Shown: piece after piece, positions 1-64,000 of the stretch | Layout: every line of letters starts with the position of its first letter | Numbering within the stretch: position 1 is the first letter of the stretch | IMG/VR virus record: IMGVR_UViG_3300050821_010968 | Coordinates: 1 to 64,000 of that record | Source: a virus | Length of the DNA: 64,000 bases | Direction: 5' to 3' (one strand) | Translations under genes and position numbers: made by a program | Notes under the pieces: model-generated | Told to the model about the DNA's origin: nothing | The model's input: only the letters and a program-made list of their open reading frames with translations | Databases searched by the model: none

Positions 1-48
1 TCCTTTTAGAAGCTTGTTCGACCCGGCAAAATCTTTTGGTGATGCCAT
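1..48 (-). CDS. hypothetical protein, N-terminal fragment cut by window edge
   Basis: Only the first 16 codons are inside the window (MASPKDFAGSNKLLKG). Its ATG shares one base with the TAA stop of the gene before it (TAATG), so it is translationally coupled to the small membrane protein at 48-251. Nothing can be said of its function. Confidence 0.5.
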   Translation of the reverse strand, partial: MASPKDFAGSNKLLKG

Positions 49-251
49 TAAGACGCGAACCACCCCAGCCAAAGTCCCCATCCATGAATCATGCCGACAA
101 AGGGAAGAATAACGCCTGCAATTAGGAGGAGATACTCATGATGTTGAATACAGAAAACGATGTGATGGACGAATGCAGCGAAATTCGCAATAGCGAATGC
201 AGCGCATAAGCCAAACCACACGATGATGGCAGAAAGAGACCAGTTTTCCAC
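48..251 (-). CDS. small two-span membrane protein
   Basis: A 67-residue protein with two hydrophobic stretches, about residues 5-28 and 39-60, and little else; an inner-membrane location is likely. I chose the GTG at 251 rather than an upstream ATG at 302, because the GTG lies 14 nt after the previous stop and is preceded by AAAGGAAA at good spacing, whereas the ATG start would run 37 nt into the neighbouring gene. Last complete gene of the rtcB transcript. Function unknown; an accessory membrane or superinfection role is only a guess. Confidence 0.7.
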   Translation of the reverse strand: MENWSLSAIIVWFGLCAAFAIANFAAFVHHIVFCIQHHEYLLLIAGVILPFVGMIHGWGLWLGWFAS

Positions 252-265
252 GGGATTTCCTTTTG

Positions 266-694
266 TTAAACGCTTTCTTTGATCGGAACGTTTTCTCGCC
301 AAACGACTTCTTCCGTCTTGGCGAGATTACGTAATGTTTCTACGGCCTGCGCACGCGAAATATTGTAGGAGCAGCGATAATAGATTGAATTACCACTGTC
401 GCGAAATATGCCATCCGGATAACACAGGTGCTCGGCCTCTATAAATTCAATGCCGAGCTTCTCGGCAAGTAATTCATCGTCCCATGTATAGGTTGGATAT
501 CCCCCTTCAGTGTCCATATTGTCGATACGGATATCAGGCCATAAGACGGCTGCGTGCCCACCAATGCATCCCGCTGTTCCACATTCCGGATTTGGATAGG
601 CCTCATCCATATTGAAATCGAGTGTTGCTTTTTCGATAAAATCGGCAAGTTCGGTAATGGCCGCAACGTTGATCACGCGAGAATCGTCATTCAT
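266..694 (-). CDS. GC(I)xGH-family protein, copy 1
   Basis: A 142-residue soluble protein. Around residues 35-50 it carries CGTAGCIGGHAAVLW, then AEKLGI and a C-terminal stretch rich in charged residues. It is a clear paralogue of the next gene upstream (687-1115), and the GCxxGH core reappears in the tandem pair at 59606-60398. The ATG at 694 overlaps the upstream stop and has GGAGG about 8 nt before it; longer starts would run deep into that gene. Small phage proteins with a CGTxxCIxGHA pattern are widespread but, as far as I know, uncharacterised. The paired Cys and His could bind a metal. Confidence 0.75.
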   Translation of the reverse strand: MNDDSRVINVAAITELADFIEKATLDFNMDEAYPNPECGTAGCIGGHAAVLWPDIRIDNMDTEGGYPTYTWDDELLAEKLGIEFIEAEHLCYPDGIFRDSGNSIYYRCSYNISRAQAVETLRNLAKTEEVVWRENVPIKESV

Positions 695-1115
695 CTTGGA
701 AGCCCTCCGGAATTCCATCTGGAAACTGACGCCACACAACTTCTCCAGTTCGAGCGAAATTGCGCAGCATATCGACGGCACTTTCTCTGGATACTTTTGA
801 ATAATTGATATATGTTCCAGTATCACTGAAACATGATTCTTCTTCGTCATCGCCGGGATAACACATTGCACGATGCGCATGCCAGCTTATGCCGAGCTTC
901 TCTGCAAGCGCCTCGTCTTTCCAGCTATAACCAGAATCGACGCCCCAATTGTTGTCGCGGATATCTTCCCATAAGACTGCTGCGTGTCCGCCAATACATC
1001 CTGCGGTACCGCAGTGAGGTTTCGCTGTCGGTTGCGACATATCGAAACTATATGTTGAACTTGCTATAAAATCAGCAAGCCAGTTAATAAGTGCAACGTC
1101 GCGTTCGTCTTCCAT
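687..1115 (-). CDS. GC(I)xGH-family protein, copy 2
   Basis: A 142-residue paralogue of the downstream gene, sharing CGTAGCIGGHAAVLW, EALAEKLGIS, an MCYPGDD segment and a C-terminal LRNFARTGEVVWR. The two copies are adjacent and in the same direction, as expected from tandem duplication. The ATG at 1115 follows the rtcB stop by one base (TAATATG), so it is cotranscribed with the RNA ligase. Function unknown. Confidence 0.75.
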   Translation of the reverse strand: MEDERDVALINWLADFIASSTYSFDMSQPTAKPHCGTAGCIGGHAAVLWEDIRDNNWGVDSGYSWKDEALAEKLGISWHAHRAMCYPGDDEEESCFSDTGTYINYSKVSRESAVDMLRNFARTGEVVWRQFPDGIPEGFQDE

Positions 1116-1116
1116 A

Positions 1117-2328
1117 TTAGCCTTTGACGCAGAGAACTTGTTTAAGGGTGGCGACGATCTCAACGAGATCGGATTGTGCTGCCATCACGGCATCAATGTC
1201 TTTGTAACATCCCGGAGTCTCGTCGATCACGCCTGCATCCTTGCGGCATTCGACGCCAGCGGTCGCAATCTCGTGATCTTGGAGGGAAAAGGTTTTCTTT
1301 GCAGCGCCCCGCGACATACGGCGACCGGCTCCGTGGCTGCACGAGTTAAAGGATTCGGGATTCCCAAGCCCGCGAACAATGAATGATTTCGCGCCCATCG
1401 AGCCGGGGATGATGCCAAGCTTTCCCTGCGTTGCTTCGACCGCACCCTTACGCGCGACCCATACATCGGCATCGAAATGACGTTCTTTCTGCGCAAAATT
1501 GTGATGGCAGTTGACGGCGTGCTTATCAGTCGTGAAGCCGGGGAAATGCGTACGCATCACATTGAGCGTGCGCTCCATCATGGCTTTACGATTTTCAGCC
1601 GCAAAATCCTGCGCCCAAAGCATGGCCTCGATATAATCGTCGAACTGCTGCTCACCTTCCTCGAACCATGCGAGGTCTTTGTCGGGGACATAATGATGTC
1701 CAATTCGTTTACCAAGCATTTCACGGGCGCTCTCGGTAAACATGCGTCCGATCTTGTTCCCGATGCCGCGAGAGCCAGAATGCAACATGACCCAAACACG
1801 TTGTTCGGTATCGAGGCAGACCTCGACGAAATGATTTCCGCCGCCCAGCGAGCCGAGATGAATGAGGTGATTCTCATTTTCCAATGCCGGATAGCGTTCA
1901 CAGAGATTCTTGAATCTCGGCTCCAGCGTATTCCATCGACTTTTGACGGAGTTCGGAATACCACCCGGTTTGCCGCCCCATCCCGAGGATGGTCCAAGAC
2001 CGCCATGCGGCACCGTACGCTCGATATTGCAACGAAGGTCGTGGAGGCTATCCGGCAGATCGGACGCCGTCAGGGACGTTCTAATCGCGGCCATACCGCA
2101 GCCAATATCGACGCCCACGGCTGCGGGTATGACAGCGCCACGGGTCGCAAAAACCGATCCAACCGTTGCACCGATTCCCGCATGGCAATCCGGCATGATC
2201 GCGACATGCTTATGAATGAACGGCATCGCGGCGAGATTATGGACCTGTCGTTGAGCCGATTCCTCAAACTCAACTCCGTCTACCCATGCCTTGATAAGGC
2301 CCCCGTGGTGGCCTTGGATCGTCTGCAT
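1117..2328 (-). CDS. rtcB: RtcB-type RNA ligase
   Basis: RtcB joins RNA 2',3'-cyclic-phosphate or 3'-phosphate ends to 5'-OH ends, using GTP and Mn2+, in tRNA splicing and RNA repair. The family signatures are all visible: MPDCHAGIG (residues 45-53), VGVDIGCGM (71-79) with the metal-binding Asp and Cys, GGGNHFVE (162-169), HSGSRG (183-188), NCHHNF, and near the C-terminus SHGAGRRMSRG, whose His is the guanylylated residue in the family. At 403 residues it is a normal bacterial-type RtcB without an intein. It is the first gene after a class I promoter with a palindromic operator. No RtcA or archease gene is next to it. A phage ligase of this kind would fit repair of tRNA or mRNA cut by host anticodon nucleases or toxins (inference). 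Confidence 0.97.
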   Translation of the reverse strand: MQTIQGHHGGLIKAWVDGVEFEESAQRQVHNLAAMPFIHKHVAIMPDCHAGIGATVGSVFATRGAVIPAAVGVDIGCGMAAIRTSLTASDLPDSLHDLRCNIERTVPHGGLGPSSGWGGKPGGIPNSVKSRWNTLEPRFKNLCERYPALENENHLIHLGSLGGGNHFVEVCLDTEQRVWVMLHSGSRGIGNKIGRMFTESAREMLGKRIGHHYVPDKDLAWFEEGEQQFDDYIEAMLWAQDFAAENRKAMMERTLNVMRTHFPGFTTDKHAVNCHHNFAQKERHFDADVWVARKGAVEATQGKLGIIPGSMGAKSFIVRGLGNPESFNSCSHGAGRRMSRGAAKKTFSLQDHEIATAGVECRKDAGVIDETPGCYKDIDAVMAAQSDLVEIVATLKQVLCVKG

Positions 2329-2332
2329 CGCC

Positions 2333-2387
2333 GAATCTATCTGTCGAATTCCCCGACAGGTAAACCATTTTCATTCTGGACTGTCAA
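2333..2387 (-). promoter_or_regulatory. class I promoter of rtcB with palindromic operator
   Basis: On the minus strand a perfect -35 TTGACA (2387-2382) is followed by 17 nt and a -10 TTTACC (2364-2359). Immediately after it lies the palindrome TGTCG-N7-CGACA (2358-2342), and 4 nt further a GANTC site (GATTC, 2337-2333). The start codon follows at 2328. The palindrome covers the expected start of transcription, so a bound protein should block or modulate initiation. Confidence 0.8.
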
Positions 2388-2390
2388 CCT

Positions 2391-2669
2391 TCAGGGACGC
2401 CCGGCGCTTTCCAGCCGACTTTTGATGCGGGAAGCTTGCCCTTCCATTGCCTTGAAGAGAGTCTGGAACTCCGCCCGGAGCGCTGGGTTGAGGACATCGA
2501 GAGATGCAAGAGCGCCAACCTCCTCGGTCAGCGATTGCGTCCGCTCAAGCGCAGCCCGCGCAAGAACGAGAGCTTCTTCACGGGCCTCATTGAGGAGAGC
2601 ATTCACATCGGCGACGGATTTTCGGGAAGTGACGAGCGTTGGTGCAGGCATGGCTGACTCTATTTGCAT
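2391..2669 (-). CDS. small alanine-rich helical protein
   Basis: A 92-residue protein rich in Ala, Glu and Leu, predicted by eye to be almost all helix with heptad-like spacing (ALLNEAREEALVLARAALE), so possibly a coiled coil. The ATG at 2669 lies 2 nt after the previous stop and has AGGGGA upstream. Last gene of the operon that begins at 6548; the rtcB promoter starts just beyond it. Function unknown. Confidence 0.75.
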   Translation of the reverse strand: MQIESAMPAPTLVTSRKSVADVNALLNEAREEALVLARAALERTQSLTEEVGALASLDVLNPALRAEFQTLFKAMEGQASRIKSRLESAGRP

Positions 2670-2671
2670 GG

Positions 2672-3328
2672 TTATCCCCTTCTCTTCTTCGTGGTATATA
2701 TCTCGATGGCTCGCTGGATCGCGACCTGTTCGAGGTTGGTGAGTTGCGAAAAATATTTGTCCTTGATCGACGTGAGCCCATCAAGGGTCTCGCAACGGTA
2801 TTCTTCTGCCTGACGGTCTTCTTCGTCACGTTTCTTGACGTGCGCAATCCAGTCGATTTCTTCCTGCTGCTTTTCTTGAAGCCTGCGCGCTTCATCGGCA
2901 GCGATTTGCGCATCTACTTCCAACTGAGAGGGAAGAAAGCCTTTCTTGAAGGCTGGAATAATATTTTCGATCAGATGCGCGCGAGATTCCCACTGCGTTC
3001 CAAACTGTAACCCCGGAATTACGCAAGGTGCAGTTACGACATGATAGACTCCCGATGTCCCAAAAACGCCATCGACACTGTCGCTTGGGTAAGACTTTTC
3101 ACGCAAGGTGTACAGATGCCACGACTGTCCCCACCCTTGTGGAAACACGAGCCAGCCGCGTAATTCTCCATTGATCAGTACTTCATATTTTGAACGTTCG
3201 GGCGATGCAACTTCGCCGTCGCCGTAAGGTCGGTACTGCGCAACCTGAGTTCGCTTGATCGTGATAACATCGTCGCCGACCTGATAGGTCTCGATCTTTT
3301 CTTTCTTCTCGGCTGCTTTCTTTCCCAT
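2672..3328 (-). CDS. hypothetical protein with charged coiled-coil C-terminus
   Basis: A 218-residue protein. The first two thirds look like a mixed alpha/beta domain, with GELRGWLVFPQGWGQSW around residues 54-69. The last third (about 135-200) is strongly charged and helical (EARRLQEKQQEEIDW...), probably a coiled coil. The start shares one base with the stop of the gene upstream (TGATG). No family recognised. Confidence 0.75.
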   Translation of the reverse strand: MGKKAAEKKEKIETYQVGDDVITIKRTQVAQYRPYGDGEVASPERSKYEVLINGELRGWLVFPQGWGQSWHLYTLREKSYPSDSVDGVFGTSGVYHVVTAPCVIPGLQFGTQWESRAHLIENIIPAFKKGFLPSQLEVDAQIAADEARRLQEKQQEEIDWIAHVKKRDEEDRQAEEYRCETLDGLTSIKDKYFSQLTNLEQVAIQRAIEIYTTKKRRG

Positions 3329-3516
3329 CAGACAACGAGGTCGTTAGGAACATCAATCTTGTCGCGGGCAATGCGGCGCACGCGTTTAAGATTGGCGAGG
3401 ACATTGACGGCAGTCGTTTCGCTCATGCCCGTAAACATGCGCGCCAGATGGATAGGATTGCCTTCAGCCGCGTTGATGGCAAAATTGGCGCTCGATGTGC
3501 AGCTTTGAAAAATCAT
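3328..3516 (-). CDS. small hypothetical protein
   Basis: A 62-residue protein beginning MIFQSCTSSANFAINAAEG. I chose the ATG at 3516 because it overlaps the upstream stop by 4 nt (ATGA) and is preceded by AAGGAAA; the longer frame from 3561 would add 15 residues inside the neighbouring gene. Function unknown. Confidence 0.6.
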   Translation of the reverse strand: MIFQSCTSSANFAINAAEGNPIHLARMFTGMSETTAVNVLANLKRVRRIARDKIDVPNDLVV

Positions 3517-3743
3517 ATGGTTTCCTTCTTTAAACGTGCGTCGTCTCGCCCGGCAGCCCATGCTGCGTAGGAAAGAGAATTTCTAGGGTAACGATTTTCG
3601 GCAATTCCTTTATGTCCGTTTATGTACGCTTCGTGTGCAGTGCCATACATGGCTTCCGCTTTGTGAAACGTACCAGATGCACCTAGACGCCGAAACGTCT
3701 TGTAGGCATTATTCATCAGTTCGTTCTTAAATCGTGCCCCCAT
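3513..3743 (-). CDS. small protein with RMF-like repeat pattern
   Basis: A 76-residue basic protein. Its C-terminal half (AYINGHKGIAENRYPRNSLSYAAWAAGRDDA) has the Ayx-GhxxG...P...xxxWxxGxxxA spacing seen in ribosome-modulation-factor-like proteins, which are common as small phage and plasmid genes. The likeness is at the pattern level only. The start at 3743 follows the upstream stop by a few bases; an alternative is the ATG at 3716. Confidence 0.6.
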   Translation of the reverse strand: MGARFKNELMNNAYKTFRRLGASGTFHKAEAMYGTAHEAYINGHKGIAENRYPRNSLSYAAWAAGRDDARLKKETI

Positions 3744-3750
3744 CCGATTA

Positions 3751-4167
3751 TCAGGCGCTGCCGATAAATTCGAGATCGGCTGCGATCTGGCGCTCGATAC
3801 CTCGCGCAGTCTGCACCGCAAAGCCCAACGCATCTTCAGGCGTTTTGGCATCGGTTACGACCTGCTTGGCGCTGTTGAGGTAGCAACTGTAGCCGTCTAT
3901 CTTGTAGACGCCACTGATCGTGCTACCCCGAACGCTTGGAACGATTCTGGCGACGCCTTTGTTGATCGCGTGGTGCCAGCCACCATTTTCCCAAATTTCC
4001 GGTTCCCATCCCGCGCCCATTCGTTTTGTTAGGATATCGGCTTCCTTAACAGCGCGCTCATAGGCAGCCCGCGTACAGCCATAGCCGCAACGCGGCGAAC
4101 AATAAACGCCGCCTCGCGCTACGGGGGTCCACTTCTCGTCGGCGATGATATTCAATTTGGCTTTCAT
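3751..4167 (-). CDS. hypothetical Cys-cluster protein
   Basis: A 138-residue protein with a compact cysteine cluster, YCSPRCGYGCT (residues 22-32), then helix and aromatic-rich WENGGWHH. The three Cys plus His suggest a metal site. Its ATG overlaps the preceding stop by 4 nt. The arrangement resembles small conserved phage proteins with CSPRCGxGC, for which I know no function. Confidence 0.7.
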   Translation of the reverse strand: MKAKLNIIADEKWTPVARGGVYCSPRCGYGCTRAAYERAVKEADILTKRMGAGWEPEIWENGGWHHAINKGVARIVPSVRGSTISGVYKIDGYSCYLNSAKQVVTDAKTPEDALGFAVQTARGIERQIAADLEFIGSA

Positions 4168-4520
4168 GCTGCACCTATCTCGTTGAGGAAAGCCTCGGCA
4201 GCTTCGATGCGTTCATGACGAACGCTGTAGCCACTCGTGCCGGGGAAATTCTTGTTGATGTAGGAAAGCGAATCGATGAGATCGCGGATGATCCGAAGCG
4301 CGCGCTTCGGCGGCATCGGATGCACCTCGGCGCTCCCATGCCAGAACTGGCATTCGCCGCTCATCAGATTCACGACGGCAACGGTGTCCTTACCGCCAGA
4401 CCGGCGACCGCCGCTCTGAATCATACCGACCGCGAGGGCCAGTATCATGATCGGGGTGCCACAGCCCATGCGAAGTTTCGTGCCGGGTTTGTCGCGATAG
4501 TCTTCGAGTGTCGCTTTCAT
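4164..4520 (-). CDS. hypothetical protein
   Basis: A 118-residue soluble protein beginning MKATLEDYRDKPGTKL, with a Gly-rich stretch SGGRRSGGKD near residue 40. The ATG at 4520 overlaps the upstream stop (ATGA) and is preceded by GGAAGGAAG; starting at 4604 would overlap the neighbour by 88 nt. No family recognised. Confidence 0.7.
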   Translation of the reverse strand: MKATLEDYRDKPGTKLRMGCGTPIMILALAVGMIQSGGRRSGGKDTVAVVNLMSGECQFWHGSAEVHPMPPKRALRIIRDLIDSLSYINKNFPGTSGYSVRHERIEAAEAFLNEIGAA

Positions 4521-4801
4521 TGCACTTCCTTCCATCCATCCGCAAATGCTTTTTCCGTATAAGCGTCGAAAATCTGATCTGCAATTTCGACGCTTTTCGT
4601 CCATTCGAATTCTTCAGGCCAGACTTTCGGCGTGTCGCCGGGCGCACATTCGATCTCTCCGGGCAAAAATGTGCCAACCTTGAATGTTGGGTTGGAAGGA
4701 TTGCCATAAGCTTGGATACGAATCGACCCCACTTCGGCGTCTTTGCGAACATCCAAAATTCTAACGGTATCGCCGGGGTATTGAGGAGTACGCCATGTCA
4801 T
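4517..4801 (-). CDS. hypothetical protein
   Basis: A 94-residue protein starting MTWRTPQYPGDTVRILD, with a beta-rich N-terminal half and an acidic, aromatic C-terminus (EEFEWTKSVEIADQIFDAY). The ATG at 4801 forms an ATGA overlap with the stop of the upstream gene. Function unknown. Confidence 0.7.
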   Translation of the reverse strand: MTWRTPQYPGDTVRILDVRKDAEVGSIRIQAYGNPSNPTFKVGTFLPGEIECAPGDTPKVWPEEFEWTKSVEIADQIFDAYTEKAFADGWKEVQ

Positions 4802-5295
4802 TGGAATGGCTCCTCGCAATCTTCCGCGTACCAGTCGGCGTCTTCGGGGATCGTCCAGCCGGATTGAATACCGGCTCCGGAATCTCCCTGATCGTAAACA
4901 ATCTGACGAACTTTGCCTGTCTGATCCGAGAAGCTGATTTTCGACGGGCCGGGATCGGTGATGAGTTGCAAATATTCTTTGCCGATCTCAGCGACGGCTT
5001 CCGGCGTCACTGCCATCTCTTCCTGAAAATGTGGAAATGCTTTTTCGACAGCGCGGGCGATATCATTGTCCGCATAGTAGTCAGTATTCAGATCACGCAT
5101 TTTTCCATTAAGGAAATTGGCAATGATTTGGCATTCTTCCTGAACGCGCTCACGTTCTTCTGGTGTAGCATAAAAGCCGTCTTTCGCCGCGATCACATGA
5201 ATTACTTCACGCTGATTGAAACGATAACGATAAACATGACTACCGGTATAATGACCGGAGATTTCGAATTGCTGAACAAGCCACGGTTTCATCAT
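4798..5295 (-). CDS. hypothetical protein
   Basis: A 165-residue acidic protein; the N-terminal 40 residues look like beta strands (GSHVYRYRFNQREVIHVIA) and the middle is helical. Two ATGs in a row start the gene, overlapping the stop of the upstream zinc/OB protein, with AAGGAGC ahead of them. No family recognised. Confidence 0.75.
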   Translation of the reverse strand: MMKPWLVQQFEISGHYTGSHVYRYRFNQREVIHVIAAKDGFYATPEERERVQEECQIIANFLNGKMRDLNTDYYADNDIARAVEKAFPHFQEEMAVTPEAVAEIGKEYLQLITDPGPSKISFSDQTGKVRQIVYDQGDSGAGIQSGWTIPEDADWYAEDCEEPFQ

Positions 5296-6548
5296 AGCAA
5301 CGCTCCTTGTGCAGGCACGTCCTTATAAGATGCGCGGCTAACGATGGTTTGCGGCTCGTGCGAGCGCTTGTCTTCGGTATGCTTCTTCACCGTGGCGCGG
5401 ATTTTGTACCGGCGTCCAGCTTCGGGAGACTCGGCATTACCCGAATAGAAGTGGACCATGTTCTCGCCGTGATCACCACGAATGGCAATCACCAGACCGC
5501 CCCCGAAATCGTTGGTGTAGGGCGTCGTGCGCAGTACCGTGCCGATCAACTCGACGCGTGCAGCAACCGGTGCATCGACGAGCTTTGCAGCAGGCAGCGC
5601 GGCTTTGGCGTCCGCCTCGGTCGATTGACGCATGGCCTTCCCGACGAACAGGCCAACACCAGCGAGGACGAGGCCCATGCGGCGCGCATCGACGTATTCC
5701 TGATTGAAAGCCAGACGCAGGTTTGAACCGAAATCACCGGTCGCGTTTTCCACATAATCCACGAGCGCATAGAGATTGAGCGGCTCCGGGCACTGAAAAT
5801 CATTCAATTCGCGCAGACGGCGCGAATCGGAATCATTATAAGCTCTCTGTGAACGGAACAGCGCGAGATCACCTTTGATCTGTTCGCGACATTCACGCGA
5901 ATAGCCGCCATTGAATTTGGCGACATGATAGCAAGCCTGCACAAGTTCATCGAGGTTAAAGAGCATGCTCGAAGAACGCATTTTCTCTTCGGCGTCTTCA
6001 CTCGGACTGTCAGCGAAACGCACGAAATTCAGCATCTCGACTGCAAAGAACGGATCGATACCGAGAAAATCGTGAAGGCAATTGGAGCCAACGATCTTGA
6101 CGCCTTCACTGGTCTCGCAGACGAACACGTCTTTGCGCCAACGCTTGGTACGACAATGATCACACTCACCGAGGCGCGGCGTGAAGGATTCAGCTTCGGC
6201 TCGGCGCGCTTCATCAAAGACATGGGCGTAGAATGTCTTGCCGTCCTCGGAACGTTCAAAATGAGCGAGGATGGCACCTTTCTCGCCAACCATCGGCGGC
6301 ATCTGGATTCCGAGACGTACATAAGGAACGAGAACTACGCGATCCCAAATAAGCGGATGACGCCTTTCGACCATGAAGCGATGCGTGTTGATGATGCCGA
6401 ACGCCTGCTTGTGTCTAGAGGCGATCTTGGCGAATTTCTTGATACCTTCGCGCACGAGGCCGAGATAATCCTCTTTGACCGTGACGAGGACGGCGACATC
6501 GCCTTCACGAACGGGACGGCTCCAGCCTGTTTCGATCTCGTCGGTCAT
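5292..6548 (-). CDS. zinc-ribbon plus OB-fold-like protein, possibly nucleic-acid binding
   Basis: A 418-residue protein and the largest in this operon. Around residues 130-165 a CDHCRTKRWRKDVFVC segment is followed by GSNCLHDFLG, giving four Cys in treble-clef spacing. The last 90 residues (VELIGTVLRTTPYTND...GENMVHFYSG) have the strand pattern of an OB fold. Proteins with RxxxVFVC...GxxCLxDFLG occur on large plasmids and phages of Proteobacteria and are unannotated to my knowledge. A role in binding nucleic acid is an inference from the domains. It is the first long gene after a class II promoter, with GGGAGG ahead of its ATG. Confidence 0.8.
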   Translation of the reverse strand: MTDEIETGWSRPVREGDVAVLVTVKEDYLGLVREGIKKFAKIASRHKQAFGIINTHRFMVERRHPLIWDRVVLVPYVRLGIQMPPMVGEKGAILAHFERSEDGKTFYAHVFDEARRAEAESFTPRLGECDHCRTKRWRKDVFVCETSEGVKIVGSNCLHDFLGIDPFFAVEMLNFVRFADSPSEDAEEKMRSSSMLFNLDELVQACYHVAKFNGGYSRECREQIKGDLALFRSQRAYNDSDSRRLRELNDFQCPEPLNLYALVDYVENATGDFGSNLRLAFNQEYVDARRMGLVLAGVGLFVGKAMRQSTEADAKAALPAAKLVDAPVAARVELIGTVLRTTPYTNDFGGGLVIAIRGDHGENMVHFYSGNAESPEAGRRYKIRATVKKHTEDKRSHEPQTIVSRASYKDVPAQGALL

Positions 6549-6747
6549 GTGCGCCTCCCTTGTTCAATATACGGACCCTAACCCGGCGCTTTTTGATTGT
6601 CAACCCACGAAAGCCAAGAAAAGCGGCGGGCCAACCACATTTTTCAACGAGCTTACGACGCTCTCCGATGTGGAAGGTAACGCGTCCCCCTTCACGGCAC
6701 GTTCCAGTAGCGAGGCCTTTTTTATGGGTGTCATCCCACTTCTTCAT
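6505..6747 (-). CDS. doubtful small basic protein spanning a promoter
   Basis: An 80-residue basic open frame beginning MKKWDDTHKKGLATGT, with GAGGA about 10 nt upstream of its ATG. Its second half runs through the class II promoter at 6575-6617 and into the next gene. The first 40 residues look protein-like, but the overlap with a promoter makes the gene uncertain; it may end up untranslated or be a short regulatory peptide. Confidence 0.3.
   Translation of the reverse strand: MKKWDDTHKKGLATGTCREGGRVTFHIGERRKLVEKCGWPAAFLGFRGLTIKKRRVRVRILNKGGAHDRRDRNRLEPSRS
6575..6617 (-). promoter_or_regulatory. class II promoter
   Basis: Minus strand: TTGGCTTTCGTGGG directly precedes the -35 TTGACA (6603-6598); 17 nt later comes the -10 TAGGGT (6580-6575), and the 5292-6548 gene starts 27 nt after it. 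The upstream block is almost identical to that at 8977-9019. No GANTC lies between the promoter and the start codon. Confidence 0.75.
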
Positions 6748-6787
6748 GAGGTTGTGGTCCTCATTAGCCGGTGACTACCGGCGCGTT

Positions 6788-7018
6788 CTATTTCCTGTCG
6801 TATTGATTGAGCGCACGAACGATCAGACGCGCGATCTTTTCATCGCCACATTGGCAGATCAGCGTGTGCCCACAATTGTCTTTGCCGTATTCGACGTATA
6901 GATATACATCGAGCGGAAACTCTTTAATACGGCAGTAGCGATAGGCGGTCGTCTTTCGTTTATTGACGAGACGATGCGGGATAATATTGGCCTTTTTCAA
7001 CGATACAGCAGCGCTCAT
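6788..7018 (-). CDS. small hypothetical protein
   Basis: A 76-residue basic protein starting MSAAVSLKKANIIPHRL, with CGHTLICQCGDEKIARL near the C-terminus (three Cys). The ATG at 7018 overlaps the upstream stop by 4 nt; the longer frame from 7084 would lie within the neighbour. Function unknown. Confidence 0.7.
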   Translation of the reverse strand: MSAAVSLKKANIIPHRLVNKRKTTAYRYCRIKEFPLDVYLYVEYGKDNCGHTLICQCGDEKIARLIVRALNQYDRK

Positions 7019-7320
7019 GCTGCCCCCGACGCTGTCACGATGCTGCCGTCGCGGCTGTAGCGCCATGTCTGCACGCGCTTCCACCAGCGATTGCTGATGA
7101 GAACATCTTCCTTTGTATCGGGGACATTCGGATCGGCTGGGACATAGTGAATCACATCAACCGGATCGCTTTTGTCCACTGAGCGCTTCATCTGCTCTAC
7201 CGTTATAAGCCGGGCCGCGAATGCAAATGCAGGACCTTTCAAAACGAAAGACCGGATATAGCGCTCGCCGCTCATCGTATGCTCAACGTGAAACAGATTC
7301 TCGGCCTTCTTTTTCTTCAT
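7015..7320 (-). CDS. hypothetical protein
   Basis: A 101-residue protein starting MKKKKAENLFHVEHTMSGER, basic and beta-rich. It begins 28 nt after a class II promoter -10 box and has AGGTGG before the ATG. Coupled to the downstream 76-residue gene. No family recognised. Confidence 0.75.
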   Translation of the reverse strand: MKKKKAENLFHVEHTMSGERYIRSFVLKGPAFAFAARLITVEQMKRSVDKSDPVDVIHYVPADPNVPDTKEDVLISNRWWKRVQTWRYSRDGSIVTASGAA

Positions 7321-7348
7321 CGATCCACCACCTTTTCTATTGTCTGGC

Positions 7349-7391
7349 TGTCTATCCTACTTTTTCTCCATTGTCAACCGGATGCAGCCAA
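7349..7391 (-). promoter_or_regulatory. class II promoter
   Basis: Minus strand: TTGGCTGCATCC leads into the -35 TTGACA (7377-7372), a 17-nt spacer and the -10 TAGACA (7354-7349). The block before the -35 is more divergent than in the other class II promoters. It serves the two genes 7320-6788. Confidence 0.7.
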
Positions 7392-7394
7392 AAA

Positions 7395-7694
7395 TTAATG
7401 CCGGATCAAAATGCCGTGTCGTCGAATATGGTCGGTTTTCCCGCAATCGCAAAGGAATTCGAAGAGTTTAGCCCGATAAACCATAATGGTCTCGCCACCG
7501 CCTTTGCGTGCTTTTGGCACGATCAAATCGGGCGGAAGTTCCCCGTTACGAAAATCTTTGATCGCATTTTCAAGTGCGAGCTTTTCGACGCGAATCGTTT
7601 CAGTCTGATGCCCGTGAAAGTCTTTCCAAAGGGAATGCCACTGATCGTCAGTCAGGGCAGCATCCGGCCTCGAAGGCTTAATCTTTTTTGGCAT
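7395..7694 (-). CDS. hypothetical protein
   Basis: A 99-residue protein (MPKKIKPSRPDAALTDDQW...) with a C-terminal FLCDCGKTDHIRRHG that could bind a metal. Its ATG lies 17 nt inside the end of the upstream gene, and there is no convincing ribosome binding site, so translation is probably coupled. Function unknown. Confidence 0.65.
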   Translation of the reverse strand: MPKKIKPSRPDAALTDDQWHSLWKDFHGHQTETIRVEKLALENAIKDFRNGELPPDLIVPKARKGGGETIMVYRAKLFEFLCDCGKTDHIRRHGILIRH

Positions 7695-8238
7695 CGATAC
7701 CGTAACTGAGAAGTGCCTGTATATGCAGCCTCAAGCTTTCATAGCCGTAGCAATGAATGTAGCCCGGCCCCTTGGTAACATCTTCGGTAAAAAGTTTGAC
7801 GGCGTCTTGTGGAATATCGGACTGATCCCATTCCACATTGATGACGCGTTTGCGCCACCCGAGCTTGATCATCCCTCGCGTCGTCGTGACGAGAAACCAT
7901 GGATGCATCTGGCCGTATATTTCATCGGACGAAAAGTATTCATTCGGAACGGCTTTCGCGTAGATGAGATGGCCTTCGAATGCCGCGAGGAGTTGGGCTT
8001 TCTCCTCGGCGCACGCTGCGATCACCTTCGGGTCTTCGCGGTAAGTGCGTCCTCGGATAATATTTTCGATGGCTTCGACATGCGATCTGATCGCCCAGCG
8101 ATCTTCGTTATCGAGTTCGCGTTGCGTGTACGCAATCTCGATGTTGATTCCGTACCCACCTCCGCCAAGTCCGCCCCAGCTTTCGCCCCATATGAAGTCT
8201 TTGTAGACGAGGCCGTTCAAATTCCTACTTTCATCCAT
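7678..8238 (-). CDS. hypothetical protein
   Basis: A 186-residue acidic protein with a glycine-rich segment WGGLGGGGYG near residue 22, then a helical middle and a C-terminal mixed domain. I chose the ATG at 8238 (MDESRNLNGL) because AAGGGGAAG stands 5 nt upstream and it clears the previous gene; the frame from 8319 would overlap that gene. No family recognised. Confidence 0.75.
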   Translation of the reverse strand: MDESRNLNGLVYKDFIWGESWGGLGGGGYGINIEIAYTQRELDNEDRWAIRSHVEAIENIIRGRTYREDPKVIAACAEEKAQLLAAFEGHLIYAKAVPNEYFSSDEIYGQMHPWFLVTTTRGMIKLGWRKRVINVEWDQSDIPQDAVKLFTEDVTKGPGYIHCYGYESLRLHIQALLSYGIDAKKD

Positions 8239-8252
8239 GTCGATTCTTCCCC

Positions 8253-8951
8253 TTATACTTTTGCCCACCGGCCAAGTTGTTTGCCTTTCGGCTCGATCCA
8301 GTGCAGCGTCTGTTTCCATTTTGCCAGACGGCCTTCCTGCCAGTTGATATAATACTGCGTACTCTTGATACTATGATCCCTATTGGCGAGTTCGCGTTCT
8401 TTCAGATTGTCGAAACTGGGCATCGAATAGTACCGAAAGAAATCCTTGTTCGCTTCTCTCAGTTCGTCGAAATTCTGACGATTGATAATGAAGCTTTTCA
8501 TCTTTCCACGTTCCTGCAAATTTTCAGATTCTTTCATCACGTGGATTGCAATTTCTTCCGCAGCGATCTTGGCGCGTCCCTTGATCATATTTGCAACACG
8601 TTCTTTGCTGCCAGCGATTTCTTTGACGAGATCGACACACGACTCCTCAAAAGGCGCTTTGCGTGCGCCCCAGCATGAGGCCGTTTGAAAGCCATCACCG
8701 GGACGTTCATATCCGTGATGGGCAATCGTGCCTGTATTGGCAAGAATCGGTCGCGCACAGATTTGGCACGTCAGCGCTTTTGCGTCGCGTTCCGCTTTGA
8801 GGAGCGCCAATTCTTTCGCGCGCGCTTCTTTCTTGGCTGCGCGTTCGGCTCCGGCTTGTTTGCGTGCGGCTGCATCGTCGATGCCCTGCGCCTTAAGTTC
8901 GGTGACGCGTTCTCTGAATTCTTTCCAATTGTCGCGCCTGTATCCGAACAT
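8253..8951 (-). CDS. treble-clef zinc-finger protein with helical tail
   Basis: A 232-residue protein. Residues 1-60 are a charged Ala/Lys/Glu helix. Then come CQICARPI, IAHHGYERPGDG and SCWGARKAPFE, a Cys-His-Cys pattern (C-x2-C...HHGYxRPG...C) also seen in unannotated proteins of large plasmids and phages. The rest is helical. It begins 26 nt after a class II -10 box, with GGGAGG before the ATG. A nucleic-acid-linked role is plausible but not shown. Confidence 0.75.
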   Translation of the reverse strand: MFGYRRDNWKEFRERVTELKAQGIDDAAARKQAGAERAAKKEARAKELALLKAERDAKALTCQICARPILANTGTIAHHGYERPGDGFQTASCWGARKAPFEESCVDLVKEIAGSKERVANMIKGRAKIAAEEIAIHVMKESENLQERGKMKSFIINRQNFDELREANKDFFRYYSMPSFDNLKERELANRDHSIKSTQYYINWQEGRLAKWKQTLHWIEPKGKQLGRWAKV

Positions 8952-8976
8952 CGGCACCTCCCTCGTTGATGAGGAG

Positions 8977-9019
8977 CTTATAAGAAAATCTCACGGCATT
9001 GTCAACCCATGAAAGCCAA
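8977..9019 (-). promoter_or_regulatory. class II promoter at the divergent switch
   Basis: Minus strand: TTGGCTTTCATGGG, then the -35 TTGACA (9005-9000), 17 nt, and a near-consensus -10 TATAAG (8982-8977). It drives 8951-7395 leftwards, while the gcrA promoter 50 nt away drives rightwards. This is the best -10 of the class. Confidence 0.8.
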
Positions 9020-9069
9020 TGCGGAAAAATCGAGACTTTGGCTGGAAATTTACCCGTAAAAATAGGGGC

Positions 9070-9114
9070 TTGACCGAATCTCCGGACCTGCTATGAATCC
9101 CGACAGGTCGAGTC
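9070..9114 (+). promoter_or_regulatory. class I promoter of gcrA
   Basis: The -35 TTGACC (9070-9075) is followed by 16 nt and the -10 TATGAA (9092-9097). Only the right half-site of the palindrome is good (CGACA, 9101-9105). Three GANTC sites are nearby: GAATC at 9076 in the spacer, GAATC at 9095 overlapping the -10, and GAGTC at 9110. GANTC over core promoter elements is how GcrA/CcrM-dependent promoters look in Caulobacter, so autoregulation is likely (inference). Confidence 0.75.
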
Positions 9115-9125
9115 GGAGAATAAAT

Positions 9126-9647
9126 GTGACTGCCACGAATTGGACGGACGCACAGGTTGCAATCTTGCGCGAGCTATGGCCCACGAGCACATCGGCGACC
9201 GATATCGGAACCATGTGCGGGAAAACCAAACGGGCGGTCATAGGTAAAGCAGACCGCCTCAACCTCGGAGAAAAACTCCAGCGCAATCTTCACAAGCAAC
9301 GCCCAAACGCGCGAAAGAAAATCGTACCTACTGTCGAGGCTCAGATTTCCGTAGAGCCCGCCGAAGAAAAAGAAGAGGACGAGGATGATTACGGGTTGCC
9401 AAAATTTTCTGTTGACGTGTCAACGGACGCCGATCCTGATTTCCCAGTGACGCTGGAACAGCTTGAGCATGGGATGTGTCGTTGGCCGATTGGAGATTCG
9501 CAAACCGAGGATATTCGCTTTTGTGGGCAGTCGAGTAGAGGAAAGCCTTTCTGCGACTCACATGATGCAAAAGCCTATACGCCGCATCGTGGAAAATCGG
9601 CAGCATATTCTCCTCCACGGCAGCGACGTTTCGGAGGTTACCGGTGA
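9126..9647 (+). CDS. gcrA: GcrA-family cell-cycle/methylation-dependent regulator
   Basis: GcrA proteins bind sigma70-RNA polymerase and stimulate promoters carrying CcrM-methylated GANTC sites in Alphaproteobacteria. Residues 4-40 (TNWTDAQVAILRELWPTSTSATDIG...AVIGKADRLNLG) match the N-terminal helix-turn-helix domain. Near the end, MCRWPIGD and FCGQSSRGKPFCDSHDAKAY match the conserved C-terminal domain that contacts sigma. The middle is a Lys-rich then acidic linker. At 173 residues it has normal length. I placed the start at the GTG 9126: it follows GGAGA and begins with the family's usual WTD stretch, whereas the ATG at 9093 lies inside the -10 box. Its stop overlaps the next start (GTGA). 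Confidence 0.93.
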   Translation: MTATNWTDAQVAILRELWPTSTSATDIGTMCGKTKRAVIGKADRLNLGEKLQRNLHKQRPNARKKIVPTVEAQISVEPAEEKEEDEDDYGLPKFSVDVSTDADPDFPVTLEQLEHGMCRWPIGDSQTEDIRFCGQSSRGKPFCDSHDAKAYTPHRGKSAAYSPPRQRRFGGYR

Positions 9648-10276
9648 GAGATTTGGCGATCTATCTTGATCTCGATGGCGTGATGGCAAATTACGATGAA
9701 GGAATTCGCGATCTCGGCTTCAATCCTGATCCTGCAAAAAAGAACGAACTGAATCGGTCAGGATCGAAAGACCCCTTCAAAAGGGTAATGTACGAGGCGA
9801 TTCGCGGCACAGAGTTTTATCGCGACTTGCCGTTGATGCCCGGAGCGGTCGAACTTTATCGGACCATAAAAGATGCCGATCCCATCATTGTAACGGCGGC
9901 TCCGAAATTCGGCAGTACTGAGGATGACTACTATTTGAATCCTTACTGGCTGGGGGCTGCATACCATAAGCGGTACTGGACCGAATATACGCTTCTACCG
10001 CAAGCTCTCTCATATGAAGTCCTGCACGCTGGCGAGACGGTTCCAGTTCTAAAAGACGAACGCATTCCTATTCCGGATACGCGTTTTATATGCACGACTT
10101 CGGCGCGCAAACAGGAATTCATGCATCGCAAGCATAGTCCTCATCAACTGCTCATCGATGATCGCAAAGCCAATTGTGAGAACTGGATCGCAGCCGGTGG
10201 CTACGCAATTCTCCACGTAGATGCCGAGACCACAATCGCCCAACTCAAAGCTTATAGGATGGCCCATGCAAGCTGA
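9644..10276 (+). CDS. HAD-superfamily phosphatase, 5'(3')-deoxyribonucleotidase-like
   Basis: A 210-residue protein. Residues 6-12 hold the nucleophile motif LDLDGVM; IIVTAAPK near residue 85 fits HAD motif II (Thr); and LLIDDRKANCENW near residue 168 fits the acidic motif IV. The size and the NxD-type cap resemble NT5C-type nucleotidases, which dephosphorylate dNMPs, so a role in nucleotide pool control is likely, though the substrate cannot be read from sequence. GTG start overlapping the gcrA stop. Confidence 0.8.
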   Translation: MRDLAIYLDLDGVMANYDEGIRDLGFNPDPAKKNELNRSGSKDPFKRVMYEAIRGTEFYRDLPLMPGAVELYRTIKDADPIIVTAAPKFGSTEDDYYLNPYWLGAAYHKRYWTEYTLLPQALSYEVLHAGETVPVLKDERIPIPDTRFICTTSARKQEFMHRKHSPHQLLIDDRKANCENWIAAGGYAILHVDAETTIAQLKAYRMAHAS

Positions 10277-10697
10277 AATGATAGAAGTTTCCGCCACCGA
10301 CCCTGATAGTGAAGTCATCGTCCGATTTCCAAAGGATCAGTGCGTTTCTTTTCCGAATATGCAGGCGCTGATCGGTGCTTCCGATACACTTGCCAGTCTT
10401 TCGAACTGCTGGCGAGCCGATCTCGACCATGGTAAAGCCGAGGGGATTCGCAAAGAGATCGCAAATGCTATCGTCGATAGGGTTCGCGAAAAGCTGGCTC
10501 AAGAGAGCCCACAGGCTGCCGCACAGTTTCCCGATGTCTATATGGGCACCCAATGGACCATCATAGCCCATGAAACACCAGACGGCATCAAAGCCGGAAT
10601 CGAAGTCCATGTTGGTCATCTCATCAATACGATTGCCGAGCTTCTAGGCCCTTTGGATGGCGGACTCCTGCCCAAGTCTTCTGAAAAACGTCATTGA
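10266..10697 (+). CDS. hypothetical protein
   Basis: A 143-residue acidic soluble protein (MQAEMIEVSATDPDSEVIVRF...). The chosen ATG lies 11 nt inside the previous gene, with AGGA 6 nt upstream; the ATG at 10278 is the alternative. The C-terminal half contains IKAGIEVHVGHLINTIAELLG. No family recognised. Confidence 0.7.
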   Translation: MQAEMIEVSATDPDSEVIVRFPKDQCVSFPNMQALIGASDTLASLSNCWRADLDHGKAEGIRKEIANAIVDRVREKLAQESPQAAAQFPDVYMGTQWTIIAHETPDGIKAGIEVHVGHLINTIAELLGPLDGGLLPKSSEKRH

Positions 10698-10700
10698 CGA

Positions 10701-10895
10701 ATGGGTAATATCGCGGACGACTTCGCGTTAATCGCGAAGAACTTAAAGCGCCTACAAAATCCGGAGGAAGAACGATTAGCGGATTATTGCGCGCGTTGTG
10801 ACAACGGAGGATGGGTCCAGATATGGAGCCCGCGTCCGCCAGCATTTGGGATATGCCCAGATTGTTACAACCCAATGGAATACCCTTCGCCATGA
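10701..10895 (+). CDS. small zinc-ribbon protein
   Basis: A 64-residue protein: a helical N-terminus, then CARCDNGGWVQ and ICPDCYNP. The two CxxC pairs about 20 residues apart form a likely zinc ribbon. It starts 3 nt after the previous stop and its own stop overlaps the next start. Confidence 0.7.
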   Translation: MGNIADDFALIAKNLKRLQNPEEERLADYCARCDNGGWVQIWSPRPPAFGICPDCYNPMEYPSP

Positions 10896-11272
10896 AGGAT
10901 TTCATGACATTCGTCGCAAAAGAATTTGATGGCACACACTTGCGGCATATACATTTCGTTCGTTGCCCACGAAGTCATGCTCCCGGAGGCTATCGCTCCA
11001 TTTTAAGTTTAGAGGCGTTTCGCGGGAGAGAACGAGATAGATTAAACGTTCGACATCGTCGTCGGGATAAATTGGGACGCTGGTTCTATGTAATTCAATT
11101 CTACGATTACATGACTGAGAAAATCGGAGTTCGACAAACCTTTGCAGACCTAGGCATTCCGCGTCAGCCTTCGGCTCCTTATACCAAACATTCTTCAATA
11201 TGGGATTTTTACATAGCAATTGGGTATGACTACAAGAAGAAGCGTTACGGAAAACTCAGAATTCCCGATTGA
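10892..11272 (+). CDS. basic hypothetical protein
   Basis: A 126-residue, strongly basic protein (MKDFMTFVAKEFDGTHLRHIHFVRC...) with runs such as RHRRRDKLGRWFY and a C-terminal YDYKKKRYGK. The charge suggests nucleic-acid contact, but no fold is recognised. The ATG at 10892 overlaps the previous stop (ATGA); upstream ATGs in frame lie within that gene. A class I promoter overlaps its last codon. Confidence 0.65.
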   Translation: MKDFMTFVAKEFDGTHLRHIHFVRCPRSHAPGGYRSILSLEAFRGRERDRLNVRHRRRDKLGRWFYVIQFYDYMTEKIGVRQTFADLGIPRQPSAPYTKHSSIWDFYIAIGYDYKKKRYGKLRIPD

Positions 11273-11303
11273 CATCCGACAGAAACTGTCCTTAACTATG
11301 ACA
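11269..11303 (+). promoter_or_regulatory. class I promoter, the one copy without GANTC
   Basis: -35 TTGACA (11269-11274), spacer 17-18 nt, -10 TTAACT/TAACTA (11292-11298) inside the palindrome TGTCC-N7-TGACA (11287-11303). No GANTC lies between the operator and the ATG at 11318. A second GACAG...CTGTC pair sits in the spacer. Confidence 0.75.
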
Positions 11304-11317
11304 TCAGGGAGGCTGCT

Positions 11318-11557
11318 ATGTTTGGGCTACTCGTCGGTGCACACCAGATCATGTCATTAAATCCGGATGGCGGAAGAGCCCTCAGCGATTATGAAATCTG
11401 GTGCCGCGAGAAGGGTTGCCAGCATGCGCACTGTCCCTGCTATTGTGACCATCCGCAGCCTTTCCTTCACGATGGGAAGCTTGTATGTGGGGAGTGTGCC
11501 ATCGTGGACGGCAACTTCTGTGAAATGATTCCCTGTTATCCGGAGACCTGCGAGTGA
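11318..11557 (+). CDS. cysteine-rich small protein
   Basis: A 79-residue protein with eleven Cys, arranged in part as CQHAHCPCYC, VCGECAI and FCEMIPCYPETC, so probably one or two zinc sites. GGGAGG precedes the ATG and it is the first gene after a class I promoter. Function unknown. Confidence 0.7.
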   Translation: MFGLLVGAHQIMSLNPDGGRALSDYEIWCREKGCQHAHCPCYCDHPQPFLHDGKLVCGECAIVDGNFCEMIPCYPETCE

Positions 11558-11760
11558 TAGAATATAGAAAGCCAAGCGAAACGCCGACCAAAGATGGCTG
11601 CTACTACGCCAGATTCGACGAGGAAGAAGATGGAAACATCGAAATCGTCGAGGTCGCTTTTCATCGGGATGCACATGTTTGGCGCTTCGGCGTGACCTTC
11701 CCGGCAAGACTTGACCAATTTACGTGGTTCGGTAGTGTGCGTGAAATTCAGGAGGGGTAG
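11554..11760 (+). CDS. small acidic protein
   Basis: A 68-residue protein (MIEYRKPSETPTKDGCYYARF...) starting at a GTG that overlaps the previous stop. Short beta-like segments around an EEEDG turn, ending FTWFGSVREI. Small phage proteins with this TPxxxGxYxARxxE...FTWFG appearance are common and unassigned. A class II promoter begins at the base after its stop. Confidence 0.65.
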   Translation: MIEYRKPSETPTKDGCYYARFDEEEDGNIEIVEVAFHRDAHVWRFGVTFPARLDQFTWFGSVREIQEG

Positions 11761-11790
11761 TTGACAACCCACGCCAGCCAATGGTAGGGA
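11761..11790 (+). promoter_or_regulatory. class II promoter with the conserved block inverted in the spacer
   Basis: -35 TTGACA (11761-11766), 18 nt, -10 TAGGGA (11785-11790). Here the class II block sits in the spacer and reads on the opposite strand (CCATTGGCTGGCGTGGGTTG, 11784-11765). Because TTGACAA and TTGTCAA are mutual complements, the same block can supply the -35 in either orientation. Confidence 0.7.
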
Positions 11791-11812
11791 TCGTTAACCT
11801 CGAAGGTCTGCC

Positions 11813-12079
11813 ATGAAAGTCACGTGGGAAATCTCAGATATAAAGTGCGGACGCCGCGCCCGAAAACCGGGAACGAGCGAGACACTAATCATTGGATATG
11901 ACGCTTCGATTGAGCCGCGAACCATACATGACGCTCCAGCAAATCGAACGATCACGTCGTTATCCGATGGATCGCTGATCGCGCAACGTCTCAACAATCA
12001 AGAGGTGGCCGAATTCCTGAATAAGTCCGAGCTATTACCTCTCGAACTTCTTCCAGAGATCACAATTCAGGTCGGATGA
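11813..12079 (+). CDS. hypothetical protein
   Basis: An 88-residue, beta-rich protein beginning MKVTWEISDIKCGRRARKPG and ending ELLPEITIQVG. It starts 23 nt after a -10 box, with GAAGG upstream. Function unknown. Confidence 0.7.
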   Translation: MKVTWEISDIKCGRRARKPGTSETLIIGYDASIEPRTIHDAPANRTITSLSDGSLIAQRLNNQEVAEFLNKSELLPLELLPEITIQVG

Positions 12080-12080
12080 G

Positions 12081-12383
12081 ATGCTCGTCGGAATTCTAGG
12101 GGGAATTTGCGTTATTGAGGCTTTCGTCCTCATAATGAATTATTTCCAACTCCGGTCATGTGTGCAAGCTTTTATCGAGATAGAGCAGTCCGTCCGCAAA
12201 GTCATGGCGTTGGCCTTAGAAGAAGAAAATTTATACCTTGCAAACATTACACACCATAAAGAACAGAATAGTTTTTTAAAGAACGACATGCTCGTCGAAC
12301 AGAAAAAACGTCTTGCGGCTGAGAAACGTCTCGCCGAACTACTCAAAGAATCACAACCCAAACAAGAGAAGAAAGCACCATGA
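12081..12383 (+). CDS. membrane-anchored coiled-coil protein
   Basis: A 100-residue protein with one N-terminal hydrophobic span (about residues 3-21, LVGILGGICVIEAFVLIMN), followed by a long charged helix to the end that is likely to form a coiled coil. The overall shape resembles an inner-membrane spanin-like or scaffold protein, but it lies far from the lysis genes, so no role is assigned. Starts one base after the previous stop. Confidence 0.7.
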   Translation: MLVGILGGICVIEAFVLIMNYFQLRSCVQAFIEIEQSVRKVMALALEEENLYLANITHHKEQNSFLKNDMLVEQKKRLAAEKRLAELLKESQPKQEKKAP

Positions 12384-13072
12384 GCGAACAAGCTTGGGGG
12401 CATGGAGGCTTGCGTGGTTGGGGGCCATACGAACTCATGTTGCGAGAACACGCGCAGGAGAGATTTGTCTCTGCGATCCGTTCCACTCTGCTCCAACTGA
12501 ATAGTGCATGGAATTTCGACCGGGTTGAAGGTCCGATACTCATGCCGCGCTCTTTTATCAGCCCGTCCTATGACGGCGATGATGTATGGCTGCTTCAGGC
12601 GAAGCTGGGAGAAGACGAGGCTGTTCTGCGTCCCGAGACTACAGCGTACAGCTACGAAGCCGCAAAGACGTTGCTGATGCGTGGTGATCGCAAAATGCCT
12701 CTGTGTGTCTGGCAAGTCGGCAAGTCATTTCGGCGCGAACAGAGCGATGGGGCGACCGCTGCGAAATTGCGCTTTTACGAATTCACACAATTGGAATTCC
12801 AGTGTCTCTATTCACCAAGAACACTCGCCGATTATCGTTCAGCGGTCGTCGAGCAGATGTACAATACGATTGCCAGTCTCACACATCTCTCAACGCGGTT
12901 CGTGACAAGCGACCGTCTTCCATCCTATTCGACGAAAACGGAAGACGTTGAAGTGGAATGGAATGGACGGTGGACAGAGATGTGCAGTATCTCCGACCGT
13001 ACAGACTATCCGGATGCCAAGGTTTTAGAGGTCGCCATCGGGCTAGACCGGATCGTGAGTTGTCACGGATGA
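12380..13072 (+). CDS. class II aminoacyl-tRNA synthetase core, glycyl-tRNA synthetase-like
   Basis: A 230-residue stand-alone catalytic core. It shows LRPETTAYSYEAAKTLL (83-99), like the LRPETAQG segment of dimeric GlyRS; WQVGKSFRREQ (111-121), which is class II motif 2 with the ATP-binding Arg; RFYEFTQLEF (131-140), like REFTQAEIE of GlyRS; and AIGLDRI (219-225), motif 3. There is no anticodon-binding domain, and GlyRS is normally about twice as long. Such paralogues (HisZ, AsnA, PoxA types) often lose aminoacylation or act on other substrates, so the product may charge, edit or modify something other than tRNA-Gly. ATGA overlaps link it on both sides. Confidence 0.88.
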   Translation: MSEQAWGHGGLRGWGPYELMLREHAQERFVSAIRSTLLQLNSAWNFDRVEGPILMPRSFISPSYDGDDVWLLQAKLGEDEAVLRPETTAYSYEAAKTLLMRGDRKMPLCVWQVGKSFRREQSDGATAAKLRFYEFTQLEFQCLYSPRTLADYRSAVVEQMYNTIASLTHLSTRFVTSDRLPSYSTKTEDVEVEWNGRWTEMCSISDRTDYPDAKVLEVAIGLDRIVSCHG

Positions 13073-13533
13073 ACCGCGACGAAACTTTGGTCGATCTCAT
13101 CGAGAGATTGGCGAAGACCAAGACTCAGAAATTTCATCGCTATTGGCATCCCGATAGTGAACTATGCGCCGACATCGCTCGCTGCGCCGGAACCTATCGT
13201 GATTATGATCGTCGGCAAACCTATCCGAATTATCTCGATAATCTCAGCGAAGCGTGGGGATTGATTCCGGATAACTATCTGGTTTCGGAAGTCAGTGACG
13301 TGCAAATGAAACGAACTGAAACTATCGAAGCCACTGAGTTTATCGTCACGAAGTCAGATCACTGGTACATCAGCCTGATTCCAGAAAATTCTACGCTTCC
13401 TCAATTCATTAAGAAGGGGGAAGAGTTAATCTGGCCGAGCGCCTCTCATATCAATCTATGTTATGCGGTATGTCTTGTCGCGCTAAAAGCACGACTCGCA
13501 AATGTCCGCGCAGGAGTGGAGATACAAACATGA
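13069..13533 (+). CDS. hypothetical protein
   Basis: A 154-residue protein (MNRDETLVDLIERLAKTKTQ...) starting within the stop of the synthetase-like gene. The middle is rich in aromatic and acidic residues (HPDSELCADIARCAGTYRDYD). The tight coupling suggests it works with the synthetase-like core, but there is no recognised domain. Confidence 0.7.
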   Translation: MNRDETLVDLIERLAKTKTQKFHRYWHPDSELCADIARCAGTYRDYDRRQTYPNYLDNLSEAWGLIPDNYLVSEVSDVQMKRTETIEATEFIVTKSDHWYISLIPENSTLPQFIKKGEELIWPSASHINLCYAVCLVALKARLANVRAGVEIQT

Positions 13534-14069
13534 TCAAGACCGCACGCTACAACGGCAAGGAAGGCTTCGAGGCCATATGTCACGTCTGTACAAAGCGTTC
13601 GTTCTTTCCAAGCCGAAAACGATTACCGGATCAGGTCGTCTCGAAAAAGTTTCGACAGGGCGGCTGGGAAGTCAACCAGAACGGCAAAGATGTTTGCCCA
13701 AAGTGCATCAAAGAACGCTCCGAAAGAGTGACTCCGGAAAACCGTGTATACGCAGCGGCTCCAGAAGAATTACCGCTCAATGCGTCGAATGTCACTCGCG
13801 TGATTTCTACATGCGGCGTCCCCGCTCCTCAAGTCGTCGAGCTTGAGCATAAGTCATGCCGGAAATTCGAAATCAAATTTCTCGGACATGCCGAAGTCCA
13901 GTTTGGGCAACTTCTTCATGCCGAAGGCGAAGTTCTTCGCATCTTCAATACAAAACGAAAATCCAGTTACATACGTGCAAAGCTGGAACATACCGAAGAT
14001 ACGAGCAGCATGAAGCTCAATACCGGCCTGTCATGGTTCCTGACGCTTGAACCGAATCTGCCCGCATGA
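13530..14069 (+). CDS. zinc-ribbon hypothetical protein
   Basis: A 179-residue protein. The first 60 residues hold ICHVCTKRSFF and VCPKCIKER, two CxxC pairs about 30 apart, forming a zinc ribbon. The C-terminal part is a beta-rich domain (KFEIKFLGHAEVQFG). The ATG at 13530 overlaps the preceding stop. Function unknown. Confidence 0.7.
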   Translation: MIKTARYNGKEGFEAICHVCTKRSFFPSRKRLPDQVVSKKFRQGGWEVNQNGKDVCPKCIKERSERVTPENRVYAAAPEELPLNASNVTRVISTCGVPAPQVVELEHKSCRKFEIKFLGHAEVQFGQLLHAEGEVLRIFNTKRKSSYIRAKLEHTEDTSSMKLNTGLSWFLTLEPNLPA

Positions 14070-14356
14070 GACGCCCTCGCGATAATCACGGGCACTTTAT
14101 TCCGCTGGAGTGTCCTTTCGCCGATTGCGGCGCTGGCATTCTCGTCGAGGATAGCGACGGCGTTTGGCGCTGTAACGGGCTCATCGATCCCGGCAACAAT
14201 GAACCGCTTGAAGCATGCCCTTTCAATCATACCGATGGCGAGCCGTATATTGCCGGATCGACTGTGAAGGAATGGATGGCGTGGTTTGCGGAATGGTATC
14301 GCAGAGAACGTGAACGTGGGGACGAAAAACTCGCCGCAAAAGGTCTTGCTTACTAG
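14066..14356 (+). CDS. small zinc-binding protein
   Basis: A 96-residue protein with ECPFADCGAGI, WRCNG and ACPFNHTDG, four Cys plus His that could form one zinc site, then a helical tail (EWMAWFAEWYRRERERGDEK). ATGA overlap with the previous gene. Function unknown. Confidence 0.65.
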   Translation: MRRPRDNHGHFIPLECPFADCGAGILVEDSDGVWRCNGLIDPGNNEPLEACPFNHTDGEPYIAGSTVKEWMAWFAEWYRRERERGDEKLAAKGLAY

Positions 14357-14365
14357 GAGGACGCG

Positions 14366-14575
14366 ATGTTGTCGAAGAAATTTGTGACTCATCGAGGATG
14401 GAACAACGGTGAGCTTATGCGCGATTTTGAAATTGACATAAAAGAAAAAGAAGAAGCTGGATACCGGCTGCATTCATGGAATTATCTGCCATTTATGTCT
14501 TCTTCTCCGTGCCTGACAATCATGGCAATCTACGAGCGTGAAGAAGCCCAGATTGGGCCTGCGCTACCCGAGTAG
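14366..14575 (+). CDS. small hypothetical protein
   Basis: A 69-residue protein (MLSKKFVTHRGWNNGELMRDF...) with a strong AGGAGG ribosome binding site. The layout, helix then GYRLHSWNYLPF then a strand, faintly resembles DUF4177-like small proteins; I would not assign it. Last gene of the operon; the next promoter begins at 14610. Confidence 0.65.
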   Translation: MLSKKFVTHRGWNNGELMRDFEIDIKEKEEAGYRLHSWNYLPFMSSSPCLTIMAIYEREEAQIGPALPE

Positions 14576-14609
14576 GCCGAAAAATTCTCAAACCCGCGTT
14601 AACCAATAT

Positions 14610-14660
14610 TTGACACCCTGATTTAGGACAGGTAGTGTCGCGAACCCTGACATAGGATTC
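14610..14660 (+). promoter_or_regulatory. class I promoter of the DHH/dCMP/HNH operon
   Basis: -35 TTGACA (14610-14615), 17 nt, -10 TAGTGT (14633-14638). The palindrome TGTCG-N7-TGACA (14636-14652) overlaps the -10 and the start point, and GATTC follows at 14656-14660. Confidence 0.8.
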
Positions 14661-14663
14661 GCA

Positions 14664-14855
14664 GTGCCTCCGCTTCCCCATTCGATACCCGACCTAAAAC
14701 GCGCTTTCGCCAAGTTCAACCGCGAAAATGATATTTGTGTCATGTGCATGGGGACTGGGTGCCGTCCGGAAGCCTTTGGCGTCGGTAATCCCATCAAAGA
14801 CAAAACGTGTCTCAAATGTAAGGGCCGTGGCTTTATCAAGAAGCAGGGTGCCTAA
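14664..14855 (+). CDS. DnaJ-type zinc-finger small protein
   Basis: A 63-residue protein starting at GTG, with CVMCMGTGCRP and CLKCKGRGF, the CxxCxGxG repeat of the DnaJ cysteine-rich domain. Stand-alone copies of this finger are usually thought to bind unfolded protein or partner proteins. First gene after a class I promoter; its ribosome binding site is weak. Related fingers occur at 19711 and 26335. Confidence 0.7.
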   Translation: MPPLPHSIPDLKRAFAKFNRENDICVMCMGTGCRPEAFGVGNPIKDKTCLKCKGRGFIKKQGA

Positions 14856-15325
14856 TGGAAACGATTGATAATGTTATCATAAACGGCACGGCTTCGAAAA
14901 ATGAGGCTGCCCATCCGGGCTGGAAAATCGAAGCGACCAATCTCTTTCTCGATTTCCAGAAAACTGCGATCAATCCTTTTACGGTTGAAGACATCCGTGC
15001 CGCTCATCCTTACTTTGACAAGCTGACAGCGGTAATTTCCGGATGGGGGTCGATTCCTTTAAATCTCCAGCGGCAAAACTTCACCGTTAAAGTCGGACAT
15101 CGTACGCATGACGACGAAGGAAGGCCACTTCGCCATCATCTCGGTTTGTGGTGGAGACCAAACGAACTTTTCGACAGGGAGTATGTCGAATCAATTGGTT
15201 TTGTTCTTCTGAGCGGTGACGAGCTTGTCGCGACGACTCTTCAGATGATGCGTCAAATGACGAGCGAACAAAAAGATATTTTTCTCAACGGATGGGCAGA
15301 AATGGAAAGTAGTGCAAACCCCTGA
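14855..15325 (+). CDS. hypothetical protein
   Basis: A 156-residue protein (METIDNVIINGTASKNEAAHPGWKIEATNL...) with a Gly/Trp-rich centre (AVISGWGSIPLNL) and a beta-rich end. The ATG shares a base with the previous stop (TAATG). No family recognised. Confidence 0.7.
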   Translation: METIDNVIINGTASKNEAAHPGWKIEATNLFLDFQKTAINPFTVEDIRAAHPYFDKLTAVISGWGSIPLNLQRQNFTVKVGHRTHDDEGRPLRHHLGLWWRPNELFDREYVESIGFVLLSGDELVATTLQMMRQMTSEQKDIFLNGWAEMESSANP

Positions 15326-16151
15326 TATTTGCGTGTTTCATGGATTTTGCCCAGATGGTTTTACATCGGCATGGGCTGTCTGGAAAAAATTCGGCGATGC
15401 AGTCGAATATCGTCACGGATCGTATGGATCACCACCGCCAACTGTAGATGGTAAGCATGTCCTGCTTGTCGATTTCAGTTACAAACGTCCGGTTCTCGAT
15501 GAGATGCTATTAAAAGCAGCGTCGATCACCATATTTGATCATCACGTAACTTCGCAGGCCGATCTACAGCCTCTTCTCGACAGCGGCAAAGTCGGAGGCC
15601 TGTTCGATATGAATCGCTCGGGATGCGGACTGACGTGGGATATTCTGCATCCGAATATCCTTCGGCCTCGTATCATTGATTTCGTCGAAGATCGTGACCT
15701 GTGGCGTTGGAAGTTTGGCGACCTCACCAAATTCGCTTGTCTTTGGCTGGACTCATTCGAGATGAAATTCGATCAGTGGGATGCGGCCTCTGCACAGTTA
15801 GAATCCGATCCGACTGAAGCGTACAAGATCGGGTCTTATCTCTATAAACGCCACATGAAGAACTGCGAGTCCATGATCGCGGCGACGCTTCAACGCGTCA
15901 ATATCGCTGGATTTGACGTTCCTTGCTGCAACGTTTCACATCTTTATTGCTCTGAGGTCGGCAACATTCTCGCCAAACGTGACGATGCACCATTCAGTGC
16001 AACATTCTTCATCAACAAGGATGGAGACACTGTTTATTCTTTGCGCTCTATCGATAGCAAAGAAGATGTCAGCGCCATTGCATTGAAGTGGGGTGGCGGC
16101 GGACATCGAAATGCTGCTGGATTTCGTCTTAAACCGGGAGAAACGCTTTGA
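15312..16151 (+). CDS. DHH/DHHA1-family phosphoesterase, NrnA/RecJ-like
   Basis: A 279-residue protein. It shows HGFCPDGFTSAW (10-21), VDFSY (53-57), DHH (76-78), an Asp in VEDRDLW, and GGGGHRNAAGF (261-271), the DHHA1 substrate-binding loop. Families of this size include nanoRNases that turn 2-5-mer RNA into nucleotides and cyclic-dinucleotide phosphodiesterases, with Mn2+ cofactor. In a phage, plausible roles are RNA turnover for nucleotide recycling or removal of defence signals (inference). The GTG start lies 14 nt inside the previous gene. The next gene, dCMP deaminase, fits nucleotide recycling. Confidence 0.9.
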   Translation: MQTPDICVFHGFCPDGFTSAWAVWKKFGDAVEYRHGSYGSPPPTVDGKHVLLVDFSYKRPVLDEMLLKAASITIFDHHVTSQADLQPLLDSGKVGGLFDMNRSGCGLTWDILHPNILRPRIIDFVEDRDLWRWKFGDLTKFACLWLDSFEMKFDQWDAASAQLESDPTEAYKIGSYLYKRHMKNCESMIAATLQRVNIAGFDVPCCNVSHLYCSEVGNILAKRDDAPFSATFFINKDGDTVYSLRSIDSKEDVSAIALKWGGGGHRNAAGFRLKPGETL

Positions 16152-16672
16152 CAATTGATTCGACGAAAGAATGGGATCGACATTTACCAGAGGTGCAACA
16201 GACACTCATTAATTTGAAGTCTGAGAAAACGATGCATACAGAGAAGTGGGATCGCCGTTTTCTCGAACTAGCTAAACTGGTTGCAAACTGGAGTCACGAC
16301 CCATCAACAAAATGTGGCGCTGTTATTGTCCGCGCTGATCGAACAATCGCATCATTGGGTTATAATGGACTCTCTCGAAAAACTCCAGATAACCTAGAAT
16401 TCTACCAGAATCGGGAAGAAAAATATTCCCGCATCATCCACGCAGAAATGAATGCGGTGCTTGCACTACAGGAGCGTGCGGTCGATTATACTTTATATAC
16501 GTGGCCTCTTCTCTGCTGCGAACGTTGCGCTGTCCATATGATTCAGGCAGGCATTACGCGTGTGGTCGCACCGGAAGCCTCTGAAGATGCTTTGAAACGC
16601 TGGCAAACATCTCTCTTGAATTCTCTCAAATATTTTCGCGAAGCTGGAGTCGCAACTACGATTATAAAATGA
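16148..16672 (+). CDS. deoxycytidylate (dCMP) deaminase-type zinc deaminase
   Basis: Deaminates dCMP to dUMP for dTMP synthesis. HAEMNAVL holds the zinc-binding His and catalytic Glu, and CCERCAVHMIQAGI holds the zinc-binding CxxC; the usual Pro before the first Cys is replaced by Cys. CGAVIVRADRTIASLGYNG is the typical N-terminal strand. The TTG at 16148 overlaps the previous stop, like other coupled starts here; the ATG at 16232 (MHTEKWDRRFLELA) fits the family's usual N-terminus and is a real alternative, giving 146 residues. Confidence 0.9.
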   Translation: MTIDSTKEWDRHLPEVQQTLINLKSEKTMHTEKWDRRFLELAKLVANWSHDPSTKCGAVIVRADRTIASLGYNGLSRKTPDNLEFYQNREEKYSRIIHAEMNAVLALQERAVDYTLYTWPLLCCERCAVHMIQAGITRVVAPEASEDALKRWQTSLLNSLKYFREAGVATTIIK

Positions 16673-17217
16673 TCTCGCTTGCTAACATTCAAAGTCACGG
16701 ACTTGTAGGACATTACGAACGCAAAGGCATCTATGCGGTCGATGAGATACTTCCGTTTGTCCGGCATGATGATGAATGGGTGTTATTCGACGGCGACGAG
16801 GTCAAGATGAGTTCGGCGCGCTACCATCTTTTCACGCGGCAAACGGCTTGCCAGAAGTGTGGAATCATCGGACTTTTCTTTGCGAAGGAAAGATCGGTGT
16901 TTCGCGATAAACGTACACCGGGAAAATTCTATCCAAGCAGCCACAGATTTCATTTTAATCTGTACGGAATAAACGCTCGCGGACATCAGGTGATGCTCAC
17001 CAAGGACCACATCATGCCCCGTGCGCATGGTGGATCAGATGAACAAAGTAATTTCCAAACTCTATGTGCACCTTGCAATAGTCGCAAACGTGATCGTCTT
17101 CCGAATGAGACAGATCATGAGTATGCAGAGCGCAGGAAATTAGAACTTAAAATTGAGAAAGAGCGGAACGCAAAACCGTCTATGCACAAAGGTGTCAATA
17201 GTTCTCACTATCCTTGA
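16669..17217 (+). CDS. HNH endonuclease
   Basis: A 182-residue protein. LTKDHIMPRAHGG, then SNFQTLCAPCNSRKRD, is a clear HNH nuclease core: DH, the N of SNFQ, CxxCN. An additional CQKCGIIG near residue 57 may complete zinc binding. It may be a homing-type enzyme or a phage DNA-processing nuclease. ATGA overlap with the deaminase gene; last gene of the operon. Confidence 0.88.
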   Translation: MISLANIQSHGLVGHYERKGIYAVDEILPFVRHDDEWVLFDGDEVKMSSARYHLFTRQTACQKCGIIGLFFAKERSVFRDKRTPGKFYPSSHRFHFNLYGINARGHQVMLTKDHIMPRAHGGSDEQSNFQTLCAPCNSRKRDRLPNETDHEYAERRKLELKIEKERNAKPSMHKGVNSSHYP

Positions 17218-17224
17218 GAAAATT

Positions 17225-17257
17225 TTTAAATCCCGACACTTGCGGTCAGATAGAATC
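17225..17257 (+). promoter_or_regulatory. weak class I-like promoter
   Basis: A -10-like TTTAAA (17225-17230), followed by the right half-site CGACA (17234-17238) and GAATC (17253-17257), mirrors the order seen at gcrA and at 57067. The -35 (TTCTCA, 17 nt upstream) is poor and no left half-site is visible, so this is tentative. Confidence 0.4.
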
Positions 17258-17299
17258 CATCATAGCCTTCCCTCTCCAATTCACTTGAAGGGGTTCAAT

Positions 17300-17836
17300 A
17301 TGGCTGCCAAATCCAAACCGCTGGTTCTGGGCTGCGACGCAATCGACACAGCAACCGGCTGCAAAGGTCGGCTGACAATTCGCTATGATCAGTTCAATGG
17401 GAACATCATGTGGGCTCTCCAGCCCATGGTTCCCAAAGGCAAAAACGAAATCCCGGAAGCCTACTTCATCGATCACTTTACTCTCCGACGCACGGGCGAC
17501 GGCGTTTCAGGGTCTGTTCCGCCCATCGACGACACTGTTACGATCCAGATCGGCGATAAAGTCGAGGATATACTCACTCACTATCAAGGCGTTGTGATGG
17601 AAAAATGTACCTATCTCAATGGGTGCGTACGCTTTTCCGTCCATGGGGAAATTCCCAAAGACAGCGAAAATGGTCTTCCGCCAAAGGGAATTGCGTTCGA
17701 ACACCAGCGCCTCAAACGTATCGGAGAGGGTATTCCACGGCCTGAAGGCGCGGAGCCGGAAAAAGCCGGACAGAAATCTGACAAAAGACCCACTGGTGGT
17801 CCAAGCTTCAAAGTGAGTTCTCTGGAACGGCGCTGA
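17300..17836 (+). CDS. hypothetical protein
   Basis: A 178-residue protein (MAAKSKPLVLGCDAIDTATG...), with a beta-rich first 120 residues and a Lys/Gly/Pro-rich, probably disordered, tail. The ATG at 17300 has AAGGGG upstream; the frame continues further up but without a site. It stands as a single-gene unit between a weak promoter and two hairpins. Some beta-rich phage proteins of this length are carbohydrate- or nucleic-acid-binding, but no match is claimed. Confidence 0.75.
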   Translation: MAAKSKPLVLGCDAIDTATGCKGRLTIRYDQFNGNIMWALQPMVPKGKNEIPEAYFIDHFTLRRTGDGVSGSVPPIDDTVTIQIGDKVEDILTHYQGVVMEKCTYLNGCVRFSVHGEIPKDSENGLPPKGIAFEHQRLKRIGEGIPRPEGAEPEKAGQKSDKRPTGGPSFKVSSLERR

Positions 17837-17842
17837 CCTCTT

Positions 17843-17909
17843 GCCATCGTCAAAAACCCCTCGGGCGATGGTCAAGTCGATGCTGAGGGACGTGACTCCT
17901 GCGTCCCTC
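17843..17909 (+). terminator. two hairpins, likely transcription terminator
   Basis: Hairpin 1 pairs 17843-17849 with 17866-17872 (7 bp, 16-nt loop). Hairpin 2 is stronger: GAGGGACG (17885-17892) pairs perfectly with CGTCCCTC (17902-17909) around a 9-nt loop. The following CATTGACTTTT gives only a short T run, and the next promoter begins 3 nt later, so termination may be partial. Confidence 0.55.
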
Positions 17910-17911
17910 CA

Positions 17912-17956
17912 TTGACTTTTCCGACTGGTCCGGTCATAAAGATCGACAGAGGATTC
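17912..17956 (+). promoter_or_regulatory. class I promoter with imperfect palindrome
   Basis: -35 TTGACT (17912-17917), 17 nt, -10 CATAAA (17935-17940). The operator is GGTCA-N7-CGACA (17932-17948), with one changed left-arm base, followed by GATTC at 17952-17956. It starts immediately after a terminator-like hairpin. Confidence 0.7.
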
Positions 17957-17957
17957 G

Positions 17958-18668
17958 ATGTCATCCGAACGCGCACCAGTTATTCAGCCTGACGACAATC
18001 TCCCGACTCTCACACTTCCTCATAGTGTGATCGAAGAGGGCTATCGTGAAGTCGTACGTGTGTGGGTCAAAGAGACACCCGGGACACGCAAGAAATCGAT
18101 TGCGTGTACGGTTCGCACCGTCTTCCAGAATTTCGATGGTTGGGCCGATACGCTGGTGACTTTGGCGCGCAACATCGTCCAAGACTTTCGTGATCCGAAT
18201 GGAACCGAGACAAAAGACGATCTTGACGCAATGGCTTTCGGCCTTCTCATGCAGGCAGCGGAAACCATTCCTGCGAATGCACAGATCGAAGAATTGCGTG
18301 ACGAGATGGAAGGGCCAATTCAGCCTATCCATGAAGTCGAAGTAAATACAGGCGCAGCAAATCATCCCGGCTTGATCGAAATTCCACTTTCCGTGCTGCA
18401 AGACTCGGAATGGAGGCAATTGATTTCCGTCTGGTATCTCGCTGAGGTGCAGGATTGCGAGGGATGCGGAAACGATCATGATGAGCAAACAATCATTTCC
18501 GGAAGCGAAGCCCCACTTTCAGCCGAGAAGTTCGGAGAGCTTTTAGCGACGCTGGCAAAGGCGCATGCGGAAGGCACAACGAAAAGCGAAACGGAGCGCT
18601 TGAAGTTTCGAGGCGTCGTCGAGAAATCCTTTTACGAATCCATGTCAAGAGGATTGTCGAAAGCATGA
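17958..18668 (+). CDS. hypothetical protein, paralogue of 31905-32570
   Basis: A 236-residue acidic protein. The second half shares with the protein at 31905 the series NHPGxIExP, ISVWY/ASLWI, CEGCGNDH/CPDCHNHH, then AEKFGELLA/AKKFGEMLA and a closing ESFYESMS/ESAFHEAMS. The CxxC plus His suggests a metal site. The pair marks an old duplication 14 kb apart. First gene after a class I promoter. Function unknown. Confidence 0.8.
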   Translation: MSSERAPVIQPDDNLPTLTLPHSVIEEGYREVVRVWVKETPGTRKKSIACTVRTVFQNFDGWADTLVTLARNIVQDFRDPNGTETKDDLDAMAFGLLMQAAETIPANAQIEELRDEMEGPIQPIHEVEVNTGAANHPGLIEIPLSVLQDSEWRQLISVWYLAEVQDCEGCGNDHDEQTIISGSEAPLSAEKFGELLATLAKAHAEGTTKSETERLKFRGVVEKSFYESMSRGLSKA

Positions 18669-18937
18669 GCCGTACGCCACAGCATCAGAGATGTCCGTTC
18701 TGCTTATCCAGACTTGATGGGAGCACTGAAGTCACTGGTGAAGATGCGCAGCCGAAAGAGGGCGATATTGGAATCTGCTGTTACTGCGGCGGTTACGTCT
18801 GTTACGACAAGTTCGATATGATCCGTGCTTTGTCGAACGATGAACTGGAAGGTCTGACGGAAATAGAACGGACTCAGATGATTCAGGCATCCGCACGGAT
18901 TGCGGAATTCAACCAACTATATCCGAGGCAAATATGA
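18665..18937 (+). CDS. zinc-ribbon small protein
   Basis: A 90-residue protein with RCPFCLSRL and GICCYCGGYVC, a clear zinc ribbon, followed by a helical, acidic tail. ATGA overlap with the previous gene. Function unknown. Confidence 0.7.
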   Translation: MSRTPQHQRCPFCLSRLDGSTEVTGEDAQPKEGDIGICCYCGGYVCYDKFDMIRALSNDELEGLTEIERTQMIQASARIAEFNQLYPRQI

Positions 18938-19200
18938 CGAATAAAATTCTGACGCCACGCGAAATCCTCGACTTGCCGATGGACGATAATGATGCACGTG
19001 CTTCGACAATCCGCGATTATTTCATCAAGATCGCTCAAACGGTCTGGATCGAAGGTGAGGGATTTAGCGGCAAACGTCCGTTCGGTAATAGCGGATGGCA
19101 TCATGAGCCTTTTGCTGCCTTGATCAAAGCTGGATTGCTCGAAGAAGGTGATTACGAGACCGGCATCCATCTAGTCAAAGAAGCTTTGTTGGAATTATAG
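18934..19200 (+). CDS. small conserved phage-type protein
   Basis: An 88-residue protein with KRPFGNSGWHHEPFAALIKAG, a segment (RPFGxSxW...L.KAG) shared by many small phage proteins of unknown role. The C-terminus is acidic and helical. ATGA overlap with the zinc-ribbon gene. Last gene before a class II promoter. Confidence 0.7.
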   Translation: MTNKILTPREILDLPMDDNDARASTIRDYFIKIAQTVWIEGEGFSGKRPFGNSGWHHEPFAALIKAGLLEEGDYETGIHLVKEALLEL

Positions 19201-19211
19201 GCGTCGGAGGG

Positions 19212-19239
19212 TTGACAATGGAGCGGTGACCACTAAAGA
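19212..19239 (+). promoter_or_regulatory. class II promoter (shortened block)
   Basis: -35 TTGACA (19212-19217), 16 nt, -10 TAAAGA (19234-19239). Upstream GGCGTCGGAGGG resembles only the right half of the class II block. No GANTC before the ATG at 19267. Confidence 0.65.
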
Positions 19240-19266
19240 TCGGTTCACCAATTAGAGGGAATTCCA

Positions 19267-19707
19267 ATGTCCGATACGCCTGCACCCGCTCCCACCACCG
19301 ACGCCACTTCTTTTCTCGATACCGTCAAAAACGCAATCGATCAGGCACATGCCAACGGCACCATCATGAATGGCGCTCGCGACGTGATCGCCGGACGTGA
19401 AAACACACGGCGCACGCAATTGCTTGTCTCTGCATTCGACAAACTCGTCCAACTCGACAAGGATTACAACGCGATCAACAAGGCCGACAACTCGGTCTTT
19501 ACGACCACCGATCCTGCCGAAAAACCGACCGAGACGTTCACTCCGAAACGCCGTCAGGAAATCCAGAAGGCGAAAAAGAATCGCGACGATCTCGTTCAGG
19601 CGATCAACAATGCCCTCACCAGCGCAAATTACGATGCGCTCGAAAAGGCGATGAAAAAAGGCGGCGATCAAAAAGGTGCGCCTGCCGGAACTGATTCCGG
19701 AGACTGA
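19267..19707 (+). CDS. hypothetical helical protein
   Basis: A 146-residue protein with a Pro/Ala/Thr-rich first 15 residues, then predicted helices with Lys/Asp-rich surfaces (FTPKRRQEIQKAKKNRDDL) and a Gly-rich end. AGAGGGA precedes the ATG. Codons are strongly C-ending, which often marks a highly expressed gene. Function unknown. Confidence 0.75.
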   Translation: MSDTPAPAPTTDATSFLDTVKNAIDQAHANGTIMNGARDVIAGRENTRRTQLLVSAFDKLVQLDKDYNAINKADNSVFTTTDPAEKPTETFTPKRRQEIQKAKKNRDDLVQAINNALTSANYDALEKAMKKGGDQKGAPAGTDSGD

Positions 19708-19710
19708 TCT

Positions 19711-19911
19711 GTGTTCGACGCTTTGAAACGTTGGAAATGTCGCCAGTGCTTCGGCACTGGCGAACAGATCGTCGGCGGCAAGATCATTCGCTGCCTGACA
19801 TGCGACGGCACCGGCAACGCCATGGTCGATGGGGCCGAAGAACGCCATAAGCGCGAACTGGCCCGAATCAAAAAAGGCAAGCAGGCGTCGTGGTTGGATC
19901 ACTTCCGCTAA
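19711..19911 (+). CDS. DnaJ-type zinc-finger small protein
   Basis: A 66-residue protein starting at GTG, with CRQCFGTGEQI and CLTCDGTGNAM, the CxxCxGxG pair of the DnaJ zinc domain, then a basic helix. It lies 3 nt after the previous gene and shares its stop with the next ATG (TAATG). Confidence 0.72.
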   Translation: MFDALKRWKCRQCFGTGEQIVGGKIIRCLTCDGTGNAMVDGAEERHKRELARIKKGKQASWLDHFR

Positions 19912-20489
19912 TGCAAGCGCTCGCCGATTTCGCTGCAAGTGTCGAACGACACGTTCGAGAAACGCATCTTGATGTCATCATAGGTCTTCTCGACGAACTC
20001 GAACGGCGCATCGACCGAGCCGAAGAAATTGCAAAGCGCTGTTCTTATCGCGCCGCACTTAGCGATTACACTTATATGAAAATATTTGCGCATCATATGC
20101 GCAAGCATCTTCACGATTCCAGCGGCGACACCGCCATCCGCTTTAGCGATAGACTTGCCGATGCCGAGAGAAATATTCGTGGCATGCGGATCGGCATGTA
20201 CGATAATGTTTGCTTGAAGTGTGCAGCCTGCCAATCTCGCGTGAAACCGTGGCCCGATCATACAGTTTTCAATCACGCACCGATTATCGAACCCGTTGTA
20301 GACATTTTTGGCAAACCTTATCAGAGGCATAGAACCTTCTCGTTGAATGAGGTTGCAAAACTAGGTGGTCGTACACTTGTTTATGGTCACAGGCATTCCG
20401 AATTCCTTCCGGCGTCTCATGATAGTATCCGGATACATGAATTGCCAAATGGCAAGTACGCCGTCGATATCGAGACAATGCCCCCTTAA
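19911..20489 (+). CDS. hypothetical protein
   Basis: A 192-residue protein. The first 110 residues are helical (ADFAASVERHVRETHLDVIIG...); CLKCAACQ near residue 104 could bind zinc; and the rest is beta-rich. Start fixed by the TAATG overlap. No family recognised. Confidence 0.72.
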   Translation: MQALADFAASVERHVRETHLDVIIGLLDELERRIDRAEEIAKRCSYRAALSDYTYMKIFAHHMRKHLHDSSGDTAIRFSDRLADAERNIRGMRIGMYDNVCLKCAACQSRVKPWPDHTVFNHAPIIEPVVDIFGKPYQRHRTFSLNEVAKLGGRTLVYGHRHSEFLPASHDSIRIHELPNGKYAVDIETMPP

Positions 20490-20495
20490 AAATAA

Positions 20496-20538
20496 TTGGC
20501 TCTCGCTAGTTGACAATGAAATCCTAGTTCGGTATACC
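20496..20538 (+). promoter_or_regulatory. class II promoter of the ardC operon
   Basis: TTGGCTCTCGCTAG runs into the -35 TTGACA (20510-20515), followed by 17 nt and the -10 TATACC (20533-20538). The ArdC start codon is 33 nt after the -10. No GANTC in the leader. Confidence 0.75.
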
Positions 20539-20571
20539 CCCATCCAACGAATTCAAGAAGGGGTCGCAGAC

Positions 20572-21564
20572 ATGGCAAAGAAGAGCTTCAAAAAGTCCTC
20601 AAAAACCGAGGCCGAGACCCCGAAAATCGACCTTTACGAGAAGGTCACGCAATCCATCATCAATGCCCTCGAAGCCGGTGTGCGCCCGTGGATGCGCCCA
20701 TGGAACGGCCCGGAGGGTTGTGGTGGGCTGCCGATCCGCGCCAATGGGCAATTTTACAGCGGCATCAACGTGGTGCTTCTGTGGACGGCTGCCGAGGTCA
20801 AAGGCTTCTCGAATGCCCGCTGGATGACCTTCAATCAGGCCAAGGAGCTTGGCGGCATGGTTCGCAAGGGCGAAAAGGCAACCATGATCGTCTATGCCAG
20901 CCGATTCGTGCCCAAAGACGAGAAGGCGCGCGCCGAGCGCGACGGTGACAAGGCCCGCGAAATCTCCATGCTCAAGCAATATTTCGTCTTCAACGTCGAG
21001 CAGGTCGAAGGGCTGCCGGAAAACTATTACGGTAAGCCTTCCAAGACGCCAGAGACGACCAAGGCGAAACTGGAACGCCTCGATCACATCGAAGCGTACT
21101 TCGCCGCTACGAAGGCTGATGTTCGCCATGGCGGCAATCAGGCCTTCTGGTCGCCGGGCGAAGACTTCATCAAACTGCCCGAACTCGATACCTTCAAGGA
21201 TGTCGAATCCTATTACGCCACGAAGGGTCACGAGTTTGTCCATTGGACAGGCGGCAAAAGCCGTCTCAATCGCGACTACTCAACCCGTTTCGGGTCCGAG
21301 GCGTACGCGGCGGAAGAACTCGTCGCCGAAATGGGATCGGCATTTCTCTGCGCCGTCCTCGGCATCACGCCGGAGGTTCGCGAGGACCATGCGCAATATC
21401 TCGGTCACTGGCTGAAAGTCCTGCGCGACGACAAACGCTTCATCTTCACGGCTGCGGGTGCAGCACAGAAAGCCGTTACGTTCCTCAACGGATTCAGCGG
21501 CACTAAGGATGTCATACCGGAGAACGATGAGCCGAGCGAAACCGAAGCGCAGGAGGCCGCATGA
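20572..21564 (+). CDS. ArdC-like antirestriction protein (ssDNA-binding domain plus metallopeptidase)
   Basis: A 330-residue protein. Residues 20-150 match the ArdC N-terminal domain (YEKVTQSIINALEAG...PWMRPWN, GINVVLLW, W-MTFNQAKELG, VRKGEKATMIVY), which binds single-stranded DNA. The C-terminal domain is a zinc peptidase with GHEFVHW (HExxH at 220-224) and AEELVAEMGSAFL giving the third ligand. The family protects incoming DNA from restriction. AAGGGG sits 8 nt before the ATG; upstream in-frame ATGs lie before the promoter and are not used. Confidence 0.93.
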   Translation: MAKKSFKKSSKTEAETPKIDLYEKVTQSIINALEAGVRPWMRPWNGPEGCGGLPIRANGQFYSGINVVLLWTAAEVKGFSNARWMTFNQAKELGGMVRKGEKATMIVYASRFVPKDEKARAERDGDKAREISMLKQYFVFNVEQVEGLPENYYGKPSKTPETTKAKLERLDHIEAYFAATKADVRHGGNQAFWSPGEDFIKLPELDTFKDVESYYATKGHEFVHWTGGKSRLNRDYSTRFGSEAYAAEELVAEMGSAFLCAVLGITPEVREDHAQYLGHWLKVLRDDKRFIFTAAGAAQKAVTFLNGFSGTKDVIPENDEPSETEAQEAA

Positions 21565-21893
21565 TGAAGGATGATACGCTCGAAGCTGCTCTCGTGCTCG
21601 CAACAAATCTCACAGACAAACGTCGTGAGATAGACTCCATTATGATGGTGGCAGTCAACAAAATCGAAGGACTGGTCATGGAGGTTGAATCTCTTCGCCG
21701 TCTCCTCATCCGCGCCGATTCCATCATCAATAGAATGTCTCCATACCTTGGCAAAATGGCTATCGATGCAGACGGTCTTCGCGATCTGAATGACCATGGA
21801 ATCGAGATGCACAATCGTGGGATCGGAGGTCCAATCCCCAAGAAAAAGCGACTAGCCTCCAATCGGCGCTCCACAAACCGGGGCAGTTTCTGA
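21561..21893 (+). CDS. hypothetical protein
   Basis: A 110-residue protein. The first 70 residues are helical with a heptad look (IEGLVMEVESLRRLLIRADSI), probably a coiled coil; the C-terminus is basic (PKKKRLASNRRSTNR). Two ATGs overlap the ardC stop. Function unknown. Confidence 0.7.
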   Translation: MMKDDTLEAALVLATNLTDKRREIDSIMMVAVNKIEGLVMEVESLRRLLIRADSIINRMSPYLGKMAIDADGLRDLNDHGIEMHNRGIGGPIPKKKRLASNRRSTNRGSF

Positions 21894-21894
21894 G

Positions 21895-22170
21895 ATGCCA
21901 CGTGATCCTCTTCCAGATATTGGCGAATGGAAATTGTTCGACCGGGACAGGATCGGTACGCAATTCCAATATCGCAATCCGCGCTATGAAGCGTACATCT
22001 GTGAGTCCAGATACTGGACATGGGAAGATGAACGTCAAGTAAAGAAATCTCGCTGGACCATTTGTGTTCGCGGATTCTTCACAATTGGAAAAAACGGACA
22101 TGTGCGTTATTTCAAGACGCCGGAAGGTGCGATACGGGCGCTTGAAGCTGAGCATGAGGCAATGGGATGA
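21895..22170 (+). CDS. hypothetical protein
   Basis: A 91-residue beta-rich protein with many aromatic residues (YEAYICESRYWTWEDE; RWTICVRGFFTIG), ending in a short helix. Starts one base after the preceding stop. Function unknown. Confidence 0.68.
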   Translation: MPRDPLPDIGEWKLFDRDRIGTQFQYRNPRYEAYICESRYWTWEDERQVKKSRWTICVRGFFTIGKNGHVRYFKTPEGAIRALEAEHEAMG

Positions 22171-22388
22171 ACAATTCTCGCCCTGCATTTCAACTTTACG
22201 CGATAGGAGAAAGTCGAAACGGTTGGAAATTCCGTATGATGAGCAAAACGATCTTTACAGATCGTTCGGTTGCTGAACGATACATTCCAGAGTTCGAAGA
22301 GAAGTGCTGTGACGAGGAGCAATTAGAATCTGCGGTGCCGGGCACTTTGCAAACTTCAATTACCGAATTGGAGCTTTTCGATGACTGA
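22167..22388 (+). CDS. small hypothetical protein
   Basis: A 73-residue acidic protein (MNNSRPAFQLYAIGESRNG...), with KCCDEEQLES in the middle. ATGA overlap with the gene before. Function unknown. Confidence 0.65.
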   Translation: MNNSRPAFQLYAIGESRNGWKFRMMSKTIFTDRSVAERYIPEFEEKCCDEEQLESAVPGTLQTSITELELFDD

Positions 22389-22875
22389 TAATAATCGTCT
22401 CAAACGGACACTCGAATTCGATTTGACGGATGCACCAATCATCGCGCATGCATTTGCGATTGCCGCAACGACGGCGATGATGTGCGGCGCTCCGAACGCG
22501 AAACAGAAAATGATTCGCTATATGGAAATTATCAAACAAGTGATGCCTGTCGAAGCAACATGGTTCGATGACCAACATTGGTGTGAAATTGGTGTTGCAC
22601 TAGGAACAGCGACAGGATTTCTTGTGACGATCTTGCCTCCGAAGTGGGATAAGGATTTTCCAAATCCTTCTAAGATCAATATGTACAAAGGCGGCATTAT
22701 ATCGGTCGTTATCGGTCAGAAAGTTTGGCAGGACAATCGTCTCTGCAAACATACATTGCCGGGCTCGTCCGATGTGAAAGCTCTCCATGATGTCTTGAAG
22801 GAGATCGCGCCGATGAGTTGTGATGCTGCTTATTACGATCTCAACGAATACGTTAGAAAAGGGTGGGCAGCGTGA
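22381..22875 (+). CDS. hypothetical protein
   Basis: A 164-residue protein with a hydrophobic helical segment APIIAHAFAIAATTAMMCG (residues 18-36) and later GVALGTATGFLVTILPP. These may be buried helices or weak membrane contacts. Its ATG lies 8 nt inside the previous gene. No family recognised. Confidence 0.7.
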   Translation: MTDNNRLKRTLEFDLTDAPIIAHAFAIAATTAMMCGAPNAKQKMIRYMEIIKQVMPVEATWFDDQHWCEIGVALGTATGFLVTILPPKWDKDFPNPSKINMYKGGIISVVIGQKVWQDNRLCKHTLPGSSDVKALHDVLKEIAPMSCDAAYYDLNEYVRKGWAA

Positions 22876-23072
22876 ATCTACGAATTTCTCATATTATCGA
22901 GACGATCTTTGTCTGCACTATCTGCTGGCTTCTGATCCTGCTCGGCAAGCATTATCTCACCCCGTGGTATCCATGGAGTGTGGTGATCGAAATCGTGCAA
23001 ACACAGTGGATCGTACCAATTGCCATTGCATTGCCCATTTCGCTGGTTTTTCTTTTCCGCGAGGAGACTTAG
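22872..23072 (+). CDS. small two-span membrane protein
   Basis: A 66-residue protein, nearly all hydrophobic, with spans at about residues 8-25 and 43-61. The GTG at 22872 overlaps the previous stop (GTGA) and is preferred to the upstream ATG at 22863, which would lengthen the overlap. Function unknown. Confidence 0.65.
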   Translation: MNLRISHIIETIFVCTICWLLILLGKHYLTPWYPWSVVIEIVQTQWIVPIAIALPISLVFLFREET

Positions 23073-23077
23073 TGGGG

Positions 23078-23121
23078 GCTGGCGTGCGCGGGTTGACAAT
23101 GCCTTCCGGCTTTGCTAGGTA
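23078..23121 (+). promoter_or_regulatory. class II promoter of the GHKL-protease operon
   Basis: GGCTGGCGTGCGCGGG leads into the -35 TTGACA (23093-23098), 17 nt, -10 TAGGTA (23116-23121). The block is close to that of 28980-29022. No GANTC in the leader. Confidence 0.78.
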
Positions 23122-23146
23122 GAGAAACACTGACGAGGAGACGCTG

Positions 23147-23557
23147 ATGCCATTCAAACTGACCCGAGACGAAATCAAGGCGCGCGACATGATCCTTGTC
23201 GCGCTCAAAGCGGCTCACACAAAGCTCGAAGACGAGATCATCGCCTATAATGAAAAGCTCGCCGATATGGTGGAAGCTGTCGTCGATGCAAAAGACAAAT
23301 ACAACGAGGTTCTCGATGATGCCCGTTCATTCGCGCAGGACGTGGCGGCGCAGGCTGACAGCGACCTTTCGGAAAGGTCCGAACGCTGGCTCGAAGGCGA
23401 CCGAGGGCAGGCTGCCAATTCTTGGAAAGATCATTGGGAAGAACTCGGATTCGGACTCGATGAGATCGATATCGAGTTTCCCGAAGAAATCGAACTGCTC
23501 GATACCGATCATATCGAGAATCTCGAAGAAGCTCCACAATCCGCCGACGAGGCTTGA
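23147..23557 (+). CDS. acidic helical protein
   Basis: A 136-residue protein, very acidic at its end (FPEEIELLDTDHIENLEEAPQSADEA), with helical heptads before it. Its position directly upstream of the GHKL-peptidase, ending 2 nt before that start, suggests a partner or adaptor (inference). GAGGAG upstream of the ATG. Confidence 0.72.
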   Translation: MPFKLTRDEIKARDMILVALKAAHTKLEDEIIAYNEKLADMVEAVVDAKDKYNEVLDDARSFAQDVAAQADSDLSERSERWLEGDRGQAANSWKDHWEELGFGLDEIDIEFPEEIELLDTDHIENLEEAPQSADEA

Positions 23558-23559
23558 AC

Positions 23560-25032
23560 ATGCAGTGGTTCGATGTCGATAAGGCTGGTCTGGCGAAGCT
23601 CCTCGAACGAAAGGGCAAACAATTCATCGTTCATGAACTCATCCAGAATGCGTGGGACGAAAAGACCAAACGTGTTGATGTCCGTATCAAGCGTATTCCC
23701 GGATCACCTTACGTTTCGTTGACAGTTTCGGACGACAATCCAGACGGCTTTGCCGATCTCTCTCACGCTTTCACCTTATTTGCCGAATCGAATAAGAAGG
23801 GAAATGCCGAGAAGCGTGGGCGTTTCAATCTCGGCGAAAAACTCGTTCTGGCTCTCTGCCGAAAGGCTTCAATACGTTCCACAACAGGCGCAGTGTATTT
23901 CGACGAAGATGGGCGTCGTCGGGGACGAGATACCACAGAAACCGGTTCCATCTTTTATGGCGAACTCAAAATGACAGATGAGGAGATGCACGATTGTCGT
24001 AAGGCGATGTCGCTTCTCATTCCTCCCGTGGGCGTTCAGACGAGTTTCTGGATCGATGGCAGCACAACGGAAATTCTGAACGATTTTCCAATCGAAGCAC
24101 AGTTCGAAGAATCTCTTCCAACCGAAATTGCGGACGCGGAAGGAAATATGCGCCGGACACAGCGCAAAACCGTCGTCACGCTTCACTCCACTTATGGGCG
24201 GCAGGCCTGTCTTTACGAAATGGGCATTCCGGTCGTAGAGATTGATGGACCATTTCATGTCAATGTGCATCAAAAAGTGCCATTGACTTTCGAGCGGGAC
24301 AACGTGACGCCATCCTATCTGGCGCGAATTCACGCCCTTACGGTCGAACATATGAAATATCGACTTACCGCAGAGGAGGTGAATGAACATTGGGTCAAGA
24401 TCGCCATTCAAGAGCAGGGCGACGATCTCAGTGATGAAACAATTTTACGAATTGCCGATCTTCGCTTCGGTAAGAACCGTGTCTCCTTTGATCCAAGCGA
24501 TCAGGAAGCCAACAATATCGCAGTGACGAAGGGCTATCAGGTTATCCACGGCGGATCGATGTCGAAAGCCGAATGGGATGTCATGCGCCGGGCTGGAGCT
24601 ATCCTGCCTGCTGGTAAAGTGACGCCATCGCGACCTGATACGACGATTCCGCGTATAACGATTCCGGAGAGTGAGTGGAAGTTTGGGGAGCGTCTGGTAG
24701 CTCAACTTTGTCGGCGTCTCGCGCCGTACCTCATCGGCATTAACGACCTCAAAGTACAAATCTTCAATAATCCTACAGTCTCCGCAATCGCGACGTATGG
24801 ATCGCGCACGATCAGCTTCAATGTAGGACGGCTCGGCGAGGAATGGTTCGAAGGCCCGTTGGAAGTGATCAACACGCTGATCATCCATGAATTCGCACAT
24901 GAGAAATCCGGAAATCATCTCAGCGAGGCATACTACGACGCCTTAACGGAGATCGGCGCGAAAATGACGACAGTGGCATTGGAGAGGCCTGAAATATTCC
25001 ATCCGTTCATTAAAAGGCGACCTAATGTCTGA
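23560..25032 (+). CDS. GHKL (Bergerat-fold) ATPase fused to an HExxH metalloprotease-like domain
   Basis: A 490-residue protein. The N-terminal 280 residues hold the ATP-binding boxes of Hsp90/MutL/histidine-kinase-like ATPases: HELIQNAWDE (25-34, N box with Glu26, Asn30, Asp33), VSDDNPDGF (G1), and GRFNLGEKLVLAL (G2). The C-terminal 120 residues contain IIHEFAHEKSGNHLSEAYYDAL: HExxH at 443-447, a further His at 453 and an acidic residue at 456, as in zinc proteases. I know no characterised protein with this pairing, so an ATP-gated protease or a chaperone with a structural zinc site are the obvious hypotheses. Start at ATG 23560; an in-frame TTG 6 nt upstream is less likely. Confidence 0.88.
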   Translation: MQWFDVDKAGLAKLLERKGKQFIVHELIQNAWDEKTKRVDVRIKRIPGSPYVSLTVSDDNPDGFADLSHAFTLFAESNKKGNAEKRGRFNLGEKLVLALCRKASIRSTTGAVYFDEDGRRRGRDTTETGSIFYGELKMTDEEMHDCRKAMSLLIPPVGVQTSFWIDGSTTEILNDFPIEAQFEESLPTEIADAEGNMRRTQRKTVVTLHSTYGRQACLYEMGIPVVEIDGPFHVNVHQKVPLTFERDNVTPSYLARIHALTVEHMKYRLTAEEVNEHWVKIAIQEQGDDLSDETILRIADLRFGKNRVSFDPSDQEANNIAVTKGYQVIHGGSMSKAEWDVMRRAGAILPAGKVTPSRPDTTIPRITIPESEWKFGERLVAQLCRRLAPYLIGINDLKVQIFNNPTVSAIATYGSRTISFNVGRLGEEWFEGPLEVINTLIIHEFAHEKSGNHLSEAYYDALTEIGAKMTTVALERPEIFHPFIKRRPNV

Positions 25033-25189
25033 ATTTCATGACTTCTTGGACCCCTCCATCCAATTCATCCCTGTCCTCGATAAGGACGGAGGTGTCATCT
25101 TGTATGACATGTACAAGGATGATATATGGCACGGATCGCGCCGCACGCTGGAGGCGGCAATGGCGTACATGCACTGGCGCTACCCGTGA
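25025..25189 (+). CDS. small hypothetical protein (54 residues)
   Basis: A 54-codon frame starting MSEFHDFLDPSIQF, overlapping the GHKL-protease stop by 8 nt and ending in a GTGA overlap with the next gene. It has acidic and aromatic content. The start and stop linkages on both sides argue that it is translated. Confidence 0.65.
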   Translation: MSEFHDFLDPSIQFIPVLDKDGGVILYDMYKDDIWHGSRRTLEAAMAYMHWRYP

Positions 25190-25467
25190 CTCGAAAGTGG
25201 AAAGACCCGAAGCGAGGAGAGCGTGCTCCATCGAGCCGACGCAAGATTATTGCTCGCTACAAAATCGTCTTTCCCGACTATTCCGAAACGATCAAGGTCA
25301 GCTACACCGTCGATATCGAGGACGGCCTCGCATCCTGTTATCTTTTCAAAGGAAAATGGGAATGCGCTGGAATCTTCCATCACGACGACGTACCGAGTTG
25401 GGCACAACCGCATCCTCATACATCCCGTGTCCTTGTCAAAGCAGAAAAACTCCATGACATTTCTTAG
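25186..25467 (+). CDS. small basic hypothetical protein
   Basis: A 93-residue protein with a basic N-terminus (MTRKWKDPKRGERAPSSRRK), then beta strands and an HHDD segment. GTG start overlapping the previous stop; the longer ATG frame from 25126 would cover most of the 54-residue gene. Function unknown. Confidence 0.65.
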   Translation: MTRKWKDPKRGERAPSSRRKIIARYKIVFPDYSETIKVSYTVDIEDGLASCYLFKGKWECAGIFHHDDVPSWAQPHPHTSRVLVKAEKLHDIS

Positions 25468-25657
25468 CAAGCATCAAACGAGACTCTGCATGATCGTCTT
25501 TATAGGCGCTCTTCTCATGCTCGTGGCTTATGACGTTGGAAGTCTTCTCGTGGTTTGCCCGGACAAGACACGCACACTGACCGATTGCGCTTTGGCGGCG
25601 ATCTTCGGCTATGCGATTTCCGAACAAATTCTCGGCATCATGAGAGATTCGAGATGA
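25454..25657 (+). CDS. small membrane protein
   Basis: A 67-residue protein with one strong span at residues 13-32 (MIVFIGALLMLVAYDVGSLL) and a weaker hydrophobic segment near the end. The ATG lies 14 nt inside the previous gene. Function unknown. Confidence 0.65.
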   Translation: MTFLSKHQTRLCMIVFIGALLMLVAYDVGSLLVVCPDKTRTLTDCALAAIFGYAISEQILGIMRDSR

Positions 25658-25887
25658 GCAAAATTCCGCTCGAAGAATTCATTATGTACTGCACCATGAA
25701 GTTGAGCGGCATCGATCATCCACATCCGCTCGATGCACGGATGGAGGAAGTTTTCAAACGTCTCGATGTCGCGAGGGAACTAGACGGAAGTACGGAAGAA
25801 AAATCAGGTCCATTATTCACGCTGACGTTGATCGAGGGTATTCTCGATATCGTCGATATCGAAGGAGAACCAGAACATGCCACATGA
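25654..25887 (+). CDS. small hypothetical protein
   Basis: A 77-residue acidic protein (MSKIPLEEFIMYCTMKLSG...) with a C-terminal LTLIEGILDIVDIEGE. ATGA overlap with the membrane protein gene. Function unknown. Confidence 0.65.
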   Translation: MSKIPLEEFIMYCTMKLSGIDHPHPLDARMEEVFKRLDVARELDGSTEEKSGPLFTLTLIEGILDIVDIEGEPEHAT

Positions 25888-26086
25888 CGACACGGTTTAT
25901 CTTACATCGGATGAATTCACAGCGCTGATAAAAGAGGCAACACGCGATCATACACTTGATTGCGGCTTTGGCGGCGGACGAATTTGGTTGAAGCGTCGCC
26001 CGGACGGCAGGATCGCATCGGCATGGGCGCTTCCTTTTCTAGCTGTGATGCGCGGAGTGAAGGAGACGGAAAGTGTCCCTGCTTGA
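25877..26086 (+). CDS. small hypothetical protein
   Basis: A 69-residue protein with a Gly-rich turn (DCGFGGGRIW) and a hydrophobic C-terminal segment. It overlaps its predecessor by 11 nt and has AGGAGA upstream. Function unknown. Confidence 0.6.
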   Translation: MPHDDTVYLTSDEFTALIKEATRDHTLDCGFGGGRIWLKRRPDGRIASAWALPFLAVMRGVKETESVPA

Positions 26087-26255
26087 ACGCATTGTGGCTC
26101 GTCTGCGAGCACGTCATGCCAGAAATCCCGGTAGTCATGAAACAATTCGGGCGCTCTGCATCGAAGAAATCAATCGCATGTCGAATGTGGAGTTAATCGA
26201 ATATATCGACTACGCCATTCTGGAACGCGAAGATTTTAGACAGGAAAATTCATGA
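26073..26255 (+). CDS. small helical protein
   Basis: A 60-residue helical protein starting at GTG (MSLLERIVARLRARHARNPG...), basic at the front and acidic at the end. It overlaps the previous gene by 14 nt, with GGAGACGG ahead of the start. Function unknown. Confidence 0.6.
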   Translation: MSLLERIVARLRARHARNPGSHETIRALCIEEINRMSNVELIEYIDYAILEREDFRQENS

Positions 26256-26338
26256 CCAAATTTGTGCGCCATAATGGCGTCACCAGCCGGAAAAGTCGGT
26301 TGACAACCCGCGCCAGCCAGTTTAGGAAGGCCTCATGA
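26252..26338 (+). CDS. possible 28-residue basic peptide overlapping a promoter
   Basis: An open frame of 28 codons (MTKFVRHNGVTSRKSRL...) whose start overlaps the previous stop (ATGA) and whose stop overlaps the next start (ATGA). Its second half contains the class II promoter at 26300-26328. The exact junctions at both ends suggest it keeps ribosomes moving through the promoter region. The peptide itself may have no function. Confidence 0.4.
   Translation: MTKFVRHNGVTSRKSRLTTRASQFRKAS
26300..26328 (+). promoter_or_regulatory. class II promoter, inverted block, near-leaderless
   Basis: -35 TTGACA (26300-26305), 17 nt, -10 TAGGAA (26323-26328). The block reads on the opposite strand in the spacer (AACTGGCTGGCGCGGGTTG). 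The expected start of transcription is close to 26335, the A of the next ATG, so transcripts from this promoter would be leaderless or nearly so. Confidence 0.7.
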
Positions 26339-26598
26339 GCGAACCTTGCGAACATTGTGACGGCACCGGACAGGAGCATCCTGACTGCACGGCTTGCAAT
26401 GGCACCGGCTGGATCATTGATCCAAAAAGCAAGCGCATGATCTGCACCAAATGCGAGGATCGAGCTTGCTCTGTCTGTGACGGTGAAGGTGAGGTGCTGG
26501 ACGAAGATGATGTCAGGATGTCTGACGAAGAGCTTCATGAAGCCGGGTGTTGCGATCTCGATTGTGAATACTGCGCGGAAGAGGAAGAGGGCGAATGA
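26335..26598 (+). CDS. DnaJ-type zinc-finger protein with four CxxC pairs
   Basis: An 87-residue protein with CEHCDGTG, CTACNGTGW, CTKCEDRACSVCDGEGE and a C-terminal CCDLDCEYC, close to the full cysteine-rich domain of DnaJ (CxxCxGxG repeats) but without the J domain. The end is strongly acidic. It could act as a holdase or an adaptor to host DnaK (inference). Located directly at a class II promoter. Confidence 0.75.
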   Translation: MSEPCEHCDGTGQEHPDCTACNGTGWIIDPKSKRMICTKCEDRACSVCDGEGEVLDEDDVRMSDEELHEAGCCDLDCEYCAEEEEGE

Positions 26599-26900
26599 AG
26601 GAATGGACCCCAAAAGTCGGCGAAGAGGTCAAACTCAAAGCTTTCTCCAATGGCTGCCGCAAGCGTCTCGTCAATATTCGCCTCGCCAAGGTCAAACACG
26701 TCACAAGGAGCGGCGCTCTTTCCGTAACACTTAGCGCCCATGTCTTTCAGCGTATCGGCGCTAAGAAATTTATGGTGCATGTTCCGAAGAAATATCAGGC
26801 TGTTTTATTTTCGCAGTATATCGAGCGCGCCACAAAAGCCGATCTTGCGAAACTTCCTCGCACCATTGGTGGTGGCCGCGCCTTTGCGAGGACAATGTGA
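26595..26900 (+). CDS. basic hypothetical protein
   Basis: A 101-residue basic protein; the first 60 residues look like a small beta-barrel (KVGEEVKLKAFSNG...VNIRLAKVKHVTRSG), an SH3/KOW-like layout that often contacts nucleic acid. ATGA overlap with the zinc-finger gene. No firm assignment. Confidence 0.65.
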   Translation: MKEWTPKVGEEVKLKAFSNGCRKRLVNIRLAKVKHVTRSGALSVTLSAHVFQRIGAKKFMVHVPKKYQAVLFSQYIERATKADLAKLPRTIGGGRAFARTM

Positions 26901-27100
26901 TGGGTATTCGCGTTGATCTCAAAAACAACCAATCCGGTTATCCTCACTTCGGTGGCATCAGTGGTCTGCAAGGCTTTACCGGATGGAAACGTTTGGAAGA
27001 GATTCTGCTACACTCGGGAGAACTGAAAGAAGGTGAGACTGTGGAATCCTTTTATGCCAGTAACGATGGAATCGCATTCTCCATCGAGAAGAAGAAATAA
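26900..27100 (+). CDS. small hypothetical protein
   Basis: A 66-residue protein (MGIRVDLKNNQSGYPHFGG...). The start is either the ATG at 26900 (TGATG) or the GTG one codon earlier. Its stop shares a base with the next start (TAATG). Function unknown. Confidence 0.65.
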   Translation: MGIRVDLKNNQSGYPHFGGISGLQGFTGWKRLEEILLHSGELKEGETVESFYASNDGIAFSIEKKK

Positions 27101-27540
27101 TGGCTATCCAGATCGCCGATGCCCTCAGTGATTTCCCCGGCCTCATGCGAGAAGCCGAGCGGCGGGATGCCATCTTCACGCCTATCATCTTGCGCGCACT
27201 TCACCCGCGCTGTGTTATCGTCGGATCGTGGCCTTATATCCATGAAGAGGCCAAGGATGTCGATCTCGTCGTGCCGGAACGACCGACACACGCAACGCGT
27301 CATCCAATGTTCGAATGGCTCAAGGAGAATTTCGAAGGCTATTACGAAAGCAGCGCCATTGGACACCTCTGGCTCAACGCTTATCCAAAGCCAGTCGAAA
27401 TCTTTGAAAGCGATTGCTCTGGCTTTGCCCTACCGTCCGGCAAAGTCGCTATCGCATACCCGAAATGTATTCGCCGGGCACGCTTGATTACATGTTACGG
27501 CGTAACCATACGCGCCGTATGCGAGGAAACGCAGCCGTGA
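27100..27540 (+). CDS. minimal nucleotidyltransferase-fold protein
   Basis: A 146-residue protein. VIVGSWPYIHEEAKDVDLVV (about residues 39-58) fits the nucleotidyltransferase signature hG[GS]x(9-13)DhDh exactly. No other domain is present, so it resembles MNT-type minimal transferases, which add nucleotides to RNA, proteins or small molecules. No HEPN toxin partner is seen nearby. The substrate cannot be told from sequence. Confidence 0.65.
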   Translation: MAIQIADALSDFPGLMREAERRDAIFTPIILRALHPRCVIVGSWPYIHEEAKDVDLVVPERPTHATRHPMFEWLKENFEGYYESSAIGHLWLNAYPKPVEIFESDCSGFALPSGKVAIAYPKCIRRARLITCYGVTIRAVCEETQP

Positions 27541-27962
27541 TCCTTCCCCGCGTTATCATATCGGCGCTCGCCGTCGTCGATCTGCTGCATGCCGAGGGTT
27601 GGAAGCATACCAAAAATGTTCGTGACAAAGGCGTGCGTGATCTCAAAATACCGGCACCATCCGTGACACATGTCTATCGACGCCCACTGACTTGGGTTCG
27701 AGAATTAAGGACATTTGCGTCTTATCATGTGATGCACTTGCCCGGAACACTCTGGCGCGTCAGAATAGGCCGAACTCGAACCAGTTTCTACCGGGTCATA
27801 AGGAAGGATACGGTAGATTATCACGGCTTCCTCACACGCGATATCGAAGCCATCGCAGCACACATAGGAGTACTACAGCATGATGAAATCAGCAGCCGAA
27901 CTCATCGCAACGGTCCTGTCTCGGGATTTGCACGAGGTGAAGACCTCCCGGCACAAGCCTGA
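27537..27962 (+). CDS. basic hypothetical protein
   Basis: A 141-residue basic protein starting at a GTG that overlaps the previous stop; residues 1-18 are mildly hydrophobic (MILPRVIISALAVVDLLH), then Arg-rich (RRPLTWVRELRTF; RVRIGRTRTSFYRV). Its last 83 nt overlap the next gene, an unusually long overlap for this region. Function unknown. Confidence 0.6.
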   Translation: MILPRVIISALAVVDLLHAEGWKHTKNVRDKGVRDLKIPAPSVTHVYRRPLTWVRELRTFASYHVMHLPGTLWRVRIGRTRTSFYRVIRKDTVDYHGFLTRDIEAIAAHIGVLQHDEISSRTHRNGPVSGFARGEDLPAQA

Positions 27963-28122
27963 AATCTATTCTCAGGTCGCGCTTTACTCTATCGAAGGCA
28001 ACCTCTATTGCGCGCCCCGACAAGGGCACCGTCCGCCACGTGGCTTCTCATGGAGCCAGTGGAAGGTTGTCGAAGGGCGTCAGCTTTTCATGGCACCCTA
28101 TTCCGAACAAAAGGTCGCCTAA
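27880..28122 (+). CDS. small basic hypothetical protein
   Basis: An 80-residue protein (MMKSAAELIATVLSRDLHEVK...), basic and Pro/Gly-rich in the centre (PRQGHRPPRGFSW). TAGGAG lies 9 nt upstream, supporting the start despite the long overlap with the previous gene. Followed by a terminator hairpin. Confidence 0.65.
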   Translation: MMKSAAELIATVLSRDLHEVKTSRHKPEIYSQVALYSIEGNLYCAPRQGHRPPRGFSWSQWKVVEGRQLFMAPYSEQKVA

Positions 28123-28130
28123 CCGTATAA

Positions 28131-28166
28131 ATCGGTGGCTCGCTTTGATGAAGGCGAGTCACCGAT
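28131..28166 (+). terminator. strong hairpin, likely terminator
   Basis: ATCGGTGGCTCGC (28131-28143) pairs with GCGAGTCACCGAT (28154-28166) over 13 positions, one of them G-U, around a 10-nt loop. No T run follows; the -35 box of the next promoter begins 2 nt later. The G-U pair favours function on the plus strand. Confidence 0.6.
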
Positions 28167-28167
28167 A

Positions 28168-28219
28168 TTGACAGTTACTCAGGGTCAGTGTCTTATCCAC
28201 CGACACTCCTAATTGAGTC
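28168..28219 (+). promoter_or_regulatory. class I promoter of the SET gene
   Basis: -35 TTGACA (28168-28173); the -10 is TCTTAT (17-nt spacer) or TTATCC (19-nt). The palindrome TGTCT-N7-CGACA lies at 28189-28205 and GAGTC at 28215-28219. Confidence 0.75.
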
Positions 28220-28223
28220 TCCA

Positions 28224-28598
28224 ATGCCGAAGAAACTTGCATGGGCAGCGATTCCTAAGAAGGGACGTGGAGTCATTGCAGCAGCCGCTATTACCGACCG
28301 TGAATTGATCGAGGTATCTCCCGTCATTCCGATCCCGCATGAAGTCGCTGTTGGAGGCGCACTGGATGATTATAGCTTTTCATGGGAAGCCGAACTTGAG
28401 GATGGCGACCCTGCGAAGGCATTTGCAATCGGACTTGGATATCTCTCGCTGTACAATCATTCGAAAAACTCGAATGTTAGATTGCAGCGAAATTTCTCTT
28501 CCCATCTGATTCTCGTGTTCGCCAAACGGGACATTAAGATCGGCGAAGAACTGACGATCAATTACGACATACCGCTTTGGTTCGAGGAGGTAGAATAA
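28224..28598 (+). CDS. SET-domain protein
   Basis: A 124-residue protein made up of a compact SET domain: AAIPKKGRGVIAAAAI (N-terminal GxG), DDYSFSWE, LYNHSKNSNV (the NHS pseudoknot motif), and IKIGEELTINYD (GEELT-x-Y). SET proteins transfer methyl groups from S-adenosylmethionine to protein lysines. Phage and viral SET proteins of this size are known, mostly without known targets. I chose the ATG at 28224, because the earlier GTG frame starts inside the promoter. First gene after a class I promoter. Confidence 0.85.
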   Translation: MPKKLAWAAIPKKGRGVIAAAAITDRELIEVSPVIPIPHEVAVGGALDDYSFSWEAELEDGDPAKAFAIGLGYLSLYNHSKNSNVRLQRNFSSHLILVFAKRDIKIGEELTINYDIPLWFEEVE

Positions 28599-28969
28599 TG
28601 ACTCGTAGTATCGCGGAGTGTATTTCCGATGCAATGACCGTGTGGAATCTCGGTCGTACAGGCGTCATGGCAGCCAACCCAAAGATTGTCGCCGATCTTT
28701 GCGAGAAGATGTGGACGAACCCAGAATATGCCGATCATCGCGAAATGTGCCGGTACGCCGAACGAATGGTCGTGGCACTTCTAACCGCCCAAGGCGCTCC
28801 CGAAGGTTTAATTCCAAAAGTCCTGAACGAACTCAAGTACGCCTCAAGCGGCACCAAGATGGAAACCCATGGACGAGACGTTGTTTCGCGTCGATTGCTG
28901 AATGAAGCCCATGATGTCATTCAAGGGCTACTGGTAGAGCTTGCAATCCATGAGACCGAAAAGGATTAA
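28598..28969 (+). CDS. hypothetical helical protein
   Basis: A 123-residue helical protein (MTRSIAECISDAMTVWNLGR...), with HREMCRYAERMVVALL in the centre. Its ATG shares a base with the SET stop (TAATG), so it may work with or be modified by that enzyme (inference). Confidence 0.7.
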   Translation: MTRSIAECISDAMTVWNLGRTGVMAANPKIVADLCEKMWTNPEYADHREMCRYAERMVVALLTAQGAPEGLIPKVLNELKYASSGTKMETHGRDVVSRRLLNEAHDVIQGLLVELAIHETEKD

Positions 28970-28979
28970 CGCTTCCTTA

Positions 28980-29022
28980 CTGGCGTGCGCGAGTTGACAA
29001 TCACTTCGGCATAGGCTAATAC
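28980..29022 (+). promoter_or_regulatory. class II promoter
   Basis: CTGGCGTGCGCGAG leads into the -35 TTGACA (28994-28999), 17 nt, -10 TAATAC (29017-29022). It drives 29050 onwards. No GANTC in the leader. Confidence 0.75.
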
Positions 29023-29049
29023 CCATCCACACGAACACGGGAGGCCACC

Positions 29050-29601
29050 ATGACGACAGCAGCGGAACTCGATATCTTCACACCCCGCGAACGTTTTCGG
29101 CATTTTCACCGGCTTCTCCGCATAATTCGAAAGACCAAAGACGGTTCCATTCTTCAAGGCAGCATCGAGAAGCGTCACACAGACACATTCCGGAGCGCTT
29201 TACATGCCCTGTTCTATACAGGCCGCGCGGCGCTGGGATGGACAGAAGGCGCTCTGAAAGCCCCTGATCGCAAAGTCGCGATCCGCCTTCTCATCAATGC
29301 ATTCGACCATCGCCGTCGTCATCAGGTTTATCCCTTCACGAAATTTCCATACTGGAAGCCCCATCTGGCGATCCTGACCCGCGAATTGAATGGCGAGATC
29401 AAGCACGATCCGGAGTTGCTGGATCGAATGTTGCCCGATCTTTCCGTTCCTTCGCAAGTCGTGCGCATGCCACAAGACTTGAAGGACCGCATTGCGCGCG
29501 AACTGGATGCGAGCGGCGCACGCGAAGAGGAATTCGACGCGCCCGATCACGAGTTCGCCGATTATCAGGATGAAGGTTTTTATATGGACGCCAGCGAATG
29601 A
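29050..29601 (+). CDS. hypothetical protein
   Basis: A 183-residue protein with a basic, helical first two thirds (RERFRHFHRLLRIIRKTK) and an acidic tail (EEEFDAPDHEFADYQDE). GGGAGG precedes the ATG. No family recognised. Confidence 0.75.
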   Translation: MTTAAELDIFTPRERFRHFHRLLRIIRKTKDGSILQGSIEKRHTDTFRSALHALFYTGRAALGWTEGALKAPDRKVAIRLLINAFDHRRRHQVYPFTKFPYWKPHLAILTRELNGEIKHDPELLDRMLPDLSVPSQVVRMPQDLKDRIARELDASGAREEEFDAPDHEFADYQDEGFYMDASE

Positions 29602-29987
29602 ATGACGACACACTGAAGACACAGCGCGAAGCTGCGTACAATCTCCGGCGCAAGTTGCTCAAGGAGCTTCAAGTCGCATTGGCGAAATGTCGGGCTGCCG
29701 GTGACGGCGATTACCTCCGGCACGTCGTCTATCAGATGGTGCGCGACGCATACGAATGTTCGACTTACGACCGTGAATATCGCATGGAGTATGTCGGGCG
29801 TCTCGAAGGCGCGCGAATCATTCTCGGTGCAGGCAGCCTGCCAAAGCTGGAGAAGATATCTGCTCTCTTCAAGGAGGTTTTGACTGAGGCGCACGACATT
29901 CTCGAAACGGATGGATTAGGAACGCTTCAAACCAGTGATCGTCGGGTTCCGGTTCTCGTGAAGGCGCTTGAGGAGTTCATAGCCTGA
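29598..29987 (+). CDS. hypothetical helical protein
   Basis: A 129-residue, all-helical protein (MNDDTLKTQREAAYNLRRKLL...). ATGA overlap with the gene before it, TGATG with the gene after. Function unknown. Confidence 0.7.
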   Translation: MNDDTLKTQREAAYNLRRKLLKELQVALAKCRAAGDGDYLRHVVYQMVRDAYECSTYDREYRMEYVGRLEGARIILGAGSLPKLEKISALFKEVLTEAHDILETDGLGTLQTSDRRVPVLVKALEEFIA

Positions 29988-31183
29988 TGCCTAAACCTGA
30001 CGTTCTTCTTTATGATGACGTACATCGGTGGACATATAGTCGTGCTGTTTCCGCCGAATCTGCGCTTATTGAAAATTCAAAAGAGGCTGAGCATATTCTA
30101 TTTCAATATCGCCAACAGCTACGGCAGTCGCAACGTTTTTATCTCGATGACGATTTTGTCAAGAAATCGACTGAAGCTTCTATGGATTTCGATCAAGTCA
30201 AAAAGTGGGCCAATATCGCTAGGCTACCTTATAGAAAAATGTGGATAGAATTCGATGGACGCGCTAAAATCGCCACATGCCGCGATCTTGGTACTCTTCT
30301 GCATCAATGCGATCCACAAGAAGCATGCCTCAGAATTGGGATGCTATGCGAAACACTGGACGAAGAGACCGGCGTCTGGGCGATGACTGAGTTCTACGAC
30401 TTAGGCGATGACGACCCGAATTTCCCGGAACCTGTTGCGGTCGGAGGAAATTCTTATTTCTTTGCTCCCGAAGGTCCAAGCTATAAAGTTCTTCATCCGG
30501 GGCCACCATGGGAGTCAAAAGAAGGCTCTTGGTATGGTTTTGGCAACGAGGATCATATAAAAAAATTGGCGCATATTAGTCTGGGTTTTAGACTTCCCGA
30601 TGAATCACTAACGGTCCATCCGGAATTTGAAAATCGTCTAACTTTCATGCTTTCTCAAATGAAGCGTGAAATTCTACGACAACATACAATTCGTACTCCT
30701 CGATCCGAGCATCCTAATCTTGCTATAGAGGTTTCGAATCAAACACGCATCGAGCTTGAGGAGAATGCAGGAAATATGCGCTGGCTCATCACTATTCTTG
30801 CAATGATGAATCAGGTACCAACAATCAAGCACTACTTTCCAGCAAACGGTCATCGAATCAAGCGCGGGAAATCTGTCCCTTATCTCGATCACAACGTCAT
30901 CACTCTCAAACTACCGAAAGAAAATTATCTCGCAATCATCAACAGACGTTTGAATAAAGCCGCTGCGGATCGTCGGAAAAATCGCGCACATCTGGTGCGC
31001 GGGCACTTCCGCACGATGGAACACGGAAAAGGTATTCAATGTCGCCACGCTCCCACACTGGTCGAGAATGGCGTCGGGTATTGTTTACGCTGTGAGCAAA
31101 AAATTCGGTGGATTGCCGAGGCGCAACGCGGTGACGCAAGTTTAGGTTGGGTCAATCACGATTATGTAGTGGAGGCAAACTGA
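29987..31183 (+). CDS. conserved large hypothetical protein with C-terminal Cys motif
   Basis: A 398-residue protein. The C-terminal 130 residues contain a patch I have seen in phage and plasmid proteins of Alphaproteobacteria: PYLDHNVITLKLPK, then RRKNRAHLVRGHFR, CRHAP...CLRCEQKIRW and QRGDASLGWVNHDY. The Cys and His there suggest a zinc site. The N-terminal 250 residues are mixed and unassigned. Compared with the flanking genes it uses more A/T-ending codons. No function known. Confidence 0.78.
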   Translation: MPKPDVLLYDDVHRWTYSRAVSAESALIENSKEAEHILFQYRQQLRQSQRFYLDDDFVKKSTEASMDFDQVKKWANIARLPYRKMWIEFDGRAKIATCRDLGTLLHQCDPQEACLRIGMLCETLDEETGVWAMTEFYDLGDDDPNFPEPVAVGGNSYFFAPEGPSYKVLHPGPPWESKEGSWYGFGNEDHIKKLAHISLGFRLPDESLTVHPEFENRLTFMLSQMKREILRQHTIRTPRSEHPNLAIEVSNQTRIELEENAGNMRWLITILAMMNQVPTIKHYFPANGHRIKRGKSVPYLDHNVITLKLPKENYLAIINRRLNKAAADRRKNRAHLVRGHFRTMEHGKGIQCRHAPTLVENGVGYCLRCEQKIRWIAEAQRGDASLGWVNHDYVVEAN

Positions 31184-31332
31184 TGTGGACGCATCACGAA
31201 ATTTACGAAGACGAGAACAAGAAAATGCGGGACTCCAGCAACGATCCATACTGTCCGGTCTGCCATTGTCATAACTGGCATGGCGTGCGCTGTTACGAGC
31301 GCAAGGGCGAACCTATCGAGGAGTCTCGATAA
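31183..31332 (+). CDS. small zinc-binding peptide (49 residues)
   Basis: A 49-codon frame (MWTHHEIYEDENKKM...) with CPVCHCHNWHGVRC, Cys/His-rich and probably zinc-binding. Start linked to the previous stop (TGATG). Confidence 0.65.
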   Translation: MWTHHEIYEDENKKMRDSSNDPYCPVCHCHNWHGVRCYERKGEPIEESR

Positions 31333-31333
31333 T

Positions 31334-31933
31334 ATGCAATTCTCGACAGTTTATTTTCTTCCGGCGCGCTACGAGACGACGCTGTATGCGCGCGATCTCG
31401 CTCATGCCCACGAACTCATTGGCGAACGTGGAATGCGTGAAATGATCTTGCGGGAATATCCGCATCCGGTTCTGCTCCCCTCAGATCACATCTATCAATG
31501 GAACTTCGCCTCGGCCATCCATTCTTCATGCTGGCTTGGAATGATCGCGTGCAAATCGCGGAGCGTCTCCGGCTTCGATATGATGCACGATCAGGGACTG
31601 CTTCATCTCGTGGCGCATCTCGGTACGCAGCGCAAGGAAGATTTGACAGTCAATTTGACCGACAAGCGCTGCTGGATGATCCTAAGCGCCTATTGGACAG
31701 CATGCGAGCTTGAGCAAATCACGCCCGGCTTTTCCCGCTGTCCGGGAGACGAGATCGTCCTTGAGGAAACTGCACCCGTAGGCATGATCGATCTGGCAAA
31801 ACGGGTGCAAAAATATGTTCCGGATTGGTATGCAACCAATTGCCCTTTCAATACGGAATATGCCACACTGATTCCTGCACAAACTGGTTCTAAGAGGGGC
31901 AGCCATGACGAAACAAATTCCACAAAAAGCTGA
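31334..31933 (+). CDS. hypothetical protein, paralogue of 33388-34029
   Basis: A 199-residue protein. It shares with the protein at 33388 the order TTLYARDL/TTLFARDI, then AIHSSCWLGMIACKS/AMHAACWLGMIATKC, DQGLLHLVAHL/DLGIVHQLAHC and PGFSRCPGDE/PGMWPCDEED. The pair flank four small genes, so a block duplication is likely. Start at 31334, two bases after the preceding stop. Function unknown. Confidence 0.75.
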   Translation: MQFSTVYFLPARYETTLYARDLAHAHELIGERGMREMILREYPHPVLLPSDHIYQWNFASAIHSSCWLGMIACKSRSVSGFDMMHDQGLLHLVAHLGTQRKEDLTVNLTDKRCWMILSAYWTACELEQITPGFSRCPGDEIVLEETAPVGMIDLAKRVQKYVPDWYATNCPFNTEYATLIPAQTGSKRGSHDETNSTKS

Positions 31934-32570
31934 ACAGGCAACAGTCGAAGGTTTCAACGAGACCGTACGTATTTCAAGAAAACGTACTGACACACAGGAA
32001 ATGTTTTCTGTGACTCTCGATGCCACAGAAATGCCTTTGATGCGTAGCTGGGTTACGACACTGGCGTCGTTAGCATGCGAGATCGTGAAAGTTTATTTTT
32101 CTTCGATGGAGCCTCCTCCGCCTTTTGTAACAGGCGAACAAGCAATCCAGCTACAAGCTGCTCTTCTCATGAAGAATGCTGCCGGAATTCTTTCCGGTAT
32201 CGACATCATCGACCGGATGTTGATCGACTTTGCCGAACACGGTGCCAATCATCCCGGCAGCATCGAGTTGCCAAACGAAGTCGAAGAATGTGAGGACGCA
32301 AGACAGGTCGCTTCGCTATGGATCGTGCCGACAGAAGGCGAGTGTCCAGACTGCCATAACCATCACGAGCGCATTGAAGGCTTTGTCGGAACCTCGGCGA
32401 TCATCCCTGCCAAGAAATTCGGCGAAATGCTCGCGCAAGCCGCGAGCGGTTATGCAATGGAAAAGGCGAGCCAGCCCGGCGAAAGCCTGTCTTTGCGTAT
32501 GGAAATCGAGTCTGCGTTTCACGAAGCGATGTCCCACTATTTTAAAGATTCCTCTACGAAAGAACACTGA
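31905..32570 (+). CDS. hypothetical protein, paralogue of 17958-18668
   Basis: A 221-residue protein; its second half aligns by eye with the 17958 protein (NHPGSIELP, CPDCHNHHE, AKKFGEMLA). The N-terminal halves differ in length and sequence. It overlaps the previous gene by 29 nt and has GAGGGG before its ATG. Confidence 0.75.
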   Translation: MTKQIPQKAEQATVEGFNETVRISRKRTDTQEMFSVTLDATEMPLMRSWVTTLASLACEIVKVYFSSMEPPPPFVTGEQAIQLQAALLMKNAAGILSGIDIIDRMLIDFAEHGANHPGSIELPNEVEECEDARQVASLWIVPTEGECPDCHNHHERIEGFVGTSAIIPAKKFGEMLAQAASGYAMEKASQPGESLSLRMEIESAFHEAMSHYFKDSSTKEH

Positions 32571-32571
32571 T

Positions 32572-32964
32572 ATGGATTCCGCTGTCGCTGTCGCTATCAC
32601 GCGACTTGAGACATTGTTGGATCGTCCGTGGCCGGATTATCACGCGCTTCTTCTGGAACGGGCAGCAGGCATGCGCTCACTCTCACGTGATCTCATCAAT
32701 GAGATCAGAAGAAAAGATTGGGAAGATTTTCTTTCCCAAAAGGTCGCGCCTGTGCGGCCCTTTGTTACTGTTCCGAACGACTCCGTCGTTGCAGAAATCG
32801 CTCTCATCGTGATCAACTGGTCGCTTGAGACCGAGGTCGTCGATGAAGTGAGATACGTCAAGTGTCGCTACTGCCGGGCGCGCGCGAAATGGTACGACAC
32901 TCTCGATAACTTCAATCATGCTGATGCCTGCATTGTCTATGCGGCAGCGGAGATGCTGAGATGA
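32572..32964 (+). CDS. hypothetical protein with CxxC
   Basis: A 130-residue helical protein; VKCRYCRARAKWYDTLDNFNHADAC near the end offers Cys and His in zinc-finger spacing (CxxC...H...C). Starts one base after the preceding stop. Function unknown. Confidence 0.7.
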   Translation: MDSAVAVAITRLETLLDRPWPDYHALLLERAAGMRSLSRDLINEIRRKDWEDFLSQKVAPVRPFVTVPNDSVVAEIALIVINWSLETEVVDEVRYVKCRYCRARAKWYDTLDNFNHADACIVYAAAEMLR

Positions 32965-33158
32965 GCAAGCGCGTAAAAGCTCCTATCACCGCTATTCTTC
33001 GTGCTCTCGATAACAGCACCGAGATCATCCTGAGCAGTGACGGCGTCTTCATTGGTGATATTACGATCAGCAGTCACGGTGCTGGCGATCATTATGGTAT
33101 CGCGATCTTCGTGCGCAATCAAATCAACGAAAAGAACATCGAGATCAAGGAAGATTGA
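32961..33158 (+). CDS. small hypothetical protein
   Basis: A 65-residue, beta-rich protein (MSKRVKAPITAILRALDNSTE...), coupled to its predecessor by an ATGA overlap. Function unknown. Confidence 0.65.
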   Translation: MSKRVKAPITAILRALDNSTEIILSSDGVFIGDITISSHGAGDHYGIAIFVRNQINEKNIEIKED

Positions 33159-33159
33159 T

Positions 33160-33384
33160 ATGCTCGCGCTTTGCCGCTGGAACCGCAACCATTCCGATGC
33201 AATACGTGGCTATGCTAACTTGGACAGCGGTTATCTCATCTGGACGACACCAGAACACGCGACGTTCATGGAAAGCCCCGTTGCGCTTTTGTGGTTGCAT
33301 GAATTGCGCGCCGACAAAGCCGAAGAATTCAATGCTCTCGCGCTCGTTGATGAGGATAATATCATTGTGCGAATTCTGGGGTAA
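33160..33384 (+). CDS. small hypothetical protein
   Basis: A 74-residue protein (MLALCRWNRNHSDAIRGYANL...), starting one base after the previous stop. Its aromatic-rich centre resembles no known family. Confidence 0.65.
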   Translation: MLALCRWNRNHSDAIRGYANLDSGYLIWTTPEHATFMESPVALLWLHELRADKAEEFNALALVDEDNIIVRILG

Positions 33385-33387
33385 CAC

Positions 33388-34029
33388 ATGCTCTTCATGA
33401 CTCAATATCGCGTTACTCCGCTGAGTGAGTACACGCCTAGTATAACCGGCACGACGACATTATTCGCACGAGATATCTTTGAAGCCGAGCAGTTCGTGAA
33501 GCAGCGCAATCTTGGCGAGGCGCTCTGCACTCGGCTAACCGACCATTCCATGCGTCCTTTTCTGTGTTCTGAACTTATTCGTCGATTCGAAGTCGAGAAG
33601 GCCATGCATGCCGCGTGCTGGCTCGGCATGATCGCGACGAAGTGTGGACTTTCCGAATCTCGGTCGTTGCTAGACGACCTCGGCATCGTTCATCAACTGG
33701 CGCACTGTATCGAAGAAAAATATCTCGGTCGTTATTACTTTCCAGCCTTGAATGCGCTTTATCCCAATGTCGCCAAACTCGAACAACGTGTTCCGGGAAT
33801 GTGGCCTTGCGATGAAGAAGATTTTCTTCTGGAAGACCGCCAGCGCGCGATGCTTCAAAGCATTACTGAGAGTGTCTTCAAAATTTCTCCTTCTGATACG
33901 GTGATAGCAGAAGATATGCAGGCGACAGACAGGATGGTGCGCAAGATCAGAACGCTGGTCGGAAAGACCAGCACCGAGGCTATTATCGATTCCGTTGACG
34001 AGGAACTGGTGGCAGCCTTAAAGGCTTGA
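33388..34029 (+). CDS. hypothetical protein, paralogue of 31334-31933
   Basis: A 213-residue protein sharing the AACWLGMIATK core and flanks with the 31334 protein. An in-frame ATG three codons later is an equally possible start. The last codons overlap a class I promoter. Function unknown. Confidence 0.72.
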   Translation: MLFMTQYRVTPLSEYTPSITGTTTLFARDIFEAEQFVKQRNLGEALCTRLTDHSMRPFLCSELIRRFEVEKAMHAACWLGMIATKCGLSESRSLLDDLGIVHQLAHCIEEKYLGRYYFPALNALYPNVAKLEQRVPGMWPCDEEDFLLEDRQRAMLQSITESVFKISPSDTVIAEDMQATDRMVRKIRTLVGKTSTEAIIDSVDEELVAALKA

Positions 34030-34080
34030 CCTCTCGATTCGAATCCCATATGTCGGTTTTCTGGACATGTGGAAGGATTC
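34026..34080 (+). promoter_or_regulatory. class I promoter of the DUF7025-like AAA gene
   Basis: -35 TTGACC (34026-34031), 17 nt, -10 TATGTC (34049-34054), palindrome TGTCG-N7-GGACA (34051-34067), GATTC at 34076-34080. Two more GANTC sites (GATTC 34036, GAATC 34041) lie in the spacer, a layout like that of the gcrA promoter. Confidence 0.8.
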
Positions 34081-34083
34081 GGT

Positions 34084-35811
34084 GTGAACCTCGTATATGC
34101 CCCACCTGTGTGGGATAAAGTAAAGCTTTTTCATAGGCTTGAGCGCAGCGGCACCCGATACCTGTGCTTTGACTACGAGGACCCGGAATACGATAAGAAA
34201 TGGGGCAGCACACGCGATAACATCCTATCCAGTGTCGGAAATGCCATCGGAGCCGCAAAGGCACGGCGCTATGGGCACGTCTATCCGCTTACCGTCCTGA
34301 CGCGCTGCTTCGACGATATCAAGGAGAGGCTTTCCTACGATCTTAACTTATCTTCTACAGAGCAGGCCATCTTACTTTTGACGGCTCCGATTGAGGCCTT
34401 TCATCTCGAACAGACCGAACGGATGGAGTTGGCGCAGAAACGTGGCGTGATCGAATTCGACGACATTCAGTATTTTTTCAAAGAAGGCGACGAAGTCATC
34501 GTCGATTTTCAAGGAACGACTGTCGGCGGCGTCTATGAATCGATGTCATTTGTCACGTCCATGTTTGGAGCATATTACGAGGTCAAACTTAAAGTTATTC
34601 ACAATTTATCATTGATTCTTCAATTCGCTTCCTTGATTACGATAATCGGGAGTTTTGACGGCTTTCATAAGATCGACGAGCTTCCAATTCGTCATATCTC
34701 AAAAGCTGAAAAAGAAAGTCTCCACAAACGGGGATTAAAGTATCGCGAATACACCACCGGTCCATCTTACCTTCATTACACAGGAACGCTCGTTCGTTCA
34801 AACTGGTGGACCTCAAAGTCATTCCGCGCAACCGGGCGCATCATGATCGATGCTCACTCGTACAGTCAAATCGATTCAAATAGCTGGCGAGATGAGACAT
34901 ATGCGTCTTCTCTCGATCTCCAGAATCAAGAACGCCGCAGTATAGCGTCGCAAAAACTCGTTCTTTCCGACGACGACCTTTGGCGCACATATCCATTCCT
35001 GTATGGCTTTAGCTTTGCAGCAAAGACATGGGGGCGCATGGACGTTTCCAAAATGGAGCCCATCCAATGGCGCACACAGGCATGGGATCAACTGGTTCTC
35101 GAACCGGAGCATAAGGACCTTGTAAAAGCCCTCGTCGAGTACAGCGGCGATTCTTTCGAGGACTTGGTTGCCGGTAAGGGCGGTGGAACGATCTTCCTGC
35201 TTGAAGGACCTCCGGGTCAAGGCAAGACATTAAGCGCTGAGACGGTCGCCGAAGTGCTCAAGCGTCCGCTTTATAGCATCTCGGTCGGGGAGCTTGGAAC
35301 CGATCCTGATGTTTTGGAGAAGCGTCTGCGCGAGATTCTCGATGTCGCGATGATCTGGAATGCTGTGCTGCTTCTCGACGAAGCAGACATCTTTCTCGAA
35401 CAGCGTACATCGGACGACATCGTCCGCAATGCGATGGTTGGCGTATTTCTCCGACTGCTGGAATATCATTCCGGCATTCTATTTCTAACATCGAACAGAA
35501 TGGATTCTATCGACAAGGCATTCCTTTCGCGTATCTCCGTTCATCTTCATTTCGACGAGGCCAGTGAAGAGAAGCGCGCGCAAATTTGGAGGAATCTTCT
35601 GCAAGCTGCAAAGATACCGATCAGCGCCAGTCGGGACGAGCATCGGCTTGCCGGGCTTATGAACATCAACGGACGCCAGATCAAGAATATCATTCGTCTG
35701 GCGCAGACCTTGGCAAAATCGAAAAACCAAAAAGCCAATTATGACTGGCTCGTCAAAGTCATGAAACTCTGTTATGGCTTGAAGGAGAAATATAAAAATG
35801 AGCATAGCTGA
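34084..35811 (+). CDS. AAA ATPase with DUF7025-like N-terminal region
   Basis: A 575-residue protein. The C-terminal AAA module shows GPPGQGKT (Walker A, 375-382), LLLDEAD (Walker B, D432-E433), FLTSNRMDS (sensor) and FLSRISVHLHF (arginine finger). The surroundings (YPFLYGFSF, KGGGTIFLLEGPPG, SVGELGTDPDVLE, FLEQRTSDDIVRNAMVGVFLRLLEY) closely resemble the large fungal AAA family with an N-terminal DUF7025 domain. The N-terminal 300 residues also fit that family in order (FKEGDEVIVDF, ...SFDGFHKIDELPIRHI, KRGLKYREY, GRIMIDAHSY). I placed the start at the GTG 34084, because it follows AAGGA and clears the promoter; the GTG at 34069 would be at the transcription start. Function of the family is unknown. 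Confidence 0.88.
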   Translation: MNLVYAPPVWDKVKLFHRLERSGTRYLCFDYEDPEYDKKWGSTRDNILSSVGNAIGAAKARRYGHVYPLTVLTRCFDDIKERLSYDLNLSSTEQAILLLTAPIEAFHLEQTERMELAQKRGVIEFDDIQYFFKEGDEVIVDFQGTTVGGVYESMSFVTSMFGAYYEVKLKVIHNLSLILQFASLITIIGSFDGFHKIDELPIRHISKAEKESLHKRGLKYREYTTGPSYLHYTGTLVRSNWWTSKSFRATGRIMIDAHSYSQIDSNSWRDETYASSLDLQNQERRSIASQKLVLSDDDLWRTYPFLYGFSFAAKTWGRMDVSKMEPIQWRTQAWDQLVLEPEHKDLVKALVEYSGDSFEDLVAGKGGGTIFLLEGPPGQGKTLSAETVAEVLKRPLYSISVGELGTDPDVLEKRLREILDVAMIWNAVLLLDEADIFLEQRTSDDIVRNAMVGVFLRLLEYHSGILFLTSNRMDSIDKAFLSRISVHLHFDEASEEKRAQIWRNLLQAAKIPISASRDEHRLAGLMNINGRQIKNIIRLAQTLAKSKNQKANYDWLVKVMKLCYGLKEKYKNEHS

Positions 35812-35890
35812 CGCGGTCTTCATCGGGGCATGCGGAAACGCAATTCTGTTTCTTTTCATGTATCTCATCAAAGTCTGGAAAAAGCCATGA
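35798..35890 (+). CDS. 30-residue single-span membrane peptide
   Basis: MSIADAVFIGACGNAILFLF... ending KVWKKP: one hydrophobic helix with a positive end. AAGGAGA stands before the ATG; it overlaps the AAA gene by 14 nt and joins the lipoprotein gene by ATGA. Size and shape fit a small membrane regulator or holin-like peptide. Confidence 0.65.
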   Translation: MSIADAVFIGACGNAILFLFMYLIKVWKKP

Positions 35891-36201
35891 AGATATTGAC
35901 AACCATCACGATTGCTTTGGTGACGCTTGCTTGTATTGCATTGCTCGCAGGATGTGAAGAACCCATCGTCACGAAGACGACCGACATGGGGACACGACAG
36001 GCGGTAGCACGATGCTATAAATTCGGCTTTTGCTACACATGCCGATATCACTGCGGCTTTCACCTGTCGTCGAACTGTCCGGGCTATCAGAATGTGACCG
36101 TGCATGTGAAGCAACTTATCTATCATTATAAAAGCGAACCGAATCAAGACTACACGAAGGAAGAAACACAGATAGTGTCTATTGATTCCGTCTGCCAATA
36201 A
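35887..36201 (+). CDS. small lipoprotein
   Basis: A 104-residue protein with a lipoprotein signal: basic start, hydrophobic helix and lipobox LLAGC with Cys at about residue 23. The mature part is Cys-rich (CYKFGFCYTCRYHCGFHLSSNC), suggesting disulfides in the periplasm. Phage lipoproteins can block receptors or serve as spanins; no choice is possible here. Confidence 0.75.
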   Translation: MKILTTITIALVTLACIALLAGCEEPIVTKTTDMGTRQAVARCYKFGFCYTCRYHCGFHLSSNCPGYQNVTVHVKQLIYHYKSEPNQDYTKEETQIVSIDSVCQ

Positions 36202-36213
36202 AAGGGAATAACC

Positions 36214-36525
36214 ATGAAAACTCTTCGCTTCATGTACGCAACAGAGCCGCGTTATCCGATTGATGTCGCTCACATCGTCGAGGCATTCCGTCAGTTCGGT
36301 TTGTGTCTGCATACGCAAGACGCAGAGCTTGCGTGGAACGAATACAGCGATTCCATGTGCGCCGGATGGATGCAATTGCCGCGTACACAGCGCGAGATCG
36401 TCGAGGTTTGCTTGAATTATCTCATCGATGATAACGGCGAATATCCGGTGTTCAATGAATGGGGCAACATCGAGTTCGTCAAGGAGTCCGTGATCGAAAT
36501 TGAATTCGAGTCCGAGGACGATTGA
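36214..36525 (+). CDS. acidic hypothetical protein
   Basis: A 103-residue acidic protein (MKTLRFMYATEPRYPIDVAH...), helical with an aromatic centre, ending IEIEFESEDD. AAGGGAA before the ATG. Function unknown. Confidence 0.7.
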   Translation: MKTLRFMYATEPRYPIDVAHIVEAFRQFGLCLHTQDAELAWNEYSDSMCAGWMQLPRTQREIVEVCLNYLIDDNGEYPVFNEWGNIEFVKESVIEIEFESEDD

Positions 36526-36899
36526 TGGCGACGCTGCTTCTCCTCTTTGTCTTCCAAGTCAAGCACTTCGTTTTAGATTTTCTCTATCAGCCTCCCTATC
36601 AATGGAAGAATAAAGGAACATTCGGACATCCGGGTGGAATTCTGCATGCCGGACAGCATGCCGTGATGACATTTTGCCTGCTGCTGGGATTTACCGGTGG
36701 CAGTCTCATTGCGCTTTGGCTGGCGCTTGCCGAGTTCGTGGCACACTATCTCATCGATTGGGGTAAGATGAATCTCAACAAGAAGATGGGATGGGGTCCG
36801 ACGACGCACGAGCAGTTCTGGCAGTTGCTGGGATTCGATCAATTGCTCCACCAGCTTATCTACCTTGGAATCGTTCTAATCTTGAGCACCCAGAAATAG
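36525..36899 (+). CDS. DUF3307-family membrane protein
   Basis: A 124-residue protein with three or four membrane spans. KHFVLDFLYQPPYQWKNK, HAGQHAVMTF, FVAHYLIDWGKMN and FDQLLHQLIY follow the D-x3-Q...K...H...HxxxDxxK...DQxxH order of DUF3307 proteins, which have no known function. Starts in the TGATG overlap with the gene before. Confidence 0.8.
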   Translation: MATLLLLFVFQVKHFVLDFLYQPPYQWKNKGTFGHPGGILHAGQHAVMTFCLLLGFTGGSLIALWLALAEFVAHYLIDWGKMNLNKKMGWGPTTHEQFWQLLGFDQLLHQLIYLGIVLILSTQK

Positions 36900-36903
36900 C
36901 CTC

Positions 36904-36951
36904 TTGACAGAGCCTGTCATAAAATCCGACACTCGCGCTTCTCAAGGATTC
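36904..36951 (+). promoter_or_regulatory. class I promoter of the BCS1-like gene
   Basis: The palindrome TGTCA-N7-CGACA (36915-36931) encloses a -10-like TAAAAT (36920-36925), and GATTC follows at 36947-36951. A TTGACA at 36904 is only 10 nt from that -10, so either the -35 is the weak TAGCCT 17 nt upstream or another -10 is used. An overlapping GACAG...CTGTC inverted repeat (36906-36918) adds a second possible binding site. Confidence 0.7.
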
Positions 36952-36953
36952 GC

Positions 36954-38168
36954 ATGTTCGCCACATTCAACACCTTCATTCAGCATAATCCTTTCGTCGC
37001 AGGGGGTATTGGCGTTGCGGCTGCCGGATGGATCATGGGGAACATTAAAGAAGCTCCAAAAAATCTCTGGCGGCATATCAAAGGACAATTGACAGTCAAA
37101 CTGACCGTCTTCTCGGAAGACAATTTCTTTTCTTATTTGAACCAGTATCTCGCGGAAGACCCGTGCGCATATAAAGCTCGTAAACTTGCCATCTCAGAAT
37201 TCTGGGACGAAGAGAATGAAAAACGTCGTTCGGTCGTCTCGCCGGGTCCCGGAACACACCTGATCTGGCGCGGATGGCGTCCGTTTCTTGTCGCCCGCGA
37301 TCTCGATGACAAAGAAGGAAAAGGCGGCGATGGATACAGTCGCCGCAAGCAGACAATTTATATCACGACCCTAGGTCGAAAGCAGGACGCAATTCGAGAA
37401 CTTATTTCCAACGTCTACCAGCACGTGCAGCAATGTGATGACATTCCAATATACATGTGGAATGGGATGGAATATTACCTCATGGATCGCCGTCCGAAAC
37501 GGAGCTTTGAAACGGTTTATTGCGCGCCGGGCGTGAAAGAATCTCTTCTCAAGGATGTCCAGAAGTTTCATAATAACCGCGATTGGTATTCCGTACGTGG
37601 AGTTCCGTATCGAAGAGGTTACCTTCTCGAAGGCCCTCCCGGAACCGGTAAGACAACACTCATATATGCCATTGCTAGCGCTACCGAGAAGCCTATCTTT
37701 CTCGTCAATCCGGCTACCATGGACAATGACAACCAGCTACAGCATGCTTTCAGCGCTGCGAAAGACGGCTACCTCGTGATCGAGGACATCGACAGCATCG
37801 GCGTCACAGAAGACCGTGCGACACGTGAAAAACCCCTGACGGTCGGCAGTGCCGCGAAGAGTGGCATTACACTCTCGGGGCTTCTGAATGCTATAGACGG
37901 CATTGCAAGCCGCGAAGGCCGCGTCTTGTTCATCACCTCGAATACGCCTGACAAGCTCGATAAAGCGCTTCTGCGGGATGGTCGTATCGATAAGACAGTC
38001 CATTTGGGACCGGCTGACGCGTGTGTCGCAGTGCAGATGTTCGAACGTTTCCATCCGATGAAGGATCAGGAGAAGTTCTTGTCAGAATTGCAGGCCTATA
38101 AAGCACTCCCGATGCCGCAGGCTGAAATCCAGAATTATTTACTTTCGCGAGAGGACTTGGTGGCATGA
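36954..38168 (+). CDS. BCS1-like AAA ATPase, membrane anchored
   Basis: A 404-residue protein. One N-terminal membrane span (about residues 11-29, NPFVAGGIGVAAAGWIMG) precedes a BCS1_N-like region ending VRGVPYRRGYLLEGPPGTGKTT (Walker A at 227-234). Walker B is VIEDIDSI (E277-D280); SNTPDKLDKALLRDGRIDKTVHLG is the BCS1 sensor and arginine finger. Mitochondrial BCS1 moves folded Rieske protein across a membrane; bacterial relatives are little studied. Here it may act on folded proteins at the inner membrane. AAGG precedes the ATG. Confidence 0.92.
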   Translation: MFATFNTFIQHNPFVAGGIGVAAAGWIMGNIKEAPKNLWRHIKGQLTVKLTVFSEDNFFSYLNQYLAEDPCAYKARKLAISEFWDEENEKRRSVVSPGPGTHLIWRGWRPFLVARDLDDKEGKGGDGYSRRKQTIYITTLGRKQDAIRELISNVYQHVQQCDDIPIYMWNGMEYYLMDRRPKRSFETVYCAPGVKESLLKDVQKFHNNRDWYSVRGVPYRRGYLLEGPPGTGKTTLIYAIASATEKPIFLVNPATMDNDNQLQHAFSAAKDGYLVIEDIDSIGVTEDRATREKPLTVGSAAKSGITLSGLLNAIDGIASREGRVLFITSNTPDKLDKALLRDGRIDKTVHLGPADACVAVQMFERFHPMKDQEKFLSELQAYKALPMPQAEIQNYLLSREDLVA

Positions 38169-38443
38169 GACTTCACGTTTACACGACACAACCGGAAGAC
38201 GTTGCTTCCTTACTAGCGCAAGCGAAAGAATTAGGAATCAAATACACTGTTTACGAGAGTGATTTTGAACAATTTCATTTTGGTGAATGGGACGGCTTGG
38301 TTGACATATGGGGATTAGATCATCTTCCCGGTGTTCTTCGTGGTTTGGAGATCGCAGTAGATGAACAATTTAACTTTTCTCAATTACCAAAACGTTTTGA
38401 TGTATACGGTCGCCGTTTATCGGAAGACGAGGAGAAAAAATGA
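38165..38443 (+). CDS. small acidic protein
   Basis: A 92-residue acidic protein (MRLHVYTTQPEDVASLLAQAK...), alpha/beta in appearance, coupled to the BCS1-like gene by ATGA. Possibly a partner of it; no family recognised. Confidence 0.7.
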   Translation: MRLHVYTTQPEDVASLLAQAKELGIKYTVYESDFEQFHFGEWDGLVDIWGLDHLPGVLRGLEIAVDEQFNFSQLPKRFDVYGRRLSEDEEKK

Positions 38444-38622
38444 ACGGAATCGGCATCTCCATCATTCCACGATCATGGGCGATTGGGCGCAAGCGTAAGT
38501 CCGTTCTCAAGCACTATCGTGGTAATGAACCGTCGATCTGGAAAACTCGGACGACATGGGCATTCGGTCCTCTACGCCTCCATTTCTATACCAATCTCTC
38601 CAAGTGGGAAATCATAAGATGA
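38440..38622 (+). CDS. small basic protein
   Basis: A 60-residue basic protein (MNGIGISIIPRSWAIGRKRKS...), coupled on both sides by ATGA overlaps. Function unknown. Confidence 0.62.
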   Translation: MNGIGISIIPRSWAIGRKRKSVLKHYRGNEPSIWKTRTTWAFGPLRLHFYTNLSKWEIIR

Positions 38623-38813
38623 AGGACTGGCAAACCCATTGCGTCGAACTCGGCTTCGTATTGATGATGATCAGCGTTGCGGCTTTCATCGTCGATTTCG
38701 GCTGGGAGGGTCTCGTACTGCGTCATGCGCTTGGAGCGATTGCTGCTTGCTGTATGACGACGGGAGCATTGGGCGGAACATCAATCATCATTGGTCTTTA
38801 TTTTGAGGACTAA
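38619..38813 (+). CDS. small two-span membrane protein
   Basis: A 64-residue protein with spans at about residues 9-27 and 37-60. The ATG at 38619 overlaps the previous stop. Function unknown. Confidence 0.68.
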   Translation: MKDWQTHCVELGFVLMMISVAAFIVDFGWEGLVLRHALGAIAACCMTTGALGGTSIIIGLYFED

Positions 38814-38815
38814 AA

Positions 38816-39226
38816 ATGAATGATGATTATCGCATCTACATTGTCTTCCGGGCCGATCTGCCTGAGATGACGCGTGCAAAGGGTGAAGTCCAAGCTGCGC
38901 ACGCAGCGGCCTCGTTGATCTATCAGTGTGCGCAGCATTCTGCCGGTATGGATGTTTTGCACGACTATATGAACTACGAGGAGGGTGGTCTTTCCGAAAC
39001 GGGGCTCGTGCATAAAGGCCAGACCAAGATCAACATGGAAGTCGATGATCTTCCAGCGCTCAAAAAGATTTGCGAACGCGCTATCAATCGCAATGTCGAT
39101 TTCGTGATGATTCAGGATGCGGCTCACACGGTCTTCGATGCGCCTACCATTACATGCGTTGGGATTGGGCCTTGTTCTAAAACGAATGGAAATGCAATCA
39201 CACGCGGAGCGAGGATGCGGATATGA
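38816..39226 (+). CDS. peptidyl-tRNA hydrolase 2 (Pth2)-family protein
   Basis: A 136-residue protein. FRADLPEMTRAKGEVQAAHAA (residues 11-31) matches the RxDLxMxxGKxxAQxxHA catalytic region of Pth2, and GQTKINMEV, then TITCVGIGPCSK, match the later GxxKI and TxxAIGP strands. Pth2 releases tRNA from stalled peptidyl-tRNA. It is usual in archaea and eukaryotes and rarer in bacteria, whose own enzyme is the unrelated Pth1. The usual Lys of GK is kept (AKGE), with one spacing change. Phage Pth2 would recycle tRNA during fast translation (inference). Confidence 0.85.
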   Translation: MNDDYRIYIVFRADLPEMTRAKGEVQAAHAAASLIYQCAQHSAGMDVLHDYMNYEEGGLSETGLVHKGQTKINMEVDDLPALKKICERAINRNVDFVMIQDAAHTVFDAPTITCVGIGPCSKTNGNAITRGARMRI

Positions 39227-39426
39227 CGGAAAAACGCACACCGCAACAACTGCGCAAACTCTTCGAACTCTACGTCGAGCAAAGCGATGAATATGATCGG
39301 CTCGACAAGATAGAACAAGATTTGATCGTCATACTCGACGGCTTAAAAACGAAATGTCTCAATCGGCGCTCGTCCATCCGGAAAGAACTGGAAGACAACG
39401 GTATATCCGTGGTGAAAAAATCATGA
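39223..39426 (+). CDS. small helical protein
   Basis: A 67-residue, strongly helical charged protein (MTEKRTPQQLRKLFELYVEQ...), likely a coiled coil, coupled to pth2 by ATGA. Function unknown. Confidence 0.68.
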   Translation: MTEKRTPQQLRKLFELYVEQSDEYDRLDKIEQDLIVILDGLKTKCLNRRSSIRKELEDNGISVVKKS

Positions 39427-39878
39427 TTATCAAGCCACCTTCCCCTGTAAGCTATCTCCTCGAACAATCCGTCTTCCTTGCGGGCTCAATAGAAATGGGC
39501 ACGGCGGTCGATTGGCAGACTTCAACAGCAGATAAACTCGTGCAGCGTGGTTTCGCTGTTTTCAATCCACGGCGAGACGACTGGGATTCATCGTGGGAGC
39601 AATCCATCGAAAATCCCAAATTCGTCGAGCAGGTCGAATGGGAATTGAGTGCGATAGAACTCGCCGATATAATTCTCTTCTATTTCCATCCTGATACATT
39701 GAGTCCGATTTCCTTGATGGAATTGGGAATCGCACTCTCTAGACCGTTTTGCGATATTTTCGTTGTTTGTCCAGACGGTTTCTGGCGCAAGGGGAATATC
39801 GACGTTCTTTGCAAGTGGTACGGAATTCCTCAATTTCCGACAATTGATGATGCAATCGACAAGATGGCTGTGCAATGA
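39423..39878 (+). CDS. nucleoside 2-deoxyribosyltransferase-like protein
   Basis: A 151-residue protein. VFLAGSIEMGTAVDWQ, NPRRDDWDSSWEQS, QVEWEL, ADIILFYF and SPISLMELG follow the order of the Nuc_deoxyrib_tr_2 family, whose members exchange bases between deoxynucleosides or hydrolyse (deoxy)nucleotides. The MELG Glu is the expected nucleophile. It would serve nucleotide salvage or base modification in infected cells. ATGA-coupled on both sides. Confidence 0.85.
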   Translation: MIIKPPSPVSYLLEQSVFLAGSIEMGTAVDWQTSTADKLVQRGFAVFNPRRDDWDSSWEQSIENPKFVEQVEWELSAIELADIILFYFHPDTLSPISLMELGIALSRPFCDIFVVCPDGFWRKGNIDVLCKWYGIPQFPTIDDAIDKMAVQ

Positions 39879-40099
39879 GTTTAAGCGATTTGATATGCTT
39901 GGTCATGTCGATGATTGCATTCGGTTTGGGGCTGCATGTTTTCTTCGACCGTCCAGTCCGCAAGACACTTATAGCGTATGACCGCTGTCCGCATGCGATT
40001 CTTCACAGAGTTGCTTCTGATTTTTCATTTGATTCGGACCTCTACAGTTGTGGTGCCTGCGATGCCACATTCAGGTTACCGATGGTCGAGGAACTATGA
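39875..40099 (+). CDS. small membrane protein with zinc-ribbon-like tail
   Basis: A 74-residue protein: one N-terminal span (SDLICLVMSMIAFGLGLHVFF) and a C-terminal CPHAI...CGACDATF that may bind zinc. Coupled to its neighbours by ATGA overlaps. Function unknown. Confidence 0.66.
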   Translation: MSLSDLICLVMSMIAFGLGLHVFFDRPVRKTLIAYDRCPHAILHRVASDFSFDSDLYSCGACDATFRLPMVEEL

Positions 40100-40431
40100 C
40101 CTATACTTATGCGACGCTGGCGATTTCCAAGAAGGCCTATGACGAAATTCGTCTAAAGCTCAAGGAGGCTTCATATGACCGTCAGATCGATGAAACCGAG
40201 CATATCATCGACATGCACGGGATTGCCGTCACTCCCGAGTGGCTGAAAGAGGAAGAATTTATCGAATTCACGACATTTCTAGAAGCATTGCACGCTTTTT
40301 CGAAAGCTCCGACATATTTAGACATTGACGACGACACCATAATTATGGCTGATTACCCCAACCATTTTTATCTCACAGCCGGTGAGATACGGGCGCTGAA
40401 AAAGTATGCTGCGAAGGAGCTAAAGTCGTGA
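40096..40431 (+). CDS. small conserved phage-type protein
   Basis: A 111-residue protein. TYTYATLAISKKAYDEIRLKL...IDMHGIAV has the appearance of a small phage family whose members contain YxxIxxxLxxAxY and IDxHGIA. No role known. The ATG at 40096 overlaps the preceding stop. Confidence 0.7.
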   Translation: MTYTYATLAISKKAYDEIRLKLKEASYDRQIDETEHIIDMHGIAVTPEWLKEEEFIEFTTFLEALHAFSKAPTYLDIDDDTIIMADYPNHFYLTAGEIRALKKYAAKELKS

Positions 40432-41012
40432 AAATCTTGAAATATTCCGTGGTGGCCGTGGGGATGCTCCTGACAACACCTGTCTTTGCTGACGATCCTG
40501 CGCCCGCGAATAATCCGGGGACCGTCACTATCGATCTGACGAAACTCGACCAGACTTCACGTAATGCCATTCTTGATGAACTGGCATCCGAACGCGCAAA
40601 GACGGCGATGCCTGCCATCACCGTTGACAAGGCAAAGGAATGGGCGATCACCGGCAAAGGGATTGGGGACGCAATTGCGGCATCTGCCAAGGCCATGTCG
40701 GTCGGCGTCAATGATTTCATCAAGACGCCAGCCGGTACGCTGACCGTCGTGACGATCTTCCTGTACCTGTTCGGACACGCATTCTGGGCGGCGGTCGGCG
40801 GCTCTATTGTTTGGATCGTGCTCGGCTGTGTGATCTGGAGATCGTTCATGAAATTTCACGGGCAGAAGATCATAGCCGATAAGGACGGTCGCATGACAAC
40901 CATCGAATACGATTGGCATAGTCATGATGCGAAAGTCTGGTCGGCGATTGCACATGCTGCTGTCTTCATTTTCGTGAGTGTTTCTATGACGGCAATCATC
41001 TTCAGCGCATAG
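40428..41012 (+). CDS. exported membrane protein
   Basis: A 194-residue protein with a Sec signal peptide (MKILKYSVVAVGMLLTTPVFA, cleavage after Ala21), an Ala/Asp-rich periplasmic part, and later spans at about 103-138 and 172-192. GTG start overlapping the previous stop. The topology suggests an envelope protein; no family recognised. Confidence 0.75.
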   Translation: MKILKYSVVAVGMLLTTPVFADDPAPANNPGTVTIDLTKLDQTSRNAILDELASERAKTAMPAITVDKAKEWAITGKGIGDAIAASAKAMSVGVNDFIKTPAGTLTVVTIFLYLFGHAFWAAVGGSIVWIVLGCVIWRSFMKFHGQKIIADKDGRMTTIEYDWHSHDAKVWSAIAHAAVFIFVSVSMTAIIFSA

Positions 41013-41019
41013 GTCTGTC

Positions 41020-41223
41020 ATGGCGAAATTTATTGAAGTCACGCGTTCGGTCAACAACAGCGAGACGGAGAAGGTCTTCGTCAATTTCGATCACATCTTC
41101 GCTTATGTCTCGACCGATAATTGGACACGCTTGCTGGGCCTGACTCCTGACGGCAGCATTTCCAACATCATGGTCGTGCGCGAGACGGTGGCTGAAATCA
41201 GAAAGAGACTGAGAAAAGACTAA
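41020..41223 (+). CDS. small hypothetical protein
   Basis: A 67-residue, beta-rich protein (MAKFIEVTRSVNNSETEKVF...) with a basic C-terminus. Its stop shares a base with the next start (TAATG). Function unknown. Confidence 0.68.
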   Translation: MAKFIEVTRSVNNSETEKVFVNFDHIFAYVSTDNWTRLLGLTPDGSISNIMVVRETVAEIRKRLRKD

Positions 41224-41387
41224 TGAATGAGAATTCCATCCGACAACTCAGTATGCTGAGAGCGTCGATGGAAAAACATGTAGGAAATTTGTCAACCTCT
41301 ATTGCGGACCCAGACCGAATCGGTGAGATTAGACGCTGGATAGTCACTGTGGAAGAAGTAATTCGGTCATTGAAGGTGAAGAAGTGA
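41223..41387 (+). CDS. small helical protein (54 residues)
   Basis: A 54-codon frame (MNENSIRQLSMLRASMEKHVG...) of helical, charged character. It is linked to its neighbours by TAATG at the start and GTGA at the end, which supports translation. Confidence 0.65.
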   Translation: MNENSIRQLSMLRASMEKHVGNLSTSIADPDRIGEIRRWIVTVEEVIRSLKVKK

Positions 41388-42247
41388 GTTTCAACGCCCC
41401 CGAACTCCCACGTGAAGTCTACGGCGAAGCTAACATCCGCCTCGGCCAGATCGAAGCCGAACATAACGTCACGGTAGTCTTCGCCGTCGAATCCGGCAGC
41501 CGGGCATGGGGATTTCCTTCGCCGGACAGCGACAACGATGTGCGATTCTTCTTTGTGCGCCCGCTTTCCAGATATCTCGCGCTCGACGAGCCAGAGGACG
41601 TGATCGAACAGCCTATCACAGGCGTCTGGGATATCAACGGCTGGGATTTGCGTAAGGCGCTCCAACTGCTCGTCAAGGGGAATGCTACGGTCGCTGAATG
41701 GCTGTCATCGCCGCTGATCTATCGTGAGCATGGGCCGCTACCATATCGTCTGCGCGATCTCATCAAACGGTATGCGTCGCCGGAGGCGTCGGCGCGACAT
41801 TACTGGGGACTGACGAATACTTGTTATCAAAAAGAATTCGCCAATCGTCCAACCGCTGCATACATGGAAGAGTTGCGTCAGTCAGGCAACACCATCAAAG
41901 GACTGACGACCGTCAACCAGAAGAAATATCTTTACGCGATTCGCGGATCGCTTTCTATCCAGTGGATCAAGCGTTACGGCGAAGTCCCTCCGATGACACT
42001 TCCAGCGCTCATGTCGCATGACATCATGGCGCTTGAAGTGCGTGATGAGATCAATGCGCTTTTGAGGCGTAAAGCGATCACGGGTGAAATCGGGGAAGGG
42101 TCGCGTATTGCGGTCCTCGACGACTTCATCGAGGAATCTATTACGTGGGTCAAGGATAACGGTATGGACAAGCTGCCGGTCAATCCGAAATTCAAGATAG
42201 AAGCAAATCAATTGCTTCTCGATGCGATGGGAGTCGGTGGTGGCTAA
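41384..42247 (+). CDS. YcgL-type nucleotidyltransferase (COG3541)
   Basis: A 287-residue protein. AVESGSRAWGFPSPDSDNDVRFFFV (34-58) carries the polymerase-beta signature GSxxxG...DxDVR. PITGVWDINGWDLRKALQLL and NATVAEWLSSPLIY are typical of COG3541 proteins. The substrate of the family is not known; genomic links to RNA repair have been suggested for some nucleotidyltransferases of this type. GTG start in a GTGA overlap; its stop is overlapped by the first of five tandem paralogues. Confidence 0.88.
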   Translation: MSFNAPELPREVYGEANIRLGQIEAEHNVTVVFAVESGSRAWGFPSPDSDNDVRFFFVRPLSRYLALDEPEDVIEQPITGVWDINGWDLRKALQLLVKGNATVAEWLSSPLIYREHGPLPYRLRDLIKRYASPEASARHYWGLTNTCYQKEFANRPTAAYMEELRQSGNTIKGLTTVNQKKYLYAIRGSLSIQWIKRYGEVPPMTLPALMSHDIMALEVRDEINALLRRKAITGEIGEGSRIAVLDDFIEESITWVKDNGMDKLPVNPKFKIEANQLLLDAMGVGGG

Positions 42248-42536
42248 GCTCACAAAGAAGGCATTTCAGGAGTGGCTACGCGATCATCCCGACGATGAAT
42301 TCGAAGGCCGCAATGGATGTAATTGTCCCGTAGCAAAATATTTGCGGGATACGACGCGAAAAGAGTATTTCGTCGGTATCGACGAGTTTTATCTGGATGA
42401 TGTCGAAGAGCGTAAAAAGCGCCACGACCTGCCTATTTGGGCCATGCGCTTCATCGAGAAAGTCGATAAATTCCATGACATGGTAAGGAAGATTTCCGGT
42501 GAGAAATGTCTCATCCTTCTTGAGGAATGCAAATGA
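42240..42536 (+). CDS. tandem paralogue family, member 1
   Basis: A 98-residue protein: KKAFQEWLRDHPDDEFE, CNCPVAKYL, LPIWAMRFIEKVD, then CLILLEEC. It shares the family plan FxxWL...F...CPLAxFL...LPxWAxxFVxKID...CLxILE with the next four genes. The GTG at 42240 overlaps the nucleotidyltransferase stop. Function unknown. Confidence 0.75.
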   Translation: MAKLTKKAFQEWLRDHPDDEFEGRNGCNCPVAKYLRDTTRKEYFVGIDEFYLDDVEERKKRHDLPIWAMRFIEKVDKFHDMVRKISGEKCLILLEECK

Positions 42537-42826
42537 TCAAAATCAACAAAAGCAGCTTTCGTAGCTGGCTGAAGAACAATCAGAAGTTGAAATTCAGGCC
42601 CAGTAATTACTGTTACTGTCCGCTCGCCACGTTTCTTACGATTAAAAGTGGTAAAGTGTACAAGGTAGGGAAAACTATCTGTTGGACGGAAAACATGACA
42701 TTGGGAGTGCACTTGATGCCGGACGAGCTTCCTCAATGGGCGATAGACTTTGTCGAAAAGATCGATAAAAGCGAGGCTGAATACGTGACATCTACGCGCT
42801 GCTTGAAAATCCTCGAACAGGTTTAA
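42533..42826 (+). CDS. tandem paralogue family, member 2
   Basis: A 97-residue basic protein: SFRSWLKNNQKLKFR, YCYCPLATFL, LPQWAIDFVEKIDK, RCLKILEQV. ATGA overlap with member 1. Its CYCPLATFL core is closest to members 3 and 5. Confidence 0.78.
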   Translation: MIKINKSSFRSWLKNNQKLKFRPSNYCYCPLATFLTIKSGKVYKVGKTICWTENMTLGVHLMPDELPQWAIDFVEKIDKSEAEYVTSTRCLKILEQV

Positions 42827-42830
42827 GTCA

Positions 42831-43133
42831 ATGAAATACGCGAAGCTTTTAGGTCCTATCAGCAAACGTGCTTTTAAAAAATGGTTGCAAGAGCATAGCA
42901 CGCTGAAATTCCAAATTTACAATGCATGCAACTGTCCGCTGGCGCAGTTTTTGTCAGATACCCGGCAGGAGAATTATTTTGTTGGAAACCGCACTTTTTA
43001 CCCGAAACAGATGGGTGCATTCAATATACAGCCCCTTCCGAAATGGGCGCGAGATTTTGTCGAGAAAATCGACAGCAGTATAACTCCTACCTTTGGAACA
43101 CGACGCTGCTTGAATGTTTTGGAAAAGCTATGA
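42831..43133 (+). CDS. tandem paralogue family, member 3
   Basis: A 100-residue basic protein: AFKKWLQEHSTLKFQ, CNCPLAQFL, LPKWARDFVEKIDS, RCLNVLEKL. It starts 4 nt after member 2, with AGGTTTAAG upstream; this is the only pair in the array without overlap. Confidence 0.78.
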   Translation: MKYAKLLGPISKRAFKKWLQEHSTLKFQIYNACNCPLAQFLSDTRQENYFVGNRTFYPKQMGAFNIQPLPKWARDFVEKIDSSITPTFGTRRCLNVLEKL

Positions 43134-43438
43134 CGGAGCCACAAGAGCTTGCACCGATCTCCTATGACGCTTTTCGCACGTTCCTCAGTATCGACTCAGG
43201 ACGCAAATTCCCGATGCGTCAGTGCTCGAAGTGCGCCATTGCGTCTTTCCTGAAGGAAGTACATTCCATCGAATGCGCGGTCGGTAATACAGCAATCTGG
43301 ATCAAAAGCGAACTTGGCGCAGCGCTACCCGATTGGGCACAAAAATTCGTACGCGCCGTGGATACAAAGTTCTTCAGTGCGGCCCATGCGACGGGGGCAG
43401 AGTGTCTTGCAATTCTGGAGGAAATCGATGGCACGTAG
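43130..43438 (+). CDS. tandem paralogue family, member 4
   Basis: A 102-residue protein: AFRTFLSIDSGRKFP, CSKCAIASFL, LPDWAQKFVRAVD, ECLAILEEI. Most divergent member: the CPLA core is CAIA and an extra CxxC is formed. ATGA overlap with member 3. Confidence 0.75.
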   Translation: MTEPQELAPISYDAFRTFLSIDSGRKFPMRQCSKCAIASFLKEVHSIECAVGNTAIWIKSELGAALPDWAQKFVRAVDTKFFSAAHATGAECLAILEEIDGT

Positions 43439-43724
43439 ATTGACACTAAAGAAATTTAGGGAATATCTCGAAGATCGTCCGGGTCTAGAATTTGACATGA
43501 GAGGTTCTCATGCGAGGTCCTCGTGGTGCCCACTTGCGACGTTTTTAACGACTACGACTGGACAACCTCATTCCGTAGACGGATACATATATTGGGACTG
43601 GCATGCCGACAAATCAGGAAATCTGCCGCCTTGGGCAAATAAATTCATAGCAAAATTCGACGCGTTAGGGGCCGGAAAATTTACAGCCAGCAAATGTCTG
43701 AAAATTTTAAAGGAAGTCGCATGA
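43428..43724 (+). CDS. tandem paralogue family, member 5
   Basis: A 98-residue protein: KFREYLEDRPGLEFD, WCPLATFL, LPPWANKFIAKFD, KCLKILKEV. It overlaps member 4 by 11 nt, with GGAGGAAATC upstream. A longer frame from 43314 lies wholly inside member 4 and is rejected. Confidence 0.78.
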   Translation: MARRLTLKKFREYLEDRPGLEFDMRGSHARSSWCPLATFLTTTTGQPHSVDGYIYWDWHADKSGNLPPWANKFIAKFDALGAGKFTASKCLKILKEVA

Positions 43725-44059
43725 CACGCTACTTCACAAGCTTTACCAACGAATACACAAATCACGTCATCATGCATGGTGTCTCCGACGAACGCGCGAT
43801 GCACTTCGAGATCGGAGGCGACGGTATCACATATACAGTCGATATCACGCGGAGGGAAGCGGTCGAACTCAGTCGCCTCATACAATATCTGCTCGATGAT
43901 CCTGATCCAGCCGTGATGGCGGTAGGAAGCATCAGGTCTCCAGAGACCGAAGACGACGCCGTGATGATGGCACTTGTCGCGACAAACTGGCTTCGCGATC
44001 ATGCACCGCATCGGCTGACCGAAGAAGGTCAGAAACTCCTGTTTAAAACATCGGAATAG
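43721..44059 (+). CDS. hypothetical protein
   Basis: A 112-residue protein (MTRYFTSFTNEYTNHVIMHG...) with a beta-rich first half and a helical second half. ATGA overlap with member 5 of the array. Function unknown. Confidence 0.72.
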   Translation: MTRYFTSFTNEYTNHVIMHGVSDERAMHFEIGGDGITYTVDITRREAVELSRLIQYLLDDPDPAVMAVGSIRSPETEDDAVMMALVATNWLRDHAPHRLTEEGQKLLFKTSE

Positions 44060-44062
44060 AAA

Positions 44063-44416
44063 ATGAACTCTCTCCCAATCAAAGAAACTCTGCAAAAAGC
44101 TCTCGCCATTCTGGATGACGAGAGTCATTGGACAAAACGTGCAAGCGCACGCGATGCGGCAGGGAGAAGTGTAGATGTACTTTCAGGAGAAGCTGTCAGC
44201 TTCTGCCTGATTGGCGCGGTATCCAAAGCACTAGATACCTATCCCGGAGTTACGCAACTGAGCACTGAGTATCAGATATGGAATGTGCTTCTCGAAGCCG
44301 TCCGCAGTAAATATCCTAACCACAGTGCCAGTAGTTTCAATGATAATCCCCGCACAACGCTTCAAGATGTCCACACTATCTTGAAGGTAGCTATTGCCTC
44401 TAAGGAAGCTGCATGA
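44063..44416 (+). CDS. DUF6197-like protein
   Basis: A 117-residue protein. It has an N-terminal helix with LQKALAILDDESHWTK, AVSFCLIGAVSKAL in the centre and a closing TLQDVHTILKVAI. The W...A.g...fC.iGA...A...D...l..A order resembles DUF6197 proteins of phages and actinobacteria, of unknown role. Confidence 0.72.
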   Translation: MNSLPIKETLQKALAILDDESHWTKRASARDAAGRSVDVLSGEAVSFCLIGAVSKALDTYPGVTQLSTEYQIWNVLLEAVRSKYPNHSASSFNDNPRTTLQDVHTILKVAIASKEAA

Positions 44417-44598
44417 ATCGCGAACTCGAAATCGCTGCTGCTGAACTCTGCGATGTTGCAGCCGGATCGGTCGAATATAGCGACTGGCCTGAACTTCAAG
44501 ATGCCATTGAAAGAGTCCGAAAAGCTCTTCCTCCTATGGAGATTGACTCACAGGCACATCAGCAGGTTTGCGCATCGGAAGATCATCAATCGAGTTGA
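44413..44598 (+). CDS. small acidic protein at a convergent end
   Basis: A 61-residue acidic helical protein (MNRELEIAAAELCDVAAGSV...). ATGA overlap with the gene before. Its last 65 nt are antisense to the end of the cell wall hydrolase gene. Confidence 0.62.
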   Translation: MNRELEIAAAELCDVAAGSVEYSDWPELQDAIERVRKALPPMEIDSQAHQQVCASEDHQSS

Positions 44599-45316
44599 TC
44601 ACCGATTTATCCTTCTTCACTTTGCGATGCTTGTGTCCGAGACCATGCGTTAGCCCGGGATCGGCACGATAGAATAGATGTGCCCCGATCTTGATGGTTT
44701 GCTTCAGCCGCGACCAATCGGGATGGACATAATCTGCGTGATAATACGTTGCACCACCGGTAAGGTCAGGCATCGCACGCTGATATAGAAACAGATTGTA
44801 AGCCACCTCATTTGCCATCCTCCATCGCACGTTATCCGTGACACGCTTCTGCTTGCCGTCGCAGTACCAAGAGAATTGGCAATGGTTGTGTTCGACCGTG
44901 CGTTCGCCGGTCTTGGGATCGATCACGATCTTTCCCTGATAGATCACTTGGCAGATGCCGTCCGGAAACAAGCCGGAGTGCATGCGGTTGTAGACGACAT
45001 CGCCGACCGCTTTCATGCCTGCTTCACCCTGAGTCGCTGCTTCCCAATACATATTCCGCGCTAGACAATCGATCTGGCGAAAATCTTCCTTTGTCAGACG
45101 AAGTGAAGGATCGAGAATTTGCCGTGACGGATCGGTATGAATCACAAGCGTATGTTCTTTCCAGTCGGTGATCTGCGTCGGCGCACCACTCATCATGAAG
45201 ATGATGGCACCGAGCATTCCCATACTGAGAAGCCAGTTGAGCAAAGAAAAGAAACGGCCTGTGTTGCGTTTGACACGTGCAATACGGCCCGGTGCTGCTG
45301 ATACGCTTGCGTTCAT
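44534..45316 (-). CDS. SleB-family cell wall hydrolase, membrane-anchored endolysin
   Basis: A 260-residue protein. Residues 25-45 form one membrane span or signal-anchor. The hydrolase domain shows DCLARNMYWEAATQGEAGMKAVGDVVYNRM, with the catalytic Glu in YWEA, GICQVIYQ and CQFSWYCDG, all typical of SleB hydrolases that cut peptidoglycan. Alphaproteobacterial phages often use this family for lysis. The basic C-terminal tail (GHKHRKVKKDK) may aid binding. TAGGAG precedes the ATG. The upstream small membrane genes make it the last gene of a lysis-like cassette. Confidence 0.9.
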   Translation of the reverse strand: MNASVSAAPGRIARVKRNTGRFFSLLNWLLSMGMLGAIIFMMSGAPTQITDWKEHTLVIHTDPSRQILDPSLRLTKEDFRQIDCLARNMYWEAATQGEAGMKAVGDVVYNRMHSGLFPDGICQVIYQGKIVIDPKTGERTVEHNHCQFSWYCDGKQKRVTDNVRWRMANEVAYNLFLYQRAMPDLTGGATYYHADYVHPDWSRLKQTIKIGAHLFYRADPGLTHGLGHKHRKVKKDKSVINSIDDLPMRKPADVPVSQSP

Positions 45317-45353
45317 GGCGATCTCCTATTTAAGCTACGTTATAATGGGGTTA

Positions 45354-45545
45354 TTACTGGCGGCTTTTTCTCCAGTGACGCCATTCCTCGATCTCGGAGC
45401 GCCATATGATAAATTCGTCAACGTCACCCTCCAGTTTGTCGTACGCTTTCTTCAGCGCACGATTTACGCGTCTGATGTGATGGGTATAGATCGCGAGCGC
45501 GATCCATCCCACGAAGACGAGAATAACGATGATACCTTGGTTCAT
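45354..45545 (-). CDS. small membrane protein, spanin-like shape
   Basis: A 63-residue protein with one N-terminal span (GIIVILVFVGWIALAIYTHH) and a charged helical tail (NRALKKAYDKLEGDVDEFIIW), the plan of an inner-membrane spanin. The ATG at 45545 overlaps the previous stop by 4 nt. Role inferred only from shape and position beside the hydrolase. Confidence 0.65.
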   Translation of the reverse strand: MNQGIIVILVFVGWIALAIYTHHIRRVNRALKKAYDKLEGDVDEFIIWRSEIEEWRHWRKSRQ

Positions 45546-45703
45546 ATGAACACCCATATGCAGAAACTGAAGAAGACGAACACCCATAAGAAGGTCTTCA
45601 CGCCATCTTCAATATATTGACGCCAATCGATTGCCGTCGAGAATTTCCATCGCTTCAGCAATTGGCGCGTGGACGATAGATTGGATTTTGTTAAATTTGT
45701 CAT
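45542..45703 (-). CDS. small membrane protein of the lysis cassette (53 residues)
   Basis: A 53-residue protein: a basic helical first half, then a C-terminal span (GVKTFLWVFVFFSFCIWVFI). ATGA overlaps join it to both neighbours. A holin- or antiholin-like role is plausible from position. Confidence 0.62.
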   Translation of the reverse strand: MTNLTKSNLSSTRQLLKRWKFSTAIDWRQYIEDGVKTFLWVFVFFSFCIWVFI

Positions 45704-45924
45704 AATGGCACCGAAAATTTTTCCGTCTTGTAACCGACAGGTGCGATTTCGGTGCGCACACAGTTTTGAAACCAGAGTTTCTGACCGACGCCGAAGTAGA
45801 TGATCGTATCGCGCGGAAGGCTGCACATATACGTGGCGTCACGCGGAGTCATTTCGAATGCGACCTTATCGCAATCCTTGTTTGCGTTTAGGGCGCAAGC
45901 GAGAGCAAGTGCATAAATCATCAT
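45700..45924 (-). CDS. small exported Cys-containing protein
   Basis: A 74-residue protein with a short hydrophobic start (MMIYALALACALNA) that reads as a signal peptide; the mature part has three Cys (CDKVAFE, YMCSL, FQNC). GGGAG lies 6 nt before the ATG at 45924. It could be an outer spanin or another periplasmic part of the cassette. Confidence 0.62.
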   Translation of the reverse strand: MMIYALALACALNANKDCDKVAFEMTPRDATYMCSLPRDTIIYFGVGQKLWFQNCVRTEIAPVGYKTEKFSVPL

Positions 45925-45935
45925 GGGCATCTCCC

Positions 45936-46016
45936 TCAAAGGTTGAGAAACATTATAAAAAGCATATAACCTGCGCCGAGGGTGCCAAGAACGAGAAACG
46001 ATAGCGATTTGGTCAT
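45936..46016 (-). CDS. 26-residue membrane peptide, first gene of the lysis-like cassette
   Basis: MTKSLSFLVLGTLGAGYMLF... ending MFLNL: a single hydrophobic helix. A strong GAGGGAGG stands before the ATG, and the stop lies 11 nt before the next start. Such peptides act as holins or pinholins in some phages, so this is a holin candidate. Confidence 0.6.
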   Translation of the reverse strand: MTKSLSFLVLGTLGAGYMLFIMFLNL

Positions 46017-46107
46017 TTGGCCCTCCCTCGGTTCAGATCGGCTCGACGAAAAGCACTCTACGGGTTAACTATTAAAATGATCTTAAAATTCGAATCTTTT
46101 TCTCCCC

Positions 46108-46141
46108 GGGCGCTAACCATACCCCTTGCACGGGGCGCTAA
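46108..46141 (+). repeat. direct repeat GGGCGCTAA x2 in the divergent control region
   Basis: GGGCGCTAA occurs at 46108-46116 and again at 46133-46141, 25 nt apart, on either side of the class I -35 box. The region 46017-46163 separates the leftward lysis-like genes from the rightward operon. The repeat could bind a regulator that acts on both directions. I could not identify a convincing leftward promoter; a GANTC site (GAATC) lies at 46092. Confidence 0.5.
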
Positions 46142-46174
46142 ATGTCGGTAACTTCGACAGGAAATGAGGGATTC
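46126..46174 (+). promoter_or_regulatory. class I promoter, near-leaderless
   Basis: -35 TTGCAC (46126-46131), 17 nt, -10 TAACTT (46149-46154) inside the palindrome TGTCG-N7-CGACA (46143-46159). Transcription should begin near 46161, 3 nt before the ATG. GATTC is at 46170-46174, within the first codons. Confidence 0.78.
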
Positions 46175-46445
46175 GGTCGCCGAAGAAGAATTTTACGCCG
46201 ATCTAGGGGAGATGCTCGGAACTGGGCACGACTATGTGGTAACGCCGGGACGCTGGAAGAAGCGCTGGGGACCACGGACGCCCGGTAACGGACGATTTTC
46301 CGGACACGGGATAGTCAGGTGTTTCGGGGAAACGGTCCATGTGGCGCTCTATAAGCCTCACATCCACGGGATTTACGGCTCCAAGGATGAGGCTTTACGG
46401 ATGGTTCAAGGGGCGTTGGTAAGGGATTGGTTGAATGGTGAATAA
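46164..46445 (+). CDS. hypothetical protein
   Basis: A 93-residue protein (MRDSVAEEEFYADLGEMLGT...) with a basic centre (PGRWKKRWGPRTPG). It begins almost at the start of transcription. It precedes two winged-helix proteins. Function unknown. Confidence 0.7.
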   Translation: MRDSVAEEEFYADLGEMLGTGHDYVVTPGRWKKRWGPRTPGNGRFSGHGIVRCFGETVHVALYKPHIHGIYGSKDEALRMVQGALVRDWLNGE

Positions 46446-46656
46446 AGCTGCATTAAGAGACCCGATGCCTGATCCGAAATTTCCCCAAGCCGTTCCGTCT
46501 TCAACCATGACGTTGGTCCCGACACACGGCCTGCGCTGGAATGGTGATGTTCTGGAACAACGATTCACATCCACAAGCGGCAATACGGAATATTGGATTC
46601 CCGTTCCGAAAATCAATCAGCCGAAAGGCATTCCACGCGCATATGGGGAATTTTGA
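46435..46656 (+). CDS. small hypothetical protein
   Basis: A 73-residue protein (MVNKAALRDPMPDPKFPQAV...), Pro-rich, with TSTSGNTEYWIPVP in the second half. It overlaps the previous gene by 11 nt. Function unknown. Confidence 0.65.
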   Translation: MVNKAALRDPMPDPKFPQAVPSSTMTLVPTHGLRWNGDVLEQRFTSTSGNTEYWIPVPKINQPKGIPRAYGEF

Positions 46657-46686
46657 ACAAAAGCGTTTCAAGTGGAACCTTAAGAC

Positions 46687-46944
46687 ATGTCACCCGTCTT
46701 CCAAGCCTACAAAGTCAACGGTCAATCCCTCTCCTACAATGAATTCACGAAAGAAGTTCTTCGGACGATCAAGCGCGCCGATAAAGCTTCTCCATCCTAT
46801 ATTCGAAAGACACTTCGCATGCGTCCGAGCGATAAAAACCGTCTGCAACGAGTTCTGGAAGAACTTGCTTTTCACGGATTTTTGCGGCAGCCGTGCGCTG
46901 GTGTCTATCAGGTCCATCCCATGCTTTTGATTGAAGGTGCTTAA
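46687..46944 (+). CDS. small winged-helix-like DNA-binding protein
   Basis: An 85-residue protein in which SPSYIRKTLRMRPSDKNRLQRVLEELAFHGFLRQ...GVYQ has the helix-turn-helix and wing order of a winged helix. The next protein contains the same plan twice, so the two are probably related. Likely a transcription factor; its target is unknown. Confidence 0.68.
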   Translation: MSPVFQAYKVNGQSLSYNEFTKEVLRTIKRADKASPSYIRKTLRMRPSDKNRLQRVLEELAFHGFLRQPCAGVYQVHPMLLIEGA

Positions 46945-48093
46945 ATGACTCGTGGAAAAGAACGTCCGTGGATGATCGAAGATCGCGAGGTTTCGAAACG
47001 GGAGTTTAAACTCGCACTCCTCAAGATTATTCAGATACTCGGTGAAGCATCTCCAACAGAAGTCGCCGATCACTTGAATATTGACATGACGGTCGATACT
47101 GAAAAACGCCGCATATGGAATATTTTCGAAGGTCTTCAAAAGAGTCAACGAATTTTCAAGGTCGCCAGAGGGAAATATAAAGTAAGCCCTCAAATCGAAC
47201 GGCTCGGTATCAACAAAACTCATCAACTCGAAAACGAGATTGTCAAGCTGCTGCGCGAAAATGGTGGTATTTTGCGACAACGCGATATCCTTGAAGCCTT
47301 CGATCTTCGTCCACACGGTGACAATCGTGAGATGATGAAAAACGATTGGCGCTATACGCAGATTCGCACGATGCTCCTTTCTGGTCCGCCGTTTTATACC
47401 CACTTAGGACGCGGTATTTATTGTCTCGGAGGGAATGAACTTCAAAAGTTCGTCCTGCTCGGACGATGGGTAAAGCATTTTTTCTATAGCGATTGGTGGC
47501 ACAACAAGGCACGGTGGTTAGGCTCACCGACGCCTTTCGACAAGTATGAACGCTGCATCGAAGACATCGGTGCCGCATTCAGCGCGGCGCGGCTTCGTTT
47601 TGGAAAAACATACGAGGATGTTGCAACAGATGGCGAAGTCTATCAGACATTGGTGATGTTCGCGGAGGCTGCTGAACGTTGTAAGAATCATTTTATTGGT
47701 ACCTCTGTCTCATATCAAATTCGTGATGAATGGAATAAAAACGAGGAGACAAAAGGTACAGAAATTTCTGAGCTTGACATGCACATTGCGATTCTTCGTC
47801 GGTTCGAAGAGGGCGAGACAATGATCCACGACTGCGCACCTTTGGAATTCTACACCGCATGCGCCGATCTCTATAAGGTGTGTCCGCTCTCTCTTTCGCG
47901 CGGTGCGGTTATTCCTGTTCTTCCTAATCTTTCGGAAGCTGACTGGGACAACATGCCAGCCGAGATGCGGGAGTTCCTAGAGACCGAAGAAGCACTCTAT
48001 GAAGAGCGAATGAACGCAAGGGATGCGGAAAGAGCGCTTCAAGGATTGGAAGAAGAAGTTACCACCCTTGTCGAACAAGACGATGCAGCCTGA
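46945..48093 (+). CDS. protein with tandem winged-helix domains
   Basis: A 382-residue protein. Residues 20-90 (ASPTEVADHLNID...RRIWNIFEGLQKSQRIFKVARGKYKV) and 95-170 (GGILRQRDILEAFDL...GPPFYTHLGRGIYCLG) look like two winged helices. The rest is a helical, acidic domain of unknown type. It is the best candidate in this operon for a regulator, perhaps the palindrome-binding factor of the class I promoters (inference, not tested). Confidence 0.72.
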   Translation: MTRGKERPWMIEDREVSKREFKLALLKIIQILGEASPTEVADHLNIDMTVDTEKRRIWNIFEGLQKSQRIFKVARGKYKVSPQIERLGINKTHQLENEIVKLLRENGGILRQRDILEAFDLRPHGDNREMMKNDWRYTQIRTMLLSGPPFYTHLGRGIYCLGGNELQKFVLLGRWVKHFFYSDWWHNKARWLGSPTPFDKYERCIEDIGAAFSAARLRFGKTYEDVATDGEVYQTLVMFAEAAERCKNHFIGTSVSYQIRDEWNKNEETKGTEISELDMHIAILRRFEEGETMIHDCAPLEFYTACADLYKVCPLSLSRGAVIPVLPNLSEADWDNMPAEMREFLETEEALYEERMNARDAERALQGLEEEVTTLVEQDDAA

Positions 48094-48266
48094 TGGAATT
48101 TGTTACTGCCATCCGTCCACTTGAAATCGACCAATCCGGACAACGTTTCGAAGTCACACTCAAAGGTGGCTTATCGGGCACACGCACCATCATCGTCGGC
48201 GAGAAAGAAATCGCCGACTATTGGTGGGATGGACACCAAAGCTGCTGGCAAACCCTGCTTGAATGA
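48093..48266 (+). CDS. small hypothetical protein (57 residues)
   Basis: A 57-codon frame (MEFVTAIRPLEIDQSGQRFE...) with beta character and an aromatic end (YWWDGHQSCW). Its ATG shares bases with the previous stop (TGATG). Between its stop and 48326 there is no gene. Confidence 0.65.
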   Translation: MEFVTAIRPLEIDQSGQRFEVTLKGGLSGTRTIIVGEKEIADYWWDGHQSCWQTLLE

Positions 48267-48325
48267 GTTACCACCAATTCAATCCCTAATCCCAAAATTA
48301 TTCCCTTTTTGACCCTTACACCCTC

Positions 48326-48372
48326 TTGACAGGGCATGACATGTCGATAAGCTCGACAGGTCGAAGGGATTC
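48326..48372 (+). promoter_or_regulatory. class I promoter of the CCA-type nucleotidyltransferase gene
   Basis: -35 TTGACA (48326-48331), 16 nt, -10 TAAGCT (48348-48353) inside the palindrome TGTCG-N7-CGACA (48342-48358); GATTC is at 48368-48372. One of the best matches to the class consensus. Confidence 0.82.
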
Positions 48373-48375
48373 ATC

Positions 48376-49614
48376 ATGACGCGCTACATCGATTTCAGGC
48401 ATTGCGACTGGATGTTCAAGCCTGACATCTCCAAGATCATGGATACATTGGAGAATGCCAGATTTGTGGGTGGCGCTGTGCGTGATTCGGTGCTCGGGCT
48501 TCCGATCAGGGATATCGATCTGGCGACGCCTATGACACCTGATATCGTTTCGCTCAAGCTTCAGGCAGCCGGGATCAAGGTGATTCCTACCGGCCTCCAG
48601 CATGGCACGGTGACCGCCATCTGCGGAAACACATCCGTCGAGATCACGACATTGCGCCGCGATACGGCAACAGACGGGCGACACGCGACCATCGAATTCA
48701 CGGAAGACTGGGAAGAAGATGCGGCCCGGCGTGACTTCACGATGAATGCTCTTTATGCCGATAGAGATTGTCGTCTTTACGACTATTTCGATGGGTATGT
48801 CGATGCACGGGGTGGCATCGTTCGGTTCGTTGGTGATCCCACAAAACGCATTCAGGAAGACTATTTGCGCATCTTGAGGCTGTTCCGTTTTCACGCCTCT
48901 TATGGATACGGGGCGATGGACCCGGACGCGCTCCGGGCTGTCGTGCGCGAACGGGATGGCCTCGTGAAAATCTCGGGCGAACGAATTCAGGCAGAACTTT
49001 TCAAGACACTTGCAGTTGCCGATCCGATCCATGCGATTCGCCTCATGCGTATCAGCGGAGTTCTCGGACAATTTGTGCCGGGCGACATCCAAATGGACAA
49101 TTTTGAGCGCCTCGTCGATAACGGCGAGACCGATGTTATTCTGCGGCTGGCATCACTGATCGGGTCCATTGAGGACGCTCAGTATGTTACCAGCCGGTTG
49201 CGATTTTCCAAGAAAGACCGCGAACGTCTGGAAGGATTGCTTGGTGCGTTTCCGCTGATCAACGTCTGGCAGTCCATCGAGAAAACCAAGCGTCAAATCT
49301 GCAAGATGGGCAATCAACGCTTCCGCGATCATTGCGCACTTTTCCGTGCCGCCGATCCCGTCGAAGACAATGATGCGAACTGGCATATTCTGATTCGTTT
49401 CGCAGAGACGTGGACACCTCCGGATTTTCCGATCAACGGCGATATGATTATCGCGGGCGGTATCAAGCCGGGTAAAATTGTTGGCGCTATTCTCAACGAT
49501 ATCAAAGAATGGTGGATGAACAACAATTTTCCCGTAGATTCTTCTCTTGTTGCCTACATGCAATCGCGGATTAAGTTCGCAGCGAAGACACTGGCGATGG
49601 AGGATTCCGTATGA
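48376..49614 (+). CDS. tRNA nucleotidyltransferase / poly(A) polymerase family (CCA-adding type)
   Basis: A 412-residue protein. RFVGGAVRDSVL (29-40) and IRDIDLAT (44-51) hold the active-site GG and DxD; TTLRRD and ARRDFTMNALY are motif B and C regions; and RILRLFRFHASYG is the conserved helix of class II enzymes. These enzymes add CCA, or only A, to tRNA 3' ends without a template. Sequence alone cannot tell CCA- from A-adding or poly(A) activity. With RtcB and Pth2 it forms a tRNA-maintenance set. GAAGGG precedes the ATG. Confidence 0.93.
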   Translation: MTRYIDFRHCDWMFKPDISKIMDTLENARFVGGAVRDSVLGLPIRDIDLATPMTPDIVSLKLQAAGIKVIPTGLQHGTVTAICGNTSVEITTLRRDTATDGRHATIEFTEDWEEDAARRDFTMNALYADRDCRLYDYFDGYVDARGGIVRFVGDPTKRIQEDYLRILRLFRFHASYGYGAMDPDALRAVVRERDGLVKISGERIQAELFKTLAVADPIHAIRLMRISGVLGQFVPGDIQMDNFERLVDNGETDVILRLASLIGSIEDAQYVTSRLRFSKKDRERLEGLLGAFPLINVWQSIEKTKRQICKMGNQRFRDHCALFRAADPVEDNDANWHILIRFAETWTPPDFPINGDMIIAGGIKPGKIVGAILNDIKEWWMNNNFPVDSSLVAYMQSRIKFAAKTLAMEDSV

Positions 49615-49844
49615 GTATCTGGCAACTGGGCATTGGCGATGTCGTTGCGATGCTGAAAGCGCGTGTGGTACACGGCAACAGCAAAGAAGATGTCATCAAA
49701 CTTGACTTTAAAGCCAAGCCGAAGCGGCGCATGCTTTTCCTTTATCTTGGTGATGAACCAGTCGATGGAAGCGCACCGCTGGATTGCAAGCAACGCTTGC
49801 GCGATCTTGGGTGGGTTGAGAAAAACTCTGAGGTCGCGGATTAA
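49611..49844 (+). CDS. small basic protein
   Basis: A 77-residue protein (MSIWQLGIGDVVAMLKARVV...) with KLDFKAKPKRRMLFLYLG in the centre. ATGA overlap with the nucleotidyltransferase gene. A further 12-codon frame (MSDNSQHEKVYK) with GGAAGG upstream lies at 49866-49904 and could be a leader peptide for the next gene. Confidence 0.66.
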   Translation: MSIWQLGIGDVVAMLKARVVHGNSKEDVIKLDFKAKPKRRMLFLYLGDEPVDGSAPLDCKQRLRDLGWVEKNSEVAD

Positions 49845-49900
49845 GTTCTGGAAGGACGTGTGATTATGTCTGACAATTCTCAGCATGAAAAAGTCTACAA

Positions 49901-50131
49901 ATGAGCGATCTGCATTGCGCTTTCATCGGGGCTGTCATCGTCATCGCTGCGTTCACGCTTGGCGCGTGGAAAATCTCCGGGCAGATCGGATACGAACGTG
50001 GTGCCAGCTTCGAAAATTACGAAGCGGCTGCCGATTTCCAGAACAATCGTGGGACGATGGCACAGCTTGGCGTTTGCCGGTGGGCTCAAGTATATGCGGA
50101 TTGTTCTTTGAAGGATGGTCCGAAGCAATGA
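49901..50131 (+). CDS. single-span membrane protein
   Basis: A 76-residue protein with one N-terminal span (FIGAVIVIAAFTLGAWKI) and a C-terminal, probably periplasmic, part with two Cys. First of a run of small membrane genes to 51217. Function unknown. Confidence 0.66.
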   Translation: MSDLHCAFIGAVIVIAAFTLGAWKISGQIGYERGASFENYEAAADFQNNRGTMAQLGVCRWAQVYADCSLKDGPKQ

Positions 50132-50349
50132 CATGGTGGCAAATCGCGCTGATGATCTGGGCTGCATGTGGAATCATTCCATCTCTCGCCTTCCAACTCA
50201 TCTTTGGCGGCTACATGTATAGCGCTAAGAGTCCGTGGTATATGCGTCTCGATATCTACGCATTTATCTGGATTATTTTCTGGTGCGGCTGCATGGGGCC
50301 GCTCGCAGGAATCGTTACGATCATTCACTTTCAGGAGGAAATGAGATGA
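50128..50349 (+). CDS. two-span membrane protein
   Basis: A 73-residue protein with hydrophobic segments at about 4-27 and 40-66. The ATG at 50128 overlaps the previous stop. Function unknown. Confidence 0.66.
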   Translation: MTWWQIALMIWAACGIIPSLAFQLIFGGYMYSAKSPWYMRLDIYAFIWIIFWCGCMGPLAGIVTIIHFQEEMR

Positions 50350-50543
50350 TCACGTCTCTTATCGTTGCGTTGCTCGTCTCGTTCTTCGCTTTGTGGATGC
50401 GCTGGCTCTTTGTCGCGATTGTCTGCTGGGTTGTTATCGCGTGGATCGTGATGGGCTGGTTGCTGGCATTGTTTTTCACGACGTTGTTCTGGATGGTCTT
50501 AATCGCCATCTTCATGGGACTGATGGTTTGGCTTCTTTACTAG
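50346..50543 (+). CDS. highly hydrophobic membrane protein
   Basis: A 65-residue protein, almost wholly hydrophobic (three close spans, rich in Trp, Phe and Leu). ATGA overlap with the gene before and AGGAGG upstream. Function unknown. Confidence 0.65.
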   Translation: MITSLIVALLVSFFALWMRWLFVAIVCWVVIAWIVMGWLLALFFTTLFWMVLIAIFMGLMVWLLY

Positions 50544-50554
50544 TCGGTGATCAC

Positions 50555-50656
50555 ATGACGTTCTGGATTATCATGATACCCGTCGTTGTCTGCTTGGCGC
50601 TTCGCAGCATGCCGATCAATCATCCACGCGGATTTGGGCGCGGACCACGGCGATGA
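50555..50656 (+). CDS. 33-residue membrane peptide
   Basis: MTFWIIMIPVVVCLALRS... ending GFGRGPRR: a single hydrophobic helix then a basic tail. It lies 11 nt after the previous gene and joins the next by ATGA. Confidence 0.58.
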   Translation: MTFWIIMIPVVVCLALRSMPINHPRGFGRGPRR

Positions 50657-50862
50657 CTCGGTCTTCTACACCTGCTCGCGATTTCCTTGACGAATGGCTG
50701 ACGAAGCAGCGGACAGCCGGAACATATCAACTGGTCAATTTGACCACTGGAAGAATCATATTCTCACGCTGCACACAATTATATGCGGAGGGTTTTATCG
50801 AAACGATAAGAAATTGTGAGCCGAATAATAAAGATGAATATGAGATCAGGAGCATTCAATGA
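50653..50862 (+). CDS. small hypothetical protein
   Basis: A 69-residue soluble protein (MTRSSTPARDFLDEWLTKQR...), the only non-membrane product in this run. Coupled on both sides by ATGA. Function unknown. Confidence 0.65.
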   Translation: MTRSSTPARDFLDEWLTKQRTAGTYQLVNLTTGRIIFSRCTQLYAEGFIETIRNCEPNNKDEYEIRSIQ

Positions 50863-50990
50863 TCTGGTCCATGCGCGATCCTACGCCCGGCGTGGGTGAT
50901 GAAACTCCGTTGTGGTTCATCTTGATCATGCTCGGCTGCGCAGCTATCTTCGCATTCATATTTTGGACAGCGCTCGTGGTGTGGTCGTGA
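50859..50990 (+). CDS. 43-residue membrane peptide
   Basis: MIWSMRDPTPGVGDETPLWF... with one C-terminal span (FILIMLGCAAIFAFIFWTAL). Joined to both neighbours by ATGA/GTGA overlaps. Function unknown. Confidence 0.6.
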   Translation: MIWSMRDPTPGVGDETPLWFILIMLGCAAIFAFIFWTALVVWS

Positions 50991-51217
50991 AGGATATATG
51001 GATTTTCCTATTCTCTGTGTTCGGCGTGTGCATCATCATGGGATGTGCATTCATGTTCAGCAGCGCTGATCGTTGGAATACCGATAATCAGGGCTTAACC
51101 GTCGAGGAAACAGTCAGAAGAGCAACGATTTGTCGAAGCGGAGGAATGCAGCCGCAGACAATGGTGAATGTCTTCACAAGTCAGGTCATTGACGTACGTT
51201 GTATCACGTACCACTAA
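50987..51217 (+). CDS. single-span membrane or lipoprotein-like protein
   Basis: A 76-residue protein starting at GTG; hydrophobic residues 4-24 end in IIMGC, which could serve as a lipobox, then a soluble part with two Cys. Last of the small membrane gene run. Confidence 0.62.
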   Translation: MKDIWIFLFSVFGVCIIMGCAFMFSSADRWNTDNQGLTVEETVRRATICRSGGMQPQTMVNVFTSQVIDVRCITYH

Positions 51218-51259
51218 GGATAAAGACGTGAATATCGGATATTCCGTGAGTGATGCCTG

Positions 51260-51550
51260 ATGCGGGTCGTCGGCTCTCACAACCCAAGTGATTGTGGAGT
51301 GTGCGCCGTCGCGTGCGCTCTCGATGTAAGTTACGAACAGGCATTCGGCTTCTTCGATTTTCAGAGACGGACAAAATTTGGTACGACGACGAAAGATGTT
51401 GTGAAGGCGTTGCATCGGTCGCATCTGGTCTTGGCGACCTCGCGCAAGCTTTTGCGCGTGCCGATGACATCATGGGAAGGACTCAAAACTGTCATACCTG
51501 CCGGAGCGCGTGTCATTCTTAAACTCCATCATCAGCGAATGGGGTGGTGA
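51260..51550 (+). CDS. papain-like (C39-type) cysteine peptidase-like protein, truncated
   Basis: A 96-residue protein. HNPSDCGVCAVACALDVSYEQAF is the DCG(V)xxxAxAxxxxYexA start of C39-like papain-fold proteins, including the catalytic Cys. The family normally continues to an HWV-type motif with the catalytic His near residue 100. Here the frame stops at GWW just where that motif is due, so the protein is probably truncated and inactive. The stop coincides with the left edge of a region of different style. Confidence 0.65.
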   Translation: MRVVGSHNPSDCGVCAVACALDVSYEQAFGFFDFQRRTKFGTTTKDVVKALHRSHLVLATSRKLLRVPMTSWEGLKTVIPAGARVILKLHHQRMGW

Positions 51551-51556
51551 GTCAGT

Positions 51557-51997
51557 TTGAAAAACCTAACTTCCCAGACGAAGAGCGACCCTAAGCCGCA
51601 TCAGTCCGAAGAATTGAGTTTGAATTCAACAAATGCGAATCCTAAAAACTCGATCCAACCTCGAAGTTGCCCGCTTGTGCTGGTTGAGTGGGAAGATAGC
51701 AGGCAACCCGCCGCAGAATGGCTTCGTATTTCTGATCTCGGCGCGTGGTCAATTGTTCAGTGCATGTCAGTTGGTTGGCTTCTTCATAAAGACAAAGAAG
51801 TAGTCGTTATTGCGCCCAATATGGGCGACATCAATGATGAAGATGCTTTGCAGGCCTCAGGCGTGATGCAAATAGCAGCGCGCGCCGTCACAAAGATCAC
51901 AGGCATTATAGAAGGTGAGGTCATTTTTTCTTTGGTGCAGCCTTCTTTGGCGATTTCCCCCGTGCATGAGGCAGTGCAACAGCGGCAATCTTCTTAA
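51557..51997 (+). CDS. hypothetical protein of chromosomal or plasmid type
   Basis: A 146-residue protein. A low-complexity first 40 residues precede a small domain, LVEWEDSRQPAAEWLRISDLG...MSVGWLLHKDKEVVVIAPNMGD...GVMQIAARAV. Proteins with VxWxDS...SVGxLxxD...xxPxxxd...xxIP.xAVxxI are common in rhizobia and their phages, with no known function. The start codon (TTG 51557) is uncertain. First gene of the island; its end is antisense to the next gene. Confidence 0.6.
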   Translation: MKNLTSQTKSDPKPHQSEELSLNSTNANPKNSIQPRSCPLVLVEWEDSRQPAAEWLRISDLGAWSIVQCMSVGWLLHKDKEVVVIAPNMGDINDEDALQASGVMQIAARAVTKITGIIEGEVIFSLVQPSLAISPVHEAVQQRQSS

Positions 51998-52088
51998 GTT
52001 GAGCAGGTGTTACAGTCTTTTTAGTGCCATCCAATATCTTAGCTAGGAGCGCTGCAAGCTCTGGTCCTATTGTTTCATTTGTAGCCAT
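51921..52088 (-). CDS. small Lys/Ala-rich protein (55 residues)
   Basis: A 55-codon frame on the minus strand (MATNETIGPELAALLAKILDG...) with a strong TTGGAGGAACAG before its ATG. The end is KSPKKAAPKKK, like the tails of histone-H1-like or HU-type proteins, so DNA or RNA contact is possible. It is convergent with the end of the 51557 gene (77 nt shared). Confidence 0.65.
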   Translation of the reverse strand: MATNETIGPELAALLAKILDGTKKTVTPAQLKKIAAVALPHARGKSPKKAAPKKK

Positions 52089-52169
52089 CTGTTCCTCCAA
52101 TATGCGTTGCGAGCCATCTCTCGCAAATCACTATTTCTTATGTCATAATTTCCCTAGATCGGCCAAGCC

Positions 52170-52327
52170 GATTCGGGGCGTGAGAACCCCACACCTAACG
52201 GCTTTTGTGCAGCCGTGATCCAGCACTCCTCGACCGTATGGTCGGGGAGGCCGTCGCGCATGTTCAGGGCGAAAGCCTAAAGGCGGCGGCGAACCCGCTT
52301 AGGTGTGGTTTTCTCAACTCCCCGATC
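52170..52327 (+). other.  Confidence 0.
52170..52327 (+). ncRNA. structured RNA of unknown class, about 158 nt
   Basis: A long closing helix pairs 170-178, 181-186 and 189-198 (all +52000) with 320-327, 311-316 and 299-308, about 24 pairs broken by one internal loop and one 2x2 mismatch. Inside are three hairpins: CGGCT/AGCCG (52199-52215); CGACC-GTAT-GGTCG (52231-52244); and an 8-bp helix 52250-52257/52283-52290 topped by GGC-GAAA-GCC (52268-52277). This is a four-way-junction layout. Two U-G wobbles (52254/52286, 52230/52245) would be A-C mismatches on the other strand, so it is probably made from the plus strand. It ends 24 nt before the ATG of an exported protein, so it may be a leader element or a separate RNA. 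I do not recognise the class. Confidence 0.7.
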
Positions 52328-52350
52328 ACCAGTCGGAGGGCGGAGGGCCT

Positions 52351-52812
52351 ATGAAGGGTTGGATATTTGCGACGCTTGCATTTCTGATAACTCCAGCGAT
52401 TGGCGCAGAATTTACAGATGCAGACGGTGGGCAAGCGATAATCGCTGCATTTCGTGCGCACAGCGCGTTTGATAGTCAACTCATTGACTATCCAAGCGCG
52501 AGATTCCGTAACACCGTCGCGCACTATTTCATACGCTCTGATAATAAGAAGGCCTATTTCCTGTGTGGTGAGGTGAATTCGAAAAATGGGTTGGGTGGAT
52601 ACAGTGGGTGGGTGCCATTTCTCGTATCGGGAGATGGAACTGTAGAGCTTCCGGTAAACGGCATTGCTCCTTTTGTATCTGAAATCTGCGCGCCAGACGC
52701 AATTAATCCCACAGTCATCGACCATGTGCGTCCCGATTACAGCCAACTTCTGTATCAAAGCATGACGCCAGAAAAATTCGCCGAACAATTGGGATTGGTA
52801 AGCAAAAAATAG
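52351..52812 (+). CDS. exported protein, paralogue of 52943-53392
   Basis: A 153-residue protein with a signal peptide (MKGWIFATLAFLITPAIGA). The core SARFRNTVAHYF...AYFLCGEVNSKNGLGGYSGWVPFL is shared with the next protein (SARFRNVMA...FLFCGEVNAKNQLGGYVGFQPFL). Small periplasmic or outer-membrane proteins with this FCGEVNxKNxxGGY motif are common in Proteobacteria. GGAGGGCGGAGGG precedes the ATG, directly after the structured RNA. Confidence 0.75.
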   Translation: MKGWIFATLAFLITPAIGAEFTDADGGQAIIAAFRAHSAFDSQLIDYPSARFRNTVAHYFIRSDNKKAYFLCGEVNSKNGLGGYSGWVPFLVSGDGTVELPVNGIAPFVSEICAPDAINPTVIDHVRPDYSQLLYQSMTPEKFAEQLGLVSKK

Positions 52813-52942
52813 TTTCTATGACCGACGCGTCCCTGCTCAGTTCAGCGAGGACAGATCAAAGGATTATTCCGCACAAATGACCTACGCGGGAAAGTAGCGT
52901 TGACGTGTGCCAGATCAACCATTCGAGTTATGTGAGGGTTAA

Positions 52943-53392
52943 ATGCGCATTCTCCTCTGGGTAGCCATCATTATGATACCCGTTTTTGCTGGTGTTCTAT
53001 TTTTAGCGAGTAACACGAAGCAGTCGTTGCTCACGCCTGCGTCCGTACCAACAGCGGCCACAATTCCCGAGCCCCGTGATGATGCCGATCTAGCGAAGGA
53101 AGTTGCAAAAGAAACTCCCTCTACCGAAGAATTAATAAAATCCAAGCTCACCGATCCCGACAGCGCACGCTTCCGAAATGTTATGGCAGTGCGGCCCAAA
53201 TCATTTTCGTCAGGTTTTCTGTTCTGCGGTGAAGTGAACGCGAAGAATCAACTTGGAGGCTATGTGGGATTTCAGCCGTTTTTGGCAGTGGGGGAGACTG
53301 CGTATATCGTAACAGACGGTTCAATAGCAGAAAATCTGTTCAACAGTTTTTGTCTTCAGGGAAAACCGTTGATGAGAGTGTCGTTTAACTAG
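52943..53392 (+). CDS. membrane-anchored periplasmic protein, paralogue of 52351-52812
   Basis: A 149-residue protein: an N-terminal anchor (LLWVAIIMIPVFAGVLFLA), a Pro/Ala/Glu-rich linker, then KLTDPDSARFRN...FCGEVNAKNQLGGYVGF. It shares only the C-terminal domain with its neighbour. GAGGG precedes the ATG. Possibly an immunity or envelope protein; no evidence for either. Confidence 0.73.
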   Translation: MRILLWVAIIMIPVFAGVLFLASNTKQSLLTPASVPTAATIPEPRDDADLAKEVAKETPSTEELIKSKLTDPDSARFRNVMAVRPKSFSSGFLFCGEVNAKNQLGGYVGFQPFLAVGETAYIVTDGSIAENLFNSFCLQGKPLMRVSFN

Positions 53393-53522
53393 CGAAGCTG
53401 TCTGGAACTGGTGCAGATAGAAATTTGTGATATTTATCATGAATAGGTCTCAAAGCAGCGCTGGCAGGGTTTATTAGCCCTCTACTAATCTAAACTCGGT
53501 CACTACCAAGACGCTGTATTTT

Positions 53523-53551
53523 TTGACATGTACTTATCAATGTAGTAAAAT
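53523..53551 (+). promoter_or_regulatory. consensus-like sigma70 promoter in the island
   Basis: TTGACA (53523-53528), 17 nt, TAAAAT (53546-53551), followed by a perfect palindrome at 53562-53578. It has neither the class I operator nor the class II block, so it belongs to a different regulatory style from the rest of the window. It points at the tailspike remnant. Confidence 0.7.
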
Positions 53552-53561
53552 GTTCTTCTAG

Positions 53562-53578
53562 GCTAAAAAGTTTTTAGC
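53562..53578. repeat. perfect palindrome downstream of a promoter
   Basis: GCTAAAAAGTTTTTAGC: two 8-base arms around one base, 10 nt after the -10 box and across the region just downstream of the start point. A repressor site is the simplest reading. Confidence 0.5.
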
Positions 53579-53624
53579 GACGCGACGAAAACGCGCAATT
53601 CGTCAATCGAGAAAGATTATTGAG

Positions 53625-53816
53625 ATGGATAGGGTAAGACCGCGCAAGCGATCTGACTTCGCGGATAGGTGTCGGCCCGACGACAAGCAGGTCCCTGCGC
53701 TGGGTGAATTGAAGGTCTATGACCCGATGGACTATGGTGCAAAGGGGGATGGCGAAACCGATGACAGCAAGGCGTTTCGTGCGATTATGGATTTAGTGGC
53801 ACTTCGAAGTGAATAA
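53625..53816 (+). pseudogene. remnant of a tailspike-like protein (pectate-lyase-type N-terminal segment)
   Basis: A 63-residue frame in which LKVYDPMDYGAKGDGETDDSKAFRAIMDL matches the start of the pectate-lyase-3 type beta-helix of phage tailspikes and depolymerases (V.DFGAkGDGvtDDt.A...A). These proteins are normally several hundred residues; here the frame ends after 63, so the beta-helix is missing. It may be a decayed tailspike gene, or less likely a short adaptor. It follows its own good promoter. Confidence 0.65.
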
Positions 53817-54087
53817 TTGTATGCGCCTTATAAGCATCAGCTTGTCCACAGTGTGGACAAGCTAGCACCCAAGCGCCGTCACCACAAAAGCTGACGCTTT
53901 TCGACTTCAGAGTATCCTCCATCACCGCGATATTTTTACTACAGTAAGCGCACCCTACTCCGTAGTACCAATTTCCCGGTAATTCACCGGGCAAATCGGT
54001 TATTCTATAAAGACGGCCAAGTGGACCCATATCGACGGTATGTAAAATCATTTCATCCTCGGTCGAATATGTATCCGACTCTAACAT
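53785..54087 (-). CDS. zinc-ribbon protein in the island
   Basis: A 100-residue protein (MLESDTYSTEDEMILHTVDM...) with CAYCSKNIAV and ACPHCGQADAY, two CxxC pairs about 32 apart. The start is uncertain (ATG 54087 or GTG 54093) and no ribosome binding site is evident. Convergent with the tailspike remnant (32 nt overlap). Confidence 0.55.
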   Translation of the reverse strand: MLESDTYSTEDEMILHTVDMGPLGRLYRITDLPGELPGNWYYGVGCAYCSKNIAVMEDTLKSKSVSFCGDGAWVLACPHCGQADAYKAHTIIHFEVPLNP

Positions 54088-54203
54088 GACCACACAGTCC
54101 CTACGACATTAAACTATTTTTGTCGCGACCGTTTGGAAATTATGTTGGCTTGCGATTCTTTAGTTTTGGTTCCTTTTGCCGGGTAGTGTTTACTCTTCGC
54201 TCG

Positions 54204-55439
54204 CTATTTCCGTGTTGCTCGGAGAAGCTCTTTCATACGGGACTGACGCCCAACCTTGGCAGGCTGCTGTCGAGTGCGATACTTGCCCACCAGACAGATC
54301 GCGCATTCTGAGTAGTCGAATCGTGCAAGCGTGCGCGCGCACTCCAGCGCTTCTTCCTTAGTGTCGAACGCATACCAGACCGTGCGCTTCTGCACGCCGG
54401 GACGGCGTCCGCGCCCACGCTGGCAATTCCGACACGTGCTCAAGTGAAGCTTGGCTTCGGGCTTCACCGGGTCGAACATGACGAAGTGGGGCTTGTTCGA
54501 TTCTTCGCCCTCGCTAAGTGGCGTATAGGCTTGCGTGGACGTGATTTGTTTTACCTTTGGCTCGGCGCGTCCGAGCCAGTAGGTTTCGATCTCGTCCAAC
54601 AGATCATCATACGTCCAGACTCGATTTGTCACGCCTGCTTTCATGGCTGGAGTAAGAGAACACTCAGCCTTCCCCAAACCGGCATGCGCCTTCACAAAGT
54701 TGTAGTACGCGACGTAGATCGCCTGCGCGTGGCAATGGTTTTCGAACTTCTTGGAAAACCTGTATGTCCTTCGGTTGAAGCGGCTGATGTAATTGCGGAT
54801 CGTTCCGTTGTGCCTCTCAACGTAGCTCGTGGATGCTTTCAGAATCTCATCAGCATCGGCCTTGAGCGAGTATTTCTTGATGCCATATACGGTCACGAAG
54901 CTGTCACCGGTTTCTCGGTCCCACCCGCCTTTCATCTGTTTCTTAAGAATGACGTGCTTGGCGTTTGAGCCAAAAGCATCGTCGATTATGCGTGGATAAA
55001 CACTAAATGAATCTGTCGCGATAACCACGGGACCGGGAATGCGATTTCGTAAATCGCGAAAGAATTCTCGTCCAGTTGTGACATCACGTGTGCCAATGCG
55101 GACACTGACAAGGAGTTTGCTGTCAGGATCGATTGCGACCCATGACCACGCGTCCCCCACATGCTTGGGCTTGAAATTTTTCGGAAATTTGCACTGCCCG
55201 GCCATATATTGCTTGGCGTAGCAATATGACCAAATCTCGTCGGCTTCGATTCGTTTCGTGAGGTTGAGGCCGCGTACCTCCCTGTCATGGACATAGGCGA
55301 GTGCTTCGCCATTCATAGCAAGATGTCGCCGGACTGTGTTCATTGAACAGCCGGTAATTTCCGCGATGCCCCTGATGCCGTTATTGTTGCAGATCAGAAT
55401 GAGTATTTCGCGCCGCTTGGCTCTTGAAAGTTTTTTCAA
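54204..55439 (-). mobile_element. IS1-like DDE transposase with a C-terminal Cys extension
   Basis: A 411-residue protein. Residues 5-40 are a helix-turn-helix (RREILILICNNNGIRGIAEITGCSMNTVRRHL). The catalytic core has EADEIWSY (first Asp), ATDSFSVYPRII (second Asp) and SYVERHNGTIRNYISRFNRRTYRFSKKFENH, the VERxN...RRxxxxxxFSKKxENH signature of IS1-family transposases with the last Glu. About 95 extra C-terminal residues contain CRNCQRGRGRRPG and CAICLVGKY, which standard IS1 transposases lack. TTG start with GAGGG upstream. I could not find matching terminal inverted repeats, so this may be a domesticated or immobile copy. Confidence 0.85.
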
Positions 55440-55937
55440 TCGTGTCGCCCTCTTGAATGGCGACGCCCGATATTACCGCGTTAACCTAGGAATTCCGTTA
55501 AGCTCGCAAAGTTTTGCGCCTCTTTGATTTCCTTTTGCGCTTTGTACGGCCTTTTGATTCTTCGCACTCACCTAGCGCGAGGCGAATCACCATGATTCCC
55601 GACTTGATCGGGTCGCGGGGGCGGCTAGGATGCGCTGGCCGTTTGGGCATGGTGATCGATGTACGTCAGTCTAGGCGGTGGGGCAACGCGTATGCGGCTC
55701 TCACAAGTCGTCCTACGGCGGTCCGCTTATTGGACGCCACGATGCAAGGTACATTATTGATGGACCCTTGATAGACCCGTCGGCGACCGCGACGCATTGC
55801 GGATACGGACAGCGTCAACTTGGATAGCCGGAAGCGGAAAAGTTCGGTGGATTTTTTCACGGGGCACCTCTAGTCGAGGTGCCAAAAATGCAGGCGAAAG
55901 GCCGGGAAACAAGGAAACAGAGTTAGAGTCGGCCAAA
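55440..55937. other. about 500 bases without a convincing gene, right part of the island
   Basis: Short open frames on both strands here are Arg/Ser-rich, lack ribosome binding sites and overlap each other, so I call none. The stretch 55440-55560 is the upstream region of the transposase. The rest may be decayed sequence, and the regular phage gene style resumes at about 55938-56138. Confidence 0.5.
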
Positions 55938-56051
55938 ATGAGTCACCACCGCGAATGGGAAAGAATTGGCATTGGGCTGCGTATGGTGATAGTCATATTT
56001 ATGATTCTACCCTCCCAAAGCCTTTTCATATCTCGAATCACAAAAAGGTAA
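55938..56051 (+). CDS. possible 37-residue membrane peptide
   Basis: MSHHREWERIGIGLRMVIVI... with one hydrophobic segment (MVIVIFMILPSQSLFI) and a basic end. No clear ribosome binding site. It could be the first gene after the island or a remnant at its edge. Confidence 0.35.
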   Translation: MSHHREWERIGIGLRMVIVIFMILPSQSLFISRITKR

Positions 56052-56137
56052 CAGACCTGCGACCGATGAGCTATATCCACATTGAGAGGAAATATCCCGA
56101 TGTCAGCCAATAGCTCAAGCGTGTTGTGGACCGAGTA

Positions 56138-56206
56138 ATGATCTGGCGCGGTTTCTTCATCGTCTTGTCCGTCGTCGCTGTTTGCACGGCGATGCAGCTT
56201 TTGTGA
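56138..56206 (+). CDS. 22-residue membrane peptide
   Basis: MIWRGFFIVLSVVAVCTAMQ and two Leu: one hydrophobic helix. It lies 7 nt before the next membrane gene. Similar to the small peptides at 50555 and 50859, which suggests that the same kind of gene run continues after the island. Confidence 0.45.
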   Translation: MIWRGFFIVLSVVAVCTAMQLL

Positions 56207-56213
56207 GGCACAG

Positions 56214-56396
56214 ATGCTTTTCATCGTCGCATGGATTGTGACTGCGGCAGGTAGCTTCTATGCGTTCGACATTGGCGTGACGAGCCCGCGTCCGCTTGTC
56301 TATCGTAAGTGGGGTGCTCGTGGGTTTCTGACCGGCGTGCTACTACTCGCTTTGGCGTTCGTATTGATGTGTGTTCAAAACGGAGATTTCCAATGA
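56214..56396 (+). CDS. two-span membrane protein
   Basis: A 60-residue protein with spans at about residues 1-20 and 36-54 and a short basic loop between (RPLVYRKWGARG). The stop overlaps the next ATG. Function unknown. Confidence 0.64.
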   Translation: MLFIVAWIVTAAGSFYAFDIGVTSPRPLVYRKWGARGFLTGVLLLALAFVLMCVQNGDFQ

Positions 56397-56794
56397 CGAT
56401 GGAACACAAAATCGAACCGGTCCATTGCACCACGCTCGACATGGCTGCGCCGAAAGCAAACGCGACGCCGGAATTCCTCGCGGCATGCGATAAGTATTTC
56501 TACAATTTCGCAAAGCCAATCGTGCAGCAGGAAGGTGAGAAGGCATTGCTGTGTTTTCATTGCGGTGAAGCTTTGACCGGCTTGATGTCGATGATACTCG
56601 GCAGCGGTGGTTTTGAATGGGGTATTGTGCATGGTGAGGGTCGCTGCGCCGGATGTCATTGGCCTGCTCGGGCAAATCACTATGCCAAGAAGGAAGATGG
56701 GACCGAACTTTTTACGTTGACAGGATTCGTCTTGTGCTACCATCCGGATAATGTCGAAATGAAGACGATCAAGAGGAAGGCAAAAGGCGAATGA
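56393..56794 (+). CDS. zinc-binding hypothetical protein
   Basis: A 133-residue protein with LLCFHCGEALTG and RCAGCHWPARANHY, a Cys-Cys...Cys-Cys site with adjacent His residues, typical of a zinc ribbon. ATGA overlap before and after. Function unknown. Confidence 0.72.
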   Translation: MTMEHKIEPVHCTTLDMAAPKANATPEFLAACDKYFYNFAKPIVQQEGEKALLCFHCGEALTGLMSMILGSGGFEWGIVHGEGRCAGCHWPARANHYAKKEDGTELFTLTGFVLCYHPDNVEMKTIKRKAKGE

Positions 56795-57039
56795 AGTTCC
56801 GGAACATCTATGTTGCTGCGCGCAGCGACAATCTTTCATGGCTAACTGTTGCCATGAACGATGTCGAAGATACATTGCTCATCAGCACCAAGATCAACGA
56901 AAAGGACTCCAATACCGTCGAAAGTTATACGTGTTTCAAGATGATGCCGGAAGAGGCACAGAGGCTGTTTGCGGCTTTGGGCGAATATCTTTACGGCAAG
57001 GAATCGATGGCGAAAGTCAACGAGATCGTCGGTCAATGA
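56791..57039 (+). CDS. small hypothetical protein
   Basis: An 82-residue alpha/beta protein (MKFRNIYVAARSDNLSWLTV...), last gene before a class I-like promoter. Function unknown. Confidence 0.68.
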   Translation: MKFRNIYVAARSDNLSWLTVAMNDVEDTLLISTKINEKDSNTVESYTCFKMMPEEAQRLFAALGEYLYGKESMAKVNEIVGQ

Positions 57040-57066
57040 TTCCTTAACTATTTTCCTGCTACACCC

Positions 57067-57119
57067 TTGCGCGTCGCTCGGAACTGGTATCTATTCCCGA
57101 CAGGTCGCGCCTCGGACTC
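57067..57119 (+). promoter_or_regulatory. class I-like promoter with right half-site
   Basis: -35 TTGCGC (57067-57072), 15 nt, -10 TATCTA (57088-57093), half-site CGACA (57098-57102), GACTC at 57115-57119. TATCTATTCCCGACAGGTCG is nearly the same as the gcrA promoter core (TATGAATCCCGACAGGTCG), so the two may answer to the same factor. Confidence 0.62.
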
Positions 57120-57140
57120 ACTCAGGGGCGGAGTAGCCAG

Positions 57141-57491
57141 ATGGCAAACCACCCCAACCGCTCCAAAAAAGAAAAGCATCCGCTCGATATTCAGCGCGAT
57201 GCCGATATGGCCCTTATCCGCGCCATTGCCTCCCGCGCCGTCACTGAATATTCGAATTTCAATGTGCGCATCGACCGACTCGATACGCTGATGGATGTGA
57301 TGTGCGTACACTTTTCCGTTCAGCGCCTCCGGCTCGCCGATCTGTTGGCAGCCGATACTGGCAACTTCATGCACGACATCACCAAAATCAATCGGCATCT
57401 GGATCGAGAGAACACGGTTTTTCTTGAAGGTTTCTCACCGCGCTATTGCGACCGGAATTACGATGGTGTGGTGCTGAAGGTGCCAGCATGA
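57141..57491 (+). CDS. hypothetical helical protein
   Basis: A 116-residue protein (MANHPNRSKKEKHPLDIQRD...), helical with a basic start. GGAG before the ATG. First gene after the class I-like promoter. Function unknown. Confidence 0.72.
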   Translation: MANHPNRSKKEKHPLDIQRDADMALIRAIASRAVTEYSNFNVRIDRLDTLMDVMCVHFSVQRLRLADLLAADTGNFMHDITKINRHLDRENTVFLEGFSPRYCDRNYDGVVLKVPA

Positions 57492-57733
57492 TGTCCGAGA
57501 ATGCGAAATTCGTCGCCGCGCTGGCAAGTCAAGACACGTTCTTGGCTCCCAGTCCCGCGCTTCTCGTCAAGCTCGGTTCCATCATCGTGCATGCCGATGA
57601 GTTCACGTCAGGTGACGGGCATGAGTTCGATCTGGGAGCCATGAAGGTGCTTCTCGCCGATCCGGCTGTCAAGGCGTGGATTGCGGATGGGACGAAGCGT
57701 GCGTTGCTTCCTCTGAAGCGGAAGAAGATTTGA
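57488..57733 (+). CDS. small hypothetical protein
   Basis: An 81-residue protein (MMSENAKFVAALASQDTFLA...) resembling the many small phage proteins that begin with helix-APSPALLVKLGSIIVH and contain a DGHEFD segment; no role known. Starts in the ATGATG overlap. Confidence 0.66.
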   Translation: MMSENAKFVAALASQDTFLAPSPALLVKLGSIIVHADEFTSGDGHEFDLGAMKVLLADPAVKAWIADGTKRALLPLKRKKI

Positions 57734-58197
57734 TGCGCTACTATCTCGATACGGAATTCAATGGACATGACGGCGATCTCTTGAGCATCGGCCTTGTCAG
57801 CGAAGACCTGCAAAAACATTTCTACGGAATCAGGGAATACAGGCGGATCGCGGTTCACCCATGGGTAAAAGAGAACGTCTATCCCGTTCTTAAATCCGTT
57901 CCATCTTTCGTCGATACTGCATATTTTGCGGATTCTCCATCGCTCGGGAAAGCGATTGCGAAATTTCTTGAAAATGATTCCGATCCAGTGATCATCACCG
58001 ACTGGCCCGAGGATATCGCCTATTTCTGCAAGGCGTTGATCACGTCACCGGGATGGATGGTCGATATCCGTGCTCTGAAGTTCGAAATGTACTGCGTCAA
58101 TGCGTATCCGACCGCACTCGCTGATGCGGTTCAGCACAATGCATGGTGGGATGCAATGGCGTTGCGGCATGTTCTTTATGCGGTGCTGAACACATGA
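57733..58197 (+). CDS. DEDD-type 3'-5' exonuclease-like protein
   Basis: A 154-residue protein. RYYLDTEFNGHDGDLLSIGLV (2-22) is the DxE motif I; IITDWPEDIAYF (approximately 96-107) supplies the motif II Asp; and HNAWWDAMALRHVLY (approximately 135-149) is the HxxxxDAxA motif III. It is close in size and layout to small exoribonucleases of the RNase AS type found in phages and actinobacteria. An RNA trimming role would fit the other RNA genes. Start in the TGATG overlap. Confidence 0.82.
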   Translation: MRYYLDTEFNGHDGDLLSIGLVSEDLQKHFYGIREYRRIAVHPWVKENVYPVLKSVPSFVDTAYFADSPSLGKAIAKFLENDSDPVIITDWPEDIAYFCKALITSPGWMVDIRALKFEMYCVNAYPTALADAVQHNAWWDAMALRHVLYAVLNT

Positions 58198-58631
58198 CGC
58201 GCAAGATCACTGTCGCCATGCTCGACAAAGCCAAAGCATGTAAACCACAGCGCGACATCTTCCAAGTTCTCGACATCGAAAACCTCCAATTTACCGAGAA
58301 ACTTTGTCGGGAGTTTTCGCATGTGTTCGATTTTCTCTGGGCTGCCAACAATCTTCTGACCGCCGAAGCACACTGCGTACTTCGCGAACACTATGAAGAA
58401 ATTCTCATAAAATACAAACGTGAACCTATCGAACTGATAGGGGTAGATTATTTGCTGGCATTCGCGCGTCGCATTGAAGCTGATGGAGAACGGCGACTTG
58501 CGATGAGTGCCGATTATGCGAGTGCGTTCTATCACGCGTGGGTTTCAAAGGAGAATGAGATCGGAGAGCCTCTTTATACGCTTCGGCGCAAATGGATTGA
58601 AGAACTCATGTCTGCGCCGGGTTCGCCATGA
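58194..58631 (+). CDS. hypothetical helical protein
   Basis: A 145-residue helical protein (MTRKITVAMLDKAKACKPQR...), ATGA-coupled to the exonuclease-like gene and to the next. Small phage proteins with the CxPQxxxF start are common; function unknown. Confidence 0.7.
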   Translation: MTRKITVAMLDKAKACKPQRDIFQVLDIENLQFTEKLCREFSHVFDFLWAANNLLTAEAHCVLREHYEEILIKYKREPIELIGVDYLLAFARRIEADGERRLAMSADYASAFYHAWVSKENEIGEPLYTLRRKWIEELMSAPGSP

Positions 58632-59041
58632 TGCCAATGGACAATTTTCATTTCGACATCACAGCCCGTCCGGCTCACAAGTTGCGGGCTGACGACGATA
58701 CGCCCGACACGCTGGAACTCGCAATGCGGATCGCGTTTCTCCACCAGCGGGTCGCGACGCACTATTGCATTCATCCGGAAAAAGGACTCGTTTTCTTTTG
58801 GGCACAATCTACACGCTCTTTGATATTGAAATCGATTCCACTTCCTTTTGAACTCGATTATCTAGGCGCAGCCGATTGGGCACGTCGTTGGCTTCGAGAA
58901 CAGGATTACGGTCCTGAACCGAATCATGATGGCTCGAATGTGCGCGGCTGGCGTGTCTACAATGAAGATTGGGGTCACGTCGCCGACGACTGGGCAGCAT
59001 TCGTAGCCATACGCCCGGAATGGGCGATGCTGGGCAAATAA
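58628..59041 (+). CDS. conserved phage protein
   Basis: A 137-residue protein. ADWARRWLREQDYGPEPNHDGSN and RGWRVYNEDWGHV...AFVAIRPEWAMLGK form a pattern (YGxEPDHDGSNxxGWRVYNExWGHV) that recurs in proteins of phages infecting many Proteobacteria. The role is unknown. Start in an ATGATG overlap. Confidence 0.76.
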   Translation: MMPMDNFHFDITARPAHKLRADDDTPDTLELAMRIAFLHQRVATHYCIHPEKGLVFFWAQSTRSLILKSIPLPFELDYLGAADWARRWLREQDYGPEPNHDGSNVRGWRVYNEDWGHVADDWAAFVAIRPEWAMLGK

Positions 59042-59042
59042 C

Positions 59043-59270
59043 ATGATCACAATCAAACTCCGCTGCCCGCGCTGCTATTCTCGCTCGTTTCAACTCGTCG
59101 AAACGGTTGAGATTTTACAGGTGTACAGCGTCATCGGTGGAACCATCGAACCAAACGAACGCGATGAAGAATATCTCGGCTGTCAAAAGGTCGAAGGCAG
59201 TTGCGTGTGCGGGCATAAGTGGCGTCTGCGCGGTGTTGTTAGTATCGATGGGATTAAGGAGGTCGCATGA
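59043..59270 (+). CDS. zinc-ribbon small protein
   Basis: A 75-residue protein with LRCPRCYSRSF and SCVCGHKWR, a zinc ribbon spanning most of the chain. It starts one base after the previous stop. Function unknown. Confidence 0.7.
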   Translation: MITIKLRCPRCYSRSFQLVETVEILQVYSVIGGTIEPNERDEEYLGCQKVEGSCVCGHKWRLRGVVSIDGIKEVA

Positions 59271-59371
59271 TCGACGGTTGGCTGCGTGCGCATCCGCGTG
59301 TTGAATATTGGGGCGCGCTCGTGCTGTCGATGTTCATCATCGCATCGCTTCTCTATGTGGGAACGAAATGA
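59267..59371 (+). CDS. 34-residue membrane peptide
   Basis: MIDGWLRAHPRVEYWGALVL... with one span (WGALVLSMFIIASLLYVG). ATGA overlaps on both sides and AAGGAGG upstream support it. Confidence 0.62.
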   Translation: MIDGWLRAHPRVEYWGALVLSMFIIASLLYVGTK

Positions 59372-59613
59372 CCGCGAAGCAGAAAATCCCGGTCGATCAC
59401 GTTGACGGCGTCACGGAATACGAACTCGTGACGCCTCCGTATTACGACTTCAATTTCGAACGCTTCATGGCGTCCGTCAGCACGGAGCGCGGACTTCGCT
59501 TTGTTACGTGCTCGATGATCGAGGACAGCGGTAAAGCTGTTTGGGTGTTCTTGGTGCATATCGAGACCGGATTTCCACCGGGACCGGCAAAAGAGGAAAT
59601 GCAATATGTATAA
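59368..59613 (+). CDS. small protein, paralogue of 61544-61801
   Basis: An 81-residue protein. The core YELVTPPYYDFNFERF...FVTCSMIEDSGKAVWVF matches YEVATAPYYCAEHNRF...IVCSMIDPSGKCVWAF in the 61544 protein. Function unknown. Confidence 0.7.
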   Translation: MTAKQKIPVDHVDGVTEYELVTPPYYDFNFERFMASVSTERGLRFVTCSMIEDSGKAVWVFLVHIETGFPPGPAKEEMQYV

Positions 59614-60019
59614 AGCCCGTTTGCGCAAAGCCATCGCATTTATTAGGACTCTCGATTATGAAAACATCAATATGGTGATTTTTTCGCCTACTCTTGTGTC
59701 GCAAAAATGCAAATTTATCGGTTGTGCTGTCGGACATATGGCACACAAGAAAGTTTTCGAGGGTCTTAAATTAGACAACAACACGGTTACCTATAAACGC
59801 GCGCGCAATATGGAGGCGGTTGAGAAGTTGTTCGGACTCAAGCACCACGAAGCTATTTATCTCTTCGGGCCGTTTTGGGGCAGCTACGAAAAAGGTACGC
59901 AAGAACCTACTCCGAAAAATATTGCCAGACGTATTGAACGCTTTCTGGTAAATCCGGAGCAACCGGGTGTTGCAAAACTCATTCGCCGCGCTGATTTGAT
60001 GGGAGAATATCATGTATAA
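59606..60019 (+). CDS. GC(I)xGH-family protein, copy 3
   Basis: A 137-residue basic protein: MYKARLRKAIAFIRTLD, FIGCAVGHMAHKKVF, AVEKLFGLKHHEAIYLFGPFWG, TPKNIARRIERFL. The core matches its neighbour (60012) closely, and the GCxxGH plus the later LGL...LF segment link it to the pair at 266-1115. It overlaps the previous gene by 8 nt. Confidence 0.74.
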   Translation: MYKARLRKAIAFIRTLDYENINMVIFSPTLVSQKCKFIGCAVGHMAHKKVFEGLKLDNNTVTYKRARNMEAVEKLFGLKHHEAIYLFGPFWGSYEKGTQEPTPKNIARRIERFLVNPEQPGVAKLIRRADLMGEYHV

Positions 60020-60398
60020 AGTCCGTTTGCGCAAAGCTGCTGCTTTCACCAAGACCATCGATCCGAACTCATTCATCATGACGGTCTTCAGCGGAAGCTG
60101 GGCATGTGGTTTTGTCGGATGTGCGATGGGCCACATGGCGCATGCAAAAGTCTTTCGCGGATTGGTTATGCGTAACGCTATAATCGCTTACAAAGGGCAA
60201 TTCGGTATGGATGCTGTCCGGGAATTGTTCGGCCTCAAGAGAAGCGAAACTTATTATCTGTTTGGGCCTTCATGGGAAATCTATGATCGTGCTTTGCCTG
60301 ATGTAACTCCGAAAAATGTTGCGCGTCGTATAGAGCGGTTCATTGCCAATCCTGAAATTGCCCGTGTTGATCAACTCTTGCATTTGGATGAGTACTGA
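60012..60398 (+). CDS. GC(I)xGH-family protein, copy 4
   Basis: A 128-residue basic protein, tandem copy of the gene before: MYKVRLRKAAAFTKTID, FVGCAMGHMAHAKVF, AVRELFGLKRSETYYLFGPSWE, TPKNVARRIERFI. It overlaps copy 3 by 8 nt. Function unknown. Confidence 0.74.
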   Translation: MYKVRLRKAAAFTKTIDPNSFIMTVFSGSWACGFVGCAMGHMAHAKVFRGLVMRNAIIAYKGQFGMDAVRELFGLKRSETYYLFGPSWEIYDRALPDVTPKNVARRIERFIANPEIARVDQLLHLDEY

Positions 60399-60682
60399 TG
60401 AAATGTCCAAAATGCGGTTCGGAAGAGTGCTATCGCGATAGCGTGGATATCGGCGTCGGCATCATACACGGCCCGTACGGTTGTCCTGAATGCGGATGGT
60501 CCGAGGACCCGCAATACGATCTTTCCGAAGGCCGCGATCCGGTCGATGAAAGAGGTGGTGCAATCGATCAGTATGGCGGCTATCATCCGCCCGGCTCGAC
60601 GATGGCGTTGAGTTATCAGTATGCACGCGAAGCTGAGAATATGGCTTCTGAACCCATTGACAACCAACTAGAGCCAGAGTAA
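60398..60682 (+). CDS. zinc-ribbon protein
   Basis: A 94-residue acidic protein with KCPKCGSEEC and GCPECGWSED, a standard zinc ribbon, and a disordered Gly-rich second half. Start in the TGATG overlap. Function unknown. Confidence 0.72.
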   Translation: MKCPKCGSEECYRDSVDIGVGIIHGPYGCPECGWSEDPQYDLSEGRDPVDERGGAIDQYGGYHPPGSTMALSYQYAREAENMASEPIDNQLEPE

Positions 60683-60712
60683 GGCTTGGAAAGTCAAAAA
60701 GGACTCTTTCTG

Positions 60713-61186
60713 ATGGGAACGCGCGCTGACTTCTACGTTGGAAAAGGTAAAGATGCCGAATGGATCGGCTCGATTGCAATGGACGGCTATCGGGATGGTA
60801 TTGCAGGATACATTCTAAAGGCCAAGAACGAAACGGTCTATCGTAAAGCAGTCGAAACTTTTCTCAAGAGCCGTGACGATGCACGCTTTCCCGATCAGGG
60901 CTGGCCGTGGCCTTGGGATGATAGCGGAACGTCAGATTGCTCCTACTGGTTCTTCGATGGACAGTGTTGGGATGCACACGGCGCTTACATGGTCAATGGC
61001 GATTGTGGTGAGCACGACGTGTTTCTTTCTTGCCGGGTTCCTGAACTCGAATCCGGATATCAAGATGAGGATGGCTTTTTCCTACCGGAGAGGATCGGCG
61101 AGCTACAGACAGTTGAGTATCCGTGCATGACGACGAAGCGCGGCAAGCTCTCATACGATGGCATGCTACTGCTGAGGACACGATGA
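60713..61186 (+). CDS. conserved phage/bacterial protein with MGTRADFYVG start
   Basis: A 157-residue protein. The N-terminus MGTRADFYVGKGKDAEWIGSI...DGYRDGI and the centre WPWPWDDSGTSDCSYWFFDG are hallmarks of a family found in phages and their Proteobacteria hosts, without known function. I chose the ATG at 60713 to match that start; AAGGA precedes it. Confidence 0.78.
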   Translation: MGTRADFYVGKGKDAEWIGSIAMDGYRDGIAGYILKAKNETVYRKAVETFLKSRDDARFPDQGWPWPWDDSGTSDCSYWFFDGQCWDAHGAYMVNGDCGEHDVFLSCRVPELESGYQDEDGFFLPERIGELQTVEYPCMTTKRGKLSYDGMLLLRTR

Positions 61187-61362
61187 GACATCAACTCATT
61201 GACGATACGCTCTATGTCGAACGTGATCCCAAGACCGGCGCGACGCTCGGCATTATCGGACGCTGCACATGCGGCTGGACGACGGGTCATCGCTTCTCCA
61301 GTGCGATTGCATCGGTAGCGTTCGCCGATCATCAGGAAGCGCAACGGAAGAGAGAATCATGA
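61183..61362 (+). CDS. small protein with CxC site (59 residues)
   Basis: A 59-residue protein (MRHQLIDDTLYVERDPKTGA...) with GRCTCGWTTGH and a C-terminal HQEAQ; it may be half of a zinc site. ATGA overlap with the gene before. Function unknown. Confidence 0.65.
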   Translation: MRHQLIDDTLYVERDPKTGATLGIIGRCTCGWTTGHRFSSAIASVAFADHQEAQRKRES

Positions 61363-61547
61363 TCATCGTAAAGTTCGCGATCTTTCACAAATATTGGGAT
61401 GACGATTTTCCGTGTTATGGTCCGGAAAAAGCTTTCTTCGCGACATATCCGCTGGCGGAGCGCGCGCTTGCAACTGGGAAGTACGACGATCCCAATTTTC
61501 CTCCGGTGATTATGAATGTCACGGTCGAGAAGGATATGTTGAAATGA
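61359..61547 (+). CDS. small hypothetical protein
   Basis: A 62-residue protein (MIIVKFAIFHKYWDDDFPCY...), aromatic-rich. ATGA overlap on both sides. Function unknown. Confidence 0.65.
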   Translation: MIIVKFAIFHKYWDDDFPCYGPEKAFFATYPLAERALATGKYDDPNFPPVIMNVTVEKDMLK

Positions 61548-61801
61548 CGAAGCCTGTACCCAAGAAGCCGAAAGTCTATATCACACTCGAAAACGCCACG
61601 TCGATGCAGTACGAAGTCGCTACTGCTCCGTACTATTGTGCTGAACACAATCGTTTCTATGGTGCAGTCCTGACCAATGCAGGACGACGCGGCATTGTGT
61701 GCTCCATGATTGATCCGTCAGGTAAATGCGTCTGGGCATTCCAACATTATGTTCAAGGCGAACCATATGAACGCACTCTCCCAAGGGGAATGAAAATATG
61801 A
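61544..61801 (+). CDS. small protein, paralogue of 59368-59613
   Basis: An 85-residue protein sharing the YEVATAPYY and CSMIDPSGKCVWAF core with the 59368 protein; the ends differ. ATGA overlaps join it to its neighbours. Function unknown. Confidence 0.7.
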   Translation: MTKPVPKKPKVYITLENATSMQYEVATAPYYCAEHNRFYGAVLTNAGRRGIVCSMIDPSGKCVWAFQHYVQGEPYERTLPRGMKI

Positions 61802-62139
61802 GTCTCCTGACCGAAACCGCCGACTATGCCGAACCCGGCTCGTGGGGACGTATGAGTAATGGCTGGCCCGGCATCAAAGGTGATCAGGCTTACGACATGT
61901 ACGTGTTCGCGAATTGTTGCGAGACCATTCCCTATGGCAGCTACGTCCTGATGGGACAAAAGGGCCAGTACGGTTGTAAGGAATCCTATCTCCGCGTTCA
62001 CGTCGATCATATCGAGCAATTGAAGGCCGACTTCAAAGCCGCTGGCGAACCCTCCTCGATGGAGAGCGTGGAACGCCGGGAGAAAACAGGCAAGCGCGAT
62101 AAATGGGGCAATCATGGTCATGCCCCGAAATGGTGGTGA
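61798..62139 (+). CDS. hypothetical protein
   Basis: A 113-residue protein (MSLLTETADYAEPGSWGRMS...) with a glycine/aromatic centre and a basic C-terminal tail (RREKTGKRDKWGNHGH). ATGA overlap. Function unknown. Confidence 0.68.
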   Translation: MSLLTETADYAEPGSWGRMSNGWPGIKGDQAYDMYVFANCCETIPYGSYVLMGQKGQYGCKESYLRVHVDHIEQLKADFKAAGEPSSMESVERREKTGKRDKWGNHGHAPKWW

Positions 62140-62140
62140 G

Positions 62141-62401
62141 ATGCCATTCATCAATATCGCCGATATCGTAGACCCAACCGATCCCGAGAAGCGAACGTTT
62201 CGGCAGATCAACGCTGCAACAAAGCATGCGATCCCGATTGGCGCGCTCGTCGAGTTGGAAAGTGGTGTGCGCATGTTCGTGGCTGAACATGATCGCGATT
62301 GCGATATGACGCCGCTTTACGCGTTGGCACCGTCACTGGACACACATAAATATAAGTGGTTCTGTGGATGGCCCGAGGAGAGTTTGAAGATCGTGTCATG
62401 A
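62141..62401 (+). CDS. small acidic protein
   Basis: An 86-residue protein (MPFINIADIVDPTDPEKRTF...) resembling the small phage proteins that contain RxxNxxxxHxIPxGxLVE and HxRDCDxTPLYxL; no role known. Starts one base after the previous stop. Confidence 0.7.
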   Translation: MPFINIADIVDPTDPEKRTFRQINAATKHAIPIGALVELESGVRMFVAEHDRDCDMTPLYALAPSLDTHKYKWFCGWPEESLKIVS

Positions 62402-62612
62402 CCGTTAGATCGCGCATTCCGAAGTCGATAAGCTCGCCGATGAATTGTTCTCAGACATTCAGCGTGCGCAGGGTTACGCGTATGTCAGCGACGGCGAGAC
62501 ATTCAAGACCAAGGCAAAGTTCTTCGAACGCATTCGCGGTCGCCTGCTGTGGCAGAAGAAAGGCGTCGAAATCATGACGGCGTTTCTGGAAAAACACGGG
62601 GAGTTGAAGTGA
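62398..62612 (+). pseudogene. small gene with an apparent frameshift near its start
   Basis: The ATG at 62398 overlaps the previous stop (ATGA), as is usual here, but its frame gives an unlikely Ser/Arg-rich peptide. A different frame from about 62418 reads SEVDKLADELFSDIQRAQGY...ETFKTKAKFFERIRGRLLWQ...FLEKHGELK and ends at 62612 in a GTGA overlap with the next gene, again the usual junction. So the true gene runs between these two junctions with a one-base shift in its first codons: a sequencing error, a mutation or, less likely, programmed frameshifting. Confidence 0.6.
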
Positions 62613-62818
62613 TCCACGAGAGATGCCCGTCCTGCACTTCTGAAGATTTTGTGAGAGGCCCTCTCACAAACAAAGCTACCGGACAAATCGCCGGAGAGTA
62701 TTTCCAATGCAATAGCTGTAAAGCTGGTGGCATGAATCTGGAATTAAATGTCGAAGAGATGGAAACGGAAGTCCCCGTTAAATTTGTGAGCGGACCCTCC
62801 GATACGGTGGCCTCATGA
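62609..62818 (+). CDS. zinc-ribbon small protein
   Basis: A 69-residue protein starting at GTG, with RCPSCTSEDF and QCNSCKAGG about 40 apart, a zinc ribbon with an acidic tail. The GTG overlaps the stop of the frameshifted gene. Function unknown. Confidence 0.7.
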   Translation: MIHERCPSCTSEDFVRGPLTNKATGQIAGEYFQCNSCKAGGMNLELNVEEMETEVPVKFVSGPSDTVAS

Positions 62819-63039
62819 TCACAGCCGCCATCAAGATCACGCTCGCGGGTCCGAACGGCTCGGTCGAACTGGATGTCACGCCGGAGGAATTCGATCTTCT
62901 TCGCGAGTGGTTCAACGTCGCCGAAAGCGCTGCGGAAGATATGAAAAACTATTCATTCAAGCCGGATCGTGCTTTCGCGAAGCGGCTTGGAGATGCCGCC
63001 ATCGAAGCCGGTCTTTATGAGGAGGGAGATCACTGGTGA
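62815..63039 (+). CDS. small hypothetical protein
   Basis: A 74-residue acidic protein: an N-terminal beta pair (AAIKITLAGPNGSVELDV) followed by helices. ATGA overlap with the zinc ribbon gene. Function unknown. Confidence 0.67.
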   Translation: MITAAIKITLAGPNGSVELDVTPEEFDLLREWFNVAESAAEDMKNYSFKPDRAFAKRLGDAAIEAGLYEEGDHW

Positions 63040-63260
63040 ACGAACACATAGAAAAAGAAGATATGGAAGCGATCAAGTATCTCGATACATGCTTCCGCCG
63101 CAATGTCGTGACCATCGACAGTGGGGGGTATCAAAATGAAGTCTATATCCGTGCACTCCATCGCGTCCTGAAGGCGATGGTTTCACGCCAATTCACGGTC
63201 GTTCAACCCGATAATGCCGTGAAGACATTCATCGAAGCCAATTTGTTGATGGCACCATGA
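63036..63260 (+). CDS. small helical protein
   Basis: A 74-residue protein (MNEHIEKEDMEAIKYLDTCF...) starting at a GTG that overlaps the previous stop. Function unknown. Confidence 0.66.
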   Translation: MNEHIEKEDMEAIKYLDTCFRRNVVTIDSGGYQNEVYIRALHRVLKAMVSRQFTVVQPDNAVKTFIEANLLMAP

Positions 63261-63829
63261 CGCTGGACCTTGAGGCCATCGAAACCCGCACCAATGGTGC
63301 ATCCCCAGCGCCGTGGACGTTCCGCGATGTCTCGGGTGCCGGACTCCAAATTTCCGCGATCCTGCCTGCCGGATTCAAATTCGACGCGACCTGCCGGGAT
63401 GCGGACGGCAACCGCGAGTTCATGCATTACACGATGCGGCAGGACATCTGGGTCCAGATCGCGGACGCCCGTTGGGTCCAGTTCGGGACTGGTCCTTGGA
63501 CTGAGTTACAAGAACGCAATGCCGAGTTCATCGCCCATGCACGCGCCGATGTCCCGGCGCTCGTCGAGGAGGTGAAACGCTTGACGGCGCACAATACGGC
63601 TTTGCGCGCGACCGTTCTGACGATGCAGGCCGATATGCGCGACCGGGCGGCGAAAATCGCCAGCGATCACGTGGGACGGGCTGAACGAGATCGGCATAGG
63701 CGTGGCATCACCTTCTCGTCGTTGTCTTACGAGGTACAAGAGGAAATCCGGGCTGAGTCGCGCGGCGAGAACATCGCAGCCGAATCCATCGCCAAAGAAA
63801 TTCTTGCACTTCCGGTCCATTCGATATGA
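63257..63829 (+). CDS. Ea22-like phage protein
   Basis: A 190-residue protein. GASPAPWTFRD at the start and ERNAEFIAHARADVPALVEEVKRL in the middle are typical of phage accessory proteins often labelled Ea22-like or Ead-like; the second half is a helical, charged tail. These are non-essential early-region proteins in other phages. ATGA overlap with the gene before. Confidence 0.76.
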   Translation: MTLDLEAIETRTNGASPAPWTFRDVSGAGLQISAILPAGFKFDATCRDADGNREFMHYTMRQDIWVQIADARWVQFGTGPWTELQERNAEFIAHARADVPALVEEVKRLTAHNTALRATVLTMQADMRDRAAKIASDHVGRAERDRHRRGITFSSLSYEVQEEIRAESRGENIAAESIAKEILALPVHSI

Positions 63830-63990
63830 GACATTACATCATAAGCGCATCGCGCCCGACGCCGATGTACCCGGATCGGCAGTTTCACATCTATGCCGAT
63901 TCGATGGAAGAAGCGCGGTTGATTTTCTTCTCAACGCCTTCAGCATTCCGCTACGGCTTGGGAATTCTCTCGATCACGTGTCTGCCATGA
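63826..63990 (+). CDS. small hypothetical protein (54 residues)
   Basis: A 54-codon frame (MRHYIISASRPTPMYPDRQF...) joined to both neighbours by ATGA overlaps; alpha/beta in appearance. Function unknown. Confidence 0.62.
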   Translation: MRHYIISASRPTPMYPDRQFHIYADSMEEARLIFFSTPSAFRYGLGILSITCLP

Positions 63991-64000
63991 CCAAATGTCA
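63987..64000 (+). CDS. start of a further gene, cut by window edge
   Basis: An ATG in an ATGA overlap with the previous stop begins MTKC; only 14 bases are inside the window, so nothing more can be said. Confidence 0.4.

Follow-up and report, generated by a model that had tools for sequence, protein, structure and literature searches.

GANTC sites beside operators and -35 boxes in sigma70-type promoters of a phiCbK-like phage that carries a gcrA gene

The sequence GANTC is methyl-tagged by many alphaproteobacteria. Gene expression gated by methylation is known from bacterial hosts and, where Dam is the methylase, from a few phage genes; in phage Mu, transcription of mom is gated by host adenine methylation through Dam and GATC. 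Phage-encoded GcrA has been known since phiCbK, whose gp222 belongs to the same Pfam family and phage group as the GcrA described here, but is only 32.7% identical to it. The phiCbK protein has been proposed to alter the host cycle, and the available part of that study does not mention GANTC (PMC3556154).

The window considered here (the whole stretch of DNA analysed, 64,000 nucleotides) is part of a 156,272-bp phage record. Capsid, portal, terminase, scaffold and tail genes are held in common with phiCbK-like phages (Dolichocephalovirinae): orthologues occur in phiCbK, Domovoi and Bajun, and the major capsid protein is 79.7% identical to that of phiCbK. One further record (L008) is 99.98% identical and uninformative as a comparison. 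An earlier note on this DNA described 12 ‘class I’ promoters, which share a GACA half-site. Close relatives of class I genes were found neither when two of the proteins were searched against IMG/VR nor when 24.9 kb was compared with phages by megablast, and a search for a host through the capsid gene in genome_contigs found none.

The gcrA product matches the GcrA family profile PF07750 over residues 5–157, with 89.4 bits (cut-off 26.9). It was aligned to PDB 7ye1 (residues 2–159), to 5yiu (N-terminal) and to 5yix (C-terminal), such that both halves of Caulobacter GcrA are alignable with the phage protein. We take the N-terminal part to be DNA-binding and the C-terminal part to be sigma-binding. 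As the earlier note had claimed, gcrA lies behind a promoter with three GANTC sites (9076, 9095 and 9110), of which CGAGTCG at 9110 fits the reported YGAKTCK. The gene and the class I promoters, many of which contain a palindromic TGTC-N9-GACA operator, are as follows.

2333–2358, minus strand: rtcB promoter, with operator 2342–2358 and GANTC 2333–2337
9070–9114, plus strand: gcrA promoter, with -35 TTGACC, -10 TATGAA (by eye) and right half-site CGACA
9126–9647, plus strand: gcrA, 173 aa, including both the N-terminal and the C-terminal part
11287–11303, plus strand: operator TGTCCTTAACTATGACA, without GANTC (the exception)
14636–14660, plus strand: class I promoter, operator 14636–14652, GANTC 14656–14660
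17253–17257, plus strand: GANTC (GAATC), 14 nt after half-site CCCGACA and upstream of start codon 17300
17932–17956, plus strand: class I promoter, one-mismatch operator 17932–17948, GANTC 17952–17956
28156–28219, plus strand: class I promoter, operator 28189–28205, GANTC 28215–28219
28156–28160, plus strand: further GANTC of the same promoter, 12 nt upstream of TTGAC at 28168
34036–34080, plus strand: class I promoter, spacer GANTC at 34036 and 34041, operator 34051–34067, GANTC 34076–34080
36915–36951, plus strand: class I promoter, operator 36915–36931, GANTC 36947–36951
46143–46174, plus strand: class I promoter, operator 46143–46159, GANTC 46170–46174
48342–48372, plus strand: class I promoter, operator 48342–48358, GANTC 48368–48372
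57115–57119, plus strand: GANTC (GACTC), 12 nt after half-site CCCGACA

Gene starts were called with a simple program of our own; two more, 46164 and 11319, were placed by hand and also enter the rule-chosen set described below. If 46164 is the start, the GANTC at 46170–46174 falls within the first codons.

The eleven GANTC coordinates of the earlier note are all exact. A site lies 3–15 nt past the GACA half-site in 11 of the 12 class I promoters, the promoter at 11269 being the sole exception; in three (9110, 17253 and 57115), the operator is clear in its right half alone. If the -10 boxes, which were read by eye, are right, these sites would fall inside -40 to +40 of the presumed transcription start. 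Windows at matched distances from 79 other genes (5000 draws) contained GANTC in a mean of 1.13 of 12 cases and a maximum of six, and local shuffling gave a mean of 0.61. The sites are thus non-randomly placed, and their Shine-Dalgarno position does not explain them. Their middle base varies (T in seven, G in two, A and C in one each), as do their flanks, and only two of the 11 fit, as 7-mers, the extended YGAKTCK motif reported for GcrA/CcrM-dependent promoters of Caulobacter. GANTC is also denser in non-coding DNA generally, at 1.54 per 256 positions (1.49 without tRNA genes) compared with 0.93 in coding DNA, the highest such ratio among eight palindromes compared.

Because the 12 promoters had been picked after inspection, promoters were re-chosen by rule: a perfect TGTC-N9-GACA, a non-coding centre, and a start codon within 260 nt. 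From 22 perfect operators, six in called genes and two without a start within 260 nt were dropped, leaving 14. GANTC accompanies nine of these 14 in the record (seven of nine in the window, two of five outside), against a background of about 7–9%. At ten further operator sites outside the window (five perfect and five one-mismatch, mostly in late promoters), GANTC is present in three cases (null 0.59, P 0.017). Around 17 non-coding operators, 12 GANTC sites lie at 8–26 nt, where 3.8 are expected, and two at 27–45 nt, again with 3.8 expected. The placement of GANTC at these promoters is real, and the original observation is partly confirmed overall.

The operator is likewise real: it occurs 22 times in the record, compared with 0–7 times for other spacings from 0 to 20 and once for the reversed pattern. 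That it might be a GcrA site was first suggested by its 21–22 copies in phiCbK, MD18 and the present phage, against few in GcrA-less phages (seven in G004, two in G005, and three, two and two in three Rhizobium phages). This was rejected because relatives without a GcrA match have as many (39 in V10, 26 in RcXuper and 14 in CcrSC). A candidate operator-binding protein is encoded at 150850–151431 of the record; its winged-helix matches are weak and below cut-off, and it is present in seven of ten phages, with none found in MD18, V10 or RcXuper. Clustering of GANTC at operators is seen in GcrA-less V10 (14 versus 6.0 expected), as in the present phage, but not in G006 (0 versus 2.6), MD18 (1 versus 2.5), Domovoi (0 versus 1.3) or G007 (2 versus 1.8). 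At rtcB, phiCbK, CcrRogue and G006 have retained the operator in the promoter but have no GANTC there, which counts against the explanation favoured below, and Domovoi has GANTC before rtcB but no operator there. Among the 36 of 80 rtcB loci whose upstream DNA was inspected, only L135 and L157 (G006) have an operator at this promoter.

The earlier claim that GANTC is tied to one promoter class is not supported. The accompanying statement that none of nine class II promoters has a GANTC holds for the nine taken as meant in the window, but fails in the record outside it. There, six of the eight GTTGACAA sites in non-coding DNA are accompanied by GANTC within the 85 nt displayed, five of them directly before a start codon. 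Between 72 and 80.5 kb, ten of 11 called starts have GANTC within -25 to +3, nine of these reading GGAGTC, and several lie behind class II promoters. Furthermore, eight TTGAC boxes of the present phage have GANTC 12 nt upstream (0.77 expected).

Such fixed, lineage-specific offsets from TTGAC (-35) occur in nine of 13 related phages, in which GANTC ranks first to third of 16 palindromes. The strongest are those of phiCbK (17 versus 0.33 expected, the 17 being non-coding boxes with GANTC directly upstream), Rogue (11 versus 0.19) and Bajun (14 versus 0.51), and weak ones are found in RcXuper (P 0.028) and MD18 (P 0.005); P values are corrected for offsets and not for the 16 palindromes or 14 phages. 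No fixed offset was found in G006, Domovoi, CcrSC or Cp1R7A-A1, nor at 21 anchors in the control phage T5. The host of T5 is not known to have CcrM. Offsets from -4 to +4, which overlap the -35 box, were omitted, so TTGACTC at +2 went uncounted (13 versus 0.51 in CcrSC, partly in duplicated ends, and seven in the present phage). Simple counts of GANTC within 20–25 nt of TTGAC in orthologous promoters are nine of 19 in the present phage (0–3 of 19 for six other palindromes), nine of 13 in phiCbK, six of 14 in Bajun, three of 15 in Domovoi, three of 16 in Colossus, two of 14 in G006 and one of nine in CcrSC; they are weak evidence, since the non-coding DNA of this phage is richer in GANTC throughout, and the fixed offsets are stronger.

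A link between these offsets and a phage-borne GcrA was suggested by GANTCTTGAC, which occurs 20 times in Rogue and 0–4 times in seven others. Fixed offsets are present in five of six phages whose GcrA match spans most of the profile, in one of two matching its N-terminal half only, and in three of five without a match; since the phages are related, these represent few independent events. The link was rejected because Colossus, V10 and RcXuper have fixed offsets without a GcrA match, and G006 has a match without them. Given this and the abundance of the operator in relatives without a GcrA match, the earlier view that GANTC goes with the phage’s own GcrA is not supported.

From these observations (the operator, the GANTC placement, the gcrA gene, and no PF01555 methyltransferase found among the 12 records searched), we tentatively favour, at somewhat under an even chance, the explanation that these phages build CcrM/GcrA-type sites into sigma70 promoters. 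Such promoters would carry two separate elements. The operator, common to the phage lineage, would be bound by a putative regulator other than GcrA, which would repress at class I promoters, where the operator sits on or just after the -10, and could activate or repress at late genes, where it sits at or upstream of the -35. The presumed CcrM site, GANTC, lies just downstream of the operator in class I, and 12 nt upstream of TTGAC in a second set. Host CcrM would methylate the phage GANTC sites, and GcrA (the phage’s, the host’s or both), on sigma70-RNA polymerase, would help to open methylated promoters, so that promoter strength would follow methylation state. Methylation would fall when phage DNA copying outpaces remethylation by CcrM. 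The earlier reading of GANTC as a methylation switch or clock is thus partly supported. Its fullest form seems unlikely: a lineage of large alphaproteobacterial phages would have CcrM sites in early and late sigma70 promoters, some members would supply their own GcrA as reader, and loss of methylation after replication would time the programme, giving a lytic phage an epigenetic clock coupled to replication. Two published results count against the favoured explanation: in the accessible text of one study, ctrA P1 activity was unchanged when its GANTC was mutated (PMC3667746), and in that of another, a phage-genome scan for GcrA-type sites showed no positional asymmetry (PMC9437464). A YGAKTCK-type preference was not reported in Brevundimonas (PMC7987155).

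GANTC might instead be a by-product of other motifs: the operator and its flanks, an extended -35 (TCTTGACA), or Shine-Dalgarno sequences (AGGATTC, AGGAGTC) spread with copied leaders. This is somewhat doubtful. GGATTC is contained in six of the 11 class I sites, nine genes at 72–80 kb have a common leader ending in AGGAGTC, and the GAGTC at -12 in the present phage falls on the left half of a degenerate operator. In phiCbK, 18 of 20 sites read GAATC and may therefore be part of a longer motif, the conserved TCGTGAATCTTGACA; ahead of ten TTGAC boxes, Domovoi has AAATC in place of the GAATC of phiCbK. However, GANTC occurs in only about 9% of same-distance windows at other start codons, and class I starts have it in eight of 12 cases compared with 24 of 203 other starts outside 72–80.5 kb. 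The class I sites are also not part of the operator; their spacing from it is free and their N varies. Moreover, at some orthologous late promoters the offsets of the present phage and phiCbK differ (portal -13/-5, scaffold -12/-5, 148789 -6/-5, 152075 -12/-5), so the place changed while the site stayed; at the scaffold promoter, GAATC is at -5 in L010 and absent in L009.

It is decidedly unlikely that host GcrA and CcrM, which the hosts of these phages presumably have, read the phage GANTC sites alone, with phage GcrA acting on host genes and itself unrelated to the sites. The GcrA-less phages with fixed offsets, and G006, would fit such an arrangement, as would the proposal of Gill et al., in the available part of their paper, that phage GcrA raises host replication genes (PMC3556154). 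Yet the three strongest fixed offsets belong to phages in which the GcrA match spans most of the profile, and in the present phage gcrA itself lies behind three GANTC sites. Chance combined with selection by eye is very improbable and already disfavoured: the choice of promoters after inspection and the low count outside the window would allow for it, but the rule-chosen operators exceed background and fixed offsets recur in other phages.

If GANTC is functional in these promoters, a host cell-cycle methylase would gate phage gene expression. phiCbK, with its 17 boxes, is a possible test case: according to the accessible parts of the papers concerned, there is a host strain that allows GcrA depletion (PMC3667746), and infection has been followed over time by RNA-seq (PMC10688885). 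Among known systems, the GcrA/CcrM regulon of Caulobacter crescentus is similar in having GANTC in or beside sigma70 promoters and GcrA as reader, a putative role here; in ctrA P1, GANTC adjoins the -35, as far as the available text describes it (PMC3667746), much as in phiCbK, Rogue and Bajun. Unlike in that regulon, a phage operator precedes the class I sites, most of which read GGATTC and not YGAKTCK, and their methylation is presumed. CtrA-controlled promoters of phiCbK, vB_BsubS-Delta and Cp1R7A-A1 likewise place a host cell-cycle regulator at phage promoters, but, in the part of the source available, through CtrA sites rather than methylation sites (PMC9437464). Compared with mom of phage Mu, GANTC is found here at many promoters, and its function is putative.

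At the class I promoters, which share a CGACA, TGACA, or GGACA half-site at or just after the -10, an earlier note had placed a GANTC site, the target of CcrM methylation, 3–15 nt past the half-site, and this is confirmed at 11 of the 12. In distance-matched windows upstream of 79 other genes, measured from the start codon, GANTC turns up on average in 1.13 of 12, and in at most 6 over 5000 draws. Overlap with Shine–Dalgarno sequences had been allowed for, and six of the 11 sites do hold GGATTC, while nine lie no more than 18 nt upstream of a start codon or just past it. However, because the distance-matched null is so low, ribosome-site position does not explain the GANTC excess. The middle base is T at seven sites, G at two, A at one, and C at one.

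The half-site is shared with a palindromic operator, and a conserved protein is a candidate for binding it:

Window 2342, 14636, and 48342: examples of the 22 TGTC-N9-GACA operator sites in the record
Record 150850–151431, minus strand: candidate operator-binding regulator, conserved protein with weak winged-helix matches

Every other spacing from 0 to 20 yields 0–7 copies in the record, and the reversed pattern yields one. At class I promoters the operator sits on the -10 or immediately past it (located by eye), with clearly only its right half at three of them, and at late genes it lies at the -35 or upstream of it. Its position on the -10 suggests repression at class I promoters. Whether or not they have a GcrA match, phiCbK-like phages and relatives from Ruegeria, Rhodobacter, and Phaeobacter share the palindrome. 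Many copies in GcrA-bearing phages first suggested a GcrA site, a candidate ruled out by V10 (39 copies), RcXuper (26), and CcrSC (14), all without a GcrA match; the operator belongs to another regulator. The winged-helix candidate is present in seven of the ten phages tested and was not found in MD18, V10, or RcXuper. In phiCbK (NC_019405), operator copies 22 bp apart are paired at 25476, 94002, 101254, and 107208, the second copy being degenerate in the last three (both by eye).

Perfect operators of the record chosen by rule carry GANTC at nine of 14, that is, seven of nine in the window and two of five outside; the rule dropped eight of the 22, six in called genes and two without a start within 260 nt. 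Outside the window, five perfect and five one-mismatch operators together have GANTC at three of ten (P 0.017). Around 17 non-coding operators, 12 GANTC sites lie at 8–26 nt versus 3.8 expected, with no excess at 27–45 nt (2 versus 3.8 expected).

The earlier note tied GANTC to one promoter class, which is too narrow: it marks several promoter kinds in this phage, with its own place in each. The presumed nine class II promoters of the window (TTGGC..GTTGACAA) indeed have none before the start codon, but elsewhere in the record six of eight non-coding GTTGACAA sites have GANTC within the 85 nt examined, directly before the start codon at five. Ten of the 11 called starts at 72–80.5 kb also have it, nine of these reading GGAGTC in leaders of copied appearance. 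Furthermore, GANTC lies 12 nt upstream of eight non-coding TTGAC (-35) boxes, top of 16 palindromes in this record (GAGTC at seven, GACTC at one); among the eight are the class I promoter at 28168 and several boxes that precede structural genes.

The small-gene block at 72.8–80 kb has similar promoters (TTGGCT-N6-GGTTGACAAT) and leaders ending AGGAGTC, with some genes arranged as divergent pairs. Late promoters at 96.9 and 129.7 kb combine TTGAC with a conserved -10 resembling TAGGGT, some 17 nt downstream, and this form recurs at the orthologous positions of phiCbK, Domovoi, and Bajun (all by eye). Across 12 phages, GANTC is denser in non-coding DNA than in genes in all 12, and is sparse in called genes in 11 (0.29–0.62 per 256; 0.93 in this phage). 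In this phage, twenty GANTC sites lie inside tRNA genes.

Window 20572–21564: ArdC-like anti-restriction protein with a metallopeptidase domain, class II promoter at 20509
Record 110–125.5 kb: 27 distinct tRNA genes in two overlapping loci (15 and 13, one shared)

The record totals 156,272 bases, the window being the first 64,000. By its genes the source is a phiCbK-like phage: the major capsid protein shares 79.7% identity with the phiCbK protein, and orthologues of the portal, terminase, scaffold, and tail genes occur in phiCbK, Domovoi, and Bajun. Its GcrA (173 aa) matches PF07750 at 89.4 bits in a profile search and can be aligned to GcrA of Caulobacter in both the N-terminal and the C-terminal part (PDB 7ye1, 5yiu, 5yix). 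Searching a phage collection by tblastn gave GcrA matches in 31 records, 26 of them Caulobacter phages. Phage-borne GcrA is not new, that of phiCbK having been described in 2012 (PMC3556154).

A lock, meaning GANTC at a fixed offset from TTGAC in a given phage, was sought with one script in 12 phages; Cp1R7A-A1 and the control T5 were added later. Anchors were deduplicated non-coding TTGAC boxes, and offsets ran from -55 to +70 without -4 to +4. Fifteen further palindromes built like GANTC served for comparison, and significance at the best offset takes into account how many offsets were tried. Nine phages, this one included, have a significant lock, with GANTC ranking 1–3 of 16 in all nine; the usual rival, TGNCA, is a part of the operator.

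Significant GANTC locks (offset from TTGAC; observed versus expected; G007 is a related phage)
phiCbK: -5; 17 versus 0.33
Rogue: -5; 11 versus 0.19
Bajun: -5; 14 versus 0.51
G007: -6; 9 versus 0.85
Colossus: -5; 7 versus 0.57
V10: +14; 6 versus 0.34
MD18: +15; 5 versus 0.36
RcXuper: +15; 4 versus 0.29
This phage: -12; 8 versus 0.77

No significant lock was detected in the related phage G006, Domovoi, or CcrSC (each rank 10), in Cp1R7A-A1 (rank 13), or in T5 (rank 4, 21 anchors). Locks occur in five of six phages matching most of the GcrA profile, one of two matching only its N-terminal half, and three of five with no match. Because phages without a match have the lock and G006, the exception among the six, lacks it, dependence on a phage GcrA is not supported. 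Hosts could supply a GcrA.

GANTC lies within the operator at nine of 19 operators in phiCbK (0.6 sites expected) and five of ten in Rogue (0.2 expected). Beside the operator, GANTC is enriched in this phage and in V10 (14 versus 6.0 expected), and there is no such enrichment in G006 (0 versus 2.6), MD18 (1 versus 2.5), Domovoi (0 versus 1.3), G007 (2 versus 1.8), or RcXuper (3 versus 2.4). With enrichment only here and in V10, the class I arrangement is not general among relatives. Some orthologous late genes retain GANTC at a shifted offset.

GANTC offsets at orthologous promoters
Portal: this phage -13; phiCbK and Bajun -5
Scaffold: this phage -12; phiCbK, Bajun, and Domovoi -5
Promoter at 148789: this phage -6; phiCbK, Bajun, and Domovoi -5
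Promoter at 152075: this phage -12; phiCbK -5

In other phages GANTC is missing from these genes, being present at 3 of 15 orthologous promoters in Domovoi, 3 of 16 in Colossus, 2 of 14 in G006, and 1 of 9 in CcrSC. The rtcB promoter keeps its operator in phiCbK and Rogue (one mismatch each) and in G006, with an adjacent GANTC only in this phage; Domovoi rtcB has GANTC upstream and no operator there. In Domovoi, ten TTGAC boxes are preceded by AAATC, in place of the GAATC of phiCbK. These AAATC sites and the rtcB operators without GANTC argue against selection for GANTC. Since 18 of 20 TTGAC-linked sites in phiCbK are GAATC, the sequence may be part of a longer motif there.

With no match to PF01555, the methyltransferase family searched, in 12 phage records (some possibly fragments), methylation of phage GANTC would be supplied by the host. 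We rate the chance that methylation is how GANTC is read at these promoters as somewhat below even. The full clock, in which replication-coupled loss of methylation times phage genes, seems unlikely. Among the literature matches listed, no title or abstract opening concerns GANTC at phage promoters, and one study reports that GcrA-type sites are placed without positional asymmetry in the genomes of phages (PMC9437464). Caulobacter GcrA, according to PMC3667746, has a preference for GANTC in its methylated form and associates with polymerase; at ctrA P1 it covers the -35 and adjoining GANTC, although the activity of this promoter did not change when that GANTC was mutated. GANTC is reported to work both upstream and downstream of promoters (PMC7987155). 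Compared with the Caulobacter GcrA/CcrM sites, the class I sites are a loose fit, with YGAKTCK matched by two of 11.

Follow-up and report, generated by a model that had tools for sequence, protein, structure and literature searches.

A five-gene tandem array in a large phage represents an uncurated, recurrently tandem family of small proteins

The array and its conserved core

The window analysed in this study is a stretch of 64,000 nucleotides (IMG/VR record IMGVR_UViG_3300050821_010968, positions 1 to 64,000) which forms part of a virus record of 156,272 bases. Its plus strand carries, at positions 42240–43724, five consecutive genes, here termed c1 to c5, whose products are 97–102 aa in length (Table 1). 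The genes lie within a run of overlapping small genes that are probably translationally coupled. Purine-rich stretches are located 5′ of most of the array starts, the clearest being that of c5, and the number of promoter-like sites in the region (11) is close to the expectation from shuffled sequence (mean 8.0, sd 2.8). The nucleotidyltransferase gene which an earlier note on this DNA had placed directly before the array was confirmed by Pfam as a member of the RlaP family. For the gene that follows c5, a PADLOC match to JetA3 (E 0.018) was discounted as weak.

Table 1. Genes of the array region, with positions given in the window.
Feature	Position	Strand	Remarks
RlaP-family nucleotidyltransferase (PF10127)	41384..42247	+	directly upstream of the array; Pfam E 1.7e-66
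c1	42240..42536	+	98 aa, pI 6.3; GTG start; 8-nt overlap with the RlaP gene
c2	42533..42826	+	97 aa, pI 9.3; ATGA overlap with c1
c3	42831..43133	+	100 aa, pI 9.8; 4-base gap after c2
c4	43130..43438	+	102 aa, pI 5.3; ATGA overlap with c3
c5	43428..43724	+	98 aa, pI 9.4; 11-nt overlap with c4; GGAGG 5′ of start
Gene after c5	43721..44059	+	ATGA overlap with c5; outside the array family; product unannotated
DUF6197 (PF19698) protein	44063..44416	+	downstream, same strand as the array; Pfam E 1.9e-16

The earlier note had described the array as five tandem diverged paralogues, a description borne out by the coordinates, by leave-one-out profile searches and by comparison of a DNA pattern with shuffled sequence. 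Each copy, when omitted from the HMM, was recovered at E values of 1.6e-15 to 3.2e-25, the best ORF outside the array scoring 0.6–1.7 among the 1,616 six-frame ORFs of at least 50 aa in the whole record, and profile searches of all 156,272 bases revealed no sixth family member. A degenerate DNA pattern for CPxAxFL...LPxWA, itself derived from the array copies, matched five times in the window, in every case within the array, and was absent from 100 dinucleotide shuffles. Alignment of c1–c5 yielded 16 invariant columns, and all five proteins contain F..(W/F/Y)L, C-x-x-A-x-x-L, LPxWA..F(V/I)...D and a terminal CLxxL. The chain of consensus motifs that had been proposed is consequently real, with the correction that c4 carries CAIA in place of CPLA, and that FxxWL reads FxxFL in c4 and FxxYL in c5. 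Elsewhere the copies are, as had been stated, very different, with pairwise identities of 25–40% at the amino acid level and 36–51% at the nucleotide level (10 pairs).

The Pfam cut-off was reached by none of c1–c5 and by none of 12 family members scanned, and the NCBIfam cut-off by none of c1–c5 and the outside member L001. The sole Pfam line for the five copies was a sub-cut-off match of c2 to PIF2 (E 0.058), and none of them matched DUF6197 (PF19698), the domain encoded downstream, at E ≤ 1.

Several other features of the window were noted. Two further tandem paralogue pairs are located at 687–1163 and 266–880 (both minus strand; 50% identical, with a CGTAGCIGGHAAVLW motif) and at 59606–60019 and 60012–60398 (plus strand; 52% identical, with an F[IV]GCAxGHMAH motif), neither of which has a Pfam match at E ≤ 0.1. 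Two diverged plus-strand paralogues (31280–31933 and 33388–34029; 27% identical) both match one gene beside RlaP in G002, an IMG/VR record of 225.6 kb. The all-against-all scan for paralogues does not provide a fair count for the record, its overlap filter having replaced c1–c3 by a longer opposite-strand shadow ORF, and the array appears in it as a pair. A possible RNA-handling set (48376–49614, 12380–13072, 1117–2328 and 41384–42247) is composed of a PolyA_pol/CCA-type protein, a short class II tRNA-synthetase-like protein, a protein which we take to be RtcB-like, and RlaP. The AAA protein encoded at 36954–38168 (plus strand) combines its AAA domain with a BCS1 domain at the N terminus (E 2.2e-17) and has homologues in G002 and the phage CcrColossus, and an IS1-like transposase (PF03400, E 3e-6) is present inside the phage record at 54204–55439 (minus strand).

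Distribution of the family

The array is carried by a large phage that has genes in common with the alphaproteobacterial jumbo phages of the Dolichocephalovirinae. Its RlaP is 69–73% identical to the homologues of CcrColossus, CcrPW, Gurke, Domovoi and Bambus, Dolichocephalovirinae of Caulobacter and Brevundimonas (n = 5 aligned). Employing tblastn at E ≤ 1e-5, with shadow frames counted, 51 ORFs of the window matched G002 (220 kb of which was used) and 27 matched CcrColossus, which identifies the phage as a distant relative of this group; megablast of window positions 40000–64000 against phage records gave no match. The five-copy profile detected no family match in CcrColossus, CcrPW, Gurke, Kikimora, Domovoi and Bambus, nor in the IMG/VR records G002, G003 and the more distant G004, whose RlaP is only 36% identical to that of the window. 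A 26-member profile, for which 23 other records served as positive controls, was likewise without a match in G002, G003, CcrColossus, Gurke and Domovoi. In G002, RlaP (7745–8575) is followed by a nucleoside deoxyribosyltransferase homologue (8795–9241) with no array, the next larger gene after RlaP there being a homologue of one that is located upstream of RlaP in the window. Since the eight phages searched that possess an RlaP 66–73% identical to that of the window lack the family (further Brevundimonas phages lay outside the search), the array looks lineage-specific and accessory. The earlier note had named single conserved copies in all relatives, with no sign of fast change, as the finding that would count against its interpretation; the related phages searched hold no copy, and most of the unrelated-looking records with the family hold one.

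Relatives of the array proteins were found in 22 other IMG/VR records and in one Pelagibius MAG by means of DNA-pattern scans, in which a site was accepted when the whole motif chain was read in its translation. The first scan of viral contigs returned 11 stretches, of which six were accepted and five rejected; the second returned 30, four of them already known, and the 26 new loci contained 27 sites, 17 of which were accepted and ten rejected. A scan of genome contigs returned 23 stretches, 22 of which were rejected, the accepted one being that of the Pelagibius MAG. The Pelagibius genome contains one strong family match, and among the candidates scored in 385 alphaproteobacterial genomes (at most 12 per genome) the matches were that of Pelagibius itself and one weak partial match (E 0.005). 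The 26-member profile matched 23 of 28 virus records, with five copies in the array phage, two each in the L108 and L103 records and one in each of the other 20, among them L099, discussed below, and L106, in which two matching pieces constitute one gene. Both two-copy records hold tandem pairs, that of L103 being located at 2018–2416 and 2341–2643 (both minus strand) in a virus record of 17.6 kb. These counts are neither complete nor independent, because the records were chosen for holding the family, many of them are fragments, and L110, L119 and L123 represent the same protein.

Searches of phage records by tblastn at E ≤ 10 gave no matches with L001 and L022 as queries and weak matches with c1, c3, c5, L029 and L041. 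Of the four weak matches examined, those to MT835740 and Microbacterium MCubed were rejected as the motifs are absent, and that to Aristophanes as it lies antisense to its gene; the fourth (E 6), Guey18 gp10, is a protein of phrog_19191.

This PHROG, which occurs in the Gordonia phages Guey18, Keelan, RobinSparkles, Yvonnetastic and others and has no annotated function, is the nearest named relative of the array family. In direct HMM searches c1 was the only one of the five copies to match it at E ≤ 1 (E 0.022, sub-threshold), three of 12 early family members did so (best E 0.021), and the model found nothing in the whole phage record at E ≤ 10, a loose level at which it also matched in four of 14 control genomes. 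In profile–profile comparison the CPxA...LPxxAxxFVxxxD core proved homologous: when 26 family members were aligned with 11 proteins of phrog_19191, hhalign returned a probability of 96.3 and a score of 51.9, and 200 column shuffles scored no higher than 15.9. The corresponding values were 95.0 and 46.1 in another comparison (maximum 17.9 in 200 shuffles), 94.1 and 43.6 when the one member found via c1 was removed, and 88.5 and 36.8 for the five window copies alone (maximum 19.8 in 150 shuffles), and profile A5 against three Guey18 proteins alone gave a weak probability of 38.8. The Gordonia set was filtered on the CP motif, which constitutes a mild selection bias, and all ten Gordonia proteins submitted match phrog_19191 independently. 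The two groups are bridged by L099, which matches both phrog_19191 (E 6.7e-10) and the family profile (E 4.8e-6).

In Keelan, gp76–78 are three adjacent phrog_19191 genes (MN586014, 41040–41921), and tblastn listed four places in this record; Guey18 contains the adjacent pair gp83–84, with gp10 elsewhere, and RobinSparkles the adjacent pair gp110–111, with the motif-bearing gp108, assigned by motif rather than by PHROGs, close by. With one Gordonia phrog_19191 protein as query, tblastn at E ≤ 1 found 30 places in 24 Gordonia records. The wider family is tandem in six records viewed, namely the array phage, L108, L103, Keelan, Guey18 and RobinSparkles, of which Keelan and Guey18 both belong to Ronaldovirus, and the five-copy array is the largest tandem run among the records viewed. 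The family of the array is real, uncurated and recurrently tandem, and no account of it was found in the portions of the literature examined on such small-protein arrays and on phrog_19191.

Predicted structure and origin of the copies

An AlphaFold2 model of c3, computed with 11 relatives, reached a mean pLDDT of 87.6 and a pTM of 0.80, and its predicted order of elements is helix, strand, CP-helix, two strands, short helix, LPxWA helix, strand and final helix; the model of L099 was poor (pLDDT 59.7). Foldseek comparison of the c3 model with the PDB gave no match at E ≤ 0.001 (best E 1.9), which does not show a new fold, the best Z in VIA-align was 2.7 among 152 chains, and a PDB sequence search with profile A5 gave no match. 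In a viral structure library the 99-residue protein A0A7S5R9V9 was matched at E 1.1e-4, other viral matches, including Streptomyces and Gordonia phage proteins, being below significance. Across 26 aligned members the residues F15, C35, L69, P70, W72, A73 and D81 are invariant; they are mostly hydrophobic or helix-capping, the only polar candidates being C35 and D81. Apart from F15 these residues were part of the search patterns, so that their conservation is in part built in; the near-invariant L19, L94 and L97, like F15, lay outside the patterns.

NG86 analysis yielded dS values for only two of the 10 pairs, both above 2 and near saturation, and none for the other eight; at such dS, the dN/dS ratios were approximately 0.33 for c1 with c5 and 0.21 for c2 with c3. 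The diversifying selection invoked in the earlier note thus received neither support nor contradiction from this analysis. A closely related array for allelic comparison was not found among the records searched. In a 12-member tree all nine inner branches were without support, and c1–c5 formed one group in 2% of bootstrap trees. The five genes most likely represent an old expansion of one small accessory protein family by tandem duplication. That separate family members were acquired one after another at a single site appears a decidedly less probable origin: the failure of the tree to recover the window copies as one clade is in keeping with it, as is the identity of c4 and c5 (29%), which is no higher than that of c5 and the outside member L029 (33%), but identities within the array (25–40%) are for the most part higher than the 20–33% measured against seven outside members, and c1–c5 have the C-terminal CLxxL and similar details in common.

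Proposed function and comparison with known systems

Our tentatively preferred explanation is that the array proteins are non-enzymatic binding modules, derived by an old expansion of one accessory family, whose copies have different and likely host partners. Each protein would be a compact, helix-rich cytosolic module in which the core (FxxWL, CP-A, LPxWAxxFV...D and the final helix) is retained for folding; the surface varies between the copies, which therefore probably have different binding partners. That the invariant residues are mostly hydrophobic or helix-capping, and that the pI of the copies ranges from 5.3 to 9.8, fits a single scaffold with varied surfaces better than a set of five enzymes; against this, a catalytic or metal-binding role is conceivable for the invariant Cys and Asp. 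The likeliest partners would be host proteins met soon after infection, in host takeover or defence: host proteins, defence proteins included, are the likelier candidates because the family is patchy and accessory, and partners met early would in turn explain why it is sparse, patchy and sometimes multiplied.

The earlier note had proposed anti-defence proteins, superinfection exclusion factors or decoys, roles for which no support was obtained. An anti-defence function of the array is plausible in general terms, although a dedicated array, with every copy directed against its own host defence system or variant of one, seems to us rather unlikely. The small, diverged and clustered genes resemble the AcrID1 clusters that have been described (PMC11065993), and the patchy distribution of the family would fit such a role, but no positive-selection signal was measurable by NG86, synonymous sites being saturated, no anti-defence gene was recognised among the neighbours scanned, and none of c1–c5 matched PADLOC-DB at E ≤ 1, the last being weak evidence as this library holds defence-system proteins and is not a catalogue of inhibitors.

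The genomic neighbours of single-copy members may count against host partners and point to a role internal to the phage, in which the proteins would assist replication or recombination as small accessory partners of proteins that process DNA, and would have multiplied without acquiring new targets. A RecT-like gene lies beside L115, a ParB-like gene beside L041, and integrase- or primase-like genes near others (identified by eye); the neighbours nevertheless vary from record to record across the 17 loci viewed, and the family's absence from those related jumbo phages that were searched means that it is not core machinery of their group, so that we regard this role as unlikely. A functional unit with RlaP, in RNA repair or of a toxin–antitoxin-like nature, is highly improbable: the genes overlap on the same strand and the phage also encodes the PolyA_pol/CCA-type protein, but the adjacency looks incidental because, of the 23 virus records in which the family occurs and many of which are fragments, only one encodes RlaP, and because no array was found in the relatives with RlaP that were searched. 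The interpretation in the earlier note is supported in part: the paralogues are tandem and strongly diverged, are built on one conserved scaffold and are absent from the eight RlaP-sharing relatives searched.

What had been a nameless series of 'hypothetical proteins' is thereby defined as a family that has a predicted fold, relatives in various phages and a few tandem arrays open to side-by-side testing. Should the copies of the preferred binding-module explanation bind different host proteins, the array would provide a ready panel for discovering new alphaproteobacterial host targets or defence systems; should they not, a coherent family missing from the annotation libraries searched has still been delineated. 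Its patchy occurrence across various viruses, usually single and sometimes in tandem, may point to a reusable means of managing the host cell. It is possible, though doubtful, that the CPxA...LPxWA proteins and phrog_19191 together form one uncurated superfamily, a general scaffold for host-directed inhibitors that has repeatedly been multiplied in tandem.

Among known systems, the AcrID1 clusters of rudiviruses are similar in that several copies of a small viral protein are encoded close together, 26 of 35 AcrID1 homologues being so placed in four rudiviruses (PMC11065993); AcrID1 is a known inhibitor, whereas the array proteins are known from their sequence, and no relation in sequence or fold is claimed. 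The Dolichocephalovirinae phages CcrColossus, CcrPW, Gurke, Domovoi and Bambus resemble the array phage in the upstream RlaP and differ from it in the absence of the array family. The proteins of phrog_19191 possess an N-terminal MxVxVTQxDI and a C-terminal PFxFE, in place of which the array family has the FxxWL helix and the terminal helix; by alignment and by reading, the VxVTQxDI and PFxFE elements are absent from c1–c5, and because the two ends differ the family is filed as kin of phrog_19191 and not as a member. What unites the two groups is a CP[ILV][AS] helix followed, in the same order, by an LPxxAxxFVxxxD helix, together with the occurrence of their genes in tandem runs.
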